Assembly (NCBI RefSeq): GCF_014844035.1
Contig: NZ_CP062159.1
Location: 4,836,001-4,900,000 of the forward strand
Length of the DNA stretch: 64,000 nucleotides
Direction: 5' to 3'
Source of the DNA: Flavobacterium sp. MDT1-60
Lineage (GTDB): Bacteria; Bacteroidota; Bacteroidia; Flavobacteriales; Flavobacteriaceae
The translations under genes and the position numbers were made by a program. The notes beneath the pieces were generated by a model that made no database searches, was not told where the DNA came from, and saw nothing but the letters and a program-made list of their open reading frames with translations. This document shows, piece after piece, positions 1 to 64,000 of the stretch (positions are counted from its first letter, which is position 1; each line of letters opens with the position of its first letter).

Positions 1-8
1 AATTTTAT

Positions 9-1049
9 ATGAAGTACACAAGGCACTATAAATATTTACGCTTGTATGGATATCCTGTTTTTGCTGTTTTTCTTAATCTTATTCTTATCCTTTTGAATTC
101 TGATGAGAGCAATATTAAAGACTGGAAGTTTTATAATAATACTGATTTTGTAATTGAAGGATTGTTCTGTCTGATCTTTACAATTGCATTATTTGAAACA
201 GGACTATGGTTATCTAAAATTATTAACGCTACATCTGTCTTGAAAAAAAATGGCAGTCTGCGATTCATTTTTAAGTTACTATTGCATATTCTAATTGTAA
301 GTATTCTTGTTATTTTATTTTTTAACATTGATTTTCCGCAAAAATATGGGTATAATGACCTGGTTGTTCGACGGGCATTAATTATTGGTTTCATATTCTC
401 CATATTAATAACTACAGGTTTTACTGCCGAGGAACTTCTCATAAAATGGAACGAGAGCGAACTTGAAGCTAGTGAAAATAAAAAACAGGCATTACAATCT
501 GAACTCAATGCCCTGAAGCTTCAATTAGATCCGCACTTCCTTTTTAACAATCTGAGCACACTTACTTCTCTTATTGAAGAAAATCAGGAGACTGCCGTAC
601 AGTACGTCTCCAATCTTTCTGCAGTTTATCGTTATGTTTTGTCCAATAGAAACAAAAATATGATTGTTTTAAAAACAGAACTCGATTTTATCAAAGAATA
701 TTTATTTTTATACCAAATAAGATATGGGCCGTCTATTGTTATTAATATTACAGGTGAGACTCAAAATTTAAATAAATTTATAGCACCCCTGACACTGCAG
801 CTTTTGATTGAAAATGCTATAAAGCATAATTCCTTCTCTACAACTACACCTCTTATTATTAATATAAATTATCAGAATGACTGGATAATTGTTGACAATA
901 ACAAATCGGCCAAATTTACAAAAGAACCCGGTGAAGGAATTGGTCTTGCACATATTCACCATAGTTACAAGCTCTTAGGTAACACAATTCCTGTTATACA
1001 TGATTTGGAAACTACTTTTGAAGTTAGAGTTCCGTTATTAAACAATTAA
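9..1049 (+). CDS. LytS-type sensor histidine kinase
   Basis: 346-residue inner-membrane sensor kinase of the LytS/YpdA class. Four hydrophobic segments can be read at about residues 17-31, 50-70, 86-106 and 122-142, with no obvious periplasmic sensor domain. A short coiled linker leads to the His_kinase box LDPHFLFNNLSTL, where His176 is the presumed phosphate acceptor. The ATPase part is short, with an N-box LIENAIKH (about 266-273) and a G-box GEGIGLAHI (about 309). The response regulator starts 9 bp downstream, so the two form an operon. The ATG lies only 8 bp inside the window; the protein begins naturally with a charged stretch before the first membrane helix, so it looks complete. The signal is unknown. 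Confidence 0.92.
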   Translation: MKYTRHYKYLRLYGYPVFAVFLNLILILLNSDESNIKDWKFYNNTDFVIEGLFCLIFTIALFETGLWLSKIINATSVLKKNGSLRFIFKLLLHILIVSILVILFFNIDFPQKYGYNDLVVRRALIIGFIFSILITTGFTAEELLIKWNESELEASENKKQALQSELNALKLQLDPHFLFNNLSTLTSLIEENQETAVQYVSNLSAVYRYVLSNRNKNMIVLKTELDFIKEYLFLYQIRYGPSIVINITGETQNLNKFIAPLTLQLLIENAIKHNSFSTTTPLIININYQNDWIIVDNNKSAKFTKEPGEGIGLAHIHHSYKLLGNTIPVIHDLETTFEVRVPLLNN

Positions 1050-1058
1050 AAATATTTT

Positions 1059-1820
1059 ATGATAACCGTTTTGATCATTGAAGATGAAGCTGCAAATGCT
1101 ACAAGATTACAAAAAATGCTTTTACAATCACAGGAAGAAATTATAATTACCGGAGTTTTACAAACTGTACGGGACAGTATTTCATGGCTTGAAAAAGAAG
1201 ACAATCCTGATATTATATTTATGGATATACGGCTCACCGATGGTCTAAGTTTTGAAATCTTTAACCAGGTGGATATTAAGTCCTATGTTATTTTTACAAC
1301 GGCTTACGATGAATATGCATTGCAGGCATTTGAAGTAAACGGTATCGATTATCTTCTAAAACCTATCGAACAAAAAAAACTGGAATCCAGTATAAAAAGA
1401 ATCAAAAGTTTTATGACTCCTCAGCCTGATACCAGTATTATTGAGGTATTAAAAAATATGCGTTTACAAAAGGTCATTTACAGATCACGATTTTTAATTG
1501 CCTATAAGGATTTGTTTATTACAATACCTACTACTGATATTGCCTATTTTAGCTCTGAAAATAAAATAGTACATCTCACAACTCATTCCAATCAAAAATA
1601 TGTTATCAAACATACACTCGATGAATTAATGCAGGAATTAAATCCCAATGATTTTTTTAAAGTAACAAGAAACTATATAGTTTGCCTAAAAGCAATTCAT
1701 AAACTATCCCAATCTTTCGATTATAAGCTTAAACTTGAACTGACTCCCACTGTTAATGAAATTATATTAGTGAGCCGGGAACGTGGTATCGCTTTGAAAA
1801 ATTGGCTTGACAGTAATTGA
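1059..1820 (+). CDS. LytTR-family response regulator
   Basis: 253-residue DNA-binding response regulator paired with the preceding kinase. The receiver domain occupies about residues 1-120, with the acidic pair in IEDEAAN, phospho-acceptor Asp56 in the FMDIRL context, Thr80 and Lys101 (LLKPIE). The C-terminal part, about 145-250, has the look of a LytTR domain (SSENKIVHL, VTRNYIVCL), which binds DNA through beta-strands and not a helix-turn-helix. The 9-bp gap to the kinase implies co-transcription. Targets cannot be told from the window. A 286-bp gap separates it from the broken AraC gene, so it may or may not control its neighbours. Confidence 0.93.
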   Translation: MITVLIIEDEAANATRLQKMLLQSQEEIIITGVLQTVRDSISWLEKEDNPDIIFMDIRLTDGLSFEIFNQVDIKSYVIFTTAYDEYALQAFEVNGIDYLLKPIEQKKLESSIKRIKSFMTPQPDTSIIEVLKNMRLQKVIYRSRFLIAYKDLFITIPTTDIAYFSSENKIVHLTTHSNQKYVIKHTLDELMQELNPNDFFKVTRNYIVCLKAIHKLSQSFDYKLKLELTPTVNEIILVSRERGIALKNWLDSN

Positions 1821-2106
1821 TAATTTCCCTTTTTACATTTAATTATTTTAGTATAATCAAGTTAATGATTAGGCTTATAACGCCCCAAATCAATATCGAC
1901 TTAATCAAAATAATTTTGTAAATGATTTTTCAATTAAAGAGTTAAAATACCATTTGCTTTCGAATATGTTGACTATTCTTTTAGTTAATTAAAACCGTAA
2001 ATTTGCTGCAAATAAAGAATACTTCAAGAATAGATTTATATAGTCTGGTAAATATTATAAATTGAAAGCATTTTTGGAGAACTTATATATACAAAGAAAT
2101 TAACAA

Positions 2107-2975
2107 ATGAAAGTAGTACCACAATTACTATACAAACATAAAAATGTTCGGAAAATAATGGTTGATGGACTATCATGTATTGTACATAAAACTATTGACA
2201 CAATAGACATTAATACAGATCATTTTCTCTCTTCTCATGTTTTATCCGTGGTACTTAAAGGCGAACTAAAGTTAGAAATATACTATGAGGATACCAGGTA
2301 TTCTGTGACAAAAAATCAATTAGTTTTTATACCCAAAGGTAGATATATGATTACAGATATTATACCGAAAAATGATGAGTTTGAAGCCGTATTTTTCTTT
2401 TTGAAGATGAACTCTTAAATCAATTTTCATTAAGTCTGAAGGAACAAAAAGAATCAAAGGACAACTTCACCTTAATGCTCAAATATACTGATAAGATTAG
2501 GGCTTTTACCGAAAACATCCTGAATTTATACACAGAAACGGTACAAAAAGAGCTAACTAAAATTAAATTATTAGAGTTACTTTATCTTATTTATAACTCT
2601 GAACAGCAACAGATTTTTTTACAAATCCTTAATTCGTTAAATTATAAGAAAAAAAGAAATCTTGAAGAATTAATGCTTGAAAATTTTGACAAATCATTAT
2701 CAATAGAAGATTACGCTTGCTTAACGGGAAGAAGCAACTCTACATTTAAAAGAGACTTTCAGAGGCAATTCAATACATCTCCCAAAAAGTGGCTCATAAA
2801 AAAACGACTTGAAAAAGCAGAAAATCTTTTACTTTCCTCGAATCAGCCTATTCAGCAAATTGCTCTTGAAGTAGGTTACGAAAACGTATCTCATTTCGTG
2901 AGTGTTTTTGGTAAATATTATGGGTTGACTCCAAAACAATTTCTTATCCAAAACAGATTAACTAAAAATATTTAA
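2107..2975 (+). pseudogene. AraC-family regulator interrupted by a frameshift
   Basis: Two consecutive reading frames make one AraC-type regulator. The first (2107-2418, 103 aa) is a cupin-like sensor domain ending prematurely after the FEAVFFF context. The second (ATG at 2475, to 2975) carries the two helix-turn-helix motifs of an AraC domain (SIEDYACLTGRSNSTFKRDF and IQQIALEVGYENVSHFVSVF). Adding one T to the T5 run at 2398-2402 joins the frames without a stop, giving 289 aa, a normal length for this family. As written the gene yields a domain lacking the DNA-binding part plus a possible free HTH domain. Either a sequencing indel or a recent pseudogene; I favour the indel because five other genes in the window show the same lesion. 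Target unknown. Confidence 0.8.
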
Positions 2976-3067
2976 TTTTTTGAACTAAAAACGATAGAAT
3001 TGATTTTACACAACATTTTACTCCTTTGAAGCAACTTAATTTTGCCTGAATTTTAAAAATATAGAAA

Positions 3068-3490
3068 ATGGGTAAAGAAAGAGAAAGTGTAAAATCACAA
3101 GGAATGGTAAAAAGTAATGGTTCAATTATTTGGCAAAAACTAATTGAATTTGGAGGTACCGAAAAATTTGTACCCGAACTAATAGAAAGGGTTGTCGTGG
3201 AAGGCTCAGGTATTGGTTCAATACGAACAATTCATATAAAAGGTGGTGGCCAAATAATTGAGAAGTTTACATCAATCAATGCTGATAAAATGGAAATGAA
3301 ATTTATTATTATTTCTACGCCTATGCCAATTCAAAATTATGAAGGAATTTTTACAGTAACTAGCATTGATGACACTACATGTTCTGTGTTATTTGAATCT
3401 ATTTATCACGTGTTATCAGAACAAAAAGCTGAAATCTACAACATTATTAAAAATTTTCAAACGGTGTTCATCTCTAATTTGGACAAATAA
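3068..3490 (+). CDS. SRPBCC family protein (START/Bet v1-like fold)
   Basis: 140 residues, no signal peptide or membrane segment, so cytoplasmic. The pattern fits the SRPBCC superfamily (polyketide cyclase/dehydrase and lipid-binding branch): an N-terminal strand, a helix region with IIWQKLIEFGGTEKF, then alternating strands with GSIRTIHIKGGGQIIEKF and a long C-terminal helix. Such proteins hold a hydrophobic ligand, and the specific ligand cannot be read from sequence. It lies about 90 bp downstream of the broken AraC gene, on the same strand, which suggests it could be that regulator's target. It converges on the GH31 gene with a shared stem-loop between them. Confidence 0.75.
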   Translation: MGKERESVKSQGMVKSNGSIIWQKLIEFGGTEKFVPELIERVVVEGSGIGSIRTIHIKGGGQIIEKFTSINADKMEMKFIIISTPMPIQNYEGIFTVTSIDDTTCSVLFESIYHVLSEQKAEIYNIIKNFQTVFISNLDK

Positions 3491-3541
3491 ATGGCAAAAT
3501 AAAAAGATTTCGTTACATGCAAAGCATTAAATGAATTAGAA

Positions 3542-3588
3542 AAAACGAACTTAAAAACCCATATTATAAAGGCTTTCAGGTTCGTTTT
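3542..3588. terminator. stem-loop between convergent genes, probable bidirectional terminator
   Basis: AAAACGAAC (3542-3550) pairs with GTTCGTTTT (3580-3588) around a 29-nt loop. It ends in A/T tracts on both sides and sits between the stops of the SRPBCC gene (3490, plus) and the GH31 gene (3611, minus), so it could serve both. The stem is short and A/T rich. Confidence 0.5.
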
Positions 3589-3610
3589 ATATTATACAGA
3601 AATTTGTTAT

Positions 3611-5929
3611 TTAAAGTTTTATTTCTATTTTTTTGCCATTATACGAAGCACTCTTACTTATACCTGAAGGCAGTACTATAGTAAATTTTCTGTTTTGCAG
3701 CATTCCTGAATAGGCACCCTTACGATTAGATATTGTAAGTTTTTTTGCAGCATCATTCCATAAAAACTCTATTTCCGTGTACTTCCCTTTTTCATAGTTA
3801 TAATTATCAAACTCATCTTCGTATAGTACAAATGCCCCATCAGCACCAGGATATATCCGTATTTCCAGATTATCCCATTTTCTTTCAGTCGCATATTGAA
3901 CTTTGGGGCCAAAAGGAAGAATTGCACCTGCTTTAATATAAAGTGGAATTTTATCAACAGCTGATTCAGATACAATTGTTTGTCCTCCCTTGATATATGC
4001 ATTAGTCCAGAAGTTGTACCAGTCAATTCCATTAGGCAGGTATACAGACCATTCTTTTACCCCATATTTAGTTACCGGAGCCACGAGAATCGAACGTCCG
4101 AATAAATACTCATTGCCAATGCTGTGCGTTTTTTTATCAGATACAAAATCCATAATGAGCGGACGCATAAATGTCCCGTTGTTATTGCTGACATCCCAGG
4201 ATGTGCTGTAAATGTAAGGAAGCAGGCTGTAACGCAGATTAATTGCTTTTTCCTGAGCATCAAAACACCACGTCCCCCGCTCACCGAAATTCCAAATTTC
4301 ACGAGGAAGATCAGTCCCATGAGAACGCATCATAGGACAAAAAGCACCAAACTGCATCCAGCGAACATACAACTCCTGAAATTCCGGGTTTTTATTTCCA
4401 CCATCTTTTTTCCAACCTCCTGCAAAGAATCCGCCAATATCGCTATTCCAGTTCGGAATCCCCATCAAAGTATAATTCAATGCTGCGGGAATTTGCTTCT
4501 CCAGCATGTCCCATGAAGAAACTACATCTCCGCTCCATGTATTTGAACCGTAAAGCTGTTGTCCAATAAATCCTGAACGCGTTAGAATTACAGCTCTCTT
4601 ACTGTCGTTGGCTTTACGCTGGTTAACCGCAATACCGCGATTGTGTAAAAGACTGTATGCATTCTTTACACTGCGATAACTGCCCAGGTGGGTTGGAAGA
4701 TTATAATCTGAGTCTTTTCGGTTGATGTGGTCAGGCTCTGTTGAATCAAGCCACCAGCCATCGTTTCCAATATAACTGAAGATGCCTTTGTTGAGATAAC
4801 GCCAATAAATATCCAAAGCTTCCGGGTTATATACATCATAAGGTCTTGCACCGCTGTCTGGCGGCCAGGTATCAAAATTGATGATCATTTTTTTACTGTC
4901 AAATTCCTTACGCTGCTCTGTTTTGGGACCAAATCCAGGCCAGGTTACAATTAATAATTTTGCATTCAGCTTGTGAATTTCGTCAGCCCATTTCTTCGGA
5001 TTTGGAAATCTCTGCCTGTCAAAACTTTGCGAATTCCATAAACTGTCGCTCTTGTTGAATTCAGGCCAGTATCTCCAATCCTGGATAACCACATCTATAG
5101 GTACTTTGAGATCGCGGTATTTTTTTAAAACGTCCAGACTTTCATCTTCTGTGTGATAACGTTCCTTACTTTGAAAAAAACCATAAGCCCATAAAGGAAG
5201 CATAGGTGCTTTACCAGTAAGATCACGGACTTGTGCTATAACACCATCTGCGTTTTTACCATACATAAAATAGTAATCGGCACAATGGCCCAGACCTTCG
5301 AAAGAAAGTTCCTGCGCATTATCGTTGAACTTAGAAATTGAATAATTATCCCAGAAAACAGCATAGCCTTTCACTGACATAAAATAAGGTGAATACGTCG
5401 ACATGTTTTCATTCTGCATATGATGGGACGAATTACGTCGACTGAATTTATTATCCATGATTTGTCCTACACCATAAACGGCTTCATCACTGTCAAGCAA
5501 AAAACCTTCCCGCACGGTGTAAGAAGGTGTTCCGGCATCGTCTACAGCGGAAAACTGCGTGCCCAAATCCTTATCTTTAAGAAGAAGTTTTCCATTAGGA
5601 TCGTAGAAGCTTATACCGCCAGTTTCAGGGTTCACTTGAACTTGTATCGAACTGCTCTCTAATAAAGTTTTATTTCCTTTTTGTGTGGTTTTAATCGATA
5701 TCGTTTCGGGCGATTTAACTACAGAGAGACTTTTTTTATTGTATGGAAAGCCTTGTGGAGTTTTGAACACACGTACAATATTGTTCGAATAGAATTCGAT
5801 CTGAATATCCATATTCTGTGTTGCAAATTTTACTCCCTGTCTTGTTCCCTCAATAGATTGAGCATTTAAATTTACTGTTATGAAGACTGCAAGAGTCCGC
5901 ATAAAACTGGTTATTTTAGAAAATTTCAT
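3611..5929 (-). CDS. GH31 glycoside hydrolase, probable alpha-xylosidase
   Basis: 772-residue exported enzyme with an N-terminal signal peptide (about 1-23, ending VNLNAQ). A beta-sandwich N-domain of about 25-235 precedes the GH31 (beta/alpha)8 barrel of about 240-600 and beta C-domains. The nucleophile is Asp395 in GWWLDSTEPD and the acid/base is likely Asp468 in TWSGDVVSSW. The WWxDxTEP form is seen in bacterial GH31 alpha-xylosidases and relatives. Within a locus with GH10, GH16 and GH3, removal of alpha-linked xylose or glucose from hemicellulose oligomers in the periplasm is the likely job; alpha-glucosidase or alpha-galactosidase activity cannot be excluded. The kinase-less SusR-like regulator lies immediately upstream, with a direct-repeat operator candidate in the 86-bp gap. 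Confidence 0.9.
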   Translation of the reverse strand: MKFSKITSFMRTLAVFITVNLNAQSIEGTRQGVKFATQNMDIQIEFYSNNIVRVFKTPQGFPYNKKSLSVVKSPETISIKTTQKGNKTLLESSSIQVQVNPETGGISFYDPNGKLLLKDKDLGTQFSAVDDAGTPSYTVREGFLLDSDEAVYGVGQIMDNKFSRRNSSHHMQNENMSTYSPYFMSVKGYAVFWDNYSISKFNDNAQELSFEGLGHCADYYFMYGKNADGVIAQVRDLTGKAPMLPLWAYGFFQSKERYHTEDESLDVLKKYRDLKVPIDVVIQDWRYWPEFNKSDSLWNSQSFDRQRFPNPKKWADEIHKLNAKLLIVTWPGFGPKTEQRKEFDSKKMIINFDTWPPDSGARPYDVYNPEALDIYWRYLNKGIFSYIGNDGWWLDSTEPDHINRKDSDYNLPTHLGSYRSVKNAYSLLHNRGIAVNQRKANDSKRAVILTRSGFIGQQLYGSNTWSGDVVSSWDMLEKQIPAALNYTLMGIPNWNSDIGGFFAGGWKKDGGNKNPEFQELYVRWMQFGAFCPMMRSHGTDLPREIWNFGERGTWCFDAQEKAINLRYSLLPYIYSTSWDVSNNNGTFMRPLIMDFVSDKKTHSIGNEYLFGRSILVAPVTKYGVKEWSVYLPNGIDWYNFWTNAYIKGGQTIVSESAVDKIPLYIKAGAILPFGPKVQYATERKWDNLEIRIYPGADGAFVLYEDEFDNYNYEKGKYTEIEFLWNDAAKKLTISNRKGAYSGMLQNRKFTIVLPSGISKSASYNGKKIEIKL

Positions 5930-5994
5930 GGTTGTTTATCTTTTGGTATTTAGAACACCAAAAGTATCCCAGAACTGCCAAATTTAAACAGCAT

Positions 5995-6024
5995 TCATGT
6001 TGAAACAAATAACAATCATGTTGA
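5995..6024 (-). promoter_or_regulatory. direct-repeat operator candidate upstream of GH31
   Basis: The 9-mer TCATGTTGA occurs at 5995-6003 and again at 6016-6024, exactly 21 bp apart, two helical turns. It lies 66-95 bp upstream of the GH31 start and overlaps the last codons of the adjacent SusR-like gene. Same-face direct repeats are typical of sites bound by AraC domains such as the one at the C-terminus of that neighbour. Inferred from spacing alone. Confidence 0.45.
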
Positions 6025-8604
6025 TTTCTTAATCATTTCTGCGTATTCAGAAGGTCGGCAGCTGTACATTTCCTGGAAGCATTTACTGAAATAGCTCGAG
6101 CTGCTGAAGCCAACTTTTTCTGTTATTTCTGAAATAGTGAGTTCGCCTTCAAGAATTAATCCTGACGCTTTCTGTAAACGTATACTTCGAATAAACAAAG
6201 ATGGTGGCTTATCTAGTAATGCAATCAATTTACGATATAGCCCTGTCCGATCCATACAAAGGTCACGGCTTAGATGTTCAACAGAATAGTCAGGTATATC
6301 CAGATTTTTTTCTACCAGTTCTAAAGCTTTCGCTAAAAACATTTCATCAGCCCTGTTTTCATTCCTGCTTTCTCCTGATTGTACAGTTTGTAATTTTGTT
6401 TGCGTAATATAATTCTCCTTTTCTGTCTCCAGATATTTACATTGTTCTATTAGGTTCCGTATGCGAACTAACAAGATGTCCTCTCTGTGATTTTGTTCAA
6501 GTTTTTTACGGCTATAATAGAGAAAGGAATAAATTCCTGCACCAATCAATGCTGTGAAAAACAGTATAAATAGTACATATGCCGAAGTAGTTTTCCACCA
6601 TGGCGGCTTAATGTTAATCCTTAACTCAGAAACCAAACCATTCCATTTTCGATTATTGCCTGACGACATCACTAGAAATGTATATGTGCCGTGAGGAAGA
6701 TTAGTGTATGAAGTTGTCAGAATACCATCATTTATGTTTTCATTTCGTCCTCCCGTTGACGTTTCCCGCCAGTCATTGTCTATGCCCTTGAGCTGATACC
6801 TGTAATAAGTTTGAGAAGGGTTTTGATAGTTTAATGCTGAGAACTCGAAGGTCAGGAAATTCTGATCATATGAAAGTTCTATTTCTTTTGTATATGGAGC
6901 TGCTTCAGGCATAATAATTCTCCCGCCATCATATCGGGTACCTGGTTCGATTTTTTCTCCTTTTAAGAATAAATTTGTAAAAACGGGTTTAAAAGGTAGT
7001 TTATCCGATGATACATGGTTTGTTTTTAATGTATTAAAACCGTTAATCCCTCCAAAATATAATGTTCCGTCTACAGACTCAAATGCCGCTCCATTAGAAT
7101 ACTCTCCCTGTAACGTTCCTTCATCTGAACCGAAAGTAGTGAAACTAATTTTTTTGTTTACAGCATCTATTTGCAGTTTTGTTATTCCATAACTTGTCGT
7201 TATCCAGATATTATGATAACGATCTTCTATTATAGCATGTACAAAATTATTGGACAACCCGTCTTTTGTATAAAAAATCCTTTCTTTTTTGTCTTCAGGG
7301 TAAAAAAGTTTTAACCCGTCCTGCGTTCCTCTCCATTCCCAGCCGCGTACATCCTTAAGAAATGCAGTTTCGTTATTGATTCCGGTAAAAGTATTTGCAT
7401 TATGAAGCTTTTTTAATATTTCCAATGGTACTGATGACGGTTGTATGAGGGTCAATTTATCATTTTGACGCAAGGAAGCATAATGATAAATAACCGCACC
7501 TGCTTTAATGTAAATATTTCCATTTTTGTCTTCTGCAAATGACTGCACCATAACATCTCCTCTTTCCTCTGACTGGAAACCGGATCGTCCAATATGTTTG
7601 AACTTGTAACGGGAAGGATGATAATACAGGAGCCCCTGATTCAAAGTCCCCAGCCACAAGCCACCTTGTTTATCATAAAAAAGCGTGCTTACCTCGGTCT
7701 TCAAAATACTTCCATCTACTTTTTTAAGTGTTGGGAAATATTGTTTTTGTTCGCTGTGGCAGTTAATTATCCAGATCCCATTAGTACAACTGATATAGGC
7801 AATATCATCTTTAGTAACCGCCAGAGTATTTAAAGTATAGGAGGTCTCAAGGATTTTTTTCCAAATTCTTTTTTGAGCATCAAAGAAGAAAAAACCGCCT
7901 TTAGATCCGTTGCGTAATTGATAAAAGCCATTCTTCCCTTTTACCACCATCGAAGTAAAATTGAAAAAATCATGTTGCGAGGAAGGATAAGCGGCACTGT
8001 TGTATAGCTTCTTTGCTGTTTTTAAATCATAACAAACTACCTCACCGCTACTGAAGAATAGATATAAGATGTTATTTTGAGTATCCAGATCCTGCAATTG
8101 GCCATGATTCGCTTTTATATCTATAAAATCAGAAGAATTATATTTCCATAATCTGCCGGAAGACAGAAACCATAGCTGTTTGCCTGAATCCAGAAAAAGA
8201 TCTTCAGCAGATTTTTTAAATCCTTTTTTCTTAAAATAAATATCAAGGTCTGGTAAGTATTTTTCTGTACGAAGATCAACACACATTAATTTGTGTGTAT
8301 CTTTAATCCATAGAAGAGAATCTTTTCCCTGATAAATTCGATAGAAGCCATTATAACCTTTAAGAGGATAAATGTGACGTGTATTATAATGAATATACTT
8401 AAAGTGTTCTCCATCATAAAGATTTATATTACCGCTGGTTTTAAAAACCATCCTTCCGTCAGAAAGCTGTAGAATAAAACGTATTTGATTATCACTTAGT
8501 CCATCTGAAACGTTGATTGGAGAAAAAACCAAATCGCTGGTCTGACCGGCTGCAGAGCTTAAAAAAATAAGGCAAATTATTATAATCCTAACTATATCAT
8601 TCAT
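6016..8604 (-). CDS. SusR-like transmembrane regulator: beta-propeller, Y_Y_Y, AraC, no kinase
   Basis: 862 residues. A signal peptide (about 1-20) is followed by two-component-regulator propeller repeats (motifs such as GGLWLGTLNQGLLYY, NIWITTSYGITKL) and a Y_Y_Y domain ending INIKPPWWKT. One membrane helix lies at about 675-697, then a coiled coil and a C-terminal AraC domain (about 755-860) with LSRDLCMDRTGLYRK and ISEITEKVGFSSSSYFSKCF. The histidine kinase and receiver modules of a classical HTCS are absent, so signal transfer from periplasmic ligand to DNA must be direct, as proposed for SusR-type regulators. GH31 is the adjacent downstream gene on the same strand and the likely target. 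The start is the first ATG before the hydrophobic leader. Confidence 0.9.
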   Translation of the reverse strand: MNDIVRIIIICLIFLSSAAGQTSDLVFSPINVSDGLSDNQIRFILQLSDGRMVFKTSGNINLYDGEHFKYIHYNTRHIYPLKGYNGFYRIYQGKDSLLWIKDTHKLMCVDLRTEKYLPDLDIYFKKKGFKKSAEDLFLDSGKQLWFLSSGRLWKYNSSDFIDIKANHGQLQDLDTQNNILYLFFSSGEVVCYDLKTAKKLYNSAAYPSSQHDFFNFTSMVVKGKNGFYQLRNGSKGGFFFFDAQKRIWKKILETSYTLNTLAVTKDDIAYISCTNGIWIINCHSEQKQYFPTLKKVDGSILKTEVSTLFYDKQGGLWLGTLNQGLLYYHPSRYKFKHIGRSGFQSEERGDVMVQSFAEDKNGNIYIKAGAVIYHYASLRQNDKLTLIQPSSVPLEILKKLHNANTFTGINNETAFLKDVRGWEWRGTQDGLKLFYPEDKKERIFYTKDGLSNNFVHAIIEDRYHNIWITTSYGITKLQIDAVNKKISFTTFGSDEGTLQGEYSNGAAFESVDGTLYFGGINGFNTLKTNHVSSDKLPFKPVFTNLFLKGEKIEPGTRYDGGRIIMPEAAPYTKEIELSYDQNFLTFEFSALNYQNPSQTYYRYQLKGIDNDWRETSTGGRNENINDGILTTSYTNLPHGTYTFLVMSSGNNRKWNGLVSELRINIKPPWWKTTSAYVLFILFFTALIGAGIYSFLYYSRKKLEQNHREDILLVRIRNLIEQCKYLETEKENYITQTKLQTVQSGESRNENRADEMFLAKALELVEKNLDIPDYSVEHLSRDLCMDRTGLYRKLIALLDKPPSLFIRSIRLQKASGLILEGELTISEITEKVGFSSSSYFSKCFQEMYSCRPSEYAEMIKKST

Positions 8605-9237
8605 TCTGCTTATTCATTTCGCTTCTGTGCCAATTAGACTTTTAAATAATGTAACTTTCTACAAGGTAAATTTTTAATGAAACAATAAAGCATGAAAAAG
8701 TATTTTTCGTACTTAGTAATCATTAATATTCATTTTAATAATCAAAATTAAATTTAAAATTTTTAGCTGATAATTATTCATCACCTGATATTTTTTATTC
8801 AAAAATGTGCAAATGATGATGATAGGCCGACCACATTAAAAGGGGATATTATTGTGTTTGTCGTTTTGATACTATCTATTATCTCTAAGATAAACGGATA
8901 GAGATTATTAGCATTATTGGCAGGCAAGTTAGAAACTTATAATCTCGGGCGCCAAAGTAACCAAGTCTCACCTCTTACTACGTTAGTTAACGAACTGAAA
9001 GCATTTTCTTCATTTAACTGCTTTATTATGTGGATAGTTATTAGTAAATATATAAAATCTATTGTGTATAAAACAGCATTGAATAGAATGACATTAAAAT
9101 AAGGTTTTGAGGAGCCTCTTTCTCTCCTTATAAATTCTAAACAAATTAAACGACAAAATTAACCTCAAAAATATTTAAAAAATTGACGTTTTAAGTTTTT
9201 GGCAAAATCGCGGCACATAGTATTTGGAGTTGATACC

Positions 9238-9298
9238 TTTTATGCCATAAAAGCTAAGTCAATTTTTCTAATACTTACAGCAAAATTTTATGGCATAA
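9238..9298. repeat. pair of palindromic 13-15-mers in inverted orientation
   Basis: TTTTATGCCATAAAA (9238-9252) is itself a palindrome around one central base. Its 13-bp core TTATGCCATAAAA recurs as the exact inverse TTTTATGGCATAA at 9286-9298, separated by 33 bp. The arrangement looks like two operator sites for a dimeric repressor or a recombinase core with inverted arms. No adjacent gene explains it. Confidence 0.5.
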
Positions 9299-9327
9299 TC
9301 CCAGGACAAGGAACCAGTAAGAAGCAT

Positions 9328-9365
9328 AAAAAAATCCTTATTCTTTTTTTGAATAAGGGTTTTTA
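9328..9365. terminator. hairpin with A and T tracts, probable bidirectional terminator
   Basis: ATCCTTATTC and GAATAAGGGT pair around a T-rich loop, with an A-tract before and a T-tract after. It is an orphan on the plus strand because no plus-strand gene ends nearby, which suggests that a gene once lay upstream or that it acts on the minus strand. Confidence 0.5.
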
Positions 9366-9435
9366 GTTTAATTTTTGATCCACCATATTAAAAAACCTTT
9401 AATAGGTATACTAGCATAAATCAAACTAATAAACG

Positions 9436-9460
9436 AAAAAGCTCCAGATTTCTCTGAAGC
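9436..9460 (-). terminator. intrinsic terminator downstream of GH16
   Basis: Read on the minus strand, GCTTCAGA, loop GAAA, TCTGGAGC, then TTTTT. The 8-bp stem has one G-U pair and a GNRA-type tetraloop. It lies 120 bp after the GH16 stop and would close that transcript. Confidence 0.7.
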
Positions 9461-9470
9461 CTTGTTTTTA

Positions 9471-9500
9471 GTAGCGAGTGAGAACTAAATTCGAACTATC
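9471..9500 (-). other. possible tRNA 3'-end remnant
   Basis: On the minus strand the stretch contains a T-loop-like TTCGAAT followed by TTCTCACTCGCTAC, reminiscent of a tRNA T-arm and acceptor end. A terminator follows directly, as after Flavobacterium tRNA genes. No matching 5' acceptor half exists upstream and the T-stem does not pair well, so this is at best a decayed fragment, possibly left by integration into a tRNA gene. Confidence 0.3.
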
Positions 9501-9579
9501 TGTGTTTAATAAATTATAAATATTCATAATTTTTTGAACCCTTCTTTCTAAGCTCTTATCATCTTTTTGCTATATAATT

Positions 9580-10503
9580 TTAGATAGGTCTTTTGTAAAC
9601 CGTTACATCATCTACCCACATCATTACAGATGAAAATAAATTAATTTTATTAGGGTCGATAAAATTAGAGTCTTTAGATCCCACATTCATATTGAAAATA
9701 ATCGAATGAGTTCCAAAATTATTAAAATTAAGATTAGCTACACTACTGTTCGTGTATGTTGCAACAGTTACATTGTCAACCTTTATGGTTACTGTTACAA
9801 CATTGTCTTTCATTTTCCAGAAGGATTCATATAAGTGCCATCCGTTATTTCCGTTTAGATTAAAATTACCAGGATAGTTTCTTTCGGCAGAGTTTCCAAG
9901 TAAGTTTGTTCCGGAAGTAGTTCCGTAAAAAATATTGGAAGTATAACGGCTTGCATTAGGCGCAAAAGAGTAGCCTTCCAGAATATCAATTTCTCCTTTG
10001 GTTGGCCATGCGTTTTGCTGTACAGACCAAAAAGCCGGCCATGCACCGTAAGTATCTGAGAAAGATTTGTAGGTTCCGCCCTCCATCGCTATTAATTTAA
10101 TATTAGCAGAAAGCATATACTCTGTATTATTTTCTGGTTTGTATTGGTAATGAGACGTAATGAAACCAGATTGATATTTGTATGTGCTCAGTTTTGTAGT
10201 CTTGATTTCTAAACATTGTCTTCCGTCCCTCAATTGCGTAGTTGGCACTGAACTATTATAGTCACAATACCAGGAATTATAATCCGCTCGTTGTTCTTTT
10301 GTCCATTGTGACAGATTAGAACCGACATTGAATGTATCTTCAAATTGTTTCACCCAGGGTGCAGCGGCTATTTTACCCGTACTTTTAGAGTTGTTTACAC
10401 TTGCCAATTGGCCTTCTTCCAATACAGGAGCTGCACTATCTGAGCAGGATGCAAATCCTAAAACACATGATAATGCTAATGATAACAAATTTAATTTTTT
10501 CAT
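9580..10503 (-). CDS. GH16 endo-beta-glucanase-like lipoprotein
   Basis: 307 residues. Lipoprotein signal with lipobox FASC, lipidated Cys20, so attached to a membrane and in this locus probably surface exposed. The GH16 jelly-roll fold occupies about 50-305. The catalytic motif EIDILE is at 171-176, with nucleophile Glu171 and acid/base Glu176 around Asp173. The ExDxxE form is the beta-bulge type found in laminarinases and mixed-linkage glucanases. With GH3 and SusCD nearby, endo-cleavage of beta-1,3-1,4-glucan is the most natural guess, but other GH16 specificities are open. It sits 49 bp downstream of GH10 on the same strand and is followed by a strong terminator. Confidence 0.88.
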   Translation of the reverse strand: MKKLNLLSLALSCVLGFASCSDSAAPVLEEGQLASVNNSKSTGKIAAAPWVKQFEDTFNVGSNLSQWTKEQRADYNSWYCDYNSSVPTTQLRDGRQCLEIKTTKLSTYKYQSGFITSHYQYKPENNTEYMLSANIKLIAMEGGTYKSFSDTYGAWPAFWSVQQNAWPTKGEIDILEGYSFAPNASRYTSNIFYGTTSGTNLLGNSAERNYPGNFNLNGNNGWHLYESFWKMKDNVVTVTIKVDNVTVATYTNSSVANLNFNNFGTHSIIFNMNVGSKDSNFIDPNKINLFSSVMMWVDDVTVYKRPI

Positions 10504-10552
10504 AATTTTTTGTGGTTAATTAATAGTATAGTAAAGTATTATGCTTTAAAAT

Positions 10553-11944
10553 TTAATCTAAACCTTCCAGAAATCCGGTATGCGAACTTTTAATAACAAA
10601 ATTTGAGTCATACAATAAAGGCCAGTCGTTTCCAACGTGGTTCAGATCTGTACTGTATGGAATCCAGGATTCATTATCCTTCATTCCCCAAACTGTTAGA
10701 GCGTATTTATTAACTGCCGGAAGTGCATTATAGATTTTTACCATTTCCTTGTATTTTTCTTTTTGAGCCAACCTTCTTTCATTTGTAAAAGTAGAGATGT
10801 CATTAAACTGATTTACTTGTATATCTAACTCGGAAACGTGAATTTTTAATCCTTTTGCCACCGCTTTGTTAAGATCAGTTTCTATTTGCGTTTTGGTTGG
10901 ACTTAAATACGTATTATGCATTTGGAAACCAAGGCCATCAATAAGATTATTTGCTTTTAAATCGTCTACAATGCTAAAAACTTTATCTTGTTTTGCGATA
11001 TTAGTTGAAGTTGCATAATCATTATAAAACAATAATAAGTTTTTATCACCAGCGCTATTTGCAGCATTTCTGGCCCATTGAAAACAATCTTTTACGTAGT
11101 TAGGCCCCATTCGTTTCAGGAAAAGAGTATTTCTCATGTTGCCGCCATTATCATCTACTGCTTCATTTACCACATCCCAGGATTTTACTTTACCTGCATA
11201 ATGCGTAACAACATCAGTAATGTATTTTTTTACTTCTGCTGCAAATTCAGCATCAGTGCCTGAAAAATCTGTTAACCATTTTGGTACTGAATTATGCCAT
11301 ACTAAAGCGTGACCGTGAACATTGATACCGTTTGCATTTCCGTAAGCCACAATTTTATCAGCTGTAGTCCAGTTATAAACACCGCTCGCTGTAGAAATTT
11401 GATCCATTTTCATTTCATATTCGGCAGAAATACTGCTAAATTCATTTTTCAAAATCAAATCATAAGGACTTCCGGTAGTTAACTGCGAAGCTTTTATTGC
11501 CATACCTACAAAAAATGGGTTGGCTAATTTATTGGCTTTTACCTTCAAAAAAGTAGGATCTTCTGGAATATTGCTGGAACCTGTAGTTACCACGCTAATA
11601 ACATTTGAATAATCTGAAATTTGTGTCTCTGATTTGGCTCTGACTCTGTAATAATATTGCGTACCTCCCTTTAAACCAACCACAACTTCATTTAAATCCG
11701 TAACTGGTTTTGAATTGTAGTTAGGTACAAATGCTGTAAAATTTTCGGTGGTAGAAACATCCAGGAGATAGCTTTTAGAATTGGAAACATAATTCCATTT
11801 AGCTCTAAAACCCACGTCGTTCACATCTTTTGGTGCGTTGGCTACGGGAGTTTCTAAATTATCAGCAACTTCGTTGTCGTCTTTAGAGCAGGCGCTTATA
11901 AAAAAGAAGAGGCTGATGAGTACTAGTAAAAATTTAATTTTCAT
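10553..11944 (-). CDS. GH10 endo-1,4-beta-xylanase lipoprotein with Fn3 domain
   Basis: 463 residues. Lipobox ISAC with Cys19. A fibronectin type III domain at about 32-122 (YLLDVSTT, YYYRVRAKS) acts as spacer. The GH10 barrel spans about 132-460, with GHALVWHNSVPKW, acid/base Glu261 in WDVVNEAVDDNG and nucleophile Glu372 in HVSELDIQV. GH10 enzymes cut the xylan backbone, and a lipid-anchored form would feed oligosaccharides to the SusCD pair upstream. It lies between the glycan-binding protein and GH16 on the same strand. A hairpin at 12038-12067 in the 149-bp gap may partly separate it from the SusCD transcript. Confidence 0.95.
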   Translation of the reverse strand: MKIKFLLVLISLFFFISACSKDDNEVADNLETPVANAPKDVNDVGFRAKWNYVSNSKSYLLDVSTTENFTAFVPNYNSKPVTDLNEVVVGLKGGTQYYYRVRAKSETQISDYSNVISVVTTGSSNIPEDPTFLKVKANKLANPFFVGMAIKASQLTTGSPYDLILKNEFSSISAEYEMKMDQISTASGVYNWTTADKIVAYGNANGINVHGHALVWHNSVPKWLTDFSGTDAEFAAEVKKYITDVVTHYAGKVKSWDVVNEAVDDNGGNMRNTLFLKRMGPNYVKDCFQWARNAANSAGDKNLLLFYNDYATSTNIAKQDKVFSIVDDLKANNLIDGLGFQMHNTYLSPTKTQIETDLNKAVAKGLKIHVSELDIQVNQFNDISTFTNERRLAQKEKYKEMVKIYNALPAVNKYALTVWGMKDNESWIPYSTDLNHVGNDWPLLYDSNFVIKSSHTGFLEGLD

Positions 11945-12037
11945 ACTGTTTTGTATTATAGAATATTCTCTTAGTTAGAGAGAATACGCTTATTTATGAT
12001 TTCTGTTTTTATTATTTATTGTATGATTTACTTTTAT

Positions 12038-12070
12038 AAAGAGGCTGCTTTTAACGACAGCCTCTTTTTT
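12038..12070. terminator. hairpin with T-tract between SGBP and GH10
   Basis: AAAGAGGCTG (12038-12047) pairs with CAGCCTCTTT (12058-12067) and runs into a long T-tract on the plus strand. On the minus strand, the direction of the flanking genes, only three T follow. It may reduce and not stop read-through from SGBP to GH10. A second inverted repeat, TATTCTCT (11964-11971) with AGAGAATA (11979-11986), lies just before the GH10 start. Confidence 0.5.
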
Positions 12071-12093
12071 TTAGTTAGAGCATAAACACTCAA

Positions 12094-13202
12094 TTATTGG
12101 TAACGAATCTTGATATTATCAAATTTAATTACACTAGGATTAGGGGTGTCTCCCTGAGCGATTCCTACCTTGATTTCATTAACTTTAGAAGCATCCAACG
12201 TAGCAGCCGAATTTGAACCAAACCCATAATTATCTTTAAAATCAGCTAAATTTATGGTCTTGGTAGTCCAATTAACATCGGTTACTTTAAAATTATAACC
12301 ATAATTTACCCCATCAATAGTATTTAATTGTATGGCAAATTGAGCACCAACTACGTTGGCACTTACATCAATATCTATAAAAGTTTTTGTTGCATCAGTA
12401 TTAGTTGCGCTTAGAAAATTAGTTCCGCCTCCGGCACTGCTTCCGTTGTAACCATTAGCCGTTGAGCCAGACCATGTAAGTGCAGCATAACTTCCTGTCG
12501 GACCTCCTGTAGTATTGGCGTTAAAGCTATCAATATCACCATAAGCATTCCAACTCGTTCTGGCACCATTTCCGTCAAAATCAGATACAAGAATTAATGT
12601 GGCAAACTCTATTGTTTTTTTTGCCATACCTCCCGGTGTCATGATTACCAACTCTGATCCGGAAACAGCATTTGCCGGTAAACCGATAATGATTGAAGAA
12701 GACGATTTTAGCGTATAGCTCACTGTTTTCCTCCTAATGTTATAGAAGAAACATTATAAAACCATGTACCTTCAATTTCTAGCGGAAATCCAGGAGTTGC
12801 CACAGCTGGAGTTGTCTTTGTAATAGTCGGAACAGGTTGTAATATCTCAATATTTTTTGTAAATGAACCAGTAGCAGTTACAAATGTAATGGGCTGTACT
12901 CCAAATCTGCTCCCCAGTTTTTCGTCAAAAGGAACAGTAAAAATAAATGCCCTGTCTGAATTATAATTAGGATTGAAAGTGATATTAATTTTATTATCCA
13001 GCGTAATTTTTTTTAGTCCCGTTAATCCCTGACCTTCCACTCTAACTTTATTTAATGGAAAAGCCTGATTAAGTAAATCTCCGGGTTCAGCAACCATCGC
13101 ATCTATATTTGCAGCAGCGCTATTATTATCATCATTTTGACAAGCTGTAAAAAAAGCAAGGGTCAAAAGAATTATAATTCTATATTTTATTTTATTGATC
13201 AT
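12094..13202 (-). pseudogene. SusE-position surface glycan-binding protein with frameshift
   Basis: Two overlapping frames form one SGBP-B-like lipoprotein. The upstream part (13202-12720, 160 aa) has a lipobox FTAC and two IPT/TIG-like beta domains ending SITLGGKQ. The downstream part (12723-12094, 209 aa) continues with SYTLKSSSSIIIGLP and a C-terminal jelly-roll carbohydrate-binding region ending IKFDNIKIRY. Adding one base to the run of four at 12726-12729 restores a continuous 369-residue protein (GGKTVSYTLK), the usual size for this family. The downstream frame would start at a GTG overlapping the TGA stop, six bases after GGAGG, so it might be separately translated, but it would then lack an export signal. 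It lies directly after susD, the standard SGBP position. Confidence 0.82.
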
Positions 13203-13212
13203 AGTATAAAAA

Positions 13213-14712
13213 TTAATTGAAGTTAAAAGGAACCGGTGGTTCTAATAATGATGGATTAGTATCAATAGCCGATTGAGGTAATGGCAATTCAAAATAATTA
13301 CTTCCCGGAGTTATCTTTCTGGAAACCAATTCCGTTCTGGCATCGTCAGAATAAAAACCGACTTCCTGCTGTGAAATAATTGCTGTTGCTTCGGCCAGAC
13401 CGCGGCGTTTTAAATCAAAGAAATACTGTCCTTCCAGTGCAAATTCAATTCTTCTTTCGTTAAACAGATCATTCCTTGTAAGTATCGTTTTAGCTGGTAA
13501 TCCGGCTCTTGATCTCACTTCATTAAAAGCACTTAAAGCAGCTGCAGAAGTAGTGGAACCTGCTCCGGCCAAAATCGCTTCGGCATGCATTAATAAAACA
13601 TCAGAATATCTTAATATAATTGTGTTTTGTGATGTTCTCATGAAAAACACATCGTTTCTCTCGGCTGCAGAACCTACAATGTATTTTCTGAAATTGGCTC
13701 CTGTAGAAGAAAGGATTTTTTTGTATGTGAAACCGCCTTGAGTTTTCAACAATTCCGGATAAAAGTCACCATCTGTCATAATCGTGTTCTTTTTTCTTGT
13801 ATCCTTGGGCTCAAATCCAGCTTGTAGTGAGATAGAAGGCAGGTAAACTCCCCAACCATCACCACCACCCGTTATTCCTGTACCTCCCGGAACTATATAA
13901 GCCTGGTTTGTATTTTGTGTTCCCCATTCTGTAGCAATCGCTTTCCATTGTAAGGCAAACATACTCTCAGCACTATTATTATTTTCGGGGCTGCTAAATA
14001 AGTTTCCGTAATCCTGAATTAAAGTATATTGGTTTCCAATAATTTTCTGGGTTAAAGCGGAACATTCAGCATATTCGTTTAAGGTTAAATGCACTTTTGC
14101 AAGAATACCCATAGCGACATATTTAGTAACATACCCTTTTTTTAATGATCTCTCAGGTAAATTTTGAGCCGCATATTCTAAATCCTGTTTTATAAATTTA
14201 TAAACATCTGAAACGAGATTTCTCTTCGGTTGTGCTGCAGAACCTGCTTTACTAATAATAGGTACAGCTCCAAAAGTTCTAACAAGATAGAAATAAGCAT
14301 TGGCTCTCATAAATCTGGATATTGCTATAGCATTTTTATATGATGCTTCAGGCAATTCGCTCTTTCTTTCTTCCACTAAACTCATTAGGTTATTGGACTG
14401 ATCGACAACCGAAAATAATGAAACATATCCTTCTGTCAGGATGGGATTTTGCGAGGTTACCTGAGCATCCTTAAATTGCGCATAAGCACCATCAAATGAA
14501 AAAGCATTTCCCGCATACATATCTCCTACAGCAATCAGGAATTTATCATTAAAGGTAAACCACGGCTTAAAGTACAAACTCTCTGCGATTCCGTCAAAAG
14601 CTGTAATTCCTTCGGGTAAGTCGGCCGGGGTTAATTGATTTTCAGACGGTGCATCCAAAAAATCATCTGAACAGGAAAATAAAGACAGCAATGGTATTAG
14701 CATTCCCATCAT
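13213..14712 (-). CDS. SusD/RagB-like nutrient-binding lipoprotein
   Basis: 499 residues as written. Lipobox LFSC, then DDFLDAPSENQ, which is typical of SusD N-termini. The body has the TPR-like SusD fold (FMRANAYFYLVRTFGAVP) and the conserved C-terminal pattern FNEVRSRAGLP, FNERRIEFALEGQYFFDLKR. It binds oligosaccharides at the surface over the SusC channel encoded upstream. The start MMGMLIP lacks the usual basic residues. An ATG at 14735 followed by AAAAAC is one A short of giving MKKLFKLFMMGMLIP, a proper lipoprotein leader, so the T5 run at 14728-14732 probably lacks a base and the true start is likely 14735. Confidence 0.9.
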   Translation of the reverse strand: MMGMLIPLLSLFSCSDDFLDAPSENQLTPADLPEGITAFDGIAESLYFKPWFTFNDKFLIAVGDMYAGNAFSFDGAYAQFKDAQVTSQNPILTEGYVSLFSVVDQSNNLMSLVEERKSELPEASYKNAIAISRFMRANAYFYLVRTFGAVPIISKAGSAAQPKRNLVSDVYKFIKQDLEYAAQNLPERSLKKGYVTKYVAMGILAKVHLTLNEYAECSALTQKIIGNQYTLIQDYGNLFSSPENNNSAESMFALQWKAIATEWGTQNTNQAYIVPGGTGITGGGDGWGVYLPSISLQAGFEPKDTRKKNTIMTDGDFYPELLKTQGGFTYKKILSSTGANFRKYIVGSAAERNDVFFMRTSQNTIILRYSDVLLMHAEAILAGAGSTTSAAALSAFNEVRSRAGLPAKTILTRNDLFNERRIEFALEGQYFFDLKRRGLAEATAIISQQEVGFYSDDARTELVSRKITPGSNYFELPLPQSAIDTNPSLLEPPVPFNFN

Positions 14713-14797
14713 AAAAAGTTTAAAAAGTTTTTCATAACTATTTTTTTTATGTTAACGATTATGAATCATTAAGTTAAATGTGTTTTTTTTATAAATC

Positions 14798-17700
14798 TTA
14801 GAACTCTAAATTCACTCCTACAGAAGTCGTTCTTGGTACAGGGTATCGCCCTAAATCAATTCCGCTCAGCGTTATATTTTGGTCTAAATTTCCTAAAGCA
14901 GGGTCAAAACCTGAATATTTAGTAAACGTGTATAAATTTTGAACATTTGCGTATAATCTAATTTTAGAAAAAATAGATTTTTCGAATATTTTCTCTGGCA
15001 AATCATAGCTCAATGAAACATTCTGAATTCTTAAATAAGAGCCATCTTCAACAAATCGATTCGAAATTCTGCCATTACCATTTGGATCATTAAGTGTGAT
15101 TCGGGGCACGTCTGTATTTTCGTTTACTCCAGGTTCAAAAGCCTGCAGAGCCTCCGTACTAACATTTCCAAAACGGTCTCCAAATCCCGGATAAATACCA
15201 TCTGTATAATGGCGTGTAAAGTTGTAAATTTGGTTACCCTCACTTCCGGTTAAAACAACAGATAAACTAACATTTTTGTATTTAAAGTTATTGGTGAATG
15301 CATACGTAAAATCAGGAATTGCATCGCCTATGGCTGTTTGGTCTTTACTATCGATTTTTCCATCGCTGTTAAGATCCTTAAAACGAACATCTCCAATTCC
15401 GGTTCCTGCTTCCTGAGTTGGTCCTGCAGCTAATTCGGTAGCATTTTTAAATAACCCATCGGTAACATAGCCATAAAATTGACCCACTGGTTGTCCTTCT
15501 GTTGTTCTGGTAACGTTGTATAAATCGAATTGTACTTTTCCTAACAAAGATTTGCCCTGACCCTGAAAACTGGTCAGCTCATTGTTGTATTTAGATAGAA
15601 TGATCGTGCTATCCCATGTAAAATTAGTGGTAGCAATATTTCTTGTATTCAATGTAAATTCAACTCCTTTAGTTACAATTTCACCTGTATTCAGGTAGTA
15701 ATTAAGTGCACTTTGATTCGATTCATCGTTAATTTGTTTGGTCAGGAAATCTGAAGAATTTTTAATATAATAGTCAAAATCTATTTTTACTCTGTTATTA
15801 AATAATCCTAGTTCAAAACCAGCATTGAAAGACTTAAGTGATTCCCATTTAATATCCGGATTACCTAAATTATCAATTGTTGGAGATACACCTCCAAATG
15901 GAGATGAAAGTAACGACAGGATGGTTTGATATCTGTTTGCCGGAATATTTTGATTTCCCACAAGACCGTAACCTGCCCTGAATTTTAAATAATTTATGCT
16001 GCTTGATAAAGGCTCAAAAAACTTTTCGTTACTTACTGTCCATCCTCCTGAAAATGAAGGGAAATAACCCCATTTGTTGTTAGGTCCAAAGTTTGACGAA
16101 GCATCTGCTCTTAAAGAAGCAGAAAAAGAATATCTGTCAGAAAAGCTATAGTTCAATCTCGAAATATAAGAGGCCATAGACCATCTGCCAGAACCATTGC
16201 CGTTCAAAGCAGTATCAATATCACCTATATTTAAGTTCGTAAAGTCTTTATTTAAAAACTCACCCGTTCTGTAACCACTTATATATTCATAGCGGCTTTC
16301 CTGCGCTTCCTGGCCTAATAAGAAAGTAAAATTGTGTTTATCGTTTATTGTTTTATTATAGGTCAGATAATTTTTAATGTTCCAATAATAGCTTTGATCC
16401 TGCTGTTTGAATGATTTGTTTAAAAGTTCAGATACATTTCCTAAGGTATATTTAGGTGCAAAGGCACTGCTTTTTGAAAAATTCAGATCATATCCTAATT
16501 CAGATCTAAAAACTAATCCTTTGATAATCGTAAAATCAGCAAATAAATTACCATTAATTTTAAATCTTTCTGTAGTTGAATTATTGTATTCCGACAAGGC
16601 TATTGGGTTAGTTGCTTCATTTGCCGAAGACCCTAAACCACTTGTTGGTCCTGCATAAGAACCATCAGCGTATCTAACCGGTAATTCAGGAGATTGTCTT
16701 AAGGTGTTCATAACTAAACCGCCTCTGTCATCGTTTCTTACTACCTGTTGAGACGACTTACTTACCGATAAGTTATTACCAATCTTTAGCCAGGATTTAA
16801 CATTAGAATCTACATTTAATCGCATAGATAATCTATTAAAATCTGAGTTTAGAACAATTCCTTCCTGATCGAAATAATTTAAAGAGGTGTAGTAACGTGT
16901 TCCTTCTTTTTCACCAGAGAATGACAGCTGATGATTGTACATTGTAGCCGATCTAAAAAGTTCATCCTGCCAGTTTGTTCCGTTTCCTAATAAATCAGGC
17001 TTTTGATATTGAAAAGGAACAGGCTCACCATTTAATTTGAAAATTTTTGCCTGATAGGCAGCATATTGCGGTAAGTTCAAGACATCAACCGTATTGGTTA
17101 CTTCCTGAGTAGCTAAATAGGTTTCATAGGTAAACTTTGATTTTCCTTTTTTTCCTTTTTTGGTTGTAATCAAAACGACACCATTTGCACCATTTGCACC
17201 ATATATTGCCGTTGCAGATGCATCTTTTAAAATATCAATAGTTTCGATATCCGAAATATTCAAACCAGACAAAGCGGAATTTTTAGTTTGTCCGTTTCCT
17301 CCGCCTAATGCGCTGAATGAAAAGGAATCATTGTTTTTATCAGCAAAAAGCGGTGTTCCGTCAATAACATATAAGGGTTCGTTACCATTAATGGAAGTTA
17401 TTCCTCTAATTTGAACTGAAATTCCGCCTCCGGGAGTACCTGAATTTTGAGTAACGTTTACACCTGCGGCCTTACCTACAAGAGCCTGATCGATAGAAGT
17501 AAATGGCTTGTCCTGAATTTCAGAAGCTTTAATAGAGGAAACAGCACCGTTTATATCTTTTCTTTTTGAGGTTCCGTATCCGATCACCACGACCTCATTT
17601 AATTTTTCAAGGTCATTTACCATTACAACCTGCATGACTGATTTTGCGGGCAGTATTAAATTTTTATATCCTACATAACTAAAAAGCAATGAAGCTGTTG

Positions 17701-17896
17701 GTTCTACATTGTTTAAGACAAAACTACCGTCAAAATCGGTGACAGTTGCGTTTTTTGTTCCTTGTACTATTACACTAACACCTGGCAGGCTGGTTCCTCC
17801 TGATGTTACTTTACCTTTAATAGTTTGAGCAAAGAAAAAATTTCCCCACATACATACTATTAAACACAATAGTTTTTTTAATGTTCTTTTCTGCAT
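14798..17896 (-). CDS. SusC/RagA-type TonB-dependent receptor
   Basis: 1032 residues. Signal peptide at about 1-23 (ending FFFAQ). A carboxypeptidase-regulatory-like domain follows at about 25-105 (IKGKVTSGGTSLPGVSVIVQ), then the TonB box region (VVVIGYG), a plug with the SusC signature (DINGAVSSI, LYVIDGTPL, ATAIYGANGANGVVLITTKKG) and an outer-membrane barrel ending in an aromatic-terminated strand (VGVNLEF). It imports xylan- or glucan-derived oligosaccharides with the SusD encoded 85 bp downstream. There is no STN domain, so control is by the adjacent HTCS and not by a sigma factor. The likely operator is at 18053-18090. Confidence 0.95.
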   Translation of the reverse strand: MQKRTLKKLLCLIVCMWGNFFFAQTIKGKVTSGGTSLPGVSVIVQGTKNATVTDFDGSFVLNNVEPTASLLFSYVGYKNLILPAKSVMQVVMVNDLEKLNEVVVIGYGTSKRKDINGAVSSIKASEIQDKPFTSIDQALVGKAAGVNVTQNSGTPGGGISVQIRGITSINGNEPLYVIDGTPLFADKNNDSFSFSALGGGNGQTKNSALSGLNISDIETIDILKDASATAIYGANGANGVVLITTKKGKKGKSKFTYETYLATQEVTNTVDVLNLPQYAAYQAKIFKLNGEPVPFQYQKPDLLGNGTNWQDELFRSATMYNHQLSFSGEKEGTRYYTSLNYFDQEGIVLNSDFNRLSMRLNVDSNVKSWLKIGNNLSVSKSSQQVVRNDDRGGLVMNTLRQSPELPVRYADGSYAGPTSGLGSSANEATNPIALSEYNNSTTERFKINGNLFADFTIIKGLVFRSELGYDLNFSKSSAFAPKYTLGNVSELLNKSFKQQDQSYYWNIKNYLTYNKTINDKHNFTFLLGQEAQESRYEYISGYRTGEFLNKDFTNLNIGDIDTALNGNGSGRWSMASYISRLNYSFSDRYSFSASLRADASSNFGPNNKWGYFPSFSGGWTVSNEKFFEPLSSSINYLKFRAGYGLVGNQNIPANRYQTILSLLSSPFGGVSPTIDNLGNPDIKWESLKSFNAGFELGLFNNRVKIDFDYYIKNSSDFLTKQINDESNQSALNYYLNTGEIVTKGVEFTLNTRNIATTNFTWDSTIILSKYNNELTSFQGQGKSLLGKVQFDLYNVTRTTEGQPVGQFYGYVTDGLFKNATELAAGPTQEAGTGIGDVRFKDLNSDGKIDSKDQTAIGDAIPDFTYAFTNNFKYKNVSLSVVLTGSEGNQIYNFTRHYTDGIYPGFGDRFGNVSTEALQAFEPGVNENTDVPRITLNDPNGNGRISNRFVEDGSYLRIQNVSLSYDLPEKIFEKSIFSKIRLYANVQNLYTFTKYSGFDPALGNLDQNITLSGIDLGRYPVPRTTSVGVNLEF

Positions 17897-18052
17897 AAAA
17901 TTTGGTTGTTAGTTTAAGTTAAATAATTAGTTGTTTTTAGTTTGTAAAAACATTTAAGGGGTTGTTTTTATAAGGCTCATAATTTGAGTTATGATGAAAA
18001 AACTATTTCTTAAATATTTCTTAACGAAAGTAAAATCTACAGGGGTGCGAGT

Positions 18053-18090
18053 GTAGAACAGATGAAGCAAATCATGCACCATTTGATGCA
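18053..18090 (-). promoter_or_regulatory. probable HTCS operator upstream of susC
   Basis: Starts GTAGAACA, then TGAAGCA (18063-18069) and TGATGCA (18084-18090), 21 bp apart. The same 38-bp arrangement recurs at 25248-25285 upstream of GH3. It ends 157 bp before the susC start codon. Direct 7-mers at two-turn spacing fit an AraC-domain dimer such as that of the HTCS encoded next door. Flanking inverted TACAGGGG elements (near 18038 and 18110) may contribute. Confidence 0.6.
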
Positions 18091-18275
18091 AAAACAACAT
18101 CTCACCCCCCTGTATTCGTGAAAAACCAACTTAAACCCGTAAAACCATCACTGAAGCATTACCAAAAAATGGGCAATAAAAATATATTTTAAAAAAATAT
18201 ATTGTAGTATTTTTATTAAAAACGCAAGTTTTAATAAAATTCAAAAACAAAAATTTTCAGGTAATAGTCTGACAA

Positions 18276-18304
18276 AAAAAAGCCCCGACTTAAAAATCGG
18301 GGCT
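18276..18304 (-). terminator. intrinsic terminator of the HTCS gene
   Basis: AGCCCCGA (18281-18288) pairs with TCGGGGCT (18297-18304). On the minus strand the stem is followed by seven T. It lies about 90 bp after the HTCS stop, just beyond a tandem repeat. Confidence 0.85.
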
Positions 18305-18336
18305 CTCTAAAATTACATTGACCCTTAGTGGGCTTC

Positions 18337-18399
18337 TTTACTCTTTACTCTTTACTCTTTACTCTTTACTCTTTACTCTTTACTCTTTACTCTTTACTC
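18337..18399. repeat. nine tandem copies of a 7-bp unit at the HTCS stop codon
   Basis: TTTACTC is repeated nine times without a mismatch (GAGTAAA on the minus strand). The HTCS stop codon TAA and preceding GAG lie in the gene-proximal copy, and the array runs away from the gene into the 3' untranslated region before the terminator. Copy-number change would not alter the protein, because the first copy already supplies the stop. Confidence 0.95.
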
Positions 18400-21300
18400 T
18401 TTTCCCGTTATTTCCTGTGTAGGAAGATGCCCGTATTTAATTTTATAGCATTTGGCGAAATAGGAAGGCGATGTAAATCCTACTTTATAACTAATCTCAT
18501 TGATATTAACATTCTTATTGCCTTGTTCGAGCAATTGCTTTGCTTTTTCTAATCGAACATTTCTAATAAATTCATTTACCGATACACCGGTTAGTGTTTT
18601 TATTTTTCGATACAATTGACTCCTGCTCAGGAAAACTTTAGAAGAAAGCAACTCTACACTTAAGTCAGATTCACTTAGATTTTCATTTATAAAATGAAGA
18701 ATTTTTTGAATGAAATCATTGTCTAAGGATGTTGTTTTTTCTTTCCCGTCTTTTGTGATACCTGTATAAAATTTCTTAAACATTATTTGCCTGCTTGTAA
18801 TAAGCTGCGCCAGACTGGATTTTAAAATATCCAATTCAAATGGTTTGCTCAAATACATATCTGCACCAGAATCTATTCCTTCAAGCCTGTCATTTACCAT
18901 TGCTTTTGCAGAGAGCATTAATAACGGAATATGACTTGTTTTTAAATCTCCCTTTATATTTTTACACAATTGCAAACCGTCCATTACGGGCATAATAACA
19001 TCTGTGATTATGATGTCCGGTAATTTCTGAACGGCAAGTTCGTAGCCTTTTTTACCGTTTTCGGCCGTAATGACTTTATAGGATTTACTCAGTTCCTGTT
19101 TCAAATAATTTCTTAATTCAAGATTATCCTCCACAATCAGAACAGTATATGCTTTTGCAGTTTCTTCTACAACCTCTATCGTTGGCTCATTAGTAATCTC
19201 TTCATCATCCGTTTGCTTTTTATTAGATTCAAACAAGAATTTATTTTTATTTTTTTCTATCTCAAAAACCTCATCAACTATTTCATTTTCCTTATAAAAA
19301 GATTTGCCCAAAGGAAATGTGACCATGAATTTTGTTCCCTCTCCCGGTTTACTTTCAACATCAATCTTTCCTTTATGCAACTCAACAAATTCTTTTACCA
19401 CCTCTAAGCCAATTCCTGTACTTCCGTAGTAATCTTTATTTAGGTTATTGACCTGATAAAATCTATCAAAAATTCTTTTCAAATCCTCTTTGTGGATTCC
19501 TGAACCTGTATCTGTAATTGTTATTGAAAAGGATGGAACTTTACTTCCATTAATTATTAATGCATTATCCTGATCTAATTTATCTACAGCAATAGCGATA
19601 AAGCCATTATCGGGGGTAAATTTGAAAGCATTTGAAATGATATTAAATATTATTTTTTCAAGCATTTTAGGATCTAACCAATCTTCAAGCTCTTCAGGTG
19701 ATGATTCAAAATCAATAGTTATGTTTCTCGCAGCAGCTTCCTCATCAAAATAGCCGATAATTTCTTTTACAAATGCGATCACTTCAATTTTTTTAACCTG
19801 AAGGAAAATTTTGTTAAACTCTAATTTATTAAAATCCATAAGCTCATTGATAAGCCTTGAAAGCCTGTCTGAGCTTTTATGTACGATTTTTAATTTATTA
19901 TGTATGTCACGCGATACGTTCTTACTTCTTAAAATATCTTCCAGCGGATTAATAATCAGGGTTAGTGGTGTTCTAAATTCATGCGAAATATTAGTAAAAA
20001 ACTGTAATTTCTTATTATTTAGTTTCTCTAACTGAATCGTTTTTTCTCTTTCTAAAATTATGGCCTGTCTGGCTTTAAAACGATTTTGATAAATCTTGTT
20101 GAGATATATAATCAGGAAAACTACAATAGAGGCGTATATTAAATAAGCCCAAAAGGTTTTCCACCAGGGAGGCAGGATTTTTATTTTTAATTCTAACTGA
20201 ACATTGCTCCAGGAACCATCTGCATTGGCTGATTTTACTTTAAAAACATAATTACCGGGCTCCAGGTTTGTGTAGGTAGCTGTTCTGTTATTCCCTACAT
20301 AATTCCAGTCTTTTTCAAAACCTTCAAGGTAGTAGGCATATTGGTTTTTTTTAGAATAATTATAGTTTATCCCCACATATTCGATCGTAAAAACGGATTG
20401 TGCGTGATTGAGAATAATTTCTTTTGTCTGAGAAATTACTTTGGTTAACGGCGAAGCTTCTTCATTTGGTTTTACGGATTTATTGAATAATTTGAAATCA
20501 CTGAAATATAACCTTGGTGCTTTTTCTGCTTTTTTGATCTCGTTCGGATTAAAATAGTTTACTCCCTCGTAACCACCAAAATACAGTTCACCATTTCCAT
20601 CTTTAAAGACCGCATTATTATTAAAATCGTTATCAATAAGACCGTCATCTTTATTAAAATTGGTACTTTGTTTGTTTTTAAAATCAAGTTTTGTTAGTCC
20701 CGATCCACCGCTTATCCATAAAGATCCATTGTTATCAGAAATGATAGCGCGAACTGATTTTTCTTCAAAACCTGGAAAATCATCATAATTAGAAAATATC
20801 TTATTTTTTTTATTGTAACTAAACAGTCCTTCACCATCTGTCCCTATCCATATTTTTTTATCATTGGACTCATAAATTGATAAAATAGTCTGAATACTGT
20901 TATACTTCGTCTTATCCCTGAACATTTCATCCCGCATATTTATCACTCTAAAACCGGAGTCGGTATTTAAGTTTACCTGATATAATCCTAAGATTGTTCC
21001 GACCCACAAAATATTATCAGAGTCTACAAAAACTTTACGAATAAAAGCCTCATCTAAAGCGTTATCTGCAAAGGGTTTAGTGTTACAATGCACAAATGTG
21101 CTGTTCTTATTGTCAAAATAATGAAGTCCTTTTATGAAGGTTCCAATCCAAATTCGGCCTTTTGAATCTTCAGAAAAACTAAAAATCCGATTTGATTTTA
21201 ATCCCGGCGTATTTGTCGTATTGTAGTTTGTGAATCTGGTAGTTCCACTTTTCAAAAAATAGATTCCGCGATCCCAGCTTCCTACCCAGATATTTTGCTT

Positions 21301-22554
21301 ACTATCTATAAATATGGTCTGAATATCAACAGCATCCAGGCCGGAATAGTAATTTTGGTTATTTTTGTTAACGTGGATATAACTTTTATCAGTAAGATTA
21401 TAAATATCAAGTCCTCCTCCTTCATTACTTATTAAGAGATTGCCTTTTTTATCTTTTATAACTGAAGTTACATAGCTAGTCTGTAAGGAATTATCATTAT
21501 TCACAAGTGACTCAAGTGAATTAAATTTGTTATCAGGCTTATCAAATACACCAAGCCCTTTATTGAAATAACCTAACCATAGTCTTTTTTCCTTGTCTTC
21601 GTACAATGACCAAACGGAATTCGATTTTAAACTGAAATTATTGTATTTACTGTGCAAATATTTTTGCAGTACTTCTCCTTTATAATTTACAACTAATAAA
21701 CCGTCATTTTCAGTACCGCAAAGTATATAATCGTGACTGCTTTGTATAATAGATAAGATTTTGTTTTTAGTAATAAAAAAATTCTCAAATTGATAGTTAT
21801 CCGTTTCAGGTTTAATTTTTATCAACCCATTTTCAGTGGTTCCAAGCCATAAATACCCAAATTTATCTATAACAAGATTTTCTATATCGTCTAATAAAGG
21901 TTCTCTTTTAAACTTGTCTTTATAAACCTGCTTCACTTTTCCATTTAGATCGATCTCTAAAAGGCCATAATTGGTTCCTAAATAAATAATTCCCTGCTTA
22001 TTTTTTACTGAACATTTTATTAAAAAATTTGGTTTTTCAAGGACCTTTGAGTGAACTAAAGAAGCTTTTAGGGTTTTTATATTAAGTTTAAATATTCCAA
22101 AACCATAAGCCCCTAAGATGAGGTCGCCGTTATTATCCTCAATAATTGTTTTTATAGTAATTGGCTGCTCATAACCTTTTACAATTGCATCCTGAATATT
22201 AATTCTGGTAAAATTATCCAGATTTCGGTTGTATAAACACAAGCCTTCATCTGTACCAATCCATAAGTTATTTTTAGAATCAATAAAAGTGGCATAAACA
22301 AAGTTACTGTTTACTGAACCTGGTTTTTTATCATGTTTGTATCCAAAATAATTTACCCCGTCATATCGATATAAACCTGCGCCGTTTGTACCAATCCAAA
22401 TAAAACCATTGTTATCCTGAATAATAGAAGAAATAGCCCTTTTTGAAGTTGTTTCCTGTATGCTTCTAAATTGGTAGTTTTCAAATTTATCCTGAGAAAA
22501 CAAACAATTTATAAGCCCAAAACAGCACAGAAGAATATATTTGATATTTTTCAT
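18394..22554 (-). CDS. hybrid two-component system sensor/regulator (HTCS)
   Basis: 1386 residues, all modules of an HTCS in one protein. Signal peptide (about 1-20), two-component-regulator propeller repeats (about 25-690, many GxLWIGT motifs), Y_Y_Y domain (about 700-780) and a membrane helix (about 790-812). Then HisKA with the phospho-His near 858 in ISHEFRTPLTL, and HATPase with NAFKFTPDNG and TGIGLEVVKEF. A receiver has the acceptor Asp near 1184 in IITDVIMPVMDG, and a C-terminal AraC domain covers about 1285-1386. It should sense an oligosaccharide in the periplasm and switch on the flanking susC-susD-SGBP-GH10-GH16 genes and GH3, both of which carry the same candidate operator. Confidence 0.96.
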   Translation of the reverse strand: MKNIKYILLCCFGLINCLFSQDKFENYQFRSIQETTSKRAISSIIQDNNGFIWIGTNGAGLYRYDGVNYFGYKHDKKPGSVNSNFVYATFIDSKNNLWIGTDEGLCLYNRNLDNFTRINIQDAIVKGYEQPITIKTIIEDNNGDLILGAYGFGIFKLNIKTLKASLVHSKVLEKPNFLIKCSVKNKQGIIYLGTNYGLLEIDLNGKVKQVYKDKFKREPLLDDIENLVIDKFGYLWLGTTENGLIKIKPETDNYQFENFFITKNKILSIIQSSHDYILCGTENDGLLVVNYKGEVLQKYLHSKYNNFSLKSNSVWSLYEDKEKRLWLGYFNKGLGVFDKPDNKFNSLESLVNNDNSLQTSYVTSVIKDKKGNLLISNEGGGLDIYNLTDKSYIHVNKNNQNYYSGLDAVDIQTIFIDSKQNIWVGSWDRGIYFLKSGTTRFTNYNTTNTPGLKSNRIFSFSEDSKGRIWIGTFIKGLHYFDNKNSTFVHCNTKPFADNALDEAFIRKVFVDSDNILWVGTILGLYQVNLNTDSGFRVINMRDEMFRDKTKYNSIQTILSIYESNDKKIWIGTDGEGLFSYNKKNKIFSNYDDFPGFEEKSVRAIISDNNGSLWISGGSGLTKLDFKNKQSTNFNKDDGLIDNDFNNNAVFKDGNGELYFGGYEGVNYFNPNEIKKAEKAPRLYFSDFKLFNKSVKPNEEASPLTKVISQTKEIILNHAQSVFTIEYVGINYNYSKKNQYAYYLEGFEKDWNYVGNNRTATYTNLEPGNYVFKVKSANADGSWSNVQLELKIKILPPWWKTFWAYLIYASIVVFLIIYLNKIYQNRFKARQAIILEREKTIQLEKLNNKKLQFFTNISHEFRTPLTLIINPLEDILRSKNVSRDIHNKLKIVHKSSDRLSRLINELMDFNKLEFNKIFLQVKKIEVIAFVKEIIGYFDEEAAARNITIDFESSPEELEDWLDPKMLEKIIFNIISNAFKFTPDNGFIAIAVDKLDQDNALIINGSKVPSFSITITDTGSGIHKEDLKRIFDRFYQVNNLNKDYYGSTGIGLEVVKEFVELHKGKIDVESKPGEGTKFMVTFPLGKSFYKENEIVDEVFEIEKNKNKFLFESNKKQTDDEEITNEPTIEVVEETAKAYTVLIVEDNLELRNYLKQELSKSYKVITAENGKKGYELAVQKLPDIIITDVIMPVMDGLQLCKNIKGDLKTSHIPLLMLSAKAMVNDRLEGIDSGADMYLSKPFELDILKSSLAQLITSRQIMFKKFYTGITKDGKEKTTSLDNDFIQKILHFINENLSESDLSVELLSSKVFLSRSQLYRKIKTLTGVSVNEFIRNVRLEKAKQLLEQGNKNVNINEISYKVGFTSPSYFAKCYKIKYGHLPTQEITGKE

Positions 22555-22683
22555 TTACATTTAATATTTATCAATTCTATTTGAAATAAAATTTATAACT
22601 GGTTTTATTTAATCATATCTAAAACAATATTAATAAAACTAAACAGAACACTTACTTTTTTTATCCAGATTTACCATATTGCT

Positions 22684-22731
22684 AAAAACCTGAGCAGATT
22701 AAGGACCTCATAAGGATTAATCGTACTCAGG
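22684..22731 (-). terminator. terminator-like hairpin after GH3
   Basis: Read on the minus strand, CCTGAG and ATTAA pair with TTAAT and CTCAGG, interrupted by small internal loops, followed by TTTTTA. It lies about 70 bp beyond the GH3 stop and separates GH3 from the HTCS gene. Confidence 0.55.
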
Positions 22732-22798
22732 CTGTAAATTGCTTACTGATAAATTAAAATTCTGAAGCGTATCTTCTTGTTTTTAAGTTCTTCAGCAT

Positions 22799-25102
22799 TT
22801 ATTTTAGTTCAAATTTACTGGTAAGTCCTTCATTAGAATTCCAGCCGACCATAACATTAAACAGACCGGATTCTGTTAAAAATTCACCATTGTTGTCATA
22901 AAATCCAAGCTCTTTATCTGTTAAAGTAAACTGAACGGTTTTAGTTTCTCCTTTTTTTAATGCAATCAGCTCAAAACCTTTTAATTCTTTAACTGGCCTT
23001 ACCACACTGGCAGCAACATCATTTACATACAATTGAACTACTTCTTTGCCATCAACATTTCCGGTATTGGTAACATCTACAGTTAGTTCAATTTTCTCTC
23101 CTTTCTGGAAGGAGGTTTTTGCTAATTTCAGATTTTTATACTCAAAAGAAGTATAGCTTAATCCATAACCAAACGGATATAATGGTGTTTTTTCGACATC
23201 AATATAATGCGACCAAAAAGCATTTTGATCTTTATTGGTTGGTCTTCCTGTATTGTATAAATTGTAATAAATTGGGCACTGCCCTACGTTTCTTGGGAAT
23301 GACATTGTCAGCTTACCACTTGGGTTGTAATCTCCGTACAAAACCTGTGCAATTGCATTTCCGGATTGGGTGCCTAACTGCCAGGCTTCAACAATAGCAG
23401 GGATATTTTCTGCTGCCCACGGTAATGCAAGCGGACGCCCATTGTTTAAAACCAAAATAACATTAGGATTTGCTTTGTAGACTTCCTCTAATAATTGCTG
23501 CTGATTACCAGGCAGACCTAATTCAGTTCTACTACGTCCTTCTCCACTTTGAAAACCAATTTCACCTAAAACCATTACCACAACATCCGCTTGTTTTGCG
23601 GCTTTTTTAGCGGCTTCAAATCCGGAAAAATCAGTTGTATTAATCTTTACTTCATCAACAAATACCTGTTTATTTAGAGCCACATCAGTTCCTTTTTCAT
23701 AAACTAAAGTATTGTTTTTATATTGCTGCATTCCTTCAAGAACCGATATTGCTGTATTATCATCAGCGGCAATTCTCCAACTTCCGAGTGGACTGGTTTT
23801 ATCATTTGCCAAAGCACCAATTAAAGCGATTTTTACTCCTTCTTTTTTTAATGGCAACAGTTTTTCATTCCTCCCCTGTGGAAGAGTATTCTTCAACAGA
23901 ACAATTGATTTTTTGGCCATATCCAGAACAGCATCATTATTGGCCTTATTTCCAATACTTGATTTTTCACGGGCTTCATCACAATATTTGTATGGATTAT
24001 CAAACAAACCTAATTCAAATTTTACTCTAAGAATTCTGCGAACGGCATCGTCGATCACACTTTCTTTTACTACTCCTTTTTTTACCAGCTGAGCTAATTC
24101 TGTTACATACACATTTGATTCCATATCCATGTCAGAACCAGCAATAGCAGCTTTTTGAGCTGCATCGGCTCCATCTGCTGCGTAACCGTGGGTAATCATT
24201 TCGGCTATAGAAGCCCAATCAGAAACCACAAAACCATTAAATTTCCAGGCCCCTTTTAAAATATCCCTTTGCAAAAAGCTATTTCCGGTTGCGGGTACTC
24301 CGTTTAATGTATTAAATGAATTCATGAAAGTACGAATTCCGGCATCGACTGCCGCTTTAAAAGGTGGTAATACACTATTGTACAGCTTAGAATTACTCAT
24401 GTCGACACTATTATACTCCCTGCCTGCTTCTACAAAACCATAACCCGCAAAATGTTTGGCGCAGGCAATAATAGCCGTATTAGCACTTAAACTCTCACCT
24501 TGAAAACCGTTAACCCGGGCGGTAGCAATTTTACTGCCCAGATAAGGATCTTCTCCGGCACCTTCCATTACTCGTCCCCATCTTGCATCATTAGAGATAT
24601 CTACATTAGGTGCAAAAGTCCAGTTTAATCCGGAAGCAGAAGCTTCAACAGCAGCAACACGCGCCGAATTTTTAATGGCTTCCAGATCCCAACTTGCAGC
24701 TTCTGCCAGTGGAATAGGGCTGAGTGTTTTATAGCCATGTATAACGTCAAAACCAAAAATTAACGGAATTCCAAGACGGGTCTCTTCAACAGCTATTTTT
24801 TGTACGGCTCTTACTTCTTTAACGCCTCTTATGCTCAGCATAGAACCTACCAGTCCTTTCTTTATATTATTGTATTTTTCTTCATTAGAACCTGATTCTG
24901 GTTTTGGCCCCGTAACATCCCATGAACCATTGTATTGATTCATTTGCCCTACCTTTTCTTCTAATGTCATTTCTTTCATCAAAAGTGAAATCCGGTCTTC
25001 AATTGGCTTATTGACATCCAGATGTTTTTTTGATTGCGCATATCCATTTCCAAAAACGATTAGCAGCAAAAATGCATATTTCTTAATTTGTCTTTTCATC
25101 AT
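22799..25102 (-). CDS. bglX: GH3 beta-glucosidase/beta-xylosidase, BglX-like
   Basis: 767 residues. Signal peptide at about 1-22 (ending GNGYAQ), so periplasmic. The three-domain BglX layout is visible: GH3 N-terminal barrel (about 30-370), with the nucleophile Asp near 295 in GFVVSDWASI and the substrate-binding KHFAGYG; a GH3 C-terminal alpha/beta domain (about 400-640) with VLGEIGFQSGEGRSRTELGLP; and a fibronectin III-like domain (about 670-760, TNTGNVDGKEVVQLYV). It hydrolyses terminal beta-glucose or beta-xylose from imported oligomers and is the natural last step after GH16/GH10. Symbol by family resemblance only. A copy of the susC operator element lies upstream, so it appears co-regulated though separately transcribed. 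Confidence 0.93.
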   Translation of the reverse strand: MMKRQIKKYAFLLLIVFGNGYAQSKKHLDVNKPIEDRISLLMKEMTLEEKVGQMNQYNGSWDVTGPKPESGSNEEKYNNIKKGLVGSMLSIRGVKEVRAVQKIAVEETRLGIPLIFGFDVIHGYKTLSPIPLAEAASWDLEAIKNSARVAAVEASASGLNWTFAPNVDISNDARWGRVMEGAGEDPYLGSKIATARVNGFQGESLSANTAIIACAKHFAGYGFVEAGREYNSVDMSNSKLYNSVLPPFKAAVDAGIRTFMNSFNTLNGVPATGNSFLQRDILKGAWKFNGFVVSDWASIAEMITHGYAADGADAAQKAAIAGSDMDMESNVYVTELAQLVKKGVVKESVIDDAVRRILRVKFELGLFDNPYKYCDEAREKSSIGNKANNDAVLDMAKKSIVLLKNTLPQGRNEKLLPLKKEGVKIALIGALANDKTSPLGSWRIAADDNTAISVLEGMQQYKNNTLVYEKGTDVALNKQVFVDEVKINTTDFSGFEAAKKAAKQADVVVMVLGEIGFQSGEGRSRTELGLPGNQQQLLEEVYKANPNVILVLNNGRPLALPWAAENIPAIVEAWQLGTQSGNAIAQVLYGDYNPSGKLTMSFPRNVGQCPIYYNLYNTGRPTNKDQNAFWSHYIDVEKTPLYPFGYGLSYTSFEYKNLKLAKTSFQKGEKIELTVDVTNTGNVDGKEVVQLYVNDVAASVVRPVKELKGFELIALKKGETKTVQFTLTDKELGFYDNNGEFLTESGLFNVMVGWNSNEGLTSKFELK

Positions 25103-25247
25103 AGTTTTTTAGTTTTTTGTAGCGTTATTGAATCATGTAGTTGATAGTAGATTATAATTTATTTTGCATACTATAATTTTACAAGCTCATTTACATGAAA
25201 TCAGTAAATTCAAGATGGTAAATGTAGTTTTCCCTTGAGCCATCAGG

Positions 25248-25285
25248 GTAGAACATTTGAAGCATTATGTGCGACAAATGATGTA
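25248..25285 (-). promoter_or_regulatory. probable HTCS operator upstream of GH3
   Basis: GTAGAACA (25248-25255), TGAAGCA (25258-25264) and TGATGTA (25279-25285) match the element at 18053-18090 in order, spacing and total length. Its end lies 146 bp before the GH3 start, close to the 157 bp seen at susC. Confidence 0.6.
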
Positions 25286-25487
25286 TTTACATAACCCTAC
25301 AATCCATAAATCAAAACGATTACTTCTATTAAAAAAAAATGGAGAATGCTTCATATCAACTGCTTTTATGAAGTCGTAGTGTAATTCTGAAAAAAAAACA
25401 GGAGTTTAAAATTTTGAACAAAATGGGAATAGCTGATTGTTTACTTCACTTTATACTGGTGTATCTGATCTTAGAAAAGCTTGTAAA

Positions 25488-25540
25488 AGCCCGTGATTAC
25501 CGGGCTCAAAATAAAGGCATCGAAACCTCTCTCTCCACCA
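25488..25540 (+). other. possible truncated tRNA 3' end
   Basis: A 6-bp stem AGCCCG/CGGGCT (25488-25506) is followed by GCATCGAAACCTCTCTCTCCACCA (25517-25540 region), which resembles the T-arm, CTCTCTCC acceptor strand and CCA of a serine-type tRNA. No GGAGAGA 5' half is found upstream, so a working tRNA is not supported. The rest of the 634-bp gap 25103-25736 holds only the GH3 upstream region and a terminator. Confidence 0.3.
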
Positions 25541-25563
25541 GTAGAAATTTCAAAAGAAACTTT

Positions 25564-25609
25564 AAAAGAAAAAGCCTTTAAACACTAGTGTTTAAAGGCT
25601 TTTTCTTTT
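25564..25609. terminator. 46-bp perfect palindrome, terminator
   Basis: Arms of 23 bp meet at ACTAGT (25584-25589), with a GCCTTTAAACAC core and AAAAAG/CTTTTT ends on both sides. On the minus strand it lies about 130 bp after the alkaline phosphatase fusion gene. On the plus strand it follows the tRNA-like stretch, so it can act in both directions. Confidence 0.75.
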
Positions 25610-25736
25610 TGGCATACCTTTCAAAAAACATCATCCAGATATTCATTAATAAACTCGAACGGAAATCAATGTCTCTTTAAACCTTGATTATTCATTAAAG
25701 GTTGGGTATATATCTGGATACTATAGAACTCTATAA

Positions 25737-27566
25737 TTACTTTGCAAAAAGAACTTCTAGTATTTTAGTATAAATTTCTATGTTTTGGTAAACACCCATA
25801 AAATTTTGAGCTCCCGGTCCATAAGCAAAAACCGGAACGGAAACGGCCGTATGATCGTTTGTACTAAAACTTCCATGTACATATCCTTTTTCTATATTTC
25901 CGTCGATTAAGGAAAGTCCACCTGTTTCGTGATCGGCTGTAACAATTAAAAGTGTTTCCGGGTTTTTGTCTACAAATTCCATTGCTTGTCCAACAACTTT
26001 ATCAAAATCCAGCATTTCGCGTACCACATATTCTACATTATTTTGATGTCCGCCATAATCGATTTGTGCACCTTCAGCCATTATGAAAAACGGATTTTTA
26101 GACTTTGAGAAAGTACTGGTGGCTTTCGCCAAAGATTTAGTTAAAAATTCACCTCTTCCTGCTTTCATAGAAACTACCGAAGCATCGTCTAAAACAATAA
26201 ATTTAGCATTTTTGATCGTGTCAAGACTGCTAAATTTATCCGAAAAAGTATACCCTTTTTCAATTAAAATTTTAGACAAATCTTTACCATCTTTTCTTGA
26301 ATAAAACTCCTTTGGTCCTCCTCCAATCAAAATATCTGACGGATTTGCTAAAAAATCCTGAGCTATAGGTTCATTATAACTTCTCTCTGGTTGATGGGCA
26401 TAAAAAGCAGCCGGAGTAGCATCGGTAATATTTCCTGCTGAAATAATGGCCGTTTTATAATTTTTCTTCGCCAGTTGTTGTGTAATTAACTCCAATCGCT
26501 TTCCGTTTTCATCAACACTAATAAATCTATTATTGGTTTTATGTCCCGTTGCCATTGCCGTTGCACCGGCAGCCGAATCCGTAATATAACTATCCGAAGA
26601 TTTGGTTATAGAAAGTCCCTGCGTTGGAATATTAAATAAACTTAACTGCCCTTTATTTGCCGTATAACCTGCATAAATTTGAGTAAGCCCCATTCCGTCG
26701 CCAATTAATAAAATTACATTTTTAGGTTTCTTTTTAGAAAATGACGATCCATTTTTAGGTACATAAGCCTGATGAAACTCGGTATTTTGATAAAAAGTTG
26801 TTTTTATACTACTGATGAATTGTGTTAGTGTCGGAACATTATCCGTAGCTATATAATCCACTTTTAAAGTCATCAAAGTCATCCACGTATTTACATTATC
26901 CTGAGTTCCCCAGAATCTGATTTTTTTATTCTGATCGTGAACTTTTTTAATGATGGCTTTCACTTTTTCGGAATCAGTTTGTGTCATTACACCTTTGCCA
27001 TTCCAAACTGTAATTTCTTTTAAATCCTCGCTAATCATTTCGACACGGGATAATTGCTCTGAAGTATAATTTTCGTTCAGTCTTCCGTCAAAATAAATAA
27101 ATTCAGGATAATCCTTCCAGTTTGCCGGAGAAGGTCTGTTTCCTGAAATAACCACTTTTAGATTTTTGTTCGAAATAAGATCTGGATATGTTTTTAATTG
27201 CTGCACAATTAATTTCAGGGTTGCATCAGCGTCTGACTTAATATCGATCATTAAAATTAAAGGTTTATTGTCAGGATATGCTTTACCTCCTAAATTCTTT
27301 AGTTTATTGGCTAAAGGATCTAGATACAAGCTTCTAAGCGTGTTGTAAGTCGTAATTTCCTTTGAACTATGCGCAACTGGCAAATCGTTATTTACTATAA
27401 AAACATCGGCTTCGATAACGCCGGTCTCATTAGAATAAGCTTCATAAAAAGGAAGCTTACCCGCATAATCATAATCATTATGAGAATGAATATTTGTAGA
27501 ACTGTATTCCTGTGCTTGTGCAAACAGGAAGAAATGAAGGCAAAAAAGGACTATTAATTTTTTCAT
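25737..27566 (-). CDS. PI-PLC/GDPD-like domain fused to alkaline phosphatase
   Basis: 609 residues, signal peptide (about 1-18, ending LFAQA). The N-terminal half (about 20-265) resembles the PI-PLC/glycerophosphodiesterase superfamily: HSHNDY near the start, EADVF and VAHSS for the active-site groove, and MIDIKSDAD. The C-terminal half (about 280-605) is an alkaline phosphatase with NVILLIGDGMG, the nucleophile Ser near 330 in TDSAAGATAMATG, and metal ligands in TADHETGG. One chain could thus open a phosphodiester and then remove the phosphate. It follows the sigma/FecR/SusCD cluster on the same strand, 441 bp after susD. Its substrate (lipid head groups, teichoic-like polymers, GPI glycans) is not decided by sequence. 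Confidence 0.85.
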   Translation of the reverse strand: MKKLIVLFCLHFFLFAQAQEYSSTNIHSHNDYDYAGKLPFYEAYSNETGVIEADVFIVNNDLPVAHSSKEITTYNTLRSLYLDPLANKLKNLGGKAYPDNKPLILMIDIKSDADATLKLIVQQLKTYPDLISNKNLKVVISGNRPSPANWKDYPEFIYFDGRLNENYTSEQLSRVEMISEDLKEITVWNGKGVMTQTDSEKVKAIIKKVHDQNKKIRFWGTQDNVNTWMTLMTLKVDYIATDNVPTLTQFISSIKTTFYQNTEFHQAYVPKNGSSFSKKKPKNVILLIGDGMGLTQIYAGYTANKGQLSLFNIPTQGLSITKSSDSYITDSAAGATAMATGHKTNNRFISVDENGKRLELITQQLAKKNYKTAIISAGNITDATPAAFYAHQPERSYNEPIAQDFLANPSDILIGGGPKEFYSRKDGKDLSKILIEKGYTFSDKFSSLDTIKNAKFIVLDDASVVSMKAGRGEFLTKSLAKATSTFSKSKNPFFIMAEGAQIDYGGHQNNVEYVVREMLDFDKVVGQAMEFVDKNPETLLIVTADHETGGLSLIDGNIEKGYVHGSFSTNDHTAVSVPVFAYGPGAQNFMGVYQNIEIYTKILEVLFAK

Positions 27567-27601
27567 TGTAAATGGGGTTTTATTTTTTTAACGTATAATA
27601 T

Positions 27602-27830
27602 TTGTCATTTCTCCCTTCGGTCGAAATGACAACATTGTAGTGACTTTCTCTGTAATTTCATTATTAAAGCTCCAGCGAGAGCGCAATACTTATAGCAATT
27701 ATAGATTTTCCCGCATTAAAGCTCCAGAAGAGCGATATCTATGTCACCCCGACGGGGTTCGCGTTCTTTTTATCACAAATTAAATTTCTATAAATATAAC
27801 GTCCCTCCGGGACTTACTGTATTATTAACT
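27602..27830. repeat. cluster of short palindromic intergenic repeats
   Basis: The 441-bp gap 27567-28007 contains several stem-loops in a row: TTGTCATTTC/GAAATGACAA (27603-27632) around a CCTTCGG core, a directly repeated TTAAAGCTCCAG element (near 27664 and 27717), ACCCC/GGGGT near 27748, and GTCCC/GGGAC near 27803. The style is that of REP-like elements scattered in Flavobacterium genomes. No coding frame is present. Confidence 0.55.
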
Positions 27831-27932
27831 CAGAATTAAAATCATTTTAACCCCATTAATCTGTGGTTAAAAATATATAAACCAGCCTTTTCCGTAAAAA
27901 AGACTGGCCTATTTTATATAAAATCATTTGCC

Positions 27933-27982
27933 GTTTTTTTTACAACTGCAAGCCCACAACTAAGCTTGCAGCGTAAAAAAAC
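27933..27982 (-). terminator. long stem-loop downstream of second susD
   Basis: GTTTTTTTTAC and CTGCAAGC (27933-27953) pair with GCTTGCAG and GTAAAAAAAC (27964-27982). It lies just after the SusD stop at 28008 and probably ends or stabilises the 3' end of the SusCD transcript. There is no unpaired T-tract on the minus strand, so classical termination is uncertain. Confidence 0.45.
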
Positions 27983-28007
27983 AAAACAAATAAACTGAAA
28001 CTACAAA

Positions 28008-29543
28008 CTACCAGCCTTTATTTTGCGTAAGGGCTCCTTTACTAACTGCAATTTCATCTGGTGGTATTGGCCAAACATGGTGAATTGCAGGATTAAAATT
28101 ACGGGCAGGATAAATCACGCTTCCGTTATAATGGTGTAAAGGTTTTGCGTAAGTCGCCTGAGCATCGCCCCAACGTACTAAATCGAAATGACGATCTGTC
28201 CATTCACCAGCCAATTCGCAACGTCTTTCTCTTTTTAAATCAGTCAATGTTGCTCCCGAAATACTTGGTAAACCAGCACGATTACGAATCATATTTATTT
28301 CTGTGTCAGCACTTAAACCTTTCATTAATTTGGCTTCTGCCAACATCAAAATCACATCGGCGTAACGCAAAAGAGGTAAATTTAAAGCTGTCGAAGGTTT
28401 ATCTCCGTTTGCATTTACATAACGAATATCAATTCCTCCCGAAGTTGTTTTTGGGTAACCGAATGGCTCCATATATTTCTTAAACTGATAACCCGTTCTG
28501 TTACTAGAGCTTACAATATATTTACCTTCGTTAAAAGTCACTAATTCACCAAAATACAGGAACTTATCTCCTTTTTGCAAAATAGTAGCGCTGCGTCTTT
28601 TATCTGTTGGATCATAAGTATCAAACAATTCTTTAGTAGGATAAAAATTTCCCCAACCGTTGTAAACTCCCCAACCTTTATCTTCTAGACAAACTCCCGG
28701 AAAAATAGAACCTAAACCTGTATTTTCGGCACTTGAAGTTACAGACCAAATATATTCTGTAGACCAATTGTTTTTAATTTTAAACACATCTTCAAAATTA
28801 TCCAACAACTTGTGTTTTCCACTATTAACAATCATATTGGCGTATTTAATAGCATTGTCCCAATCTTTTGCATACAAATACGTGCGCACTAAATATCCCC
28901 AGGCTGCAGTTTTATGAGCACGCCCGTAATTGTCAGGTGTAAGCTCATTAAAATACGGCAATAAATCGGCAGCTTTAACTAAATCTGCAGCGATATAAGC
29001 ATAGTTTTCAGCCACATTTTTAGCACGTGGCACGTATACATTTGTTGGATCTTCTCTGTCCTGAATTGGGATTCCGGCACGGTCGTCTCCATAATGATAC
29101 GCTAATTCTAAATGCATTACCGCATGATTGAAGTATGCTTCGCCCAGCATCATATTTTTCGTTTTTTCATCTAAAGAAATCTTCGGAATATTACGAATCA
29201 CATCATTACAACGTTTCATTACTTCGTAGTGCAATCTCCAGATATCTTTAGTATCAGACTCGGCTCCATCAACAATAAAATTCTTGATACGCTCTGCATT
29301 TTGTCTTGGTTTGGTTCCTATATCGTCGCTTGCATTATTTAGCCAGAAAAAACCACGTCCGTACATATTATCATCAGAATACAAGGCATAAATTGCATTT
29401 ACCCCTGCTTTTGCATCAGCCGGTGTTTTCCAGAAATTTCCGCTTGACGGTGCTCCTTGCGGAACTACATCAAGTTCACTTTCGCAAGCCGAAGTGCCCA
29501 GTAAAAGCACAAAACTCAATAATAAAAGACTTAAATTTTTCAT
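28008..29543 (-). CDS. SusD/RagB-like lipoprotein of the sigma-controlled pair
   Basis: 511 residues from the ATG at 29543. A longer frame from 29576 would add 11 residues before the lipoprotein leader MKNLSLLLLSF and overlap susC, so the shorter start is preferred. The lipobox TSAC is followed by ESELDVVPQGAPSSGNFW, the SusD N-terminal pattern. Later come AYFNHAVMHLELAYHYGDD and the conserved end MIRNRAGLPSISG, ERRCELAGEWTDRHFDLVRWGDA, PIPPDEI. It partners the SusC encoded 19 bp upstream. No glycoside hydrolase is directly attached to this pair, so the cargo is open. Confidence 0.94.
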   Translation of the reverse strand: MKNLSLLLLSFVLLLGTSACESELDVVPQGAPSSGNFWKTPADAKAGVNAIYALYSDDNMYGRGFFWLNNASDDIGTKPRQNAERIKNFIVDGAESDTKDIWRLHYEVMKRCNDVIRNIPKISLDEKTKNMMLGEAYFNHAVMHLELAYHYGDDRAGIPIQDREDPTNVYVPRAKNVAENYAYIAADLVKAADLLPYFNELTPDNYGRAHKTAAWGYLVRTYLYAKDWDNAIKYANMIVNSGKHKLLDNFEDVFKIKNNWSTEYIWSVTSSAENTGLGSIFPGVCLEDKGWGVYNGWGNFYPTKELFDTYDPTDKRRSATILQKGDKFLYFGELVTFNEGKYIVSSSNRTGYQFKKYMEPFGYPKTTSGGIDIRYVNANGDKPSTALNLPLLRYADVILMLAEAKLMKGLSADTEINMIRNRAGLPSISGATLTDLKRERRCELAGEWTDRHFDLVRWGDAQATYAKPLHHYNGSVIYPARNFNPAIHHVWPIPPDEIAVSKGALTQNKGW

Positions 29544-29562
29544 TTTATTTGTTTTATATTTT

Positions 29563-32500
29563 TTAAAAAGTTGCATTTACACCCGTCATATAAATACGGG
29601 AAAGTGGATATTTTCCTAAGTCCAGACCAAAGTTGCTAAGTCCAACTTCAGGATCCATTCCGGAGTAATTAGTAATTGTAAATAAATTTTGTCCTGAAAT
29701 AAAGAATCTAAGTTTTGCTTTTCCGTTCAGCCAATTTTCCTTAACAGTATAACCAATCGAAACATTTTTTAATCTTATGAATGAAGCATCTTCGATATAA
29801 AAATCAGAGATTCTCCCGAAGTTATTGTTATTATCTGTCGAGGAAAGAACCGGAATATTGGTATCCGTATTTGTTGGCGACCATGCATTTTTAGAATCGG
29901 CCAATAAATTATATCCAGGGAAAGAAGCGTTTAGACCTGTATATTTTACGGCATTAAAAATCTTATTTCCTGCTACTGCATTAAAAAAGATATTCATGTC
30001 AAAGCCTTTATATCTAAAGTTGGCATTTAAGCTGTAAGTTGTTTTTGGAAACGGATTTCCAAGTATTACTCTATCGCTGTTATTAATTACACCATCTCCG
30101 TTTACATCTTTAAATTTAATATCTCCGGCAACTGCATTTGGCTGATATACTGCACCAGAAGTGTTTACATATGCTTTTGCTTCGGCATTACTTTGAAATA
30201 ATCCGTCTGTAGCATATCCATAATAAGCACCAACAGGACTTCCAACCTGATAAATGTTGGCTAAAGGCAAACTACGAACGCGGCTAATGTTTAAAGGTTC
30301 AAGAGAAGTTAAACCATCTTTAATAGAAACAATTTTGTTACTTAAAAATGCAGCATTTGCCGTTACATCAAACTTAAATTCTCCACGTGTTTTTTGATAC
30401 GTCAAACTAGCTTCAATACCTTTGTTTTCAACATCTCCAGAGTTTACAATTCGACCTTGCGGAGTTCCTGAAACACCCGGAAGCTGATCACGAACCAACA
30501 TGTCTTTGTTCTTCTTTACGTATGCATCTACAGATCCTGTAAGGGTATTGTTGAACATTGTAAAATCCACACCAATGTTTGTCTGCTCTGAACTTTCCCA
30601 TTTTAAGTTAGGATTTGATAATTCACCTTCCGCATAACCATAATTAATTACCGGAGTTGAACCAATTAAAGCCTGAGTCTGATTCAATGGAACACTAAAT
30701 TGGTATGGTCCAAGATTTCCTAAATTTCCTATTTGTCCCCAGCTTGCGCGCAGTTTTAAATTGCTAATGATTGGGCTGATGTTTTTCATAAATTCTTCTT
30801 CAGAAATTAGCCATCCTGCAGAAACAGAGGGATAAACTTTCCAGCGATTATCTGACAAAAGTTTTGAAGTTCCGTCACGACGAACGATTCCTGAGAATAA
30901 ATATTTTTGATTAAAATCGTAATTTAACCTTCCAACATAAGATGAAATAATTTCGTCAGATAATCCTGCTGCCGTTTGCTGAATTAATTTCGCATTTAGC
31001 AAATAACGTTGCGATGGATCTTCGTTATCAAAACCTGTTCCTTCGATCGTATAAAATTCTCTTTTTGTTTCCTGATAGGTATATCCTGCTAAAGCTTTGA
31101 AATTGTGTTTCCCTAAAGATTTTTCGTAAGAAATTGTTTGTTCTCCTAATAAATCTGTAGTTGTAAGTGACTTTTGCGTTAATCGGTTAAAGTCAAATAT
31201 TTTTCCCGGCTCTGTAATTTTTACTGCAAAATCTTTTGCATTATCCTGGATTCTGGTATAACCCCAGTTTGTTTTTACTTTCAAACCTTTGATAATTTCC
31301 CATTCTGCATAAGGATTGATCAAAATAGTAGACACAGGATTTCTGTTATCCAGTCTTTTCAAATAAGCAACAGGATTGATAACATCTCCATAAGAACCAA
31401 TATATTTTTCCGGAACCCCACCAAATCGTCCTGAACCATCTTCTCTATATATTGTTGCATTTGGCGGATAAAAAATGGCTGCCAAAATTGCTCCTGTATA
31501 ACCACTTGATGTATTGGCGCTCTGACCGTTAGTTAACGAATAGGATAAATTTTCTCCAATTGTAAAATTTGGCGCTAATTTAAAATAAGAGTTTGCTCTT
31601 GCCGTATAACGCTCACCAAAAGTATTTAATAAAATCCCTTCGTTTTTTCTATAACTTCCTGAAACAAAGAAATTAGATTTTTCTGTTTTACCGTTTATAG
31701 AAAGGGACAAATCCTGAATTTCTCCTGTATGGAAAATTTCATCCATCCAGTTTGTTTTTGTAGTTCTCGCCGTTGGTTCAAATGCAGGATCAAAAGCAGG
31801 AATTCTTGGCATACCTGCATTGTCTCTCGCTAAGTTCATAGCATCAGCATATTCAGCAGCGTTAAGAACATCTAGTTTTTTGGCTACATTCTGGAAACCT
31901 CCCTGATAATTTACATTTATATTAACTTTCTCAGAAACTCCTTTTTTAGACGTAATTAAAATTACACCTCCAGAAGCTCTTGCTCCGTAAATGGCTGCAG
32001 AAGCCGCATCTTTCAAAACACTTATCGAAGCAATATCATTTGGATTTAAGGTATTCAAAGAACCACTGTAAATAATTCCGTCCAAAACAATTAATGGTGT
32101 TTCAGCATTCAAAGAACCAATACCACGAATATTAATTGTTGGTTCAGCCGTTGGGTCACCACCATTACTAAGCACCGTAACACCGGCAACAGTCCCTTGC
32201 AGTAATTCAGCGGCGCTGTTGTATGTCCTGCTCGAAGTTTCCTTCATAGAAACAGATCCTACAGATCCTAAAACTTCACTCTTTTTTACACTTCCATAAC
32301 CCATAACTACAACTTCCTGCAGTTGTTTCATATCGGCTACTAATTTGATTGTGATGTTTTTATCCGCTTGCGTTACTTTAACCTCCTGATCAACATAACC
32401 AACATACGAAAAAACCAATATGGCCTCAGATGCGTTGATTTCAATCTTAAAAGTTCCATCAAAATCTGTTGTTGCTGCTGCATCAGAACCTTTATCTTTA

Positions 32501-32952
32501 ATCCCTACGCCTGGCAACGGCATTCCGTCATTACCGCCATAAACGGTTCCTGAAATGCTGATTTTATTTTGATCGGCATTCGAAACTTTTTGGCTTTTTT
32601 TGATCACAATATTATTGCTTACAATTTCATATTTCAGGAAAAAATTGCTGCATATTTTATCTAGTGCCTGCTCTAGTGTAACATTATTCAGTTTTAAACT
32701 AATTTTTTGATTGGTATTAACCTGATTCGTTTCGTACATAAAATGTACATCAATTTGTTTTTCTATCTTCTGAAAAACATTCCTGATACTTTCATTTTCT
32801 ACTTTTAAGGTAACTCTTTTGCCTATATCTACACTGCCTGCTTTTGCAGTTAATCCGATAAAAAATAAAGCCACAAAAAGAAGTGCTTTGGTCAATAGGG
32901 ATTTTTTAATGCTCTGACAGTTTACGACATACCGCATTTGTTTTTTAGTCAT
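29563..32952 (-). CDS. SusC-type TonB-dependent transducer with STN domain
   Basis: 1129 residues. After the signal peptide (ending TAKAG, about residue 39) comes an STN domain (about 45-120; NVFQKIEKQIDVHFMYETN, LEQALDKICSNFFLKYEI), then a carboxypeptidase-regulatory-like domain (about 130-205), TonB box (EVVVMGYG), plug (PLIVLDGIIY, AAIYGARASGGVILITSKKG) and barrel. The STN domain is the part that touches a FecR-type anti-sigma factor, encoded 71 bp upstream. So substrate import is coupled to sigma-factor release, unlike the HTCS-controlled SusC at 14.8 kb. Confidence 0.96.
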   Translation of the reverse strand: MTKKQMRYVVNCQSIKKSLLTKALLFVALFFIGLTAKAGSVDIGKRVTLKVENESIRNVFQKIEKQIDVHFMYETNQVNTNQKISLKLNNVTLEQALDKICSNFFLKYEIVSNNIVIKKSQKVSNADQNKISISGTVYGGNDGMPLPGVGIKDKGSDAAATTDFDGTFKIEINASEAILVFSYVGYVDQEVKVTQADKNITIKLVADMKQLQEVVVMGYGSVKKSEVLGSVGSVSMKETSSRTYNSAAELLQGTVAGVTVLSNGGDPTAEPTINIRGIGSLNAETPLIVLDGIIYSGSLNTLNPNDIASISVLKDAASAAIYGARASGGVILITSKKGVSEKVNINVNYQGGFQNVAKKLDVLNAAEYADAMNLARDNAGMPRIPAFDPAFEPTARTTKTNWMDEIFHTGEIQDLSLSINGKTEKSNFFVSGSYRKNEGILLNTFGERYTARANSYFKLAPNFTIGENLSYSLTNGQSANTSSGYTGAILAAIFYPPNATIYREDGSGRFGGVPEKYIGSYGDVINPVAYLKRLDNRNPVSTILINPYAEWEIIKGLKVKTNWGYTRIQDNAKDFAVKITEPGKIFDFNRLTQKSLTTTDLLGEQTISYEKSLGKHNFKALAGYTYQETKREFYTIEGTGFDNEDPSQRYLLNAKLIQQTAAGLSDEIISSYVGRLNYDFNQKYLFSGIVRRDGTSKLLSDNRWKVYPSVSAGWLISEEEFMKNISPIISNLKLRASWGQIGNLGNLGPYQFSVPLNQTQALIGSTPVINYGYAEGELSNPNLKWESSEQTNIGVDFTMFNNTLTGSVDAYVKKNKDMLVRDQLPGVSGTPQGRIVNSGDVENKGIEASLTYQKTRGEFKFDVTANAAFLSNKIVSIKDGLTSLEPLNISRVRSLPLANIYQVGSPVGAYYGYATDGLFQSNAEAKAYVNTSGAVYQPNAVAGDIKFKDVNGDGVINNSDRVILGNPFPKTTYSLNANFRYKGFDMNIFFNAVAGNKIFNAVKYTGLNASFPGYNLLADSKNAWSPTNTDTNIPVLSSTDNNNNFGRISDFYIEDASFIRLKNVSIGYTVKENWLNGKAKLRFFISGQNLFTITNYSGMDPEVGLSNFGLDLGKYPLSRIYMTGVNATF

Positions 32953-33023
32953 GTTTTTGAGTTTTAATTGTTCTTGATTATGATTGGTTTTCTACGTAGA
33001 TTGATTCGTTTGATTTTAAAAAG

Positions 33024-33944
33024 TTATCGTATGGTGTAAGTTCCCGATTCCAGTTTATAATCAGCATTTATAATATTGCATACCAAAGCAACAACCTGTT
33101 CGACAGGAAGTTCTTTGAAATAGGCACTTATTTTTAGATTGTTTAAATTCTTGTTTCCAATTGCGATCGTAACATTATAATTGCGATTAATTGTTGCAAT
33201 GACTTCCGGTAAAGGAGCATCTTCAAAAACAATGATGTTTTTTCGCCATAACGAAATAGAATTCACAGGAATATCAGTAAAGGCCTTCAGTTTGTTACTT
33301 TTCGATTTAAAAACCACTTTCTGGCCCGGAGTTACATACACATTCTCTTCTGTAACAGTCGATTTCACATTTACTCGTCCGGTTAAAACCGAAACTTCCT
33401 GCGTAGCATGATCCGGATAAGCCTGAACATTAAAGCTCGTTCCTAAAACTTTGGTATCCATTTTATCAGTATGAATAATAAAAGGATGTTTTTTGTCTTT
33501 GGCAACATCAAAAAAGGCTTCACCGGTTAAATAAACTTCTCGTGTATCTCCTTTAAATTTGGCAGGATATTTTAAACGGCTTCCGGCATTCAACCAAATT
33601 TTAGTTCCATCACTCAACATTATTTTAGCGTGTTCTCCCGGCTTCGTAGCGTATTGTTTCGTTATCGTGTTTATAGATGATTGATAAACAAAAAAAGACA
33701 AACCCATTAATAATAACAGAGAAGCAGCCATAGCCCAATTTCTGTTCTGAAGAAAAAACACCTTTTCTGATTTCTTTATTTGTCTGATTTCTTTTTTTAG
33801 TTTCGAACGGTCAGATTCAATAATCAGAGTTGGGTCAAAAATATCTTTTTGGTCATCGTACCACTTATTCCATATTTCTTCTCCTTTTATGGAAGGCTTA
33901 CCTTGTAAAAAAAGTTTTATATCTTGATGTAATTTTTCAGGCAT
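33024..33944 (-). CDS. FecR-family anti-sigma factor
   Basis: 306 residues. N-terminal cytoplasmic anti-sigma part (about 1-75), one membrane helix at about 80-97 (WAMAASLLLLMGLSFFVY), a FecR domain in the periplasm (about 110-210; GEHAKIMLSDGTKIWLNAGSRLKYP, GEAFFDV, VLGTSFNVQAY) and a C-terminal DUF4974/STN-like domain (ISAYFKELPVEQVVALV). It holds its sigma factor until the SusC STN domain signals. It lies 114 bp downstream of the sigma gene, and a 20-nt motif shared with the sigma upstream region (33994-34013) lies in that gap. Confidence 0.96.
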   Translation of the reverse strand: MPEKLHQDIKLFLQGKPSIKGEEIWNKWYDDQKDIFDPTLIIESDRSKLKKEIRQIKKSEKVFFLQNRNWAMAASLLLLMGLSFFVYQSSINTITKQYATKPGEHAKIMLSDGTKIWLNAGSRLKYPAKFKGDTREVYLTGEAFFDVAKDKKHPFIIHTDKMDTKVLGTSFNVQAYPDHATQEVSVLTGRVNVKSTVTEENVYVTPGQKVVFKSKSNKLKAFTDIPVNSISLWRKNIIVFEDAPLPEVIATINRNYNVTIAIGNKNLNNLKISAYFKELPVEQVVALVCNIINADYKLESGTYTIR

Positions 33945-33993
33945 TATAATTTATTTATCTCTTTAATAGTATGTCTTAGAAATCTTAATTTCA

Positions 33994-34013
33994 GGTAGGT
34001 TGATAAGGTTACG
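33994..34013 (-). promoter_or_regulatory. shared 20-nt motif upstream of fecR, candidate ECF promoter
   Basis: GGTAGGTTGATAAGGTTACG on the plus strand, or CGTAACC at the 5' side when read toward fecR. It differs by one base from the copy at 34764-34783 upstream of the sigma gene. Both have ATGTCTT 22-23 bp away. GTAACC is a plausible ECF -35 element. It lies about 50-70 bp from the fecR start. Confidence 0.45.
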
Positions 34014-34058
34014 CTTTTGTTAAGAAAAAAGCGTATATCAAAATTTGTAAATCTGTTG

Positions 34059-34616
34059 TCAGTTGAATTCGCTCAAATAGCTTCGCATAAATTTTAGCGC
34101 ATAAGCAATATGATACTTTACGGTTTCGTGCGAAACATTAAGTTCTTCGGCTATCTCTTTGTTAGTGTAGTGTTTGATGCGACTTAAAATAAAAACTTCT
34201 TTAGATTTTTTTGGAAGTAACAAAGTGGCTTTATCTACCGCTTCTTGTAGTTCTTCATAATAGATAGCATCTTCAGTAGTGCTGGTACTGCTGTAGTTAT
34301 TATTGCTTCTATCGACAACCTCCTTGATATATTGGTCGGTAATAGTGTGTGATTTTATATAATCTAAAGTCGTATATCGAACCGAAGTATAGATATAGGC
34401 CGAAAATTTCTTTTGAATAACCAAAATCTTTCGGCGTTCCCAAATTGTGGTAAAAACCTCCTGAACAATTTCTTCAGAAACAGGAACAGATTTCATTCGC
34501 ATATAAACAAAGCGAACCAATACATCCCGATACCGAAAATACAATTCATCAAACGCTTTATCTTTTCCTTGTCTTAGTAATTCAACAAGCTCTTCATCGG
34601 TAAACCTCTTATACAT
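34059..34616 (-). CDS. ECF RNA polymerase sigma factor, FecI-like
   Basis: 185 residues. Region 2 at about 20-90 (FDELYFRYRDVLVRFVYMRM, EEIVQEVFTTIWERR) and region 4 at about 125-180 (LPKKSKEVFILSRIKHYTNKEIAEELNVSHETVKYHI). This is the usual layout of Bacteroidota extracytoplasmic-function sigma factors next to FecR and an STN-type SusC. It directs transcription of the transport genes once freed. Start ATG at 34616. The candidate autoregulatory motif lies about 150 bp upstream. Confidence 0.96.
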   Translation of the reverse strand: MYKRFTDEELVELLRQGKDKAFDELYFRYRDVLVRFVYMRMKSVPVSEEIVQEVFTTIWERRKILVIQKKFSAYIYTSVRYTTLDYIKSHTITDQYIKEVVDRSNNNYSSTSTTEDAIYYEELQEAVDKATLLLPKKSKEVFILSRIKHYTNKEIAEELNVSHETVKYHIAYALKFMRSYLSEFN

Positions 34617-34763
34617 AATAGGTCACTTTTGTATTATTTAGTGAATGAACGGCGGTTATTAAATCACCAATCCTGATTATTTTTTTTCGATGTATTCTTA
34701 ATTTTAAAAATGACATATTCTACAGTGTGTTGTTTTATAATATGTCTTCAAAATTAAAATCAG

Positions 34764-34783
34764 GGTAGGTCGATAAGGTTACG
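34764..34783 (-). promoter_or_regulatory. shared 20-nt motif upstream of sigma gene, candidate ECF promoter
   Basis: GGTAGGTCGATAAGGTTACG, a near copy of the sequence at 33994-34013, oriented the same way. Its presence before both sigma and anti-sigma genes suggests an autoregulated promoter or a duplicated control site. Confidence 0.45.
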
Positions 34784-34963
34784 TTTATATTAATAAAACA
34801 GTCCCATTATAAAACATTGTATTAACATTTCACATGGAAAATTACGTTTGCATCTAATTGATGAAATCAAAACAGATTTACAACAGGCCTTTGATAAATA
34901 AAATAATTTGAATAACACTAGATACAAATCCGAAAACAACTATGAATTGGATGTTACAGAAAC

Positions 34964-34999
34964 TAAAAAAAAGCCTGCAAAATAAATATTTTGCAGGCT
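34964..34999 (-). terminator. intrinsic terminator of the zincin gene
   Basis: AGCCTGCAAAATA and TATTTTGCAGGCT (34972-34999) form a near-perfect hairpin. On the minus strand eight T follow. It lies about 90 bp after the stop at 35088. Confidence 0.85.
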
Positions 35000-35087
35000 C
35001 CTTGTCCGATCGTTACCATGTTATTTGCTTTTGTTTTTATACTAAATCTCCCAGGCAAATAAATGGCACGCTAAAAATAATAAATAG

Positions 35088-37319
35088 CTATTGCTTAATA
35101 AATGATTTATTTACAATAGTGTTTCCGGTTTGAATGCGTAATAGATAAACTCCTTTAATCAAATGGCTGCAATTGAACGGAATTTCAATTCTGCCAACTT
35201 CATAGATCTGATTCGTGATAACATTTAACTTACGTCCATTCATATCAAATAATGAAATGGTAACCTTTTGCTGCTCAGTTTGCAGAAAAGTTATATTGAT
35301 GTTTGCCGATGTTGGATTAGGGTAAATACTCAAATCCTCTTCTGAATCAGGAATTGCCTTATTGGCGGCAAGCGCACTTACTGTACATGTTGGTGTTGTA
35401 CTAAAAGCCATTTGTGCGGCTGTAAAATTTGTAAATGCTGGATTTATATCGATATTAGACGTATCACTAGCTCCTTTACCATCGCAATCTGCTCTGCCGT
35501 TTCTCCAGTAAGGAAATTGCAAATAAACACCCGGCGTAGCGCAACTGCCAATTTCTGCATCGCCGCCCACTACAACTGAGCTGCCGAAATTTCCGGCAAA
35601 CAGCATGGCATTTCCTTTAATATTAGCTGTATTTGAAACTGAGCCTCCTTCCATCCAGGCATTACCTTCAACAATGGCACTATTGGATAAAGTTGCATTA
35701 TAAACGCATGCATTTCCTCTTACAATTGCATTACCATTTATAGTTCCTCCATCTACCATTGCATATTCATCTATACGGGCGTTTCCTGAAATAGTACCGG
35801 CTCTGACAACTGCATAAGGTCCAACATAAACTGTTGATGCAACAGTCGCATTATTAGATACCCATCCTCCTCCGTTAGTATGTAAATGTCCATTTGTTTT
35901 AAGAAAACTTCTAAAACTAGCTGCCGGCTGATATCCTTCCGGAGTGGCATTTGCAATTTTTAGTTCATAAGGATATCTTCTTTGCTTAGGGTAACCCACA
36001 TCCATATTGTAATTAACATGAACTTTCGGTGCTGAGAAAACTACCAGAAAAATATTTGCTTCTGTAGCTGTATTAAGAGTAAAAGAAGCCTCACCATCAG
36101 TTTTATACATTGGACTGTAACGAGATATTGTACCATCTGTTTTTGTGGTAACAAAACCATATCTCCAGCCTGCCTGAGTTGGATTAACTTCTGTATGTCC
36201 TTTGAACTTAATTGTAACTTTCTTTTGAGTTCCCGCACATGTTGGGTATAGTGGAATTACATTCATTCCGTAATCCTGCGGAGCCCAGTCATTATTGGTA
36301 TAATATTGATCTGTTGTACCTGTAACTTTAGTTAACAGTGTGTATTGCCTGCTGGTATAACGCGGCATATTGGTCTTTATGCTATTGTAAACGCTTCTGA
36401 TTGTCTTTCCAAAATTACTGGTCGTATTTATTTGGGAATTCCATTGAATAGGATAGTCGAATGCAGGCTGTCTTTGTGCATAACCCCAAAGATAATCATC
36501 AAGTTGATCCTGTGTAAAGCCTTTTAGTCTCTTAATTGTTTCAAGGGGATGTTCTTCATTGATAGATTCTGCCCACATACGTCTTGTAAAATCAAAACCC
36601 TCTTTTTCCTGAACATAATACATTAAATGAAAATTCGTGTAGTGATGTCGATTAGAGGACCACATAAAATGTTTGGTCTGTATCCACCTGGTTAAAGTAC
36701 CATCAATCTCTGACCATTGAGAATACGCCTGAGCCCGCATAAAATTAGCATGGCCTTCAAAAAACGGACCCGCCCAATCATAGCCGGAGAATGCAGTTCC
36801 GTTGCCTGGATTTTCCTGAATATGCATCATCATCTGCAGCGTGTGTGCAAACTCATGCGATAATGCCCCTCCGTCTCTGGTGGCTTCAGGATGTACAAAC
36901 ATAGCACCAATGGTATTACTAAATGAACTAGCCTGTGCAAAAGCCTCTAACCGTGGATCTGTAGAATTCCAGGTGTTCATCATCATAATAATGATTTTGT
37001 ACTTGCCGAAATTTGTTGTTGGAGCATTATTAATAAAATGCAAATCGGTTATATACCGCTTAAAGCTGGTTTCAAGGGTATCTGCAACCGATTTTGGTGT
37101 AAACCTTAATGCGGCATCAGAATAAACAGCCGGATTTGTACCTACTTTATCACCCCAATAGAGTACAAAGTTCGTAGACTCATACTTTCTGGAGCTGGAT
37201 ACTTTATTATAAAACTCATTATTGGGATCACTCCATTCTGTGGGAGTAAAAAGTGTTTTCTGGGCAATTGCAAAATGACTGGCCAGAAATACGACAACTA
37301 GTAGTAAAAGTTTTTTCAT
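35088..37319 (-). CDS. T9SS-secreted zincin metalloprotease-like protein with beta-helix
   Basis: 743 residues from ATG 37319, giving the leader MKKLLLLVVVFLASHFAIAQ. A frame from 37352 only adds non-signal residues. The N-terminal half resembles the DUF6055 family and carries HEFAH (HExxH) in GGALSHEFAHTLQMM plus FFEGHANFM, where Glu could be the third zinc ligand of a gluzincin. About residues 480-600 hold hexapeptide-like repeats (NARIDEYAMVDGGTINGNAI, NAWMEGGSVSNTANIKGNAM), which suggest a left-handed beta-helix. The C-terminus (about 665-743) is a type A T9SS sorting domain (IYPNPTSANINI, GVYLLRIQTG). So it is an exported, surface-attached or released protease-like enzyme. It may attack the peptide of a glycoprotein, in line with its neighbours. 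Confidence 0.82.
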   Translation of the reverse strand: MKKLLLLVVVFLASHFAIAQKTLFTPTEWSDPNNEFYNKVSSSRKYESTNFVLYWGDKVGTNPAVYSDAALRFTPKSVADTLETSFKRYITDLHFINNAPTTNFGKYKIIIMMMNTWNSTDPRLEAFAQASSFSNTIGAMFVHPEATRDGGALSHEFAHTLQMMMHIQENPGNGTAFSGYDWAGPFFEGHANFMRAQAYSQWSEIDGTLTRWIQTKHFMWSSNRHHYTNFHLMYYVQEKEGFDFTRRMWAESINEEHPLETIKRLKGFTQDQLDDYLWGYAQRQPAFDYPIQWNSQINTTSNFGKTIRSVYNSIKTNMPRYTSRQYTLLTKVTGTTDQYYTNNDWAPQDYGMNVIPLYPTCAGTQKKVTIKFKGHTEVNPTQAGWRYGFVTTKTDGTISRYSPMYKTDGEASFTLNTATEANIFLVVFSAPKVHVNYNMDVGYPKQRRYPYELKIANATPEGYQPAASFRSFLKTNGHLHTNGGGWVSNNATVASTVYVGPYAVVRAGTISGNARIDEYAMVDGGTINGNAIVRGNACVYNATLSNSAIVEGNAWMEGGSVSNTANIKGNAMLFAGNFGSSVVVGGDAEIGSCATPGVYLQFPYWRNGRADCDGKGASDTSNIDINPAFTNFTAAQMAFSTTPTCTVSALAANKAIPDSEEDLSIYPNPTSANINITFLQTEQQKVTISLFDMNGRKLNVITNQIYEVGRIEIPFNCSHLIKGVYLLRIQTGNTIVNKSFIKQ

Positions 37320-37506
37320 AGTAATATTAATTAATAGGTTAAGTAATAGCATTATTTTGTAAATATAATTCTGAAATTATAGTCTTTATAAGACAATATT
37401 ACCTTCAATTAATACTATTTTACCTATTTATTAAATATATGAATCTGTTACACAAATAGTTACAAACCAAAATTTTTTAAACTGCGAATTTTTATACTTT
37501 GCTCCG

Positions 37507-39716
37507 TTACTTTTTTAGTTCTGCATCTATGATCTCTAAGACAATACTGCTTTCCTGTTTGGAAGAAGAAACTTTTAATCCAATTTTCATTAGATAATCA
37601 CCTGAAAAGACACTACCTGATTCTTCAAAAGTATTTCTGCTTTCGGGCATTATATTAATTTCTTTTACTTTATACTTTTTTGAAGGGTCAAGCCCTTCCA
37701 GTCGCACCAGACTGTAATTAGGATCCGTCAGCGGATGCAGGGTATATGAAAAAACTACCGATTGTGTTTTATCCTTATTTACATACATTAATACAGCTCT
37801 GGTATCTGCATAAGGCGAGATTAATCGGTACAAATCTCCTTGCCAAATTACCGGACTTAATCGTTTGTAATTAGCAACAGCGTCCTGGCAAAATTTTAAT
37901 TCGTTTGGCTTTAATCCTCCAACGTTAATATCAAAACCTAATTTTCCCATCATAGCAACATCGGTTTTAAATTTAATGGTTTGATTTCCCATGGAGGTCA
38001 CGTGGTTACAAGTAGCCAGCGAAGGATAAAAATTAGAATATCCCCATTGAATAAACACACGGTCAAAAGGATCTGTATTGTCGCTGGCCCAAAACTCAGT
38101 AAAATAATTCAGTAATCCATAATCAACCCTGCCGCCGCCACCTGCACAAAGCATCATGGGAAGGTTGGGATATTTGGATTTTATTTTGTCTAAAACCTTA
38201 TACAAACCCTTTGTATATTCAATAAATAAATGGGATTGCTGATTTTTTAAATACGTCGAATAGGCACTGGTCATCATTCGGTTGCAGTCCCATTTAAAAA
38301 AGGCCACACCAGACTGGGTCTGCATAATATCATCTACCACTTTAAATACAAAATCCTGAACTTTTGGGTTGCATAAATCTAAAACCAATTGGGTGCGATA
38401 AATGCTCTTTTCACGATTAGGCAAACTTAGAACCCAATCCGGATGTTTTTCATATAGCTCGCTTTTTTCATTGACCATTTCCGGTTCAATCCAAATACCA
38501 AATTTCACATTGGTTTCTATGGCTTTTTCCATCAGATAACCAATTCCGTCAGGCAACTTTGTTTTTGTGGCCTGCCAGTCACCCAATCCTGATACGGAAC
38601 CGCTTCTTGGATATTTATTTCCAAACCAGCCATCGTCAAGCAAAAACATATCAACTCCCAGTGTTTTGGCATCTTCAAACATCTTGGTCAATTTAACCTG
38701 ATCAAAATCAAAAAATGTAGTCTCCCAATTATTTAATAAAGTTAAACGTGGTTTTTCACCATCTTTAAGTCCGTATTTTCTTGCCCAGGCATGTAAATTT
38801 CTGCTGGCCTGCCCTTTTCCGTGATTCGAAAATGTATAAATAAATGGAGGTGTTTTGAATATTTTTCCGGGTTCTAAATTGTATTCTGATGCAAACTCAT
38901 TGATTCCTGAAATAATTCTTAGTTCGTTATTATTGTCTATTTCAAATGTGTATTTAAAATTTCCTGACCAGGCAATTGAACCTGCAATGACTTCGCCTGT
39001 ATTTTCTCCCGATTTTGAATTTAAAGAAAGAAAAAACTCGGCGATGCAAACATGTTGGTTCGAACTCCTAATTTTGAGTCAATGATTTTACTTCCTCTTG
39101 TTAGCTGGCTTTCTTCCATTCTCATTTCTTCGACAACATCGCTGTAAAATTGTGTAAGCCAATATGTATCAGCATCCAGATGTAAAGCCGATGAGGCATA
39201 GTTATAAAGTGTTATCGCTTTTTTTTCCTGATGTTCTATTTCTGTCCAGGACTCAATAACATCTTCTTTATAAAATATTTTATAATGAAGATTGACAAAA
39301 ACGGGATATTGGGGGTCTTTTAATTTGATAATGATTTCTGTAGCGTTAGCATCTGTTTTTTGAGAAGTATGACTTTGATATTCTAATTCTAATGAAGGAT
39401 TTCCGTCGTTATGCGTTACCCTGATAGCGGGTTCAAATAAATTATCTGTACCAAAAGTGGGATAAGCTGCATGACGCAAATCAATTAGAGGATTTCCATC
39501 ATTTACCACAAACTTCTTTGTATTTTCTTTCGAAATCAATTCATATTCTAAACTGTTATTCAACTTGGTTCCAAAGTATGTTTGATACAATTTTTTATTT
39601 TTCCCTACTTTCAAAACCAAAGCCGAACTTTCAGTTTCAACAGTAATCATAACACTTTCCTGTGCCTGAACAGAGCAATAAACAATTGTGAGGAATAACA
39701 GTAAGAATCGCTTCAT
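37507..39716 (-). pseudogene. GH36 alpha-galactosidase split by a frameshift
   Basis: Two frames make one enzyme. The N-terminal part (39716-39021, signal peptide ending CSVQAQ) is the beta-supersandwich domain and stops after SPSFFFL. The C-terminal part runs on to 37507 and has the catalytic barrel: MFLLDDGWFGNKYPR, nucleophile Asp in FFKWDCNR and acid/base Asp in FWASDNTDPFDR. One more T in the run at 39031-39036 gives an open 736-residue protein, normal for GH36. As written, the signal peptide and the catalytic residues are on different chains. Alpha-galactosidase activity would suit Ser-linked alpha-Gal of extensins as well as galactosides generally. It sits 21 bp downstream of the M24 peptidase. 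Confidence 0.85.
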
Positions 39717-39737
39717 CTTTTGTTTTTTATTACTAAA

Positions 39738-40949
39738 TTAATATCCAAATGGGTTATCAACACTTTGCATAGGTGTAGTGAACCATTTTGCTCCTTCTTC
39801 AGTCATATAAAAATGATCTTCATGTCTGATTCCAAATTTTCCGGGAATACAAATCATAGGTTCGTTACTTACTACCACGCCTTCGGACAGTTTTATTTCG
39901 CTTCCGCGGACTAAATACGGATATTCATGAATATCAAGTCCGGTTCCGTGTCCTACTCTGTGGGGTAATCCGGGTAAATCATAATCCGGGCTTAATCCGG
40001 CTTCAGCCAATGTTTTTCGGGCTGCATCATCTACTGATCCGCATGAAGAACCAATTTTTGCAGCCTCAAAAGCAGCACGTTGTACCTCTTTTTCTAAATT
40101 CCAAATCGTTTTATATTCCTCCGAAGCAGTTCCATAAACATACGATCTTGTAATATCCGAAAGATACCCTTGCAACCTGCAGCCTGTATCAATAATAACG
40201 GCTTCATTTTCTTTTAAGGGTTGAGGAATCGAAACACCATGAGGATATTGTGTATCATCTGCAAACAGAACAATACAGAAATAAGAACCAGAAGGTATTC
40301 CTGCTTTTATATGCGCTTTGTTTATAAAATCTGTCACTTCGCTAACTGTAATCCCGGGTCTTAGTATCCTGGCAGCAGCTCTTTGAACTTCCATCGTGAT
40401 ATCTTTTGCTTTTTGAATAATGGCAATTTCATTTTTTGATTTTTGCATTCGGCAGGCTGAAGTAATATTTTGCGCTGTTATAAAATCATAGCTATTATTT
40501 GCCTTTGCAATTCCATCAACTAAGAAATAAGGAGAAGACTCATCAATGGCTATTGATCCACTGCTATTTTTTTTATCTTTCAGTAACTTTCCAAATAAAA
40601 CATAGGGAGATTCGTGTTCTTCCCAGCAATTAATAGTCGATTCTACCTGCATGTATTTTTTAAATGTACCTTCTTCAAATTTTGGTACTATATATTCTAA
40701 AGAACCGTCTTCAAAAAGTATTGCACCTACCATTCTTTCAGAAGCATTCCAAAGTGTTCCTGTAAAATAATACAGGTTTGTTCCGGCGTTAAGATATATC
40801 GCTTTAACAGAAAACTTCTTCATCAATTGTGCTGCCTTTTGTATACGTTCCAAGTATTCCGTTAGCAGAATAGGTTGTACATCCAGAGTTCTGTTTTCTA
40901 TTTTTTCTAATTCAATTACTGCAGTAGAACCGCCAATACCAATTGTCAT
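39738..40949 (-). CDS. M24 family Xaa-Pro peptidase
   Basis: 403 residues, no signal peptide, so cytoplasmic. Creatinase N-like domain (about 25-155) and a pita-bread catalytic domain (about 165-390). The five metal ligands can be assigned: Asp in VIIDTGCRL, Asp in YLSDITRS, His in HRVGHGTGLDIHE, Glu in VVSNEPMI and Glu in GIRHEDHF. Such enzymes (aminopeptidase P, prolidase) cut bonds to proline or hydroxyproline. Next to glycosidases this is unusual for an ordinary PUL, and it fits degradation of Pro/Hyp-rich peptides taken up by the cell. Flanked by 21-bp and 44-bp gaps, so probably in one operon with GH36 and GH43. Confidence 0.92.
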   Translation of the reverse strand: MTIGIGGSTAVIELEKIENRTLDVQPILLTEYLERIQKAAQLMKKFSVKAIYLNAGTNLYYFTGTLWNASERMVGAILFEDGSLEYIVPKFEEGTFKKYMQVESTINCWEEHESPYVLFGKLLKDKKNSSGSIAIDESSPYFLVDGIAKANNSYDFITAQNITSACRMQKSKNEIAIIQKAKDITMEVQRAAARILRPGITVSEVTDFINKAHIKAGIPSGSYFCIVLFADDTQYPHGVSIPQPLKENEAVIIDTGCRLQGYLSDITRSYVYGTASEEYKTIWNLEKEVQRAAFEAAKIGSSCGSVDDAARKTLAEAGLSPDYDLPGLPHRVGHGTGLDIHEYPYLVRGSEIKLSEGVVVSNEPMICIPGKFGIRHEDHFYMTEEGAKWFTTPMQSVDNPFGY

Positions 40950-40993
40950 TTTTTTTATTTTTTCGTTAAACAGTAAAATTAATCAATCTTAAT

Positions 40994-43138
40994 TTATTCT
41001 ATTTTAGGTTTTGTCTGTTTCATCAGTTGAAGTAAGTCTTTCTGATTCAAAGCATAATCATACAAGCGTAATGAGGCAATAAAACCAGAGAAATTTTCAC
41101 CAATATCTGATCCTCCAATTATAATTTTGGCTTTATCAATTGCCGAAGATAATAGCATGTTCTGCGAATTATCTAAAATACCATCTACATACACCTTCTC
41201 AACAACTCCATCAAAAGTTAAAACAATATAATGCCATTTATTCGCTTCGGGTATTTTATTAAACTTCATATCAAAATGACCGTCTAAATGTACTCCTGCA
41301 CCATAATTACCACTATTGTAAGCCAAAGCATTGTATGAATTGGCTAAACTAAACGCAGTTCTGTCACACCATGAAGCCAGAATTTCCCCTTCTTTTTCAA
41401 TTTCAGGATTTTTAACCCAGGTGGCTACTGTATAAGAGCCATTCCAGGCCAAGGATTTTGGCACTGTTTTATCCAAAGTAAAAGCGCCATTTTTGAAATT
41501 GAAGGCTTTGATCCCTTCAGAATTTTCTAAAGAGATATCGCCGCTTCTTGTAAAAATTCCACCAATAGAACCTTTATTAGAAATGGTGTTTAGATCTGAA
41601 TTGTTAGCCATTTTACTTGCGTCTAAATCAACTAAAAGTTTCTTCGTACTTTTTACTGCAGGAGCTATATTGGATGCTTTATTTTGTACTGGTAATGGAA
41701 TTTCAAATAAGGAACTATATACTTTGATGTTCCAGACTGCAGGATAAAGTCCTGTTTTTTCGGTCGCTAAAACGGTTAGTTTTATATATCGTGCCGTCAC
41801 ATCGTTATCATCAATCATTGGACTTCCCGCTGTACGATTTTTAGATTTATCAGCATACTGCTGCCATTTAGTTCCGTTCAAAGAATACTCCAATTTATAT
41901 TGGTAATAATAACTGGCAAATTCAAATTGGGTCATTACCCTTTTTATCTTTTTTTCTGAACCCAAATCGACAATTAAGTATTGAGGAGTTGTATTATCAG
42001 CTGCTTTCCACATTGTGGCATTATTATCATCAGTAGCATAAGAAGGTTTATATTCATAATCGTACTGAGTAGATTTTAAATGATAAAAAGAAGAAGCAGT
42101 AGTTTTTGTTCCAAAAGCAATATCCTGAGGAACTTCAGACTTTACCAAATCATATATTCCTTTATTTGAAGGTACAACCGTTTTAATTGTCGAATCGTTT
42201 TGAAAAATCATTTTATCGATACAAACCTGTCTGGCTAGCCCGCCTCTGGTCATAGGATAATCGTGTTTGTGATATACAATATAGTAATCATCTTTTTCCT
42301 GTAAGATAGAATGATGCCCGGGACCATGCACCGTTTTATCTTCATTGGTACTCAAAATCGGATTATTTTTTCCTGGCGTAAAAGGCCCGTAAGGCGAATC
42401 GGAATAAGAGTAACGGACATTGTAGGTTTCATCATGACAAGAAGCTCCGGAGTACATCAGGATGTATTTAGAACCTTTCTTCATCATATAAGCAGCTTCA
42501 AAAGGTGCCGGAGTTTGTGCTAGCGGTATATTGGCTGAATGAATCATATCACTCATTGTTTTTTTATTCAATTCTCCCACGGCATATCCTCCATTGTAAT
42601 GCACCCAGGTTCCCCAATAGCCATAAATTTTACCATCGGCATCTTTAAAAAACTGTGCGTCCAAAGATGGAAAACCTTCTCTGGGATATCCGTTTGAAAT
42701 TACCGGAACATCCTGATCGCTTAATTTTTTCCAGGGACCAACAGGCGAATCGGAAACATAACCATAAATATTACAGCCTATTTCACAGTTTCCAAAATAC
42801 AAATAATACTTACCATCATCTCCCTGAACAATATCAGGAGCCCAAAAATTAGTTATGGATTTGGCCGAAAACGACGGGATTTCCATAATATAATTGTACC
42901 AATTTTTAAAGTCTTTGCTATACCAGACTGTCGGTGCTCCAGATGCCAGCATTTCGTTATCAGTAGTAGCGTAGATGTAATAAGTATCTCCAAACTTTTT
43001 AATAGTGGGGTCAGCAAACCAGCCAGGTAAAACAGGATTTCCTGCACCGGGAGAATTTACATCAACATCCTTTTGAGCAAAAATGGTTCCTGTAAAAACA
43101 AGTATGATAAGACTGTATAATAGTTTCTTTTTCAGCAT
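40994..43138 (-). CDS. GH43 arabinofuranosidase-like enzyme with F5/8 and LamG modules
   Basis: 714 residues from ATG 43138, leader MLKKKLLYSLIILVFTGTIFAQ. A longer frame from 43195 overlaps the GH42 end and is not used. The GH43 propeller at about 20-320 has Asp in GWFADPTI (base), Asp in FPSLDAQFF (pKa modulator) and Glu in PFEAAYMM (acid). An F5/8 type C discoidin-like domain (about 330-475; DNTTPQYLIVDLGS) and a LamG/concanavalin domain (about 530-700; WHYIVLTFDGVVEKVYVDG) follow, both likely glycan-binding. GH43 covers alpha-L-arabinofuranosidase, beta-xylosidase and exo-galactanase, and the neighbours favour arabinose removal. The subfamily was not determined. Confidence 0.9.
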   Translation of the reverse strand: MLKKKLLYSLIILVFTGTIFAQKDVDVNSPGAGNPVLPGWFADPTIKKFGDTYYIYATTDNEMLASGAPTVWYSKDFKNWYNYIMEIPSFSAKSITNFWAPDIVQGDDGKYYLYFGNCEIGCNIYGYVSDSPVGPWKKLSDQDVPVISNGYPREGFPSLDAQFFKDADGKIYGYWGTWVHYNGGYAVGELNKKTMSDMIHSANIPLAQTPAPFEAAYMMKKGSKYILMYSGASCHDETYNVRYSYSDSPYGPFTPGKNNPILSTNEDKTVHGPGHHSILQEKDDYYIVYHKHDYPMTRGGLARQVCIDKMIFQNDSTIKTVVPSNKGIYDLVKSEVPQDIAFGTKTTASSFYHLKSTQYDYEYKPSYATDDNNATMWKAADNTTPQYLIVDLGSEKKIKRVMTQFEFASYYYQYKLEYSLNGTKWQQYADKSKNRTAGSPMIDDNDVTARYIKLTVLATEKTGLYPAVWNIKVYSSLFEIPLPVQNKASNIAPAVKSTKKLLVDLDASKMANNSDLNTISNKGSIGGIFTRSGDISLENSEGIKAFNFKNGAFTLDKTVPKSLAWNGSYTVATWVKNPEIEKEGEILASWCDRTAFSLANSYNALAYNSGNYGAGVHLDGHFDMKFNKIPEANKWHYIVLTFDGVVEKVYVDGILDNSQNMLLSSAIDKAKIIIGGSDIGENFSGFIASLRLYDYALNQKDLLQLMKQTKPKIE

Positions 43139-43172
43139 TGCAATTGTAATTAACTTGAATAGCTTATTTCTA

Positions 43173-45276
43173 TTAATATTTCCAAACCAGTACATCAGCA
43201 GTTTTTATTGCTGTAGTTCCAATAATAATTTTAGCACTTTTTGGTAAATTGACATTGTAGATTTTATCTGAATAATTGACTGCGATACCAAATCCATCGC
43301 GATACTCTACCATAATTCCTTCAGGATAATTTTCTATAGGCGTATTTTGTTTTTGGTATAATTTTCTTAATACTTGTTTTTCAAGTTCGCCATTTTTGGA
43401 ATCTACGCCAATGTAGGTAACTGTTCCTTTACCTAAATTACGTGAAATAATAGCGGGAGTTCCTGAATAAAAATCGCCGTCATAAGTTCCCCAAATTTCT
43501 GTCTCTTTATTTGGCTTTAATAAATCTCCCCAACTTGTCCAGCCAAATTCCCGATTATCAAATTTTATTATACCCGGAGACTGTGGCATTAACAAATCAT
43601 ATGATTCTATTTGAGAACCTATTAAATTCCACATTGGTTCATAGAATTTTGCTTCCCAAAGATGGCCTTTACGATTTTGAATTCCGGATCGACAGCTCAT
43701 GATTAAATTTCCTCCGTTTTTAGCATACAAAGTCAGTTTATCAATCATATTTTGATCAATCATTTGATAAGCAGGCACTATCAAAAAAGGGTAATTTGAG
43801 AAATTTGTTGTATCCCGAACAAAATCAACTGGCGCACCCATCGATTTTGTTGCTTTATAATATTTTAAAAAATGTCCTATGGTATTCCACTCTTTTGTTT
43901 GCTTGTTTAACTCAATGCCCATCACATTATCCGCATTGAATAAAATTCCGGTTTTACGTTTTAAATAGTAATCGGGTAATACTGCTTTGGCATCATACTT
44001 TTTTCTTAATGTATCAATTTCTTTTATAAACTGACTGAATTCTATACCTCCAACAGTTGGTGTAACGCCATCTGTACCGACAATACCATAATGAAATTGC
44101 TCATAACCATACAAAGGAGCCCGAAAACGATATGTACATGCAAATTTACTGCCTCCTGCAAAAACATGCCACAGCCACATACGGATACTTCCCGGTAATG
44201 GCTGCGGATTGATACTTCCCCAGTTTACTTGTCCCGGCTGCAGTTCCATACAACCATACATTCCTTTTAAAGGTCGAAAAAAAATCATTAGACATTCCGA
44301 TACTGGTATAGTCTCCTAAGCGATATCCTTTCGGACCAATTCCAGGACTTCCTCCGTAAACTAAATACCGTGTATAACAGTCAAAATCCAATTCCTTGCT
44401 CATTCCAACAAAGCTTTCATCATAATTGGATCTGTAATTAGAAGTAATCCATTGGTCTCTGGTTATGTATTTGCGTATGGTAAGCGCCTGACTATCCAGA
44501 AATGTTGCCGTTTCCTGATCTGCAAATCGATAATGATCTAATTGGGAGTGTAAATTCATTCCCCATTCCTTGTGCAGCGGAATATTAATCTGGTCAAAAT
44601 TGCTGTAAATTCCACTCCAGAAATTGTTTCCCCAGGCTTCATTTAAAGCATCAATAGTTACATATTTTTCTTTTAACCAATTGCGATAGCGTTGCAGTGC
44701 ATCTGGTCCATAATCCAGAAAACGCGAAGGCTCATTATCTACCTGCCAACCAATAATATTTTTATTGTTGCCATATCTTTTCGCCAATTGTTCAATCATT
44801 TTTAAAGAATAGGCGCGATAATAATTACTTGAAAATGACGCATGTTGTCTTGAACCGTGATCTGTTTTAGTGCCGTCTTCATAAGTAGCCAATATATCCG
44901 GATGCTGGCGAACCAGCCAAACTGGAGGAGTAGCCGTTGAGGTACACATGACAATTTTTAAATTATATTTTGCAGCAATACCAACAGCTTTGTCCAGCCA
45001 TTTAAAATCATAAACACCTTCTTGTGGTTCTAATTGTGCCCATGCAAATTCGCCAAAATGGGTAAACTCGAAACCCATTTCAGCAATTTTTTTCAAATCA
45101 CGATCCCACTGACTCTGGTCCCAATGTTCAGGGTAATAATATACTCCTACTGTTGTCAGGTCTTTTTTTGGAAAGTATTTGTCAAAATTTTGAGCACTGG
45201 AATTTAAACTGGTAAGTATTCCAAATAAAATAAATATTATTTTATAGAAAAGGTGTTTTTTTGATTTTTGCTTCAT
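43173..45276 (-). pseudogene. GH42 beta-galactosidase split by a frameshift
   Basis: The upstream frame (45276-44146) has a signal peptide (ending LNSSAQ) and the GH42 barrel start: VGVYYYPEHWDQSQW, FTHFGEFAWA and acid/base Glu182 in GWQVDNEPSR. The downstream frame (from about 44288 to 43173) carries the nucleophile Glu in GCMELQPGQVNWG and the trimerisation and C-terminal domains. The two overlap around a run of eight A (plus strand) at 44277-44284. Removing one base joins MSNDFF to RPLKGMYG and gives 700 residues, a normal GH42 length. As written, the two catalytic Glu lie on separate polypeptides, so neither piece can work alone. Substrate would be beta-galactosides such as galactan side chains. 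It follows the DUF5695-like gene by 7 bp. Confidence 0.87.
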
Positions 45277-45283
45277 TTCATAC

Positions 45284-47974
45284 TTATAATTTAATTTGAA
45301 CAGTTTTACTTTTCAAAGCGATTTTATAGGCGCCTCTAATTTTTTCATAAGGTAATTTTACCTCTTTGTCTACTCTTAAGTAAGCATTTTGAGTATAAGG
45401 CGTTTTAGCATCTAAAGTAATTGTAATAGCATCCGTTTTAGTATTGTAGCTTACTTTTTTAAAAGTTCCTGCATCTAATGTCAGCCAAATTTTCTTTGGA
45501 GCGATGAATATTTTAGATTTTGCAGCTGTTGTAACATCTACTTCAACCTCATCTCCTTTCTCTTTTAAATTACCTCCAAACGCTACCCAGCCGTACTCTT
45601 TTTCATTGGTAATAAAAGTAGCTGTATTGACAGCATAGCCAAAGAAACCCGAACCATAATCTCCGGATAAATAATCAATTCTTAAAGTTTCAGGATAAGA
45701 ATGGAAAGCTGCAGCTCCAAAACCATCTTCTGTAATATTTGAAATTCCGCCTAATAATCCGCCATAACCTACTTTTAGCAAATGAAAATCATCAGGGGTT
45801 TTTCTGAACTGCTCCAAAACCGGAATTGCATTTAAAGCAGAGCCATAATGATGAATCTGGCGCTCAACTCTGGATAATTTTCCTCCATATAAAAAATCCC
45901 AATATCTGCGGGCATTTCCATTATAAGCCCAGTGTGGCATTGTAGGCATATAGGCTAAAATAGCGTCCAGCGTTATTTTCGCTTTATCGGTATACCCAAA
46001 ATAATCAGACCACATATATACTTCTTCCTGACCTGTTGAATCCCAAGGCATTTCACTTCCGAAAGGATAATTTAAGGTTCTCCAATGATCTGCTCTTTCC
46101 TTCATTTTAGCCTCTAAAGTATTGGCCATTTCCGTATATCCTTCTGTTTTTAAATCTTTTAAAATCAATAAAAAGACCGTTCCTTCCATTTGTCCAAACT
46201 GCGCATAATACGGCGCTAATCTTGTCATCGCAATACTGGTTTCATAAGCATTTTTTAAGTACCAGTCCCAGGCATGATTGGTCACCAGGCCATCATGATA
46301 TCTGGCCAGGCGATACATGGTCCAATATGCAGCCGCAACGTGCGGATAATTGTAGGATCTTCCCGGATCATCAGAACCTTTTTTGTCCCATGCTGCCCAT
46401 GTTTTATAATTAACATCCTTACTGTACGTTCCTTCTGGCATTAATTTGGGTTCGTAATAAAAAACACTTTTTTTAACTCCGTATTTAAGTGTGTCAGCTG
46501 TGTTATACTGAATTCCGCCCCATAAAGTTTTATCAACAAACTGCTCTAATTTTTCTATTTCTTCTTTATTCGGATCTATTAATTGTTTCATGATAGCGCC
46601 AAGCCAGCCTCCCGCTCCACCTTCGTCACTTAAACCTGAAATCCAGACACGACTGTCCTGAACAACTTGTTTCTTAGTTTCATAATCATAAGAGATTACT
46701 GAAGGGTTTCTATGAAAAGGGTCATTTTTTTCATCAAACCATTGCGCTGTTGTCAGGAAATGTCCAAAATCAGTTACTACATTGGTTTCTGATTTTATCA
46801 CTTTATAATTGATTGTTTGCTCTAATCCATCTTCATAAATTACGGTTAACCTTGCTCTTCCCCATTTTTTTCCGTGGACAGCATATTGAAAATATCCATT
46901 CTTGTTTTTTGATTTTTCTTCTACAACTAAAGCACCCTCTGGCTCGATTTTAAAAGATTTAACTGCTTTTTTATATTTTAAAAAAAGTTGGCCGTCTACA
47001 TCCTGAGGCAAAACGTAACCCGGAACTCCAACCGCTACAGGACGTTCGTTTTGAATTAAACCTGACTGAATATTTTCAATTTGATCAACCAAAACAAACT
47101 TCAATGAAAAACTTTTAGCTTCTCCTGGCTGAAGTACCAATGAAGTTGGCGTATTCCATTGTTCAGCCGTTTTCCATTCCTGATCCGCATAAGCTTTACT
47201 TAATGGCATCCATTCATGAAAACCTTCAAAAACGATGCTTCTTGGTGTTTCGTCATCCAACAATGGACGATAAGCTTCAAAAGGCATATTGGCCTCTGGA
47301 AGTACTAACAATGCCGGGCCATGACCGCTTAATCTTTTCACTTCAAGATAACCTGCGTCTTTACCAATATAAGGATCAAAGAATACATTGTGAAGATGTG
47401 TTTCGTCTAATGTTTTTCCTTCGAGAATATTATTAAAAACCATCGGAACTCCTAAAGCTCCTATTTCCTGAGCGCTATTTGATTTGTTTGTGATTTCGAA
47501 ACGCAATATTAAATTCCCTTCTTTTTCTTCGTAAAAACGTTTTATGGTTAAAGGAATTTCTGCTGGTAATGTATTCGAAAGATCAGCAGCAGCCAAAACA
47601 TTTCCTGAAACATTCAAAGGAATAATAGCAGCTCGCTTAGCAGCTGTAGAATAACTTTTCCAGCTTCCATCAGCTGCTTTTACCCGAAGATTGATATCTC
47701 CCAATTGGTAAAGACCATCTTTATCACGAATAGAAAGTCGTTCTCCAGGCGTAAAATCAAAACCCTTATCTGTAAGAGGAGACAAAGCCGCAACAGTTTG
47801 AGAAGATTTCAATAATTTTAATTCGAAAGATTTTGTATTCAAATTAATAAATCCTTTTTCTACCTCAAGCGTTGATTTTTTCGCTTTAATTTTATCCCAA
47901 TATTCTTGTGCCTGCAAATTATTTGAAGCAATGAAGCAACAAATCATCAAAGTCAAAAATTTTATTTTTTTCAT
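45284..47974 (-). CDS. DUF5695-like secreted protein, possible glycoside hydrolase
   Basis: 896 residues, signal peptide at about 1-22 (ending NNLQAQ). I recognise it only as resembling the DUF5695 family found in Bacteroidota carbohydrate loci. The N-terminal half (about 30-330) reads like beta-sandwich domains. The central part (about 390-760) is rich in Trp/Tyr and helix-hairpin patterns (YPHVAAAYWTMYRLARYHDG, YYAQFGQMEGTVFLLILKDL, RYWDFLYGG), as in alpha/alpha barrel enzymes, and the C-terminus is beta-rich. No published catalytic residues are known to me; conserved-looking acids occur in DEGGAGGWLG and GQEEVYMWSDYFG. It is 7 bp from GH42, suggesting a shared step. Enzyme identity unknown. 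Confidence 0.7.
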   Translation of the reverse strand: MKKIKFLTLMICCFIASNNLQAQEYWDKIKAKKSTLEVEKGFINLNTKSFELKLLKSSQTVAALSPLTDKGFDFTPGERLSIRDKDGLYQLGDINLRVKAADGSWKSYSTAAKRAAIIPLNVSGNVLAAADLSNTLPAEIPLTIKRFYEEKEGNLILRFEITNKSNSAQEIGALGVPMVFNNILEGKTLDETHLHNVFFDPYIGKDAGYLEVKRLSGHGPALLVLPEANMPFEAYRPLLDDETPRSIVFEGFHEWMPLSKAYADQEWKTAEQWNTPTSLVLQPGEAKSFSLKFVLVDQIENIQSGLIQNERPVAVGVPGYVLPQDVDGQLFLKYKKAVKSFKIEPEGALVVEEKSKNKNGYFQYAVHGKKWGRARLTVIYEDGLEQTINYKVIKSETNVVTDFGHFLTTAQWFDEKNDPFHRNPSVISYDYETKKQVVQDSRVWISGLSDEGGAGGWLGAIMKQLIDPNKEEIEKLEQFVDKTLWGGIQYNTADTLKYGVKKSVFYYEPKLMPEGTYSKDVNYKTWAAWDKKGSDDPGRSYNYPHVAAAYWTMYRLARYHDGLVTNHAWDWYLKNAYETSIAMTRLAPYYAQFGQMEGTVFLLILKDLKTEGYTEMANTLEAKMKERADHWRTLNYPFGSEMPWDSTGQEEVYMWSDYFGYTDKAKITLDAILAYMPTMPHWAYNGNARRYWDFLYGGKLSRVERQIHHYGSALNAIPVLEQFRKTPDDFHLLKVGYGGLLGGISNITEDGFGAAAFHSYPETLRIDYLSGDYGSGFFGYAVNTATFITNEKEYGWVAFGGNLKEKGDEVEVDVTTAAKSKIFIAPKKIWLTLDAGTFKKVSYNTKTDAITITLDAKTPYTQNAYLRVDKEVKLPYEKIRGAYKIALKSKTVQIKL

Positions 47975-48057
47975 AATTCTTATTATTTAAGATCTAAACA
48001 GAGTCTGTTTTAGCTTCTTTGTTATACTTTTTAATGATAAAATCTTAACTATTTTAA

Positions 48058-49749
48058 TTATTTGAAATCGGTTGAAAACTTCCAATTCGTTTTATAATCT
48101 TCTGAAACTGGCAAATCTTCGAGTAAAACCCGTAACATCTCTACCGGCATGATATTCTCTTTTAAAACGCGGTCGTGAAACTGTTTTTCTGTCCATCCTT
48201 TGGCCAGCAATTCATTTCTTAAAGCATAAAATTGCAAACCTCCCGTCATGTAGGCAACCTGGTACAAGGGTGCGTCTCCACTGGCAAAGGAACGTCTTAC
48301 TTCTGCTTCGGCATTGGCTTTTTCATGTCCTACTTCATTTACTAATAAATCAATACATTGCTGTGGGGTCATTTCTCCTAAATGATATTTTAATGAAAAT
48401 ATAATTCGGGCACAACGGTGTATTCTCCAGAATAACATTCCTAATTTTTGCTCGGGAGTTTGCGGAAATTGTTTGTTCCAAAGTATGATTTCCCAATACA
48501 AAGCCCAGCCTTCCATCCAAAATGGCGTATCAAAAGGCTGGCGATACGATTTGTAACGACTGTTCATGGAAAACTGCAGATTATGTCCGGGAAGTAATTC
48601 ATGCTGAACTGTTGCAAAAGAAAAATTTGGATTATTACCCCGCATACTCATCAGTTTATCTTTCTGATCCATATCTTTTGTTGGATAAGAAATACTGATT
48701 TCCCAGCCTCCGGTAAAGAATGGATTTATTTTTTGTCGTTCCGGTGTCATCATAATCATCTGCCATGTTTCTTTTGTTAAATCCGGCAAGGTGATTAAAT
48801 CTTTATCTTCTATAAATTTAACCGATTGATTGTATAAACTGGTAATTGCCTGTGGCTGTTCGCCTGCCGGAACATAAGTATCTTTAACATGTTCTAATGC
48901 CTTTTTCCAATCATTTCCATAACCTACTTCTGTAGCCGCTTTGATCATTTCTTTTTTGCACCATTCAAATTGATTTTGTGCTGCTGCTATCAATTCTTCA
49001 GGAGAATATGGAATATATTCATAGGCCAAACTTTTTATAATAGCCTCTCTTCCAATTGGTTTTCCTACAATCCCGCTTCCATCATCTTTTATACTTGTTT
49101 GGGAGTAGTTTGTTTTTAAAAAATCTTCATACGTTTTGAGTTTCTCCGATAGTTTTTTATACGGTTTTTCCATCCACCAGGTAAAATCAGGATCATAACT
49201 ATAATAAAATTCATAAGCTTCTTTTAAGGATTGCTGAAAAGAAGCAACAGATTTTGCGGCTTTATCTGCTGCAAACCAATCTTTAAAAGGTTTAGTTTTT
49301 AATAGCTCTGTTTTTTTATCAATACTATTTCCGGCAACATCAAATGCTTTGGCCAATTGATTGGAAACCGGTTTTTTTCCTCTTCTTCTTTCTTGTATAA
49401 ACAGCGTAATATCGGTTGAAAAATCCAAAACCGAAGCCACCTCTTTATAGGCTTTATATTCTATCTGCAGAAAATAATCTTCTTTGCTGATCAGGTTTTT
49501 CAATAATAAATAATCGATTTTTCCATCTTTAGATAAATTTTTAAAATCAATATTTTTTACTGTTTTTGACCAATCGGCATAAAATTTAGAAAAGCGCACA
49601 TAATACTCTTCCGACTCTTTATTGGAATAAAAATTTTGCAATGCTGTTTTATCTGACTGAAAAGTATTCACGATATCTATTAGTTCGCTGGAAAAAGAGG
49701 GCGTTACCATAAATAAAAATAAAACAAGACTTAGAATTGATTTTTTCAT
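48058..49749 (-). CDS. DUF885 family peptidase
   Basis: 563 residues, signal peptide at about 1-20 (ending TPSFSS), so periplasmic or outer. Matches the DUF885 family of zinc-dependent carboxypeptidase-like proteins, mostly alpha-helical. The family zinc motif appears as VQHELLPGH, with a second acidic motif in FWMEGWALYWE. Family members remove residues from short peptides, and the exact specificity is not set by sequence. Located between DUF5695 and GH127/GH146 in the same orientation, it is one of four peptidase-type genes mixed with glycosidases here. Confidence 0.83.
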   Translation of the reverse strand: MKKSILSLVLFLFMVTPSFSSELIDIVNTFQSDKTALQNFYSNKESEEYYVRFSKFYADWSKTVKNIDFKNLSKDGKIDYLLLKNLISKEDYFLQIEYKAYKEVASVLDFSTDITLFIQERRRGKKPVSNQLAKAFDVAGNSIDKKTELLKTKPFKDWFAADKAAKSVASFQQSLKEAYEFYYSYDPDFTWWMEKPYKKLSEKLKTYEDFLKTNYSQTSIKDDGSGIVGKPIGREAIIKSLAYEYIPYSPEELIAAAQNQFEWCKKEMIKAATEVGYGNDWKKALEHVKDTYVPAGEQPQAITSLYNQSVKFIEDKDLITLPDLTKETWQMIMMTPERQKINPFFTGGWEISISYPTKDMDQKDKLMSMRGNNPNFSFATVQHELLPGHNLQFSMNSRYKSYRQPFDTPFWMEGWALYWEIILWNKQFPQTPEQKLGMLFWRIHRCARIIFSLKYHLGEMTPQQCIDLLVNEVGHEKANAEAEVRRSFASGDAPLYQVAYMTGGLQFYALRNELLAKGWTEKQFHDRVLKENIMPVEMLRVLLEDLPVSEDYKTNWKFSTDFK

Positions 49750-49781
49750 GCTTTTGGTTTGATGGTTCTGAATATTCTTTT

Positions 49782-49839
49782 GCCACGAATTGCACGAATT
49801 TTCACGAATTAATTAGTGTAAATTAGTGTAATTCTTGGC
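49782..49839. repeat. imperfect palindrome built of CACGAATT and AGTGTAAATT units
   Basis: GCCACGAATT, CACGAATT and CACGAATT occur on the left, then AGTGTAAATT and AGTGTAATT, closing in AATTCTTGGC. The outer ends pair. It fills most of the 116-bp gap between the DUF885 and GH127 genes and resembles a dispersed Flavobacterium intergenic repeat. It may act as a transcript-end hairpin. Confidence 0.5.
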
Positions 49840-49865
49840 GAACTTTTTAGCTATTTTTTAATCTA

Positions 49866-52800
49866 TTATCTTAATGTAACATCCAGATAAACTGAGTGGC
49901 GTCCATACGTCTCATAGAAAGGTTTGTAAACTACTCCTTCAATATTGAACTCCAGTTTTTTAGGATCTCCTTGTATCGATTTGCTTATATCTTTAACATC
50001 TAAAGTTACTTTTCGCCAATCTTTAAGTGGTTCAGTTTCCTGAGCTGCCAATAATATGGGCCCATAAAATAAACTGGCTATATTTTGCTGATCCATAACC
50101 GGTTCTAAGTGAAATTGGAATGGCATGCGCAACTCAATTACATCGCCGTCTTTCCATTTTCTGTTCAATGTAAGGTAACTTCCGGGCTGTGCTTTTACTT
50201 TTTCAGACTTGCCGTTTATCTTCACAAAAAATCCTTTGGTTGCCCAATGTGGCACTCGCACTTTAAGATCGAATTTACCATTGCCTTGGATCGTTAGTTT
50301 TGTAAAGTCTTCGTTAGGAAAATCAGTGGTTTGTTCTATGGTTATCTTTTTTTCTGTCCAATTTAAGGTTGAAGGCACATACAGATTTACATACAACGCA
50401 TTGTTATCGGCGCTTTTAAAATAAATAGAATTCTGAAATTTTGTATTGCTCTCGATTGCTGTACCGTTACAACATGTAAATCCTGTCATGTGGGCATTTC
50501 CAAATTGTTTTACCGACCCTGGTCTCAACGGTACATGATAGGTATTGGCAGGACTATTTTCAGCCACAGAAGAAAGAATGTGATTGTAAAGACCACGTTC
50601 GTAATAATCCATTAACTCTGCACGCTGATCGTAAAGAAATAAATCTCCAGTTAATTTCAGCATATTATAAGTCGCACAGGTTTCATTTTGACCGCCAGAT
50701 GAAAAACCATTTTCATAAATCGTCGCGGGCTGACTGATAAAACATTCTGCATTTGCCGGATTACGTGCCCCTGCAACTCCTCCGATACTGTACATATAGT
50801 CGTTTACTGTTTTGTACCAGAAATTATTAGCAATACGGTAATAATCAGGTGTATTAGAATCACGGTACATTTCTAATGCTCCCATAATTTGTGGAATGTG
50901 CTGGTTGGCATGCAATCCTCTGAACGTATCTACATTTTTAGCCAGTCCATGTGTGTGGTTGGCATGACCGTAAAACACTTTAATATTGTCAAATAATTGC
51001 GCTACTTCTAAATAATGAGGGTCTTTTGTGATTCTGTACAATCTTGCCATAGCCTCGTTCATTCCGCCAAATTCTCCGGCGATATAGCGGTTCCACATAC
51101 TAATAAGCGTTTCCGTTGGCAGTTTTTTTATACGGGCATAAACCCAATCTCCCATTCCTTTGGCCGTTTCAAGTGCTTTTTCATTACCACTGACTTCGTA
51201 AACATCCATTAAACCTGCAAGAATTTTATGTAATGTATAATAAGGCGCCCAAATTTGAGTTTTCTGTCCTCCGTAAGTTGCTCCATTTTCTAACATTATA
51301 AATTGATCCGGAGGATAAGCACTGATAAATCCTTTTCCCCAATTTTGATAGTCGGTGCGAATCCCTTCCGGACTCAAATCTGAATCATAAGTCGTTTTAC
51401 CGGATCCTGGTGGCACAGCTGTTGGATCTGATACAAACTTTCCTCCGGTTTCTTTTGGATTTCCGGAAAGTTGTGCTAATTGATACAGCGTGTTGACCAT
51501 GTATTCCATTTTATTGGCAAAATTAGCCTGAAGCGTTTTATCATAACCCGTACTCGCATAAGCCTGAGCAATTGCAGTTAAGTAATGTCCTGTAGCATGA
51601 CCGCGCAATTTGGTTTCCTGAGTATCCCAAACACCAAGCGGTTCTGCTTCTTTTGGCTGTTGTTGTCCAAAAGCATTGCGAAACATATATAGAAAAGAAT
51701 CCGGATCTGTCGTAGCCAGCGTTGTCAGGAACTTGTCGCGATTCTCTATAAATTTGGTTTGGTGTCCTTCATGATCAGTATTCAATACCACCTGATCTAG
51801 TTTGAATACTTCTAATTTTCGTTCAGGTGTGGCAGTTTCTTTTGCTTCTTTGACAGTTACAATCGCTTTTGGTTTTAAATCTGTTCCCGAAATGCTTCCG
51901 GTTACGGTATATTGTCCTTTTTTAAGTACTTGACTATTATCTTTCGGCGAAGGCCAAATCACTCTTACCTCCGGTCCTTCAATTCCATTAGTATAAACTC
52001 CTTTTATATAACTCGGTAATTTTGGAAGTGTTCCAACAACTGTTTCTACTTTTACTTCAGAGACGCTCTTCAGGAACTGATTATAAAGTTGTGGAGTTGT
52101 TGCAGCAAACTTTGGCAAATCTGCTGCTTGTTCTTCTCCTGATTCTTCTTCCTGACCTTCTTTCAAAGCATTGTTATAGATTCTGGCAATTTGTTTGTCC
52201 GTTAAAGGAACTCTGTAAATTCTGAAATCGTGCAATTTTGCATTTAGATAAATATTGTCTTCTGCCAGTGATTTTCCGATGTAAAGTCTATTTTTTTCTG
52301 CTGCATTATAGTCAAATAATTTTGCTAAATCCAGTGCTGCATTCTTGGTTTCGCTTACCAGTATTCCATTCACATAAGTGCTAATCGATTTGGAAGGAAT
52401 ATTCAAAACAACTGCAACATGATTCCATTTTCCTGTTTCTAAAGCTGCCGATTTTGTTTTATATTTTGCTGTTTCAGTAAGAACCTGCGTTTGAATTCCT
52501 TCTTCATTTTCTGTTCCAACTGGTGCAAAAAACAAATGTGAATCAGCATTTTTTCCAAAATCAAAAAATCGTTGATCTCTTTGTGTAGATCTTAAGAAAA
52601 TCCATCCTGAAATACTCAACGATTCTTCTCCAATTAATCCGTCAACAGGAATCGAAACATAAGCTTTGCTATCTGCCGGCAAAGAAAGCACAGTGCCGAA
52701 TTGCTCGTCATTCACAAACCTGGCTTGAGAATTCTGAATTTTACCATGTAAATTATTTCGCGACCAGTCTTTTGCATCGCCATCAAAAACGTATCGTGCA

Positions 52801-52919
52801 ATCAATCCTGTTTCTCCAATTCCGTCTAAAATCTGATCCCCATTTTGAGCCTGTACTGTTGTACTCAATGCCCAAAAACTTAGTACGACACAAATAAATA
52901 ACTGATATCTTTTCATCAC
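49866..52919 (-). CDS. GH127/GH146 beta-L-arabinofuranosidase with N-terminal LamG domain
   Basis: 1017 residues, signal peptide at about 1-24. A LamG/concanavalin domain at about 40-250 (LSISGWIFLRSTQ, WNHVAVVLNIPSKSISTYVNG) and a short Ig-like spacer precede the DUF1680-type catalytic region (about 365-1015). The alpha/alpha barrel shows RGHATGHYLTAIAQAY, and the zinc/thiolate site is seen in NETCATYNMLKL and GFTCCNGTAIES (Cys near 816-817), with Cys as presumed nucleophile as in characterised GH127 enzymes. These enzymes remove beta-L-Araf, the sugar attached to hydroxyproline in extensins (GH127) or found in pectins (GH146). Hydroxyproline catabolism genes nearby make the former attractive. 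The LamG domain is an addition to the usual length of about 640. Confidence 0.9.
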   Translation of the reverse strand: MMKRYQLFICVVLSFWALSTTVQAQNGDQILDGIGETGLIARYVFDGDAKDWSRNNLHGKIQNSQARFVNDEQFGTVLSLPADSKAYVSIPVDGLIGEESLSISGWIFLRSTQRDQRFFDFGKNADSHLFFAPVGTENEEGIQTQVLTETAKYKTKSAALETGKWNHVAVVLNIPSKSISTYVNGILVSETKNAALDLAKLFDYNAAEKNRLYIGKSLAEDNIYLNAKLHDFRIYRVPLTDKQIARIYNNALKEGQEEESGEEQAADLPKFAATTPQLYNQFLKSVSEVKVETVVGTLPKLPSYIKGVYTNGIEGPEVRVIWPSPKDNSQVLKKGQYTVTGSISGTDLKPKAIVTVKEAKETATPERKLEVFKLDQVVLNTDHEGHQTKFIENRDKFLTTLATTDPDSFLYMFRNAFGQQQPKEAEPLGVWDTQETKLRGHATGHYLTAIAQAYASTGYDKTLQANFANKMEYMVNTLYQLAQLSGNPKETGGKFVSDPTAVPPGSGKTTYDSDLSPEGIRTDYQNWGKGFISAYPPDQFIMLENGATYGGQKTQIWAPYYTLHKILAGLMDVYEVSGNEKALETAKGMGDWVYARIKKLPTETLISMWNRYIAGEFGGMNEAMARLYRITKDPHYLEVAQLFDNIKVFYGHANHTHGLAKNVDTFRGLHANQHIPQIMGALEMYRDSNTPDYYRIANNFWYKTVNDYMYSIGGVAGARNPANAECFISQPATIYENGFSSGGQNETCATYNMLKLTGDLFLYDQRAELMDYYERGLYNHILSSVAENSPANTYHVPLRPGSVKQFGNAHMTGFTCCNGTAIESNTKFQNSIYFKSADNNALYVNLYVPSTLNWTEKKITIEQTTDFPNEDFTKLTIQGNGKFDLKVRVPHWATKGFFVKINGKSEKVKAQPGSYLTLNRKWKDGDVIELRMPFQFHLEPVMDQQNIASLFYGPILLAAQETEPLKDWRKVTLDVKDISKSIQGDPKKLEFNIEGVVYKPFYETYGRHSVYLDVTLR

Positions 52920-52975
52920 TAATTCTTTTTCTACTGATTTACAAAATCTTAATTTTTCTTCTTTTCAGGAATTTT

Positions 52976-55225
52976 CTAATTATAAATTTCCTCCCAGGTT
53001 GGCGGGATAACTCCTAACAAATGCTGTACAAAATAATCCCTGCGTTTGCGTTCTCCAAAATCTCCTCCGGCTGAATGTCCCATTCCGGGAACGGTAACTA
53101 ATTCGAAGTTTTTATTGGCTTTTACAAGGGCATTTGCAAATTGCATCGTTGAAGCCGGATCAACATTATCATCCAACTCTCCTAAAATCAACATCAGGTT
53201 TCCTTTTAATTGTGCCGCGTTGGCCGTATTGGAACAGGCTTCATATTCCGGTCCAACCGGGTAGCCCATCCATTGTTCATTCCACCACATTTTATCCATT
53301 CGGTTATCATGACAGCCGCAAGATGCTACGGCTACATCATAAAAATCAGAGTTAAATACCAAAGCAGCTCCTGCATTTTGTCCGCCTGCTGATGTTCCGT
53401 GAATTCCAACTTTATCAATATTCATATAAGGATATTTGGCAGCCGCAGCTTTTATCCAAAGTTTTCTGTCCGGGAAACCTCCGTCTTTTAAATTTTTCCA
53501 GCAAACATCATGAAACGCTTTTGAACGGTTTGAAGTTCCCATTCCGTCAATCTGAACCACAATGAATCCTAATTCGGCTAAAGAAGACATTGCCCAATAG
53601 TAAGGCTGGAAATTTTTCGGAACAAATGAGTCCTGTGGACCTGCATAAATATATTCGATAATTGGATATTTATGACTAGGATCAAAAGTAGTGGGGCGTA
53701 CAATAACTCCCCAAATATCTGTTTTGCCATCTCTTCCTTTGGCTGAAAAAACTTCCGGTGCCGTCCAGCCTGTTTTCTGTAATGCCGAAATATCGGCCTT
53801 TTGCATTTCTACAATCGTTTTTTGAGAGTCTATACTTTTTAGAACCGTAATTGGCGCTGCATCTACTCTCGAATATTGATCAACATAATATTTATAATCC
53901 GGCGAAAAAGTCACTTTATGATTGCCATTTTCAGTGGTTAATCTTGTAAAGTTTTTTCCGCTAAAATCGATTCGGCAAAACTGCAGCAAATAGGGATCCT
54001 GATCTTTGTCTAACCCACTTGCGGTAAAATAGATTTGTTTTTTCTCTTCATCAACTTTTATTACTTCCCTAACTGGCCAGTTTTCTTTAGTAATCTGGTT
54101 TTTTACTTTTCCGGTAAGGGCGTCATATAAATATAAATGATTCCATCCGTCGCGCTCTGAAGCCCAAATGATCTCATTGTTTTTTTTGATGTCATAACGG
54201 TATCTTTTTCCGCTGTATTCTACAAAAGTCGGACTGGTTTCTTCAATAATAACTTTTACTTTTCCTGTTGTGGCATTGACTTCTAAAACGCGATATACCT
54301 GATGTCCTCTTTGATTGTATTCAAAAGTAAAAGCACTACTATCGTCTTTCCATTCAATTCCTGAAAGGTCATATTGCTGTTGAAATAAATCGGTCGCAAT
54401 CGGGATTTGTTTCTTTGAACCCACTACAAACAATTGCGGACTTTTAAACGGCAATTGATCTCCAGGCTTTAGATAATCTCTGGTCTGCAGTTTCGGTTGG
54501 AACTGATCTGACGGGCTTGATTCTACAAAATAAATTTTATGCTCCTCGCCTGGTCTTACTTTATAGGCCATTATTTCATGGCTGTTTGGCGACCACTGTA
54601 TATAGGATGAATAATAAAACCCCTTTGAACCATCATAGCTTAATTGTGTTTCTACTTTCGTCTTTTTGTTTTTTATATATAAATTATAGTTTTGTATAAA
54701 AGCGATATGCAGCGAATCCGGGGAGCCTACTGGTTTGTTTCCTAATTCATCAAAATTTCCACCCCAATAATCATCTTTTTTCAAGGGCTTTTTATATGGA
54801 CCAACTTTAGTTAATTCGTATGTATTTAAATTACAGGAAAACTTAAGTGAGTCTGTTGTAAATACTAATGTTGACAAACTTTTATCAAACTCTAAATTCT
54901 CGATCGGAAGATCTTTGGACCTGATCTCTTTTCCTAAATTTTTTGAAAGTGACTGCCCTAATCTATTATGATCAAAAGCAGCTGTTTGTTTTTGCTGTTT
55001 GGTATCAACCAAAAGAAATTCTTTTCCTTTCAACAGATTATTGCTATACCAAACATAATCATTCCCAATCCAATGAAATTCTTTGGGAGAATTAACCACC
55101 TTATTCCTGAATAAAGAATCTACAGCATTTGCTCTTTTGTATTCTTTCAATGTACCTTGCGCGTGACTGATCAAACACCACGAAAGTGTTAAAATTACAC
55201 TTATTTTTTTGCTAGTTGTCTTCAT
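52976..55225 (-). CDS. S9 family dipeptidyl peptidase IV-like protease
   Basis: 749 residues, signal peptide at about 1-22 (ending LISHAQ), so periplasmic. The N-terminal DPP IV beta-propeller (about 60-480) is followed by a peptidase S9 alpha/beta-hydrolase domain. The nucleophile Ser (near 613) is in GIHGTSAGGQNA, Asp in GELDDNVDP and His in VPGMGHSAGG complete the triad. Such enzymes release dipeptides from N-termini with Pro in the second place, which is useful for Pro/Hyp-rich substrates. It precedes GH127/GH146 by 56 bp on the same strand and is separated from the permease gene by a terminator-like palindrome. Confidence 0.92.
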   Translation of the reverse strand: MKTTSKKISVILTLSWCLISHAQGTLKEYKRANAVDSLFRNKVVNSPKEFHWIGNDYVWYSNNLLKGKEFLLVDTKQQKQTAAFDHNRLGQSLSKNLGKEIRSKDLPIENLEFDKSLSTLVFTTDSLKFSCNLNTYELTKVGPYKKPLKKDDYWGGNFDELGNKPVGSPDSLHIAFIQNYNLYIKNKKTKVETQLSYDGSKGFYYSSYIQWSPNSHEIMAYKVRPGEEHKIYFVESSPSDQFQPKLQTRDYLKPGDQLPFKSPQLFVVGSKKQIPIATDLFQQQYDLSGIEWKDDSSAFTFEYNQRGHQVYRVLEVNATTGKVKVIIEETSPTFVEYSGKRYRYDIKKNNEIIWASERDGWNHLYLYDALTGKVKNQITKENWPVREVIKVDEEKKQIYFTASGLDKDQDPYLLQFCRIDFSGKNFTRLTTENGNHKVTFSPDYKYYVDQYSRVDAAPITVLKSIDSQKTIVEMQKADISALQKTGWTAPEVFSAKGRDGKTDIWGVIVRPTTFDPSHKYPIIEYIYAGPQDSFVPKNFQPYYWAMSSLAELGFIVVQIDGMGTSNRSKAFHDVCWKNLKDGGFPDRKLWIKAAAAKYPYMNIDKVGIHGTSAGGQNAGAALVFNSDFYDVAVASCGCHDNRMDKMWWNEQWMGYPVGPEYEACSNTANAAQLKGNLMLILGELDDNVDPASTMQFANALVKANKNFELVTVPGMGHSAGGDFGERKRRDYFVQHLLGVIPPTWEEIYN

Positions 55226-55420
55226 AATTTAAATAGTAATAAAAATATATAATATTGATTGACATCTATGGGTTAATATTAACAGATAGTAATATTATAT
55301 TATCCATTGAAAATGAAATGTTAGGGAAATCAGTTATTAAATACTAATTACGGGTTGAAATCAAGTTTTTCTTAGCAGCATAAAAATAAGAAAAAGTAAA
55401 TTTTAAATATTCTTTCGATA

Positions 55421-55457
55421 TTAAACCTGACAGGTTTTCAAAAACTGTCAGGTTTAA
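55421..55457. terminator. palindromic terminator after permease gene
   Basis: TTAAACCTGACAG (55421-55433) and CTGTCAGGTTTAA (55445-55457) form a 13-bp perfect stem with an 11-nt loop. It lies 15 bp beyond the permease stop and is likely to end that transcript on the minus strand. Confidence 0.65.
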
Positions 55458-55471
55458 ACTAAAAGCTAAAA

Positions 55472-56887
55472 TTAATTTGAAGTTTTTTCTTTAATTAAAT
55501 AATAAATCGGAATACCCATCAGCATAATTAAAACGCCCCAGCCACAGGTTGAAAATTTTGTGAACAATAAAGAAACACAAACAGCCGAGGCAATAACAAT
55601 ATACAATAAGGGTAAAAATGGATATCCGATTGCTTTGTACGGGCGAACTGCATCTGGCATTTTTTTACGAAGACGCATAATCCCGTAAATAGTCAGAATG
55701 TAGAAAATCAGGACAATGATAATTACAAAGTCTAATAAATCTCCGTATTTACCTGTAAGACATAATACTGAAGCCCAAATACATTGTGCCCACAGTGCCC
55801 AGGCAGGAACACTTGCGTGGTTTAGCAGCGCTGCTTTTTTAAAGAACAAACCGTCATTTGCCATGGTATAATAGACTCTGGCCCCAGCCATAATTAATCC
55901 GTTATTACAGGCAAAGGTCGATATCATAATCATAAGGGCAATAATAAGCGTTCCAATATCTCCAAAAATATAATCTGAAGCGACCACTGCTACCCTATCA
56001 GATTTTGCTGTTGCAATTTCGCTAAGCGGAATAACAGCTACATACATTAAATTGGTTAATACATAAATAATGGTTACAATTAAAGTTCCGAGAAACATGC
56101 TTAAACCCACATTTCTTTTTGGATTCTTAATTTCTCCTGCAATAAAAGTTACACCAGTCCAGGAATCACTTGAAAACAAGGTCCCAACCATGGCAGCAGA
56201 TATTCCGGAAATTAATGCTGTAGTATTAATTGACATCCACGAACCTGTTTCTGTGTTAAAAGAATGTGGCGTCCAGGCATCTGTCCAGTTGGCATTCCAA
56301 ATAGAAGCTTTAGCAGCCAAGGTAAATCCGAAAATGATTAGTCCTGAAATAGATACTATTTTTATAATGGTTAAAATGGTTTGCAAAATTTTACTGTTTT
56401 TTACTCCTCGCGTGTTTAAATAGGTCAGAAAAATAATGGTCACAATAGAAACAATCTGTGCTACATTGAGTTTAAAACTGCCTATTTCATATAAAACATT
56501 TTCATCACTAACAGCCGGAATCAAATAAGCTGCAAATTTTGAAAATGCCACTCCCACTGCCGCAATGGTTCCGGTTTGAATGACGGCAAAAAAGCTCCAG
56601 CCATACAAAAAGGCAATTAATTTATTGTAGGCTTCTTTTAAGTAAACATATTGTCCGCCTGCATTGGGAAACATGGCACTTAATTCTCCGTAACTTACTG
56701 CGGCAATCATCGTAATAATTCCTGAAATGAGCCATATTAAAATGAGCCATCCGGTCGAACCTACTTGTCTGGCAATATCGGCACTTACAATAAATATTCC
56801 GGATCCAATCATGGAACCTACAACAAGCATGGTTCCGTCGAGAAGCCCTAATTCTTTTTTAAATTCTTCGTGGTTTTGGTCTTTCAT
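55472..56887 (-). CDS. APC superfamily amino acid permease
   Basis: 471 residues, about 12 membrane segments, no cleaved signal. The N-terminal signature GTMLVVGSMIGSGIFIVSADIA is the amino acid binding loop of the APC family, and FSSDSWTGVTFIAGEIKNPKRN is the conserved loop after helix 6. It imports an amino acid at the inner membrane. The position after the hydroxyproline genes makes hydroxyproline or proline the probable cargo, though nothing in the sequence fixes it. A terminator hairpin at 56998-57039 separates it from the upstream gene, so it may have its own promoter. Confidence 0.92.
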   Translation of the reverse strand: MKDQNHEEFKKELGLLDGTMLVVGSMIGSGIFIVSADIARQVGSTGWLILIWLISGIITMIAAVSYGELSAMFPNAGGQYVYLKEAYNKLIAFLYGWSFFAVIQTGTIAAVGVAFSKFAAYLIPAVSDENVLYEIGSFKLNVAQIVSIVTIIFLTYLNTRGVKNSKILQTILTIIKIVSISGLIIFGFTLAAKASIWNANWTDAWTPHSFNTETGSWMSINTTALISGISAAMVGTLFSSDSWTGVTFIAGEIKNPKRNVGLSMFLGTLIVTIIYVLTNLMYVAVIPLSEIATAKSDRVAVVASDYIFGDIGTLIIALMIMISTFACNNGLIMAGARVYYTMANDGLFFKKAALLNHASVPAWALWAQCIWASVLCLTGKYGDLLDFVIIIVLIFYILTIYGIMRLRKKMPDAVRPYKAIGYPFLPLLYIVIASAVCVSLLFTKFSTCGWGVLIMLMGIPIYYLIKEKTSN

Positions 56888-56997
56888 TTTTTGTTGTTTA
56901 TTTGGTTCAGATTATAAAATCCATTCAAATTCTAAATTTGGTTAATATTTAGATTTCCTTTTTGAATGAACAATTTAAAATCGCAATAGCATTATTG

Positions 56998-57039
56998 AAA
57001 AAAAATCAGCTTCATTTAAAAAAATGAAACTGATTTTTT
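56998..57039 (-). terminator. hairpin at the stop of the D-hydroxyproline dehydrogenase gene
   Basis: AAAAATCAGCTTCATTT (57001-57017) pairs, with one mismatch, with AAATGAAACTGATTTTT (57022-57038), and A/T tracts lie on both sides. On the minus strand it follows directly on the last codon, so it ends the hydroxyproline operon before the permease gene. Confidence 0.7.
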
Positions 57040-58273
57040 ATAGTTGAAACATTTGCATGTCTACAGAAGTAGTTTTTCCGGAAATAATCTCTGTTACAAT
57101 TTTTCCTGTTGCAGGTGCCAGGCTTAAGCCCATCATGGCATGCCCTGTAACCAAAGTTAGATTTTTAAGTTTTTTATCTCGGGCAATTATTGGCATTCCG
57201 GAAGGTGTACAAGGTCTGAATCCGAACCATGTATCTTCTTCTTTTGGCATTTCAATTTTTAAGTCCGGATAAAAATCATTGATGGAATTTACAATTCCCT
57301 GCAATCTGTTCTGATTGATTTTGGTGTCATCGGTGTGTGTTATTTCCATTGTTCCTCCAAAACGAATATCGCTATTCATAGGCGTAACCGCGACTTTTCC
57401 TTCACACAAAATACTTGGAATTGAAGGTTTGTGGTTTTGATCTTTTAACGTAAAGCTGTAGCCTTTCCCGGGTAATATTGATATATTGACATTCAATTTT
57501 TTAGCGATGTGCGGGCTCCATGATCCTGTTGCCAAAACAACCTCATCTGTTGCAAAACTGCCTTTATCTGTTATGATTTCAGCAACGGTATTATTCTTTA
57601 AAACAAAATCACTTACGGTTGTCAAAGGATGAATTTGTACTTTTAAGTGATTTAATTGTTCTTTTAAAAACTGCATGAATTTTTGAGGATAAACATGCGC
57701 ATCGCTTTTATAATGTACACCGCCAATGACGTTTGTAGCCGTTCCTGTTTCTAATTTTGAGACCTCATCTTTTGACAGGAAATCAACTTCTAAGCCTAAT
57801 TCTTCTGCCAATTTTCCTTCGTGATGAATTTCTTCGGCGGTTTTATCCGTTTTATACAGCATTAAAAGTCCTTTTTCTTCATAAAAAAAAGAGTTGTTCT
57901 GCCTTGCAAAATCCTGATAAAGTTCTTTACTCAAAAGTGATAAATCACAGAGAGCCGGCATTGCTTTTTCGACATGTTTTAAATTGGCATGTTTATAGAA
58001 CTGCAATCCCCATTTTATTAAATCCATGCTTAATCTTGGTTTCACATAAAACGGACTCTGGCTGTCAAACATCCATTTTATTCCCTGTGCAATCATACCG
58101 GGCTGTGCCAGGGGAATTATATGCGAAGGAACAATCATTCCCGCATTTCCGTAAGAACAGCCGTCATTCATATCTGATTTATCAAAAACAACTACTTCAA
58201 AACCTTCTTTGGCTAAATAATAAGCTGAACACAAACCTATTATCCCTCCCCCAATTATACTGACTTTTTTCAT
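57038..58273 (-). CDS. FAD-dependent D-amino acid dehydrogenase, probable cis-4-hydroxy-D-proline dehydrogenase
   Basis: 411 residues from ATG 58273, which puts the Rossmann motif IIGGGIIGLCSAYYLAKEG at the start; a frame from 58291 adds six residues. DAO/DadA-family flavoprotein with VVVFDKSD (ADP ribose contact) and a C-terminal GHAMMGLSLAPATGKIVTE closing the FAD site. In the operon it is placed to oxidise cis-4-hydroxy-D-proline to delta1-pyrroline-4-hydroxy-2-carboxylate. Generic D-amino acid dehydrogenation would be the reading without context. It lies 72 bp downstream of the epimerase. A terminator overlaps its end. Confidence 0.88.
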   Translation of the reverse strand: MKKVSIIGGGIIGLCSAYYLAKEGFEVVVFDKSDMNDGCSYGNAGMIVPSHIIPLAQPGMIAQGIKWMFDSQSPFYVKPRLSMDLIKWGLQFYKHANLKHVEKAMPALCDLSLLSKELYQDFARQNNSFFYEEKGLLMLYKTDKTAEEIHHEGKLAEELGLEVDFLSKDEVSKLETGTATNVIGGVHYKSDAHVYPQKFMQFLKEQLNHLKVQIHPLTTVSDFVLKNNTVAEIITDKGSFATDEVVLATGSWSPHIAKKLNVNISILPGKGYSFTLKDQNHKPSIPSILCEGKVAVTPMNSDIRFGGTMEITHTDDTKINQNRLQGIVNSINDFYPDLKIEMPKEEDTWFGFRPCTPSGMPIIARDKKLKNLTLVTGHAMMGLSLAPATGKIVTEIISGKTTSVDMQMFQL

Positions 58274-58345
58274 TAGTATTATAAATTTCAAATCATTGGC
58301 AGGAAAGTATTCTGTAAACCAATGTTTTTTTACATTATCATTTTT

Positions 58346-59356
58346 TTAAATTACCTGAAAACCAAATGCGTACGGATCATCATCTTCATCAATAATGATG
58401 TTATTATATCCGTAAACTTTTGCCCAGCCCTGAATGCTTGGTACAATGGCTTTAATATCTCCTATTGAAGTTTCTTCTTCAACCCGTCCGATAAATTTGC
58501 TTCCAATAAAACTTTCATGAATATAGTCTTCCCCTTTTTTGAGTTTCCCTTTGGCATGAAGCTGCGCTATTCTGGCTGAAGTTCCGGTTCCGCATGGCGA
58601 GCGGTCAATCGCTTTGTCACCATAGAAAACAGCATTTCTACCGGATGAAGCCGGATCAATAGGATCTCCTGTCCAGAGCATATGACTCACATCACGAATG
58701 GTGTCATTTTCAGGATGAATGAAAAGATTTGGATATTTCTCGTTAATGCGTTTTCGAACTTCCTGACTGTACTGCACAATTTTTCCGGCTGTAAAATCCT
58801 GAACGCCTGAAAAATGCTGCTGCGGATCTACAATAGCGTAATAATTTCCGCCATAAGCGACATCAAAAACAATTTCGCCTAATTCCGGACAATCAACAGT
58901 CAAACCTTCAGCTGCTAAATATGATTTTACGTTGGTCAATCGAACCCAATCCACTTTTTTTCCGGTTTGTTGGTATTCTATTTGAACCAAACCTGCCGGA
59001 GCTTCCATTTTTATCTTCCCGGGAATTTTAGGGATAACTAATCCTTCTTCAATAGCAATAGTTATAGTTCCAATTGTTCCGTGGCCGCACATAGGCAGAC
59101 AACCGGAAGTCTCTATAAATAAGATTCCGAAATCATTTTCAGGATCACTGGGCGGATACAATATACTGCCACTCATCATGTCATGACCCCGGGGTTCAAA
59201 CATAAGTCCTTTACGAATCCAGTCGAATTCTTTTAGGAAATACTGGCGTTTCTCGCTCATATTGTTTCCAATCAAATTGGGACCACCACCGGCTACAACT
59301 CTTACGGGATTTCCACAGGTATGAGCATCTACGCAAAAAAAGGTTTTTCTAGGCAT
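58346..59356 (-). CDS. 4-hydroxyproline 2-epimerase (proline racemase family)
   Basis: 336 residues, cytoplasmic. Both acid/base cysteines are present: Cys90 in LPMCGHGTIG and Cys255 in RSPCGTGTSA. Cys at both sites marks racemase/epimerase, whereas a Thr in place of one would mean 3-hydroxyproline dehydratase. It converts trans-4-hydroxy-L-proline to cis-4-hydroxy-D-proline, the first step of the pathway. It lies 3 bp from the aldehyde dehydrogenase gene. Start MPRKTFFCVDAHTCGNPVRV is typical of the family. Confidence 0.93.
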   Translation of the reverse strand: MPRKTFFCVDAHTCGNPVRVVAGGGPNLIGNNMSEKRQYFLKEFDWIRKGLMFEPRGHDMMSGSILYPPSDPENDFGILFIETSGCLPMCGHGTIGTITIAIEEGLVIPKIPGKIKMEAPAGLVQIEYQQTGKKVDWVRLTNVKSYLAAEGLTVDCPELGEIVFDVAYGGNYYAIVDPQQHFSGVQDFTAGKIVQYSQEVRKRINEKYPNLFIHPENDTIRDVSHMLWTGDPIDPASSGRNAVFYGDKAIDRSPCGTGTSARIAQLHAKGKLKKGEDYIHESFIGSKFIGRVEEETSIGDIKAIVPSIQGWAKVYGYNNIIIDEDDDPYAFGFQVI

Positions 59357-59359
59357 ATA

Positions 59360-60928
59360 TTAAATGGTGTTCTGGGTTACTATATCATTTACTATTCTAT
59401 TAATTCCTAACGGATTTTTATCCTGCAGTGCTTGTGGAAGCAACTCATCCGGCCAATCCTGAAAAGTTACCGGCCGAACCCATCTTTTGACTGCAGTTAA
59501 TCCTACTGAGGTAAATTTGCTGTCTGAACTTGCGGGAAAAGGTCCACCGTGTGTCATTGCCGAACAAACCTCTACACCGGTAGGAACATTATTAAAAATT
59601 AAGCGTCCGACTTTATTTTTAAGATTTTCAATTACTTCTTTGAAATCTTCATATTCTTTTAGATCAGCATTTAAAATGGTTCCGGTCAATTGTCCTTCTA
59701 AATCCAAAATAATTTCATTGAGCTGCTGAATATCATCACATTTAACGACAACAGAAAAAGGGCCGAAAACCTCCTGATGAAACGTTCTGTTTTTTAAGAA
59801 AGTATCGCCATCGACCGTAATTACATTTTGCAATGCATAATTTGGTTTTACTTCTCTGTTTAAAGTTGTTTGCTGTGTATATCCTTCCTGTCCAAGCACT
59901 TCTGATTTCAGGGTTTCATATTGCTTTTTGATATTAGGATTCAGCATGCAAGTTGGTTCTAATTTATCAATCTCTAAAGCTAAAATAGTAATAAAATAAT
60001 CCAGTTCGTTGCTTTTTATTCCTAAAATAAGACCGGGATTTGTGCAAAACTGACCCGTTCCTGCCACAATCGATCCGGCATAATTTTTAGCCCATTTTTC
60101 AACATCTGTTTTCAAAGCAGAGGGTAAAACAATCACCGGATTAATACTTCCCATCTCGGCGTAAACCGGAATTGGGATAGCTCTATTTGCTGCAGCTTTG
60201 CAAAGCGCTATGCCTCCTTTAGTACTTCCTGTAAATCCAACTGCCTTAATTGAAGGATGTTCTACTAAAGCGGTTCCCACTGCTGTACCGCTGCTGTTGA
60301 GATTGGAGAAAACACCATTTGGCATTCCTGTTCTTTTGGCTGCCTTAATAACTGCCGAAGCTACCATTTCACCTGTTCCGGCATGAAGCGGATGCGATTT
60401 CACCACCACAGGGCAGCCGGCTGCCAGTGCGCTTGCAGTATCTCCTCCAGCTGTAGAAAAGGCAAGAGGAAAATTACTGGCTCCAAAAACAACTACAGGT
60501 CCAATTGGAATCTGTAATCTTCGGATGTCTGGTTTGCCTTCTGTTTTATTAATGATTGCTTCAACCCACGAACCTTCTCTAAGCATGGTTGCAAATGCTC
60601 TTAACTGCCCGGTTGTTCTTGCGCGTTCTCCATTTGCTCTTCCTTCCGGAAGGCCTGATTCCTTAATGTAGCTTACTAATAAATCTTCGCCAAGTGCTTC
60701 AATTTCTTCTGCTATCGCTTCCAGAAAATTAGCTTTTTTTACGTCTTCAATTGTTCCGTATGTTTTAAAAGCTTCTTCGGCTAAAAGTACGGCCTGAGAA
60801 ATTTCATCTTCGGTAGCTTCATAAAAAACTGTTTCATTTTCAGAATTTTGTTCTGGGTTTATGGTTTTATATGTCGTTTTACCTTTTGCGGAAAGCACGT
60901 CTCCAATATAATTTTTACCTGTCGTCAT
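59360..60928 (-). CDS. aldehyde dehydrogenase, probable 2-oxoglutarate semialdehyde dehydrogenase
   Basis: 522 residues, cytoplasmic. ALDH family with the catalytic Cys295 in GTGQFCTNPG, NAD(P) site VVFGASNFPLAFSTAGGDT and GFTGSTKGG, and Glu in YAEMGSINPV. The C-terminal THGGPFPASSD is seen in 2,5-dioxovalerate (2-oxoglutarate semialdehyde) dehydrogenases. It would carry out the last step, giving 2-oxoglutarate for the TCA cycle. Gap of 20 bp to the DapA-like gene and 3 bp to the epimerase, so one transcript. Confidence 0.92.
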   Translation of the reverse strand: MTTGKNYIGDVLSAKGKTTYKTINPEQNSENETVFYEATEDEISQAVLLAEEAFKTYGTIEDVKKANFLEAIAEEIEALGEDLLVSYIKESGLPEGRANGERARTTGQLRAFATMLREGSWVEAIINKTEGKPDIRRLQIPIGPVVVFGASNFPLAFSTAGGDTASALAAGCPVVVKSHPLHAGTGEMVASAVIKAAKRTGMPNGVFSNLNSSGTAVGTALVEHPSIKAVGFTGSTKGGIALCKAAANRAIPIPVYAEMGSINPVIVLPSALKTDVEKWAKNYAGSIVAGTGQFCTNPGLILGIKSNELDYFITILALEIDKLEPTCMLNPNIKKQYETLKSEVLGQEGYTQQTTLNREVKPNYALQNVITVDGDTFLKNRTFHQEVFGPFSVVVKCDDIQQLNEIILDLEGQLTGTILNADLKEYEDFKEVIENLKNKVGRLIFNNVPTGVEVCSAMTHGGPFPASSDSKFTSVGLTAVKRWVRPVTFQDWPDELLPQALQDKNPLGINRIVNDIVTQNTI

Positions 60929-60948
60929 CGCTTTCTTTTAAACTTTAA

Positions 60949-61863
60949 TTAAATATTTTTATACGCTGGCAAAACCGGTCTGTTTTTCATTGCTGAATCA
61001 ATGATGGTCAAAACACGTTCTCTTTCAGCTCCCTGCAAAGGCAATCTTGGTGCTCTTACATTTTCTGTTCCAAGTCCTGTTGCTACTTCGGCTAGTTTGA
61101 TATTTTGCACCAATTGCGGAGAAATATCCAATTCTAATAATGGCATGAACCATCTGTAGATAGCTAGTGCTTCAGCAACTTTGCCAGCTTTTACCAATTT
61201 ATAAATTGCAACCGTTTCAGCAGGATAGGCCACTACCAAACCGGCAACCCAGCCATCGGCTCCAGCCACTAAACTTTCAAGTGCTAAAGTATCAACACCA
61301 CAAAGTACTTTTAATCGGTCTCCAAAACGGTTTCTGATTCTCGTTACGTTACTGATGTCTCTTGTCGACTCTTTAACTGCCTGAATATTTTCCAGTTTTA
61401 AAAGTTCTTCGAACATGTCAAGTGTTACCTCAATTTTATAATCTACAGGATTGTTGTAAATCATAATAGGCAATGAAGTACTTTTTGCAATTTCTTTGAA
61501 ATAGACCACTGTTTCATAATCTGTTGCTTTGTATCGCATTGGCGGCAAAAGCATAAGACCATTTACGCCTAATTCTTCAGCGCGTTTTGCCAAAGTTATC
61601 GCTTCGCTTGTGGTTTGTTCTGCAATATTTACGATAACGGGAATTTTCCCTTCCACTATTCGTAAAGTGTTATTTATTAAAACCTCTTTTTCTTCTTTGG
61701 TTAATGTACTGGCTTCACCAAGAGTTCCCCCCAGTATGATTCCATTAACTCCAGCATCAATTTGTGCTTTAATATTTTTTTCGAACATTACAAGGTCCAA
61801 TTGACCTTCTGCTGTAAACTTTGTCGTTACAGCCGGCATTACGCCATCCCAATTTATTTTCAT
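60949..61863 (-). CDS. DapA-family deaminase, probable delta1-pyrroline-4-hydroxy-2-carboxylate deaminase
   Basis: 304 residues from ATG 61863 (MKINWDGVMPAV); a frame from 61881 adds six residues. DHDPS/N-acetylneuraminate lyase barrel with GGTLGEASTL, Tyr in PIMIYNNPV and Schiff-base Lys164 in QAVKESTRD. The setting beside epimerase, dehydrogenase and ALDH makes it the deaminase that yields 2-oxoglutarate semialdehyde and ammonia, and not lysine biosynthetic DapA. It is the first gene of the operon, divergent from an AraC regulator. Confidence 0.9.
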   Translation of the reverse strand: MKINWDGVMPAVTTKFTAEGQLDLVMFEKNIKAQIDAGVNGIILGGTLGEASTLTKEEKEVLINNTLRIVEGKIPVIVNIAEQTTSEAITLAKRAEELGVNGLMLLPPMRYKATDYETVVYFKEIAKSTSLPIMIYNNPVDYKIEVTLDMFEELLKLENIQAVKESTRDISNVTRIRNRFGDRLKVLCGVDTLALESLVAGADGWVAGLVVAYPAETVAIYKLVKAGKVAEALAIYRWFMPLLELDISPQLVQNIKLAEVATGLGTENVRAPRLPLQGAERERVLTIIDSAMKNRPVLPAYKNI

Positions 61864-62000
61864 ATTCTCAATTTTTATCAAAAATAAAGCTTAAACAAAA
61901 GAGCTCCTGTGTCATTATTAGCCTTTATCAATACTATATTACCATATCTGTTGTATAATCTGTTTTTTTTGATAATATTTACATATCTAAAAACATTAAG
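61864..62000. promoter_or_regulatory. divergent promoter region, hydroxyproline operon and AraC gene
   Basis: 137 bp of A/T-rich sequence shared by the two divergent genes. TTATCAA (near 61925) and TTGATAA (near 61969) are inverted about 40 bp apart and could be regulator sites. No clear consensus promoter can be named. Confidence 0.4.
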
Positions 62001-62846
62001 TTGAAAATTCTACCTTTTAAAATACCTAAAACCGAGAGAGAAGCCCTTATTTATCAGGAAGATATTGAACGTGTTTTCTATGATCAGCTGCATCAGCATG
62101 AAGAAATTCAGATTAGCTATATTGCAAAAGGTTCAGGAACTTTAATTGTTGGAGATTCGATAAACGATTATAAGGAAGAAGATATTTTGGTAATTGGTGA
62201 GAATATCCCTCATGTTTTTAGAAGTAATACTGAGGCCAGTCCCGAATCTGTGATGCTGACTTTATTTTTTACCAAAACCTCCTTTGGAAAAGATTTTTTC
62301 AGTCTTAATGATATGAGCAGTCTCGAAGATTTTTTTAAGGAATCTGAATATGGTATGAAAATACTATCGAACCAAAAGAAAATAATTCATCATTTTACCA
62401 AGCTAAGAAAACAGAATAAAATACAGCGTATTGCTTCATTTTTAAAGATCATAAACATTATTATTACTTCAGAAAAAACACCTCTTTCCTCCTTTGTTTA
62501 CAAAAAGAAATATACCGATGATGAAGGAAGAAGAATGAGCGCCGTTTTTGAATATGCAATCGAATATTATCATCAGAATATTACTTTGGACGAAGTGGCC
62601 GAGAAGGCCAATATGAGTAAAAATGCATTTTGCCGTTATTTTAAAAAACGCACCAATAAGACTTTTTTTCAGTTTTTGATTGAAATCAGAATTGAAAATG
62701 CCTGCAAATTACTACACCATAAAAAAGATCTCTCGATAGCCTCCATATCTGAGCTTTGCGGATTTCAGGACATTGCCAATTTCAACAGAAAGTTTAAGGA
62801 ATTAAAAGGAGTCTCTCCTTCGCATTATCGTTCCCAAATTAGTTAA
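62001..62846 (+). CDS. AraC-family regulator of the hydroxyproline operon
   Basis: 281 residues. Start is TTG at 62001, chosen because MKILPFKIPKTE is the typical N-terminus of such proteins. The cupin sensor domain (about 20-110) has HQHEEIQISYI and VIGENIPHVF. The C-terminal AraC domain (about 180-281) has VAEKANMSKNAFCRYFKK and IASISELCGFQDIANFNRKF. Divergent position relative to the DapA-like gene makes it the likely regulator, perhaps with hydroxyproline as ligand. It converges with the M61 gene, 1 bp apart once the frameshift there is corrected. Confidence 0.92.
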   Translation: MKILPFKIPKTEREALIYQEDIERVFYDQLHQHEEIQISYIAKGSGTLIVGDSINDYKEEDILVIGENIPHVFRSNTEASPESVMLTLFFTKTSFGKDFFSLNDMSSLEDFFKESEYGMKILSNQKKIIHHFTKLRKQNKIQRIASFLKIINIIITSEKTPLSSFVYKKKYTDDEGRRMSAVFEYAIEYYHQNITLDEVAEKANMSKNAFCRYFKKRTNKTFFQFLIEIRIENACKLLHHKKDLSIASISELCGFQDIANFNRKFKELKGVSPSHYRSQIS

Positions 62847-62847
62847 A

Positions 62848-64000
62848 TTAGAATTTGAAAATAGATTTTCTGATTTCCATTTCTAAAGGAGAAGCATCAG
62901 GTAATTCCTTTATTTCAAAATTTTTCTCTATTAAATCATTCTTTTTTGAATTAGAATTTATCGGACTCAAATCGATCTGAAGTCCTGCATATTTTAAATA
63001 TTTTGATAATCTATTTCTTTTACGGTATCAACATAAGATTTTATTTCTGCTAATGATTTTCCTGCGATTTGTTCAGATGCCTGCCAGAATTCGGCTTCGG
63101 TAAATCCTCTTCCTTTTTTCTCATAATATTCATTGTATAAAAAACGCATCACATCGTCCAATGCTTTTTGGTTATGAGTGTTGTTCCTTATTTCAAGATC
63201 CAATAAAAAGCCAATTACGGGACCTTTGTTGTAGTAGGATATTGTAGTTTGTTTGGCATTCTCTTCATTATTAAAAAAGTTCAGCCAGATATCAAAACTA
63301 GATCCTGATAACGACATGTGCTTGCTTCCTTCAATGTTTTCATATCTTTTTATGGATTCTGTTATATATTTCAAAGCTTCTTTGCCATCAAGTAATCCTG
63401 CATTGATCATAATGATATATTCATAGTAAACGGTAAATCCTTCCGAAACCCATAACATTGACGTATAATTCTCCTTGTTATAGTCAAAGGGACCTAATTC
63501 TATAGGACGGATTGCCTTTACGTTGTAGAGATGAAAATACTCATGGGTTACAAAATTTAAAAAATCAGTGTACTGCTGATCGGATTTAAAATCGAAATTT
63601 CCGTTGGTAAAAATAGCCTGAGAGTTCCAATGTTCCAGACCGCCACCTCCAGATTCCATCATAATGTAAGTGTAATCATCATAGGGTACCTTTTTCATGA
63701 TTGCCGTTGTCGCTGTCATTATTTTTTTAAGATCCGAGATGAATTTTCCTTCCTTTAATCCTTGTGGAGTTACAATTCCTAAAGAATAGGATTTTCCTTC
63801 ATGTGCAAAATTTATTATTTTTTGACTGCCTAAATAAATGGGGCTGTCATAAAAAGTATCGATATTTTTGGCTGTAAAAATTAAACTGTCCTGAGCTGTT
63901 GACTGTAATCCCGTGGACACTTTTTTCCAGTTTTTATAGCGATTGATTCTTAGTGTTACCGGGTTATTGAGCGCCTTTTCTACATGCATGAAAATAGTGT
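62848..64000 (-). pseudogene. M61 family metallopeptidase, partial, frameshift near the C-terminus
   Basis: The gene continues past the right edge; at 63989 the frame remains open upstream, so the ATG there need not be the start. The visible region has the M61 gluzincin domain with HEYFHLYNVKAIRP (HExxH zinc ligands), VSEGFTVYYEY (third ligand Glu) and a helical C-part. The frame ends at 62994 after IDYQNI. With one more base at the short run 62996-62998 it continues LKYAGLQIDLSPINS to a stop at 62848, which fits the family C-terminus. It cleaves small peptides, probably outside the cytoplasm. The sixth single-base lesion in the window, and the one least clearly in a homopolymer. Confidence 0.75.

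Follow-up and report, generated by a model that had tools for sequence, protein, structure and literature searches.

A set of putative glycosidase, peptidase, transporter and hydroxyproline (Hyp) catabolism genes in Flavobacterium sp. MDT1-60 shares one operator-like site and probably constitutes a self-contained regulon for plant (or green-algal) Hyp-rich glycoproteins (HRGPs), most likely extensin-type glycopeptides; we infer the substrate, the order of the steps and the operon boundaries. Extensins and arabinogalactan proteins (AGPs) are Hyp-rich components of plant and green-algal walls. More tentatively, the locus may exemplify a Hyp-responsive AraC regulon, spread through Bacteroidota, that treats the plant glycoprotein, sugar and backbone alike, as one nutrient, with DUF5695 founding a new carbohydrate-active family of lyase-like fold that acts on the Hyp-adjacent glycan and frees the backbone for proteolysis.

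The window, a stretch of 64,000 nucleotides, contains 14 minus-strand genes running from a DHDPS-family gene to a DUF6055 gene, with intergenic gaps of -23 to 246 bp; an ECF sigma gene is set off from this run by a gap of 471 bp. Coordinates below refer to the window unless stated otherwise, and locus genes and sites given without a strand are on its minus strand. The glycosidase and peptidase genes lie on the same strand behind a permease and the 4-hydroxyproline operon, and the profile matches of the window ORFs give Pfam support to every gene that an earlier, sequence-only reading had named on one strand of this interval.

The evidence that binds these genes together is a 27-bp operator-like site, GRTAATATAGTAT-N8-GNTAAT. 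At up to 2 mismatches, the 5.56-Mb genome contains 4 matches, all inside the locus and all on the operon strand, while the reversed-pattern control gave 2 matches in the same genome. Each transcription unit has one site: before the Hyp operon (61917..61943, 0 mismatches), before the S9-to-GH36 unit (55278..55304, 1 mismatch), before the gene of the zincin-like DUF6055 protein (37398..37424, 1 mismatch) and before SusC-SusD-M61 (genome positions 4905231-4905257, minus strand, up to 2 mismatches, beyond the window). The S9, DUF6055 and SusC sites of this strain were left out of the motif derivation. When up to 3 mismatches are allowed, the window has 3 matches where 0.37 are expected. The likely ligand of the site, as we infer, is the AraC-family regulator (62001..62846, plus strand; Pfam HTH_18/HTH_AraC) encoded divergently from the Hyp operon, with Hyp or a pathway intermediate as the probable inducer. 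AraC relatives of 61-72% adjoin Hyp operons, or S9/GH127 genes in other genera.

The transporter is assigned on the same grounds. A gene for an M61 peptidase (62994..63989; Pfam M61) crosses the window end downstream of SusC-SusD, and SusD and SusC (L110:1540-3144 and 3156-6155) lie directly past it; all three fall outside the interval of the earlier reading. The adjacent SusC/SusD pair expected of a polysaccharide utilization locus (PUL) is thus found in the same regulatory unit, beside M61, on the same strand and with the site before SusC. An ECF sigma/FecR/SusC/SusD set (28008-34616) was rejected as the locus transporter because it lacks the site even when 3 mismatches are allowed and comes with regulators of its own, and because a different SusC/SusD has the site.

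The arrangement recurs in related genomes. Sites occur at the same four positions in three of them (G079, G103, G060), and the loci of 52 of 80 relatives contain the site, against 0 for the reversed control in 1.73 Mb; 65 of 68 sites in these loci are on the DUF5695 strand. Outside the motif-source set, 41 of 68 loci have the site, some of these genomes having given another spacer to the motif. Genomes in which DUF5695 and the epimerase of the Hyp operon lie apart or on different contigs are informative as well: in 12 of 25 the site stands on the epimerase strand and no more than 6 kb upstream of that gene, where crudely 0.06 would be expected, and in 13 of 25 it is missing there. After removal of three motif-source spacers (G836, G871, G877), 9 of 22 separated epimerase genes still have the site. 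In Maribacter sp. MMG018, it is found at both halves, which are 1.1 Mb apart, and when the stretches around each half were compared, a close AraC relative was present only near the glycosidase half. Genome-wide counts are noisier in relatives (105 matches versus 35 reversed over 22 genomes, 94 versus 31 over 25, and 6 versus 7 in G103), so the evidence there is the position of the site and not its count. In five loci (L206, L207, L212, L213, L238) the site is missing even when 2 mismatches are allowed, and their regulation may differ from that of the window locus. In G103, a paralogous AraC-DHDPS cluster has a further site without mismatches.

In 52 of 80 relatives the two halves are also physically linked, DUF5695 being no more than 27.1 kb from the epimerase and on the same strand; the 80 loci were the best-scoring of 494 and are therefore biased toward window-like ones, the related genomes not being independent. 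The sequence-only reading had proposed a PUL coupled to Hyp catabolism, to be abandoned if glycosidases and Hyp genes always lay apart in relatives. They do not: among 150 genus genomes, DUF5695 occurs in 9 and is epimerase-linked in 8, the ninth being split over contigs; linkage is found in 6 of 11 genomes from other genera of the family sample and in 8 of 10 phylum-sample genomes having both genes, a few genomes being common to these samples. Together with the one site before both halves, this linkage supports the proposed coupling, the activities and the substrate remaining predictions from sequence. Six coordinate-based linkages were left out of the count: in L155 and L187 the epimerase contigs have no sequence in common with the locus, in L198 the epimerase sits on a 6.5 kb contig, in L203 its coordinate is beyond the contig end, L141 is a 12-kb contig without any Hyp gene, and L152 shares its contig with G074, where the epimerase was placed on a different contig. 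The 16 other coordinate-linked cases checked have sequence in common with their locus. Loci of this kind come from isolates whose names point to plants (Root420, F. soyae, F. glycines, F. panacis, F. phragmitis) as well as from many other Flavobacteriia.

The Hyp genes could instead serve Hyp-containing peptides (e.g. collagen or gelatin) and only neighbour the glycosidase set. DUF5695 is absent from 14 of 23 genus genomes having the epimerase family, which implies that Hyp use does not require the glycosidases; 14 of 22 epimerase-family neighbourhoods in the genus have no GH127 or DUF5695 in the flank examined, several of these 14 contain S9-, M24- and SusC-like genes, and L247, from a genome that lacks the epimerase family, retains DUF5695-DUF885-S9. 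More generally, 4 of 14 genomes in the phylum sample and 2 of the 79 genomes of the best-scoring relatives have DUF5695 but no Pro_racemase-family gene at all. This explanation is nevertheless improbable, since the Hyp operon has its site in common with the glycosidase genes, the site being absent elsewhere in the genome (up to 2 mismatches), and since the linkage of the two survives several gene orders. Hyp-S9-GH146-DUF885-DUF5695 occurs among relatives, the epimerase stands immediately before GH146 in L160, the glycosidases are upstream in G112 and G042, and L251, from a genome sharing only the class, has Hyp-DAO-DUF885-DUF5695.

The trans-4-hydroxy-L-proline pathway comprises an epimerase, a D-Hyp oxidase, a deaminase and a semialdehyde dehydrogenase. 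By its profile scores, the Pro_racemase-family gene (58346..59356) is a true 4-hydroxyproline epimerase, matching the NCBI equivalog NF010578 with 586.4 bits (cut-off 376) and scoring under the cut-offs of the proline racemase and trans-3-Hyp dehydratase models. The other three enzymes belong to the expected families and lie in one run, none passing a specific equivalog cut-off, and their roles follow from family and operon context. A DHDPS-family protein (60949..61881; Pfam) is the probable pyrroline-4-hydroxy-2-carboxylate deaminase. An aldehyde dehydrogenase (59360..60928; Pfam), whose best NCBIfam matches, the 2,5-dioxovalerate and ketoglutaric semialdehyde models, are both far under cut-off, is the probable 2-oxoglutarate semialdehyde dehydrogenase. 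A flavoprotein (57038..58291; Pfam DAO), for which the nearest model is D-amino acid dehydrogenase with a score under cut-off, is the probable cis-4-hydroxy-D-proline oxidase/dehydrogenase. The claim of a full set of enzymes from 4-hydroxyproline to 2-oxoglutarate holds at equivalog level for the epimerase and is probable, from family and context, for the rest. An amino acid permease (55472..56887; Pfam) follows.

Among the glycosidases, a putative beta-L-arabinofuranosidase with LamG and Ig-like domains (49866..52919) has a GH127-type catalytic domain in Pfam. Judged by matches to solved structures, it is nearer to GH146 than to characterised GH127 enzymes: 5opj (5e-65) and 8k7y (3e-38) stand against 4qjy, labelled GH127 (2e-11), and 3wkw (3e-6), and 8k7x is also among the best solved relatives. 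We take 5opj to be BT0349, and 5opj and 8k7y to be GH146 members, in keeping with PMC10850190. Residues E725, E746, C748, C816 and C817 are invariant across 14 orthologues, and the last four were matched by pattern, without alignment, to E723, C725, C804 and C805 of Bll3HypBA1 (PMC10850190); on these residues, a GH146-type Zn site (one Glu, three Cys) and a Cys nucleophile are predicted. GH146 enzymes are reported in the available text of PMC10850190 to cleave Araf-beta-Hyp. The neighbouring GH43 enzyme (40994..43195; assigned by Pfam at family level, F5/8C and LamG domains present; best solved relative 5msx) is a probable alpha-L-arabinofuranosidase. These two enzymes would also suit an arabinan or pectin side-chain locus whose Hyp genes were acquired by chance, as the best solved match of the GH146-like enzyme, 5opj (BT0349), is described as acting on an arabinan-derived substrate (PMC10850190) and arabinanases also belong to GH43. 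Such a locus is highly improbable here: no pectin lyase family was matched by Pfam among the locus ORFs, and the site is common to the peptidase and Hyp genes.

The extensin reading draws further on the alpha-galactosidase type of GH36 (37507..39716; ORFs 39021-39716 and 37507-38691, matching the N- and C-parts in Pfam), which, like GH42 (43173..45276; ORFs 44146-45276 and 43173-44288; Pfam), has one frameshift, seen only in the MDT1-60 assembly. Relatives have single ORFs of 731-755 aa for GH36 and about 700 aa for GH42, and among 25 loci (L140-L164) the frame is unbroken in 13 of 13 showing GH36 and 18 of 18 showing GH42; the frameshifts here are therefore assembly errors or strain-specific losses. 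Close isolates such as Flavobacterium sp. Root420 and CF108 have unbroken genes. The alpha-galactosidase-type family varies by clade, being GH36 here, GH97 in G112 (closest to retaining alpha-galactosidases, 3e-155 versus 9e-58 for the best alpha-glucosidase) and GH27-type in L211. These recurrent genes fit the Ser-alpha-Gal of extensin (PMC5371791). Since GH27 also includes beta-L-arabinopyranosidase, according to a literature title, the L211 gene lends weak support.

An AGP could be the target instead, its type II arabinogalactan being trimmed while the peptidases and the Hyp operon use the backbone. GH16, GH30 and GH35 are the usual families of type II arabinogalactan galactanases and galactosidases; neither these nor GH88/GH105 have a Pfam match among the locus ORFs. 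The main text of a Maribacter arabinogalactan proteome study does not mention GH127, GH146 or proline (PMC11036162). An AGP target is thus rather unlikely. The earlier description of the locus as complete was too strong, given the two frameshifts, the missing GH16, GH30 and GH35 and a transporter outside its interval.

The peptidases would act on the glycoprotein backbone. An S9 peptidase (52976..55225; Pfam) has a signal-like N-terminus by eye and bacterial DPP IV enzymes as its best solved relatives; it is accompanied by a DUF885 peptidase-like protein (48058..49749; Pfam) and an M24 peptidase of the Xaa-Pro dipeptidase type (39738..40949; Pfam, PepQ model match below cut-off), which has no obvious signal peptide by eye. 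The exported zincin of the sequence-only reading is a DUF6055 protein (35088..37352; Pfam DUF6055 and Por_Secre_tail). Its export is predicted from this type IX secretion sorting tail; its zincin nature is suggested by a HEFAH motif seen by eye, and no peptidase was matched among solved structures.

DUF5695 (45284..47974; Pfam 1318.8 bits), often linked to Hyp genes, is a candidate carbohydrate-active enzyme. The nearest match to its modelled fold is the lyase 5no8 (BACCELL_00875), presumably PL27, with 15% identity across the alignment, and searches of PDB sequences with the DUF5695 profile found no match up to an E-value of 1. In DUF5695, which contains a helical domain, E641, W644, D645, Q649, E650, E651, H708 and H709 are invariant. 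Profile-profile comparison found no homology to GH127; GH121 is not among the fold matches listed, and DUF5695 may still be related to it. At least 3,859 relatives were found among the candidates scored, and the open-licence literature yielded one mention, in work on fungal regulators. The idea that no partner accompanies the Hyp genes more constantly than DUF5695 was dropped because the 80 loci had been picked by DUF5695 and because G445 has Hyp-S9-GH127-DUF885 together with DUF5695 on another contig.

In the proposed mechanism, secreted DUF6055 would cut the glycoprotein outside the cell and SusC/SusD would bring the glycopeptides into the periplasm. There, GH43 would take off alpha-arabinose caps, the GH146-like enzyme would trim beta-L-arabinofuranose down to Hyp, GH36 would free alpha-galactose from Ser and GH42 beta-galactose, and DUF5695 may act on a peptide-proximal glycan. 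S9, DUF885 and M61 would then cleave the deglycosylated peptide; small peptides or amino acids would enter the cytosol, where M24 would split Xaa-Hyp/Pro and the four-enzyme operon would convert 4-hydroxyproline to 2-oxoglutarate. One AraC-type regulator would read one operator before all four transcription units, so that uptake, deglycosylation, proteolysis and Hyp breakdown would be expected to increase in concert.

Among the titles and abstract openings listed from the open-licence literature, the listings covering, for instance, 15 of 1,329 and 12 of 123 matching papers, none describes a Bacteroidota locus joining HRGP glycosidases and Hyp catabolism, and the bacterial HRGP systems found there stop at the sugars, as far as the available texts go. 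The regulon, if true, would explain the recovery of backbone carbon and nitrogen, mark genomes capable of HRGP use and assign DUF5695 a testable role. The systems of Bifidobacterium longum and Xanthomonas euvesicatoria comprise HypAA (GH43), HypBA2 (GH121) and HypBA1 (GH127 or GH146), and the available texts report the release of sugars and, for B. longum, their import (PMC6085000, PMC7263609, PMC10850190). The present locus resembles them in its GH43 and GH146-type enzymes for beta-L-arabinosides on extensin-like Hyp. It differs in that Pfam recognised no GH121 among the locus ORFs, and in that SusC/SusD, peptidases, alpha-galactosidase, DUF5695 and Hyp catabolism have one site. In Latescibacteria (WS3) single-cell genomes, GH127 and other enzymes were proposed in silico for algal HRGP degradation; the available text of that genome inventory describes no locus, regulator or coupling to Hyp catabolism (PMC4454575). 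Like Bacteroidota PULs, the locus combines SusC/SusD with several CAZymes and a regulator. Unlike them, it also has genes for secreted and periplasmic peptidase-like proteins and for the breakdown of a backbone amino acid, and in some genomes its unlinked halves both retain the site. With the trans-4-hydroxy-L-proline operon, it has in common the four enzyme families in one run and an epimerase that passes the equivalog; it departs from that operon in sharing the upstream site with a putative glycoprotein-degrading set.

An AraC gene (62001-62846, Pfam), the putative regulator, is divergent from a long minus-strand run that begins with a DHDPS family gene, an aldehyde dehydrogenase, a 4-hydroxyproline (Hyp) epimerase, a DAO gene and an amino-acid permease. 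It continues with S9, GH127-type, DUF885, DUF5695, GH42, GH43, M24, GH36 and DUF6055 genes. From DHDPS to DUF6055, the intergenic gaps range from -23 to 246 bp, and an ECF sigma gene follows 471 bp further. The gene list of the sequence-only reading is right, as Pfam backs each gene it named. The epimerase clears the cut-off of the 4-hydroxyproline epimerase equivalog but not those of the proline racemase and trans-3-Hyp dehydratase models; DHDPS, aldehyde dehydrogenase and DAO are assigned as the other three Hyp enzymes from family and context. The Zn and cysteine residues of the GH127-type enzyme are kept in 14 aligned orthologues, and its nearest solved enzymes are GH146. One frameshift splits GH42 (43173-45276) and another GH36 (37507-39716), and neither frameshift occurs in the relatives checked: among 25 loci (L140-L164), GH42 is a single ORF in 18/18 showing it and GH36 in 13/13. 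Both breaks may be assembly errors.

Other systems lie nearby. Behind DUF6055, a second transporter system without the site described below (28008-34616) comprises the ECF sigma gene, FecR, an STN-type SusC and SusD. Next to it (18394-27566) are a GDPD/alkaline phosphatase protein, a GH3 and a hybrid two-component regulator. A third PUL (3611-17896) holds SusC/SusD, an SGBP-B-like protein, GH10, a regulator of Reg_prop/HTH type that lacks kinase domains, and GH31. Beyond the window end, just past the SusC/SusD pair that lies there, a gene run (L110:12295-19923) looks by eye like type II secretion or type IV pilus components: an ATPase, an inner-membrane protein and a secretin.

DUF5695, a candidate carbohydrate-active protein, and the epimerase often lie together in relatives. 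In the genus sample, Pro_racemase-family genes, the family of the epimerase, occur in 23/150 genomes and DUF5695 in nine, all within those 23; the same nine carry GH146-like orthologues (at least 75% over the full length), other matches covering part of the protein. DUF5695 and epimerase lie less than 20 kb apart on one strand in 8/9; in G074, each sits on a short contig of its own. The family sample has DUF5695 in 16/299 genomes: our own, G060, 11 with full-length copies from 10 other genera, two cut by contig ends and one with a decayed fragment. All 11 carry the Pro_racemase family (157/299 in the whole sample); in six, the two genes share a strand and lie at most about 16 kb apart, in four they are on different contigs, and in one about 0.94 Mb separates them. 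In the phylum sample, which like the others shares a few genomes with the rest, 14/395 have DUF5695, ten of these the epimerase family, and eight are linked. From the genome collection, the best 80 of 494 relatives were kept as named loci, from 79 genomes, 77 of which have the Pro_racemase family; the nearest is Flavobacterium sp. Root420 (DUF5695, 97%). After removal of six false coordinate matches, DUF5695 and the epimerase family share contig and strand and lie at most 27.1 kb apart in 52/80; in 34 of these the locus itself contains the Hyp genes, 2 came from other comparisons and 16 were confirmed by shared sequence.

The link is kept across several gene orders. Other genera show Hyp-(SusCD or M24)-S9-GH146-DUF885-DUF5695; in four genomes (G112, G042, G102, G049), the Hyp genes are downstream of the glycosidase module, and in Allomuricauda profundi (L160), GH146 starts 41 bp after the epimerase. 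L251, a relative at class level only, has Hyp-DAO-DUF885-DUF5695 with no GH127 within its 20-kb stretch, and in Mucilaginibacter (L206), DUF5695 and Hyp genes have no close GH127 beside them. The idea that DUF5695 is the most constant Hyp-gene partner was dropped, since the loci were chosen by DUF5695 and G445 keeps Hyp-S9-GH127-DUF885 together with DUF5695 on a separate contig. The alpha-galactosidase-type gene varies: GH36 in the window, GH97 in some relatives (three Pfam-scanned) and GH27-type in L211; the only GH97 compared, from G112, belongs to the retaining alpha-galactosidase type.

Some relatives show further features. L247, whose genome lacks the Pro_racemase family altogether, has consecutive DUF5695-DUF885-S9, and this trio may be older than the Hyp link. 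Two loci contain ornithine cyclodeaminase/mu-crystallin-type genes (L119:2425-3387, L120:16881-17840), possibly serving 3-hydroxyproline-derived pyrroline-2-carboxylate. Seven genomes (G004, G006, G030, G047, G056, G057, G109) carry two Pro_racemase-family genes, the second being more distant; in 5/7, the pair shares a contig and lies no more than about 36 kb apart.

The two halves of the locus, Hyp operon and glycosidases/peptidases, also share an operator-like site. The motif, GRTAATATAGTAT-N8-GNTAAT, with two GnTAATA half-sites at a spacing of 21 bp, was derived by aligning AraC-DHDPS spacers of linked genomes; its reading also drew on AraC-S9, AraC-GH127, AraC-SusC and AraC-DUF6055 spacers of other genomes. 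At up to three mismatches, the window has three sites against 0.37 expected, one each ahead of the Hyp operon, S9 and DUF6055, and a fourth precedes SusC beyond the window end. At up to two mismatches, these four are the only ones in the whole single-contig genome of 5.56 Mb (reversed pattern, two), those at S9, DUF6055 and SusC being independent of motif derivation. The proposal that glycan and backbone are both consumed, with a PUL coupled to Hyp catabolism, is strongly supported, because both halves share a site absent elsewhere in this genome.

The four positions are also occupied by sites in G079, G103 and G060, which have further ones elsewhere. Across 22 genomes there are 105 matches versus 35 for the reversed pattern (6 versus 7 in G103), and across a set of 25, 94 versus 31; of two genomes that lack the epimerase family, taken as controls, G010 gives none and G022 one. 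Such whole-genome counts at two mismatches are noisy, and position is what is informative. Among the best 80 of 494, 52 loci have at least one site, the reversed pattern none, and 65/68 sites share the strand of DUF5695. Where DUF5695 and epimerase are apart or on different contigs (25 genomes, in some of which the separation may be a mere contig break), a site precedes the epimerase by no more than 6 kb in 12, against a crude expectation of 0.06, or in 9/22 when three spacers used for motif reading are excluded. Maribacter sp. MMG018 has it at both halves, 1.1 Mb apart. The Hyp genes lack it in 13/25 separated genomes, and the unlinked G302 has none near either half. Coupling by the site is therefore common, not universal. 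Away from its main locus, G103 carries a second AraC (56%)-DHDPS (72%)-M24-S9 cluster with a perfect site (L239, G103:C1:3668001-3688000), a possible paralogous branch of the regulon.

With locations judged from the Por tail and, by eye, from signal-like N-termini, DUF6055 would cleave protein outside the cell and SusC/SusD would import glycopeptides. GH43, GH146-like, GH36, GH42 and DUF5695 would trim the glycans, S9, DUF885 and M61 would act as proteases in the envelope and M24 in the cytosol, and Hyp would be catabolised to 2-oxoglutarate. Extensins carry Ser-Gal and Hyp-Ara, as PMC5371791 describes, and an extensin-type substrate is predicted and favoured over AGP. Hyp-arabinoside chemistry is known in B. 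longum and X. euvesicatoria (PMC6085000, PMC7263609 and PMC10850190). The present locus is read as a PUL-like system whose reach includes the protein backbone.
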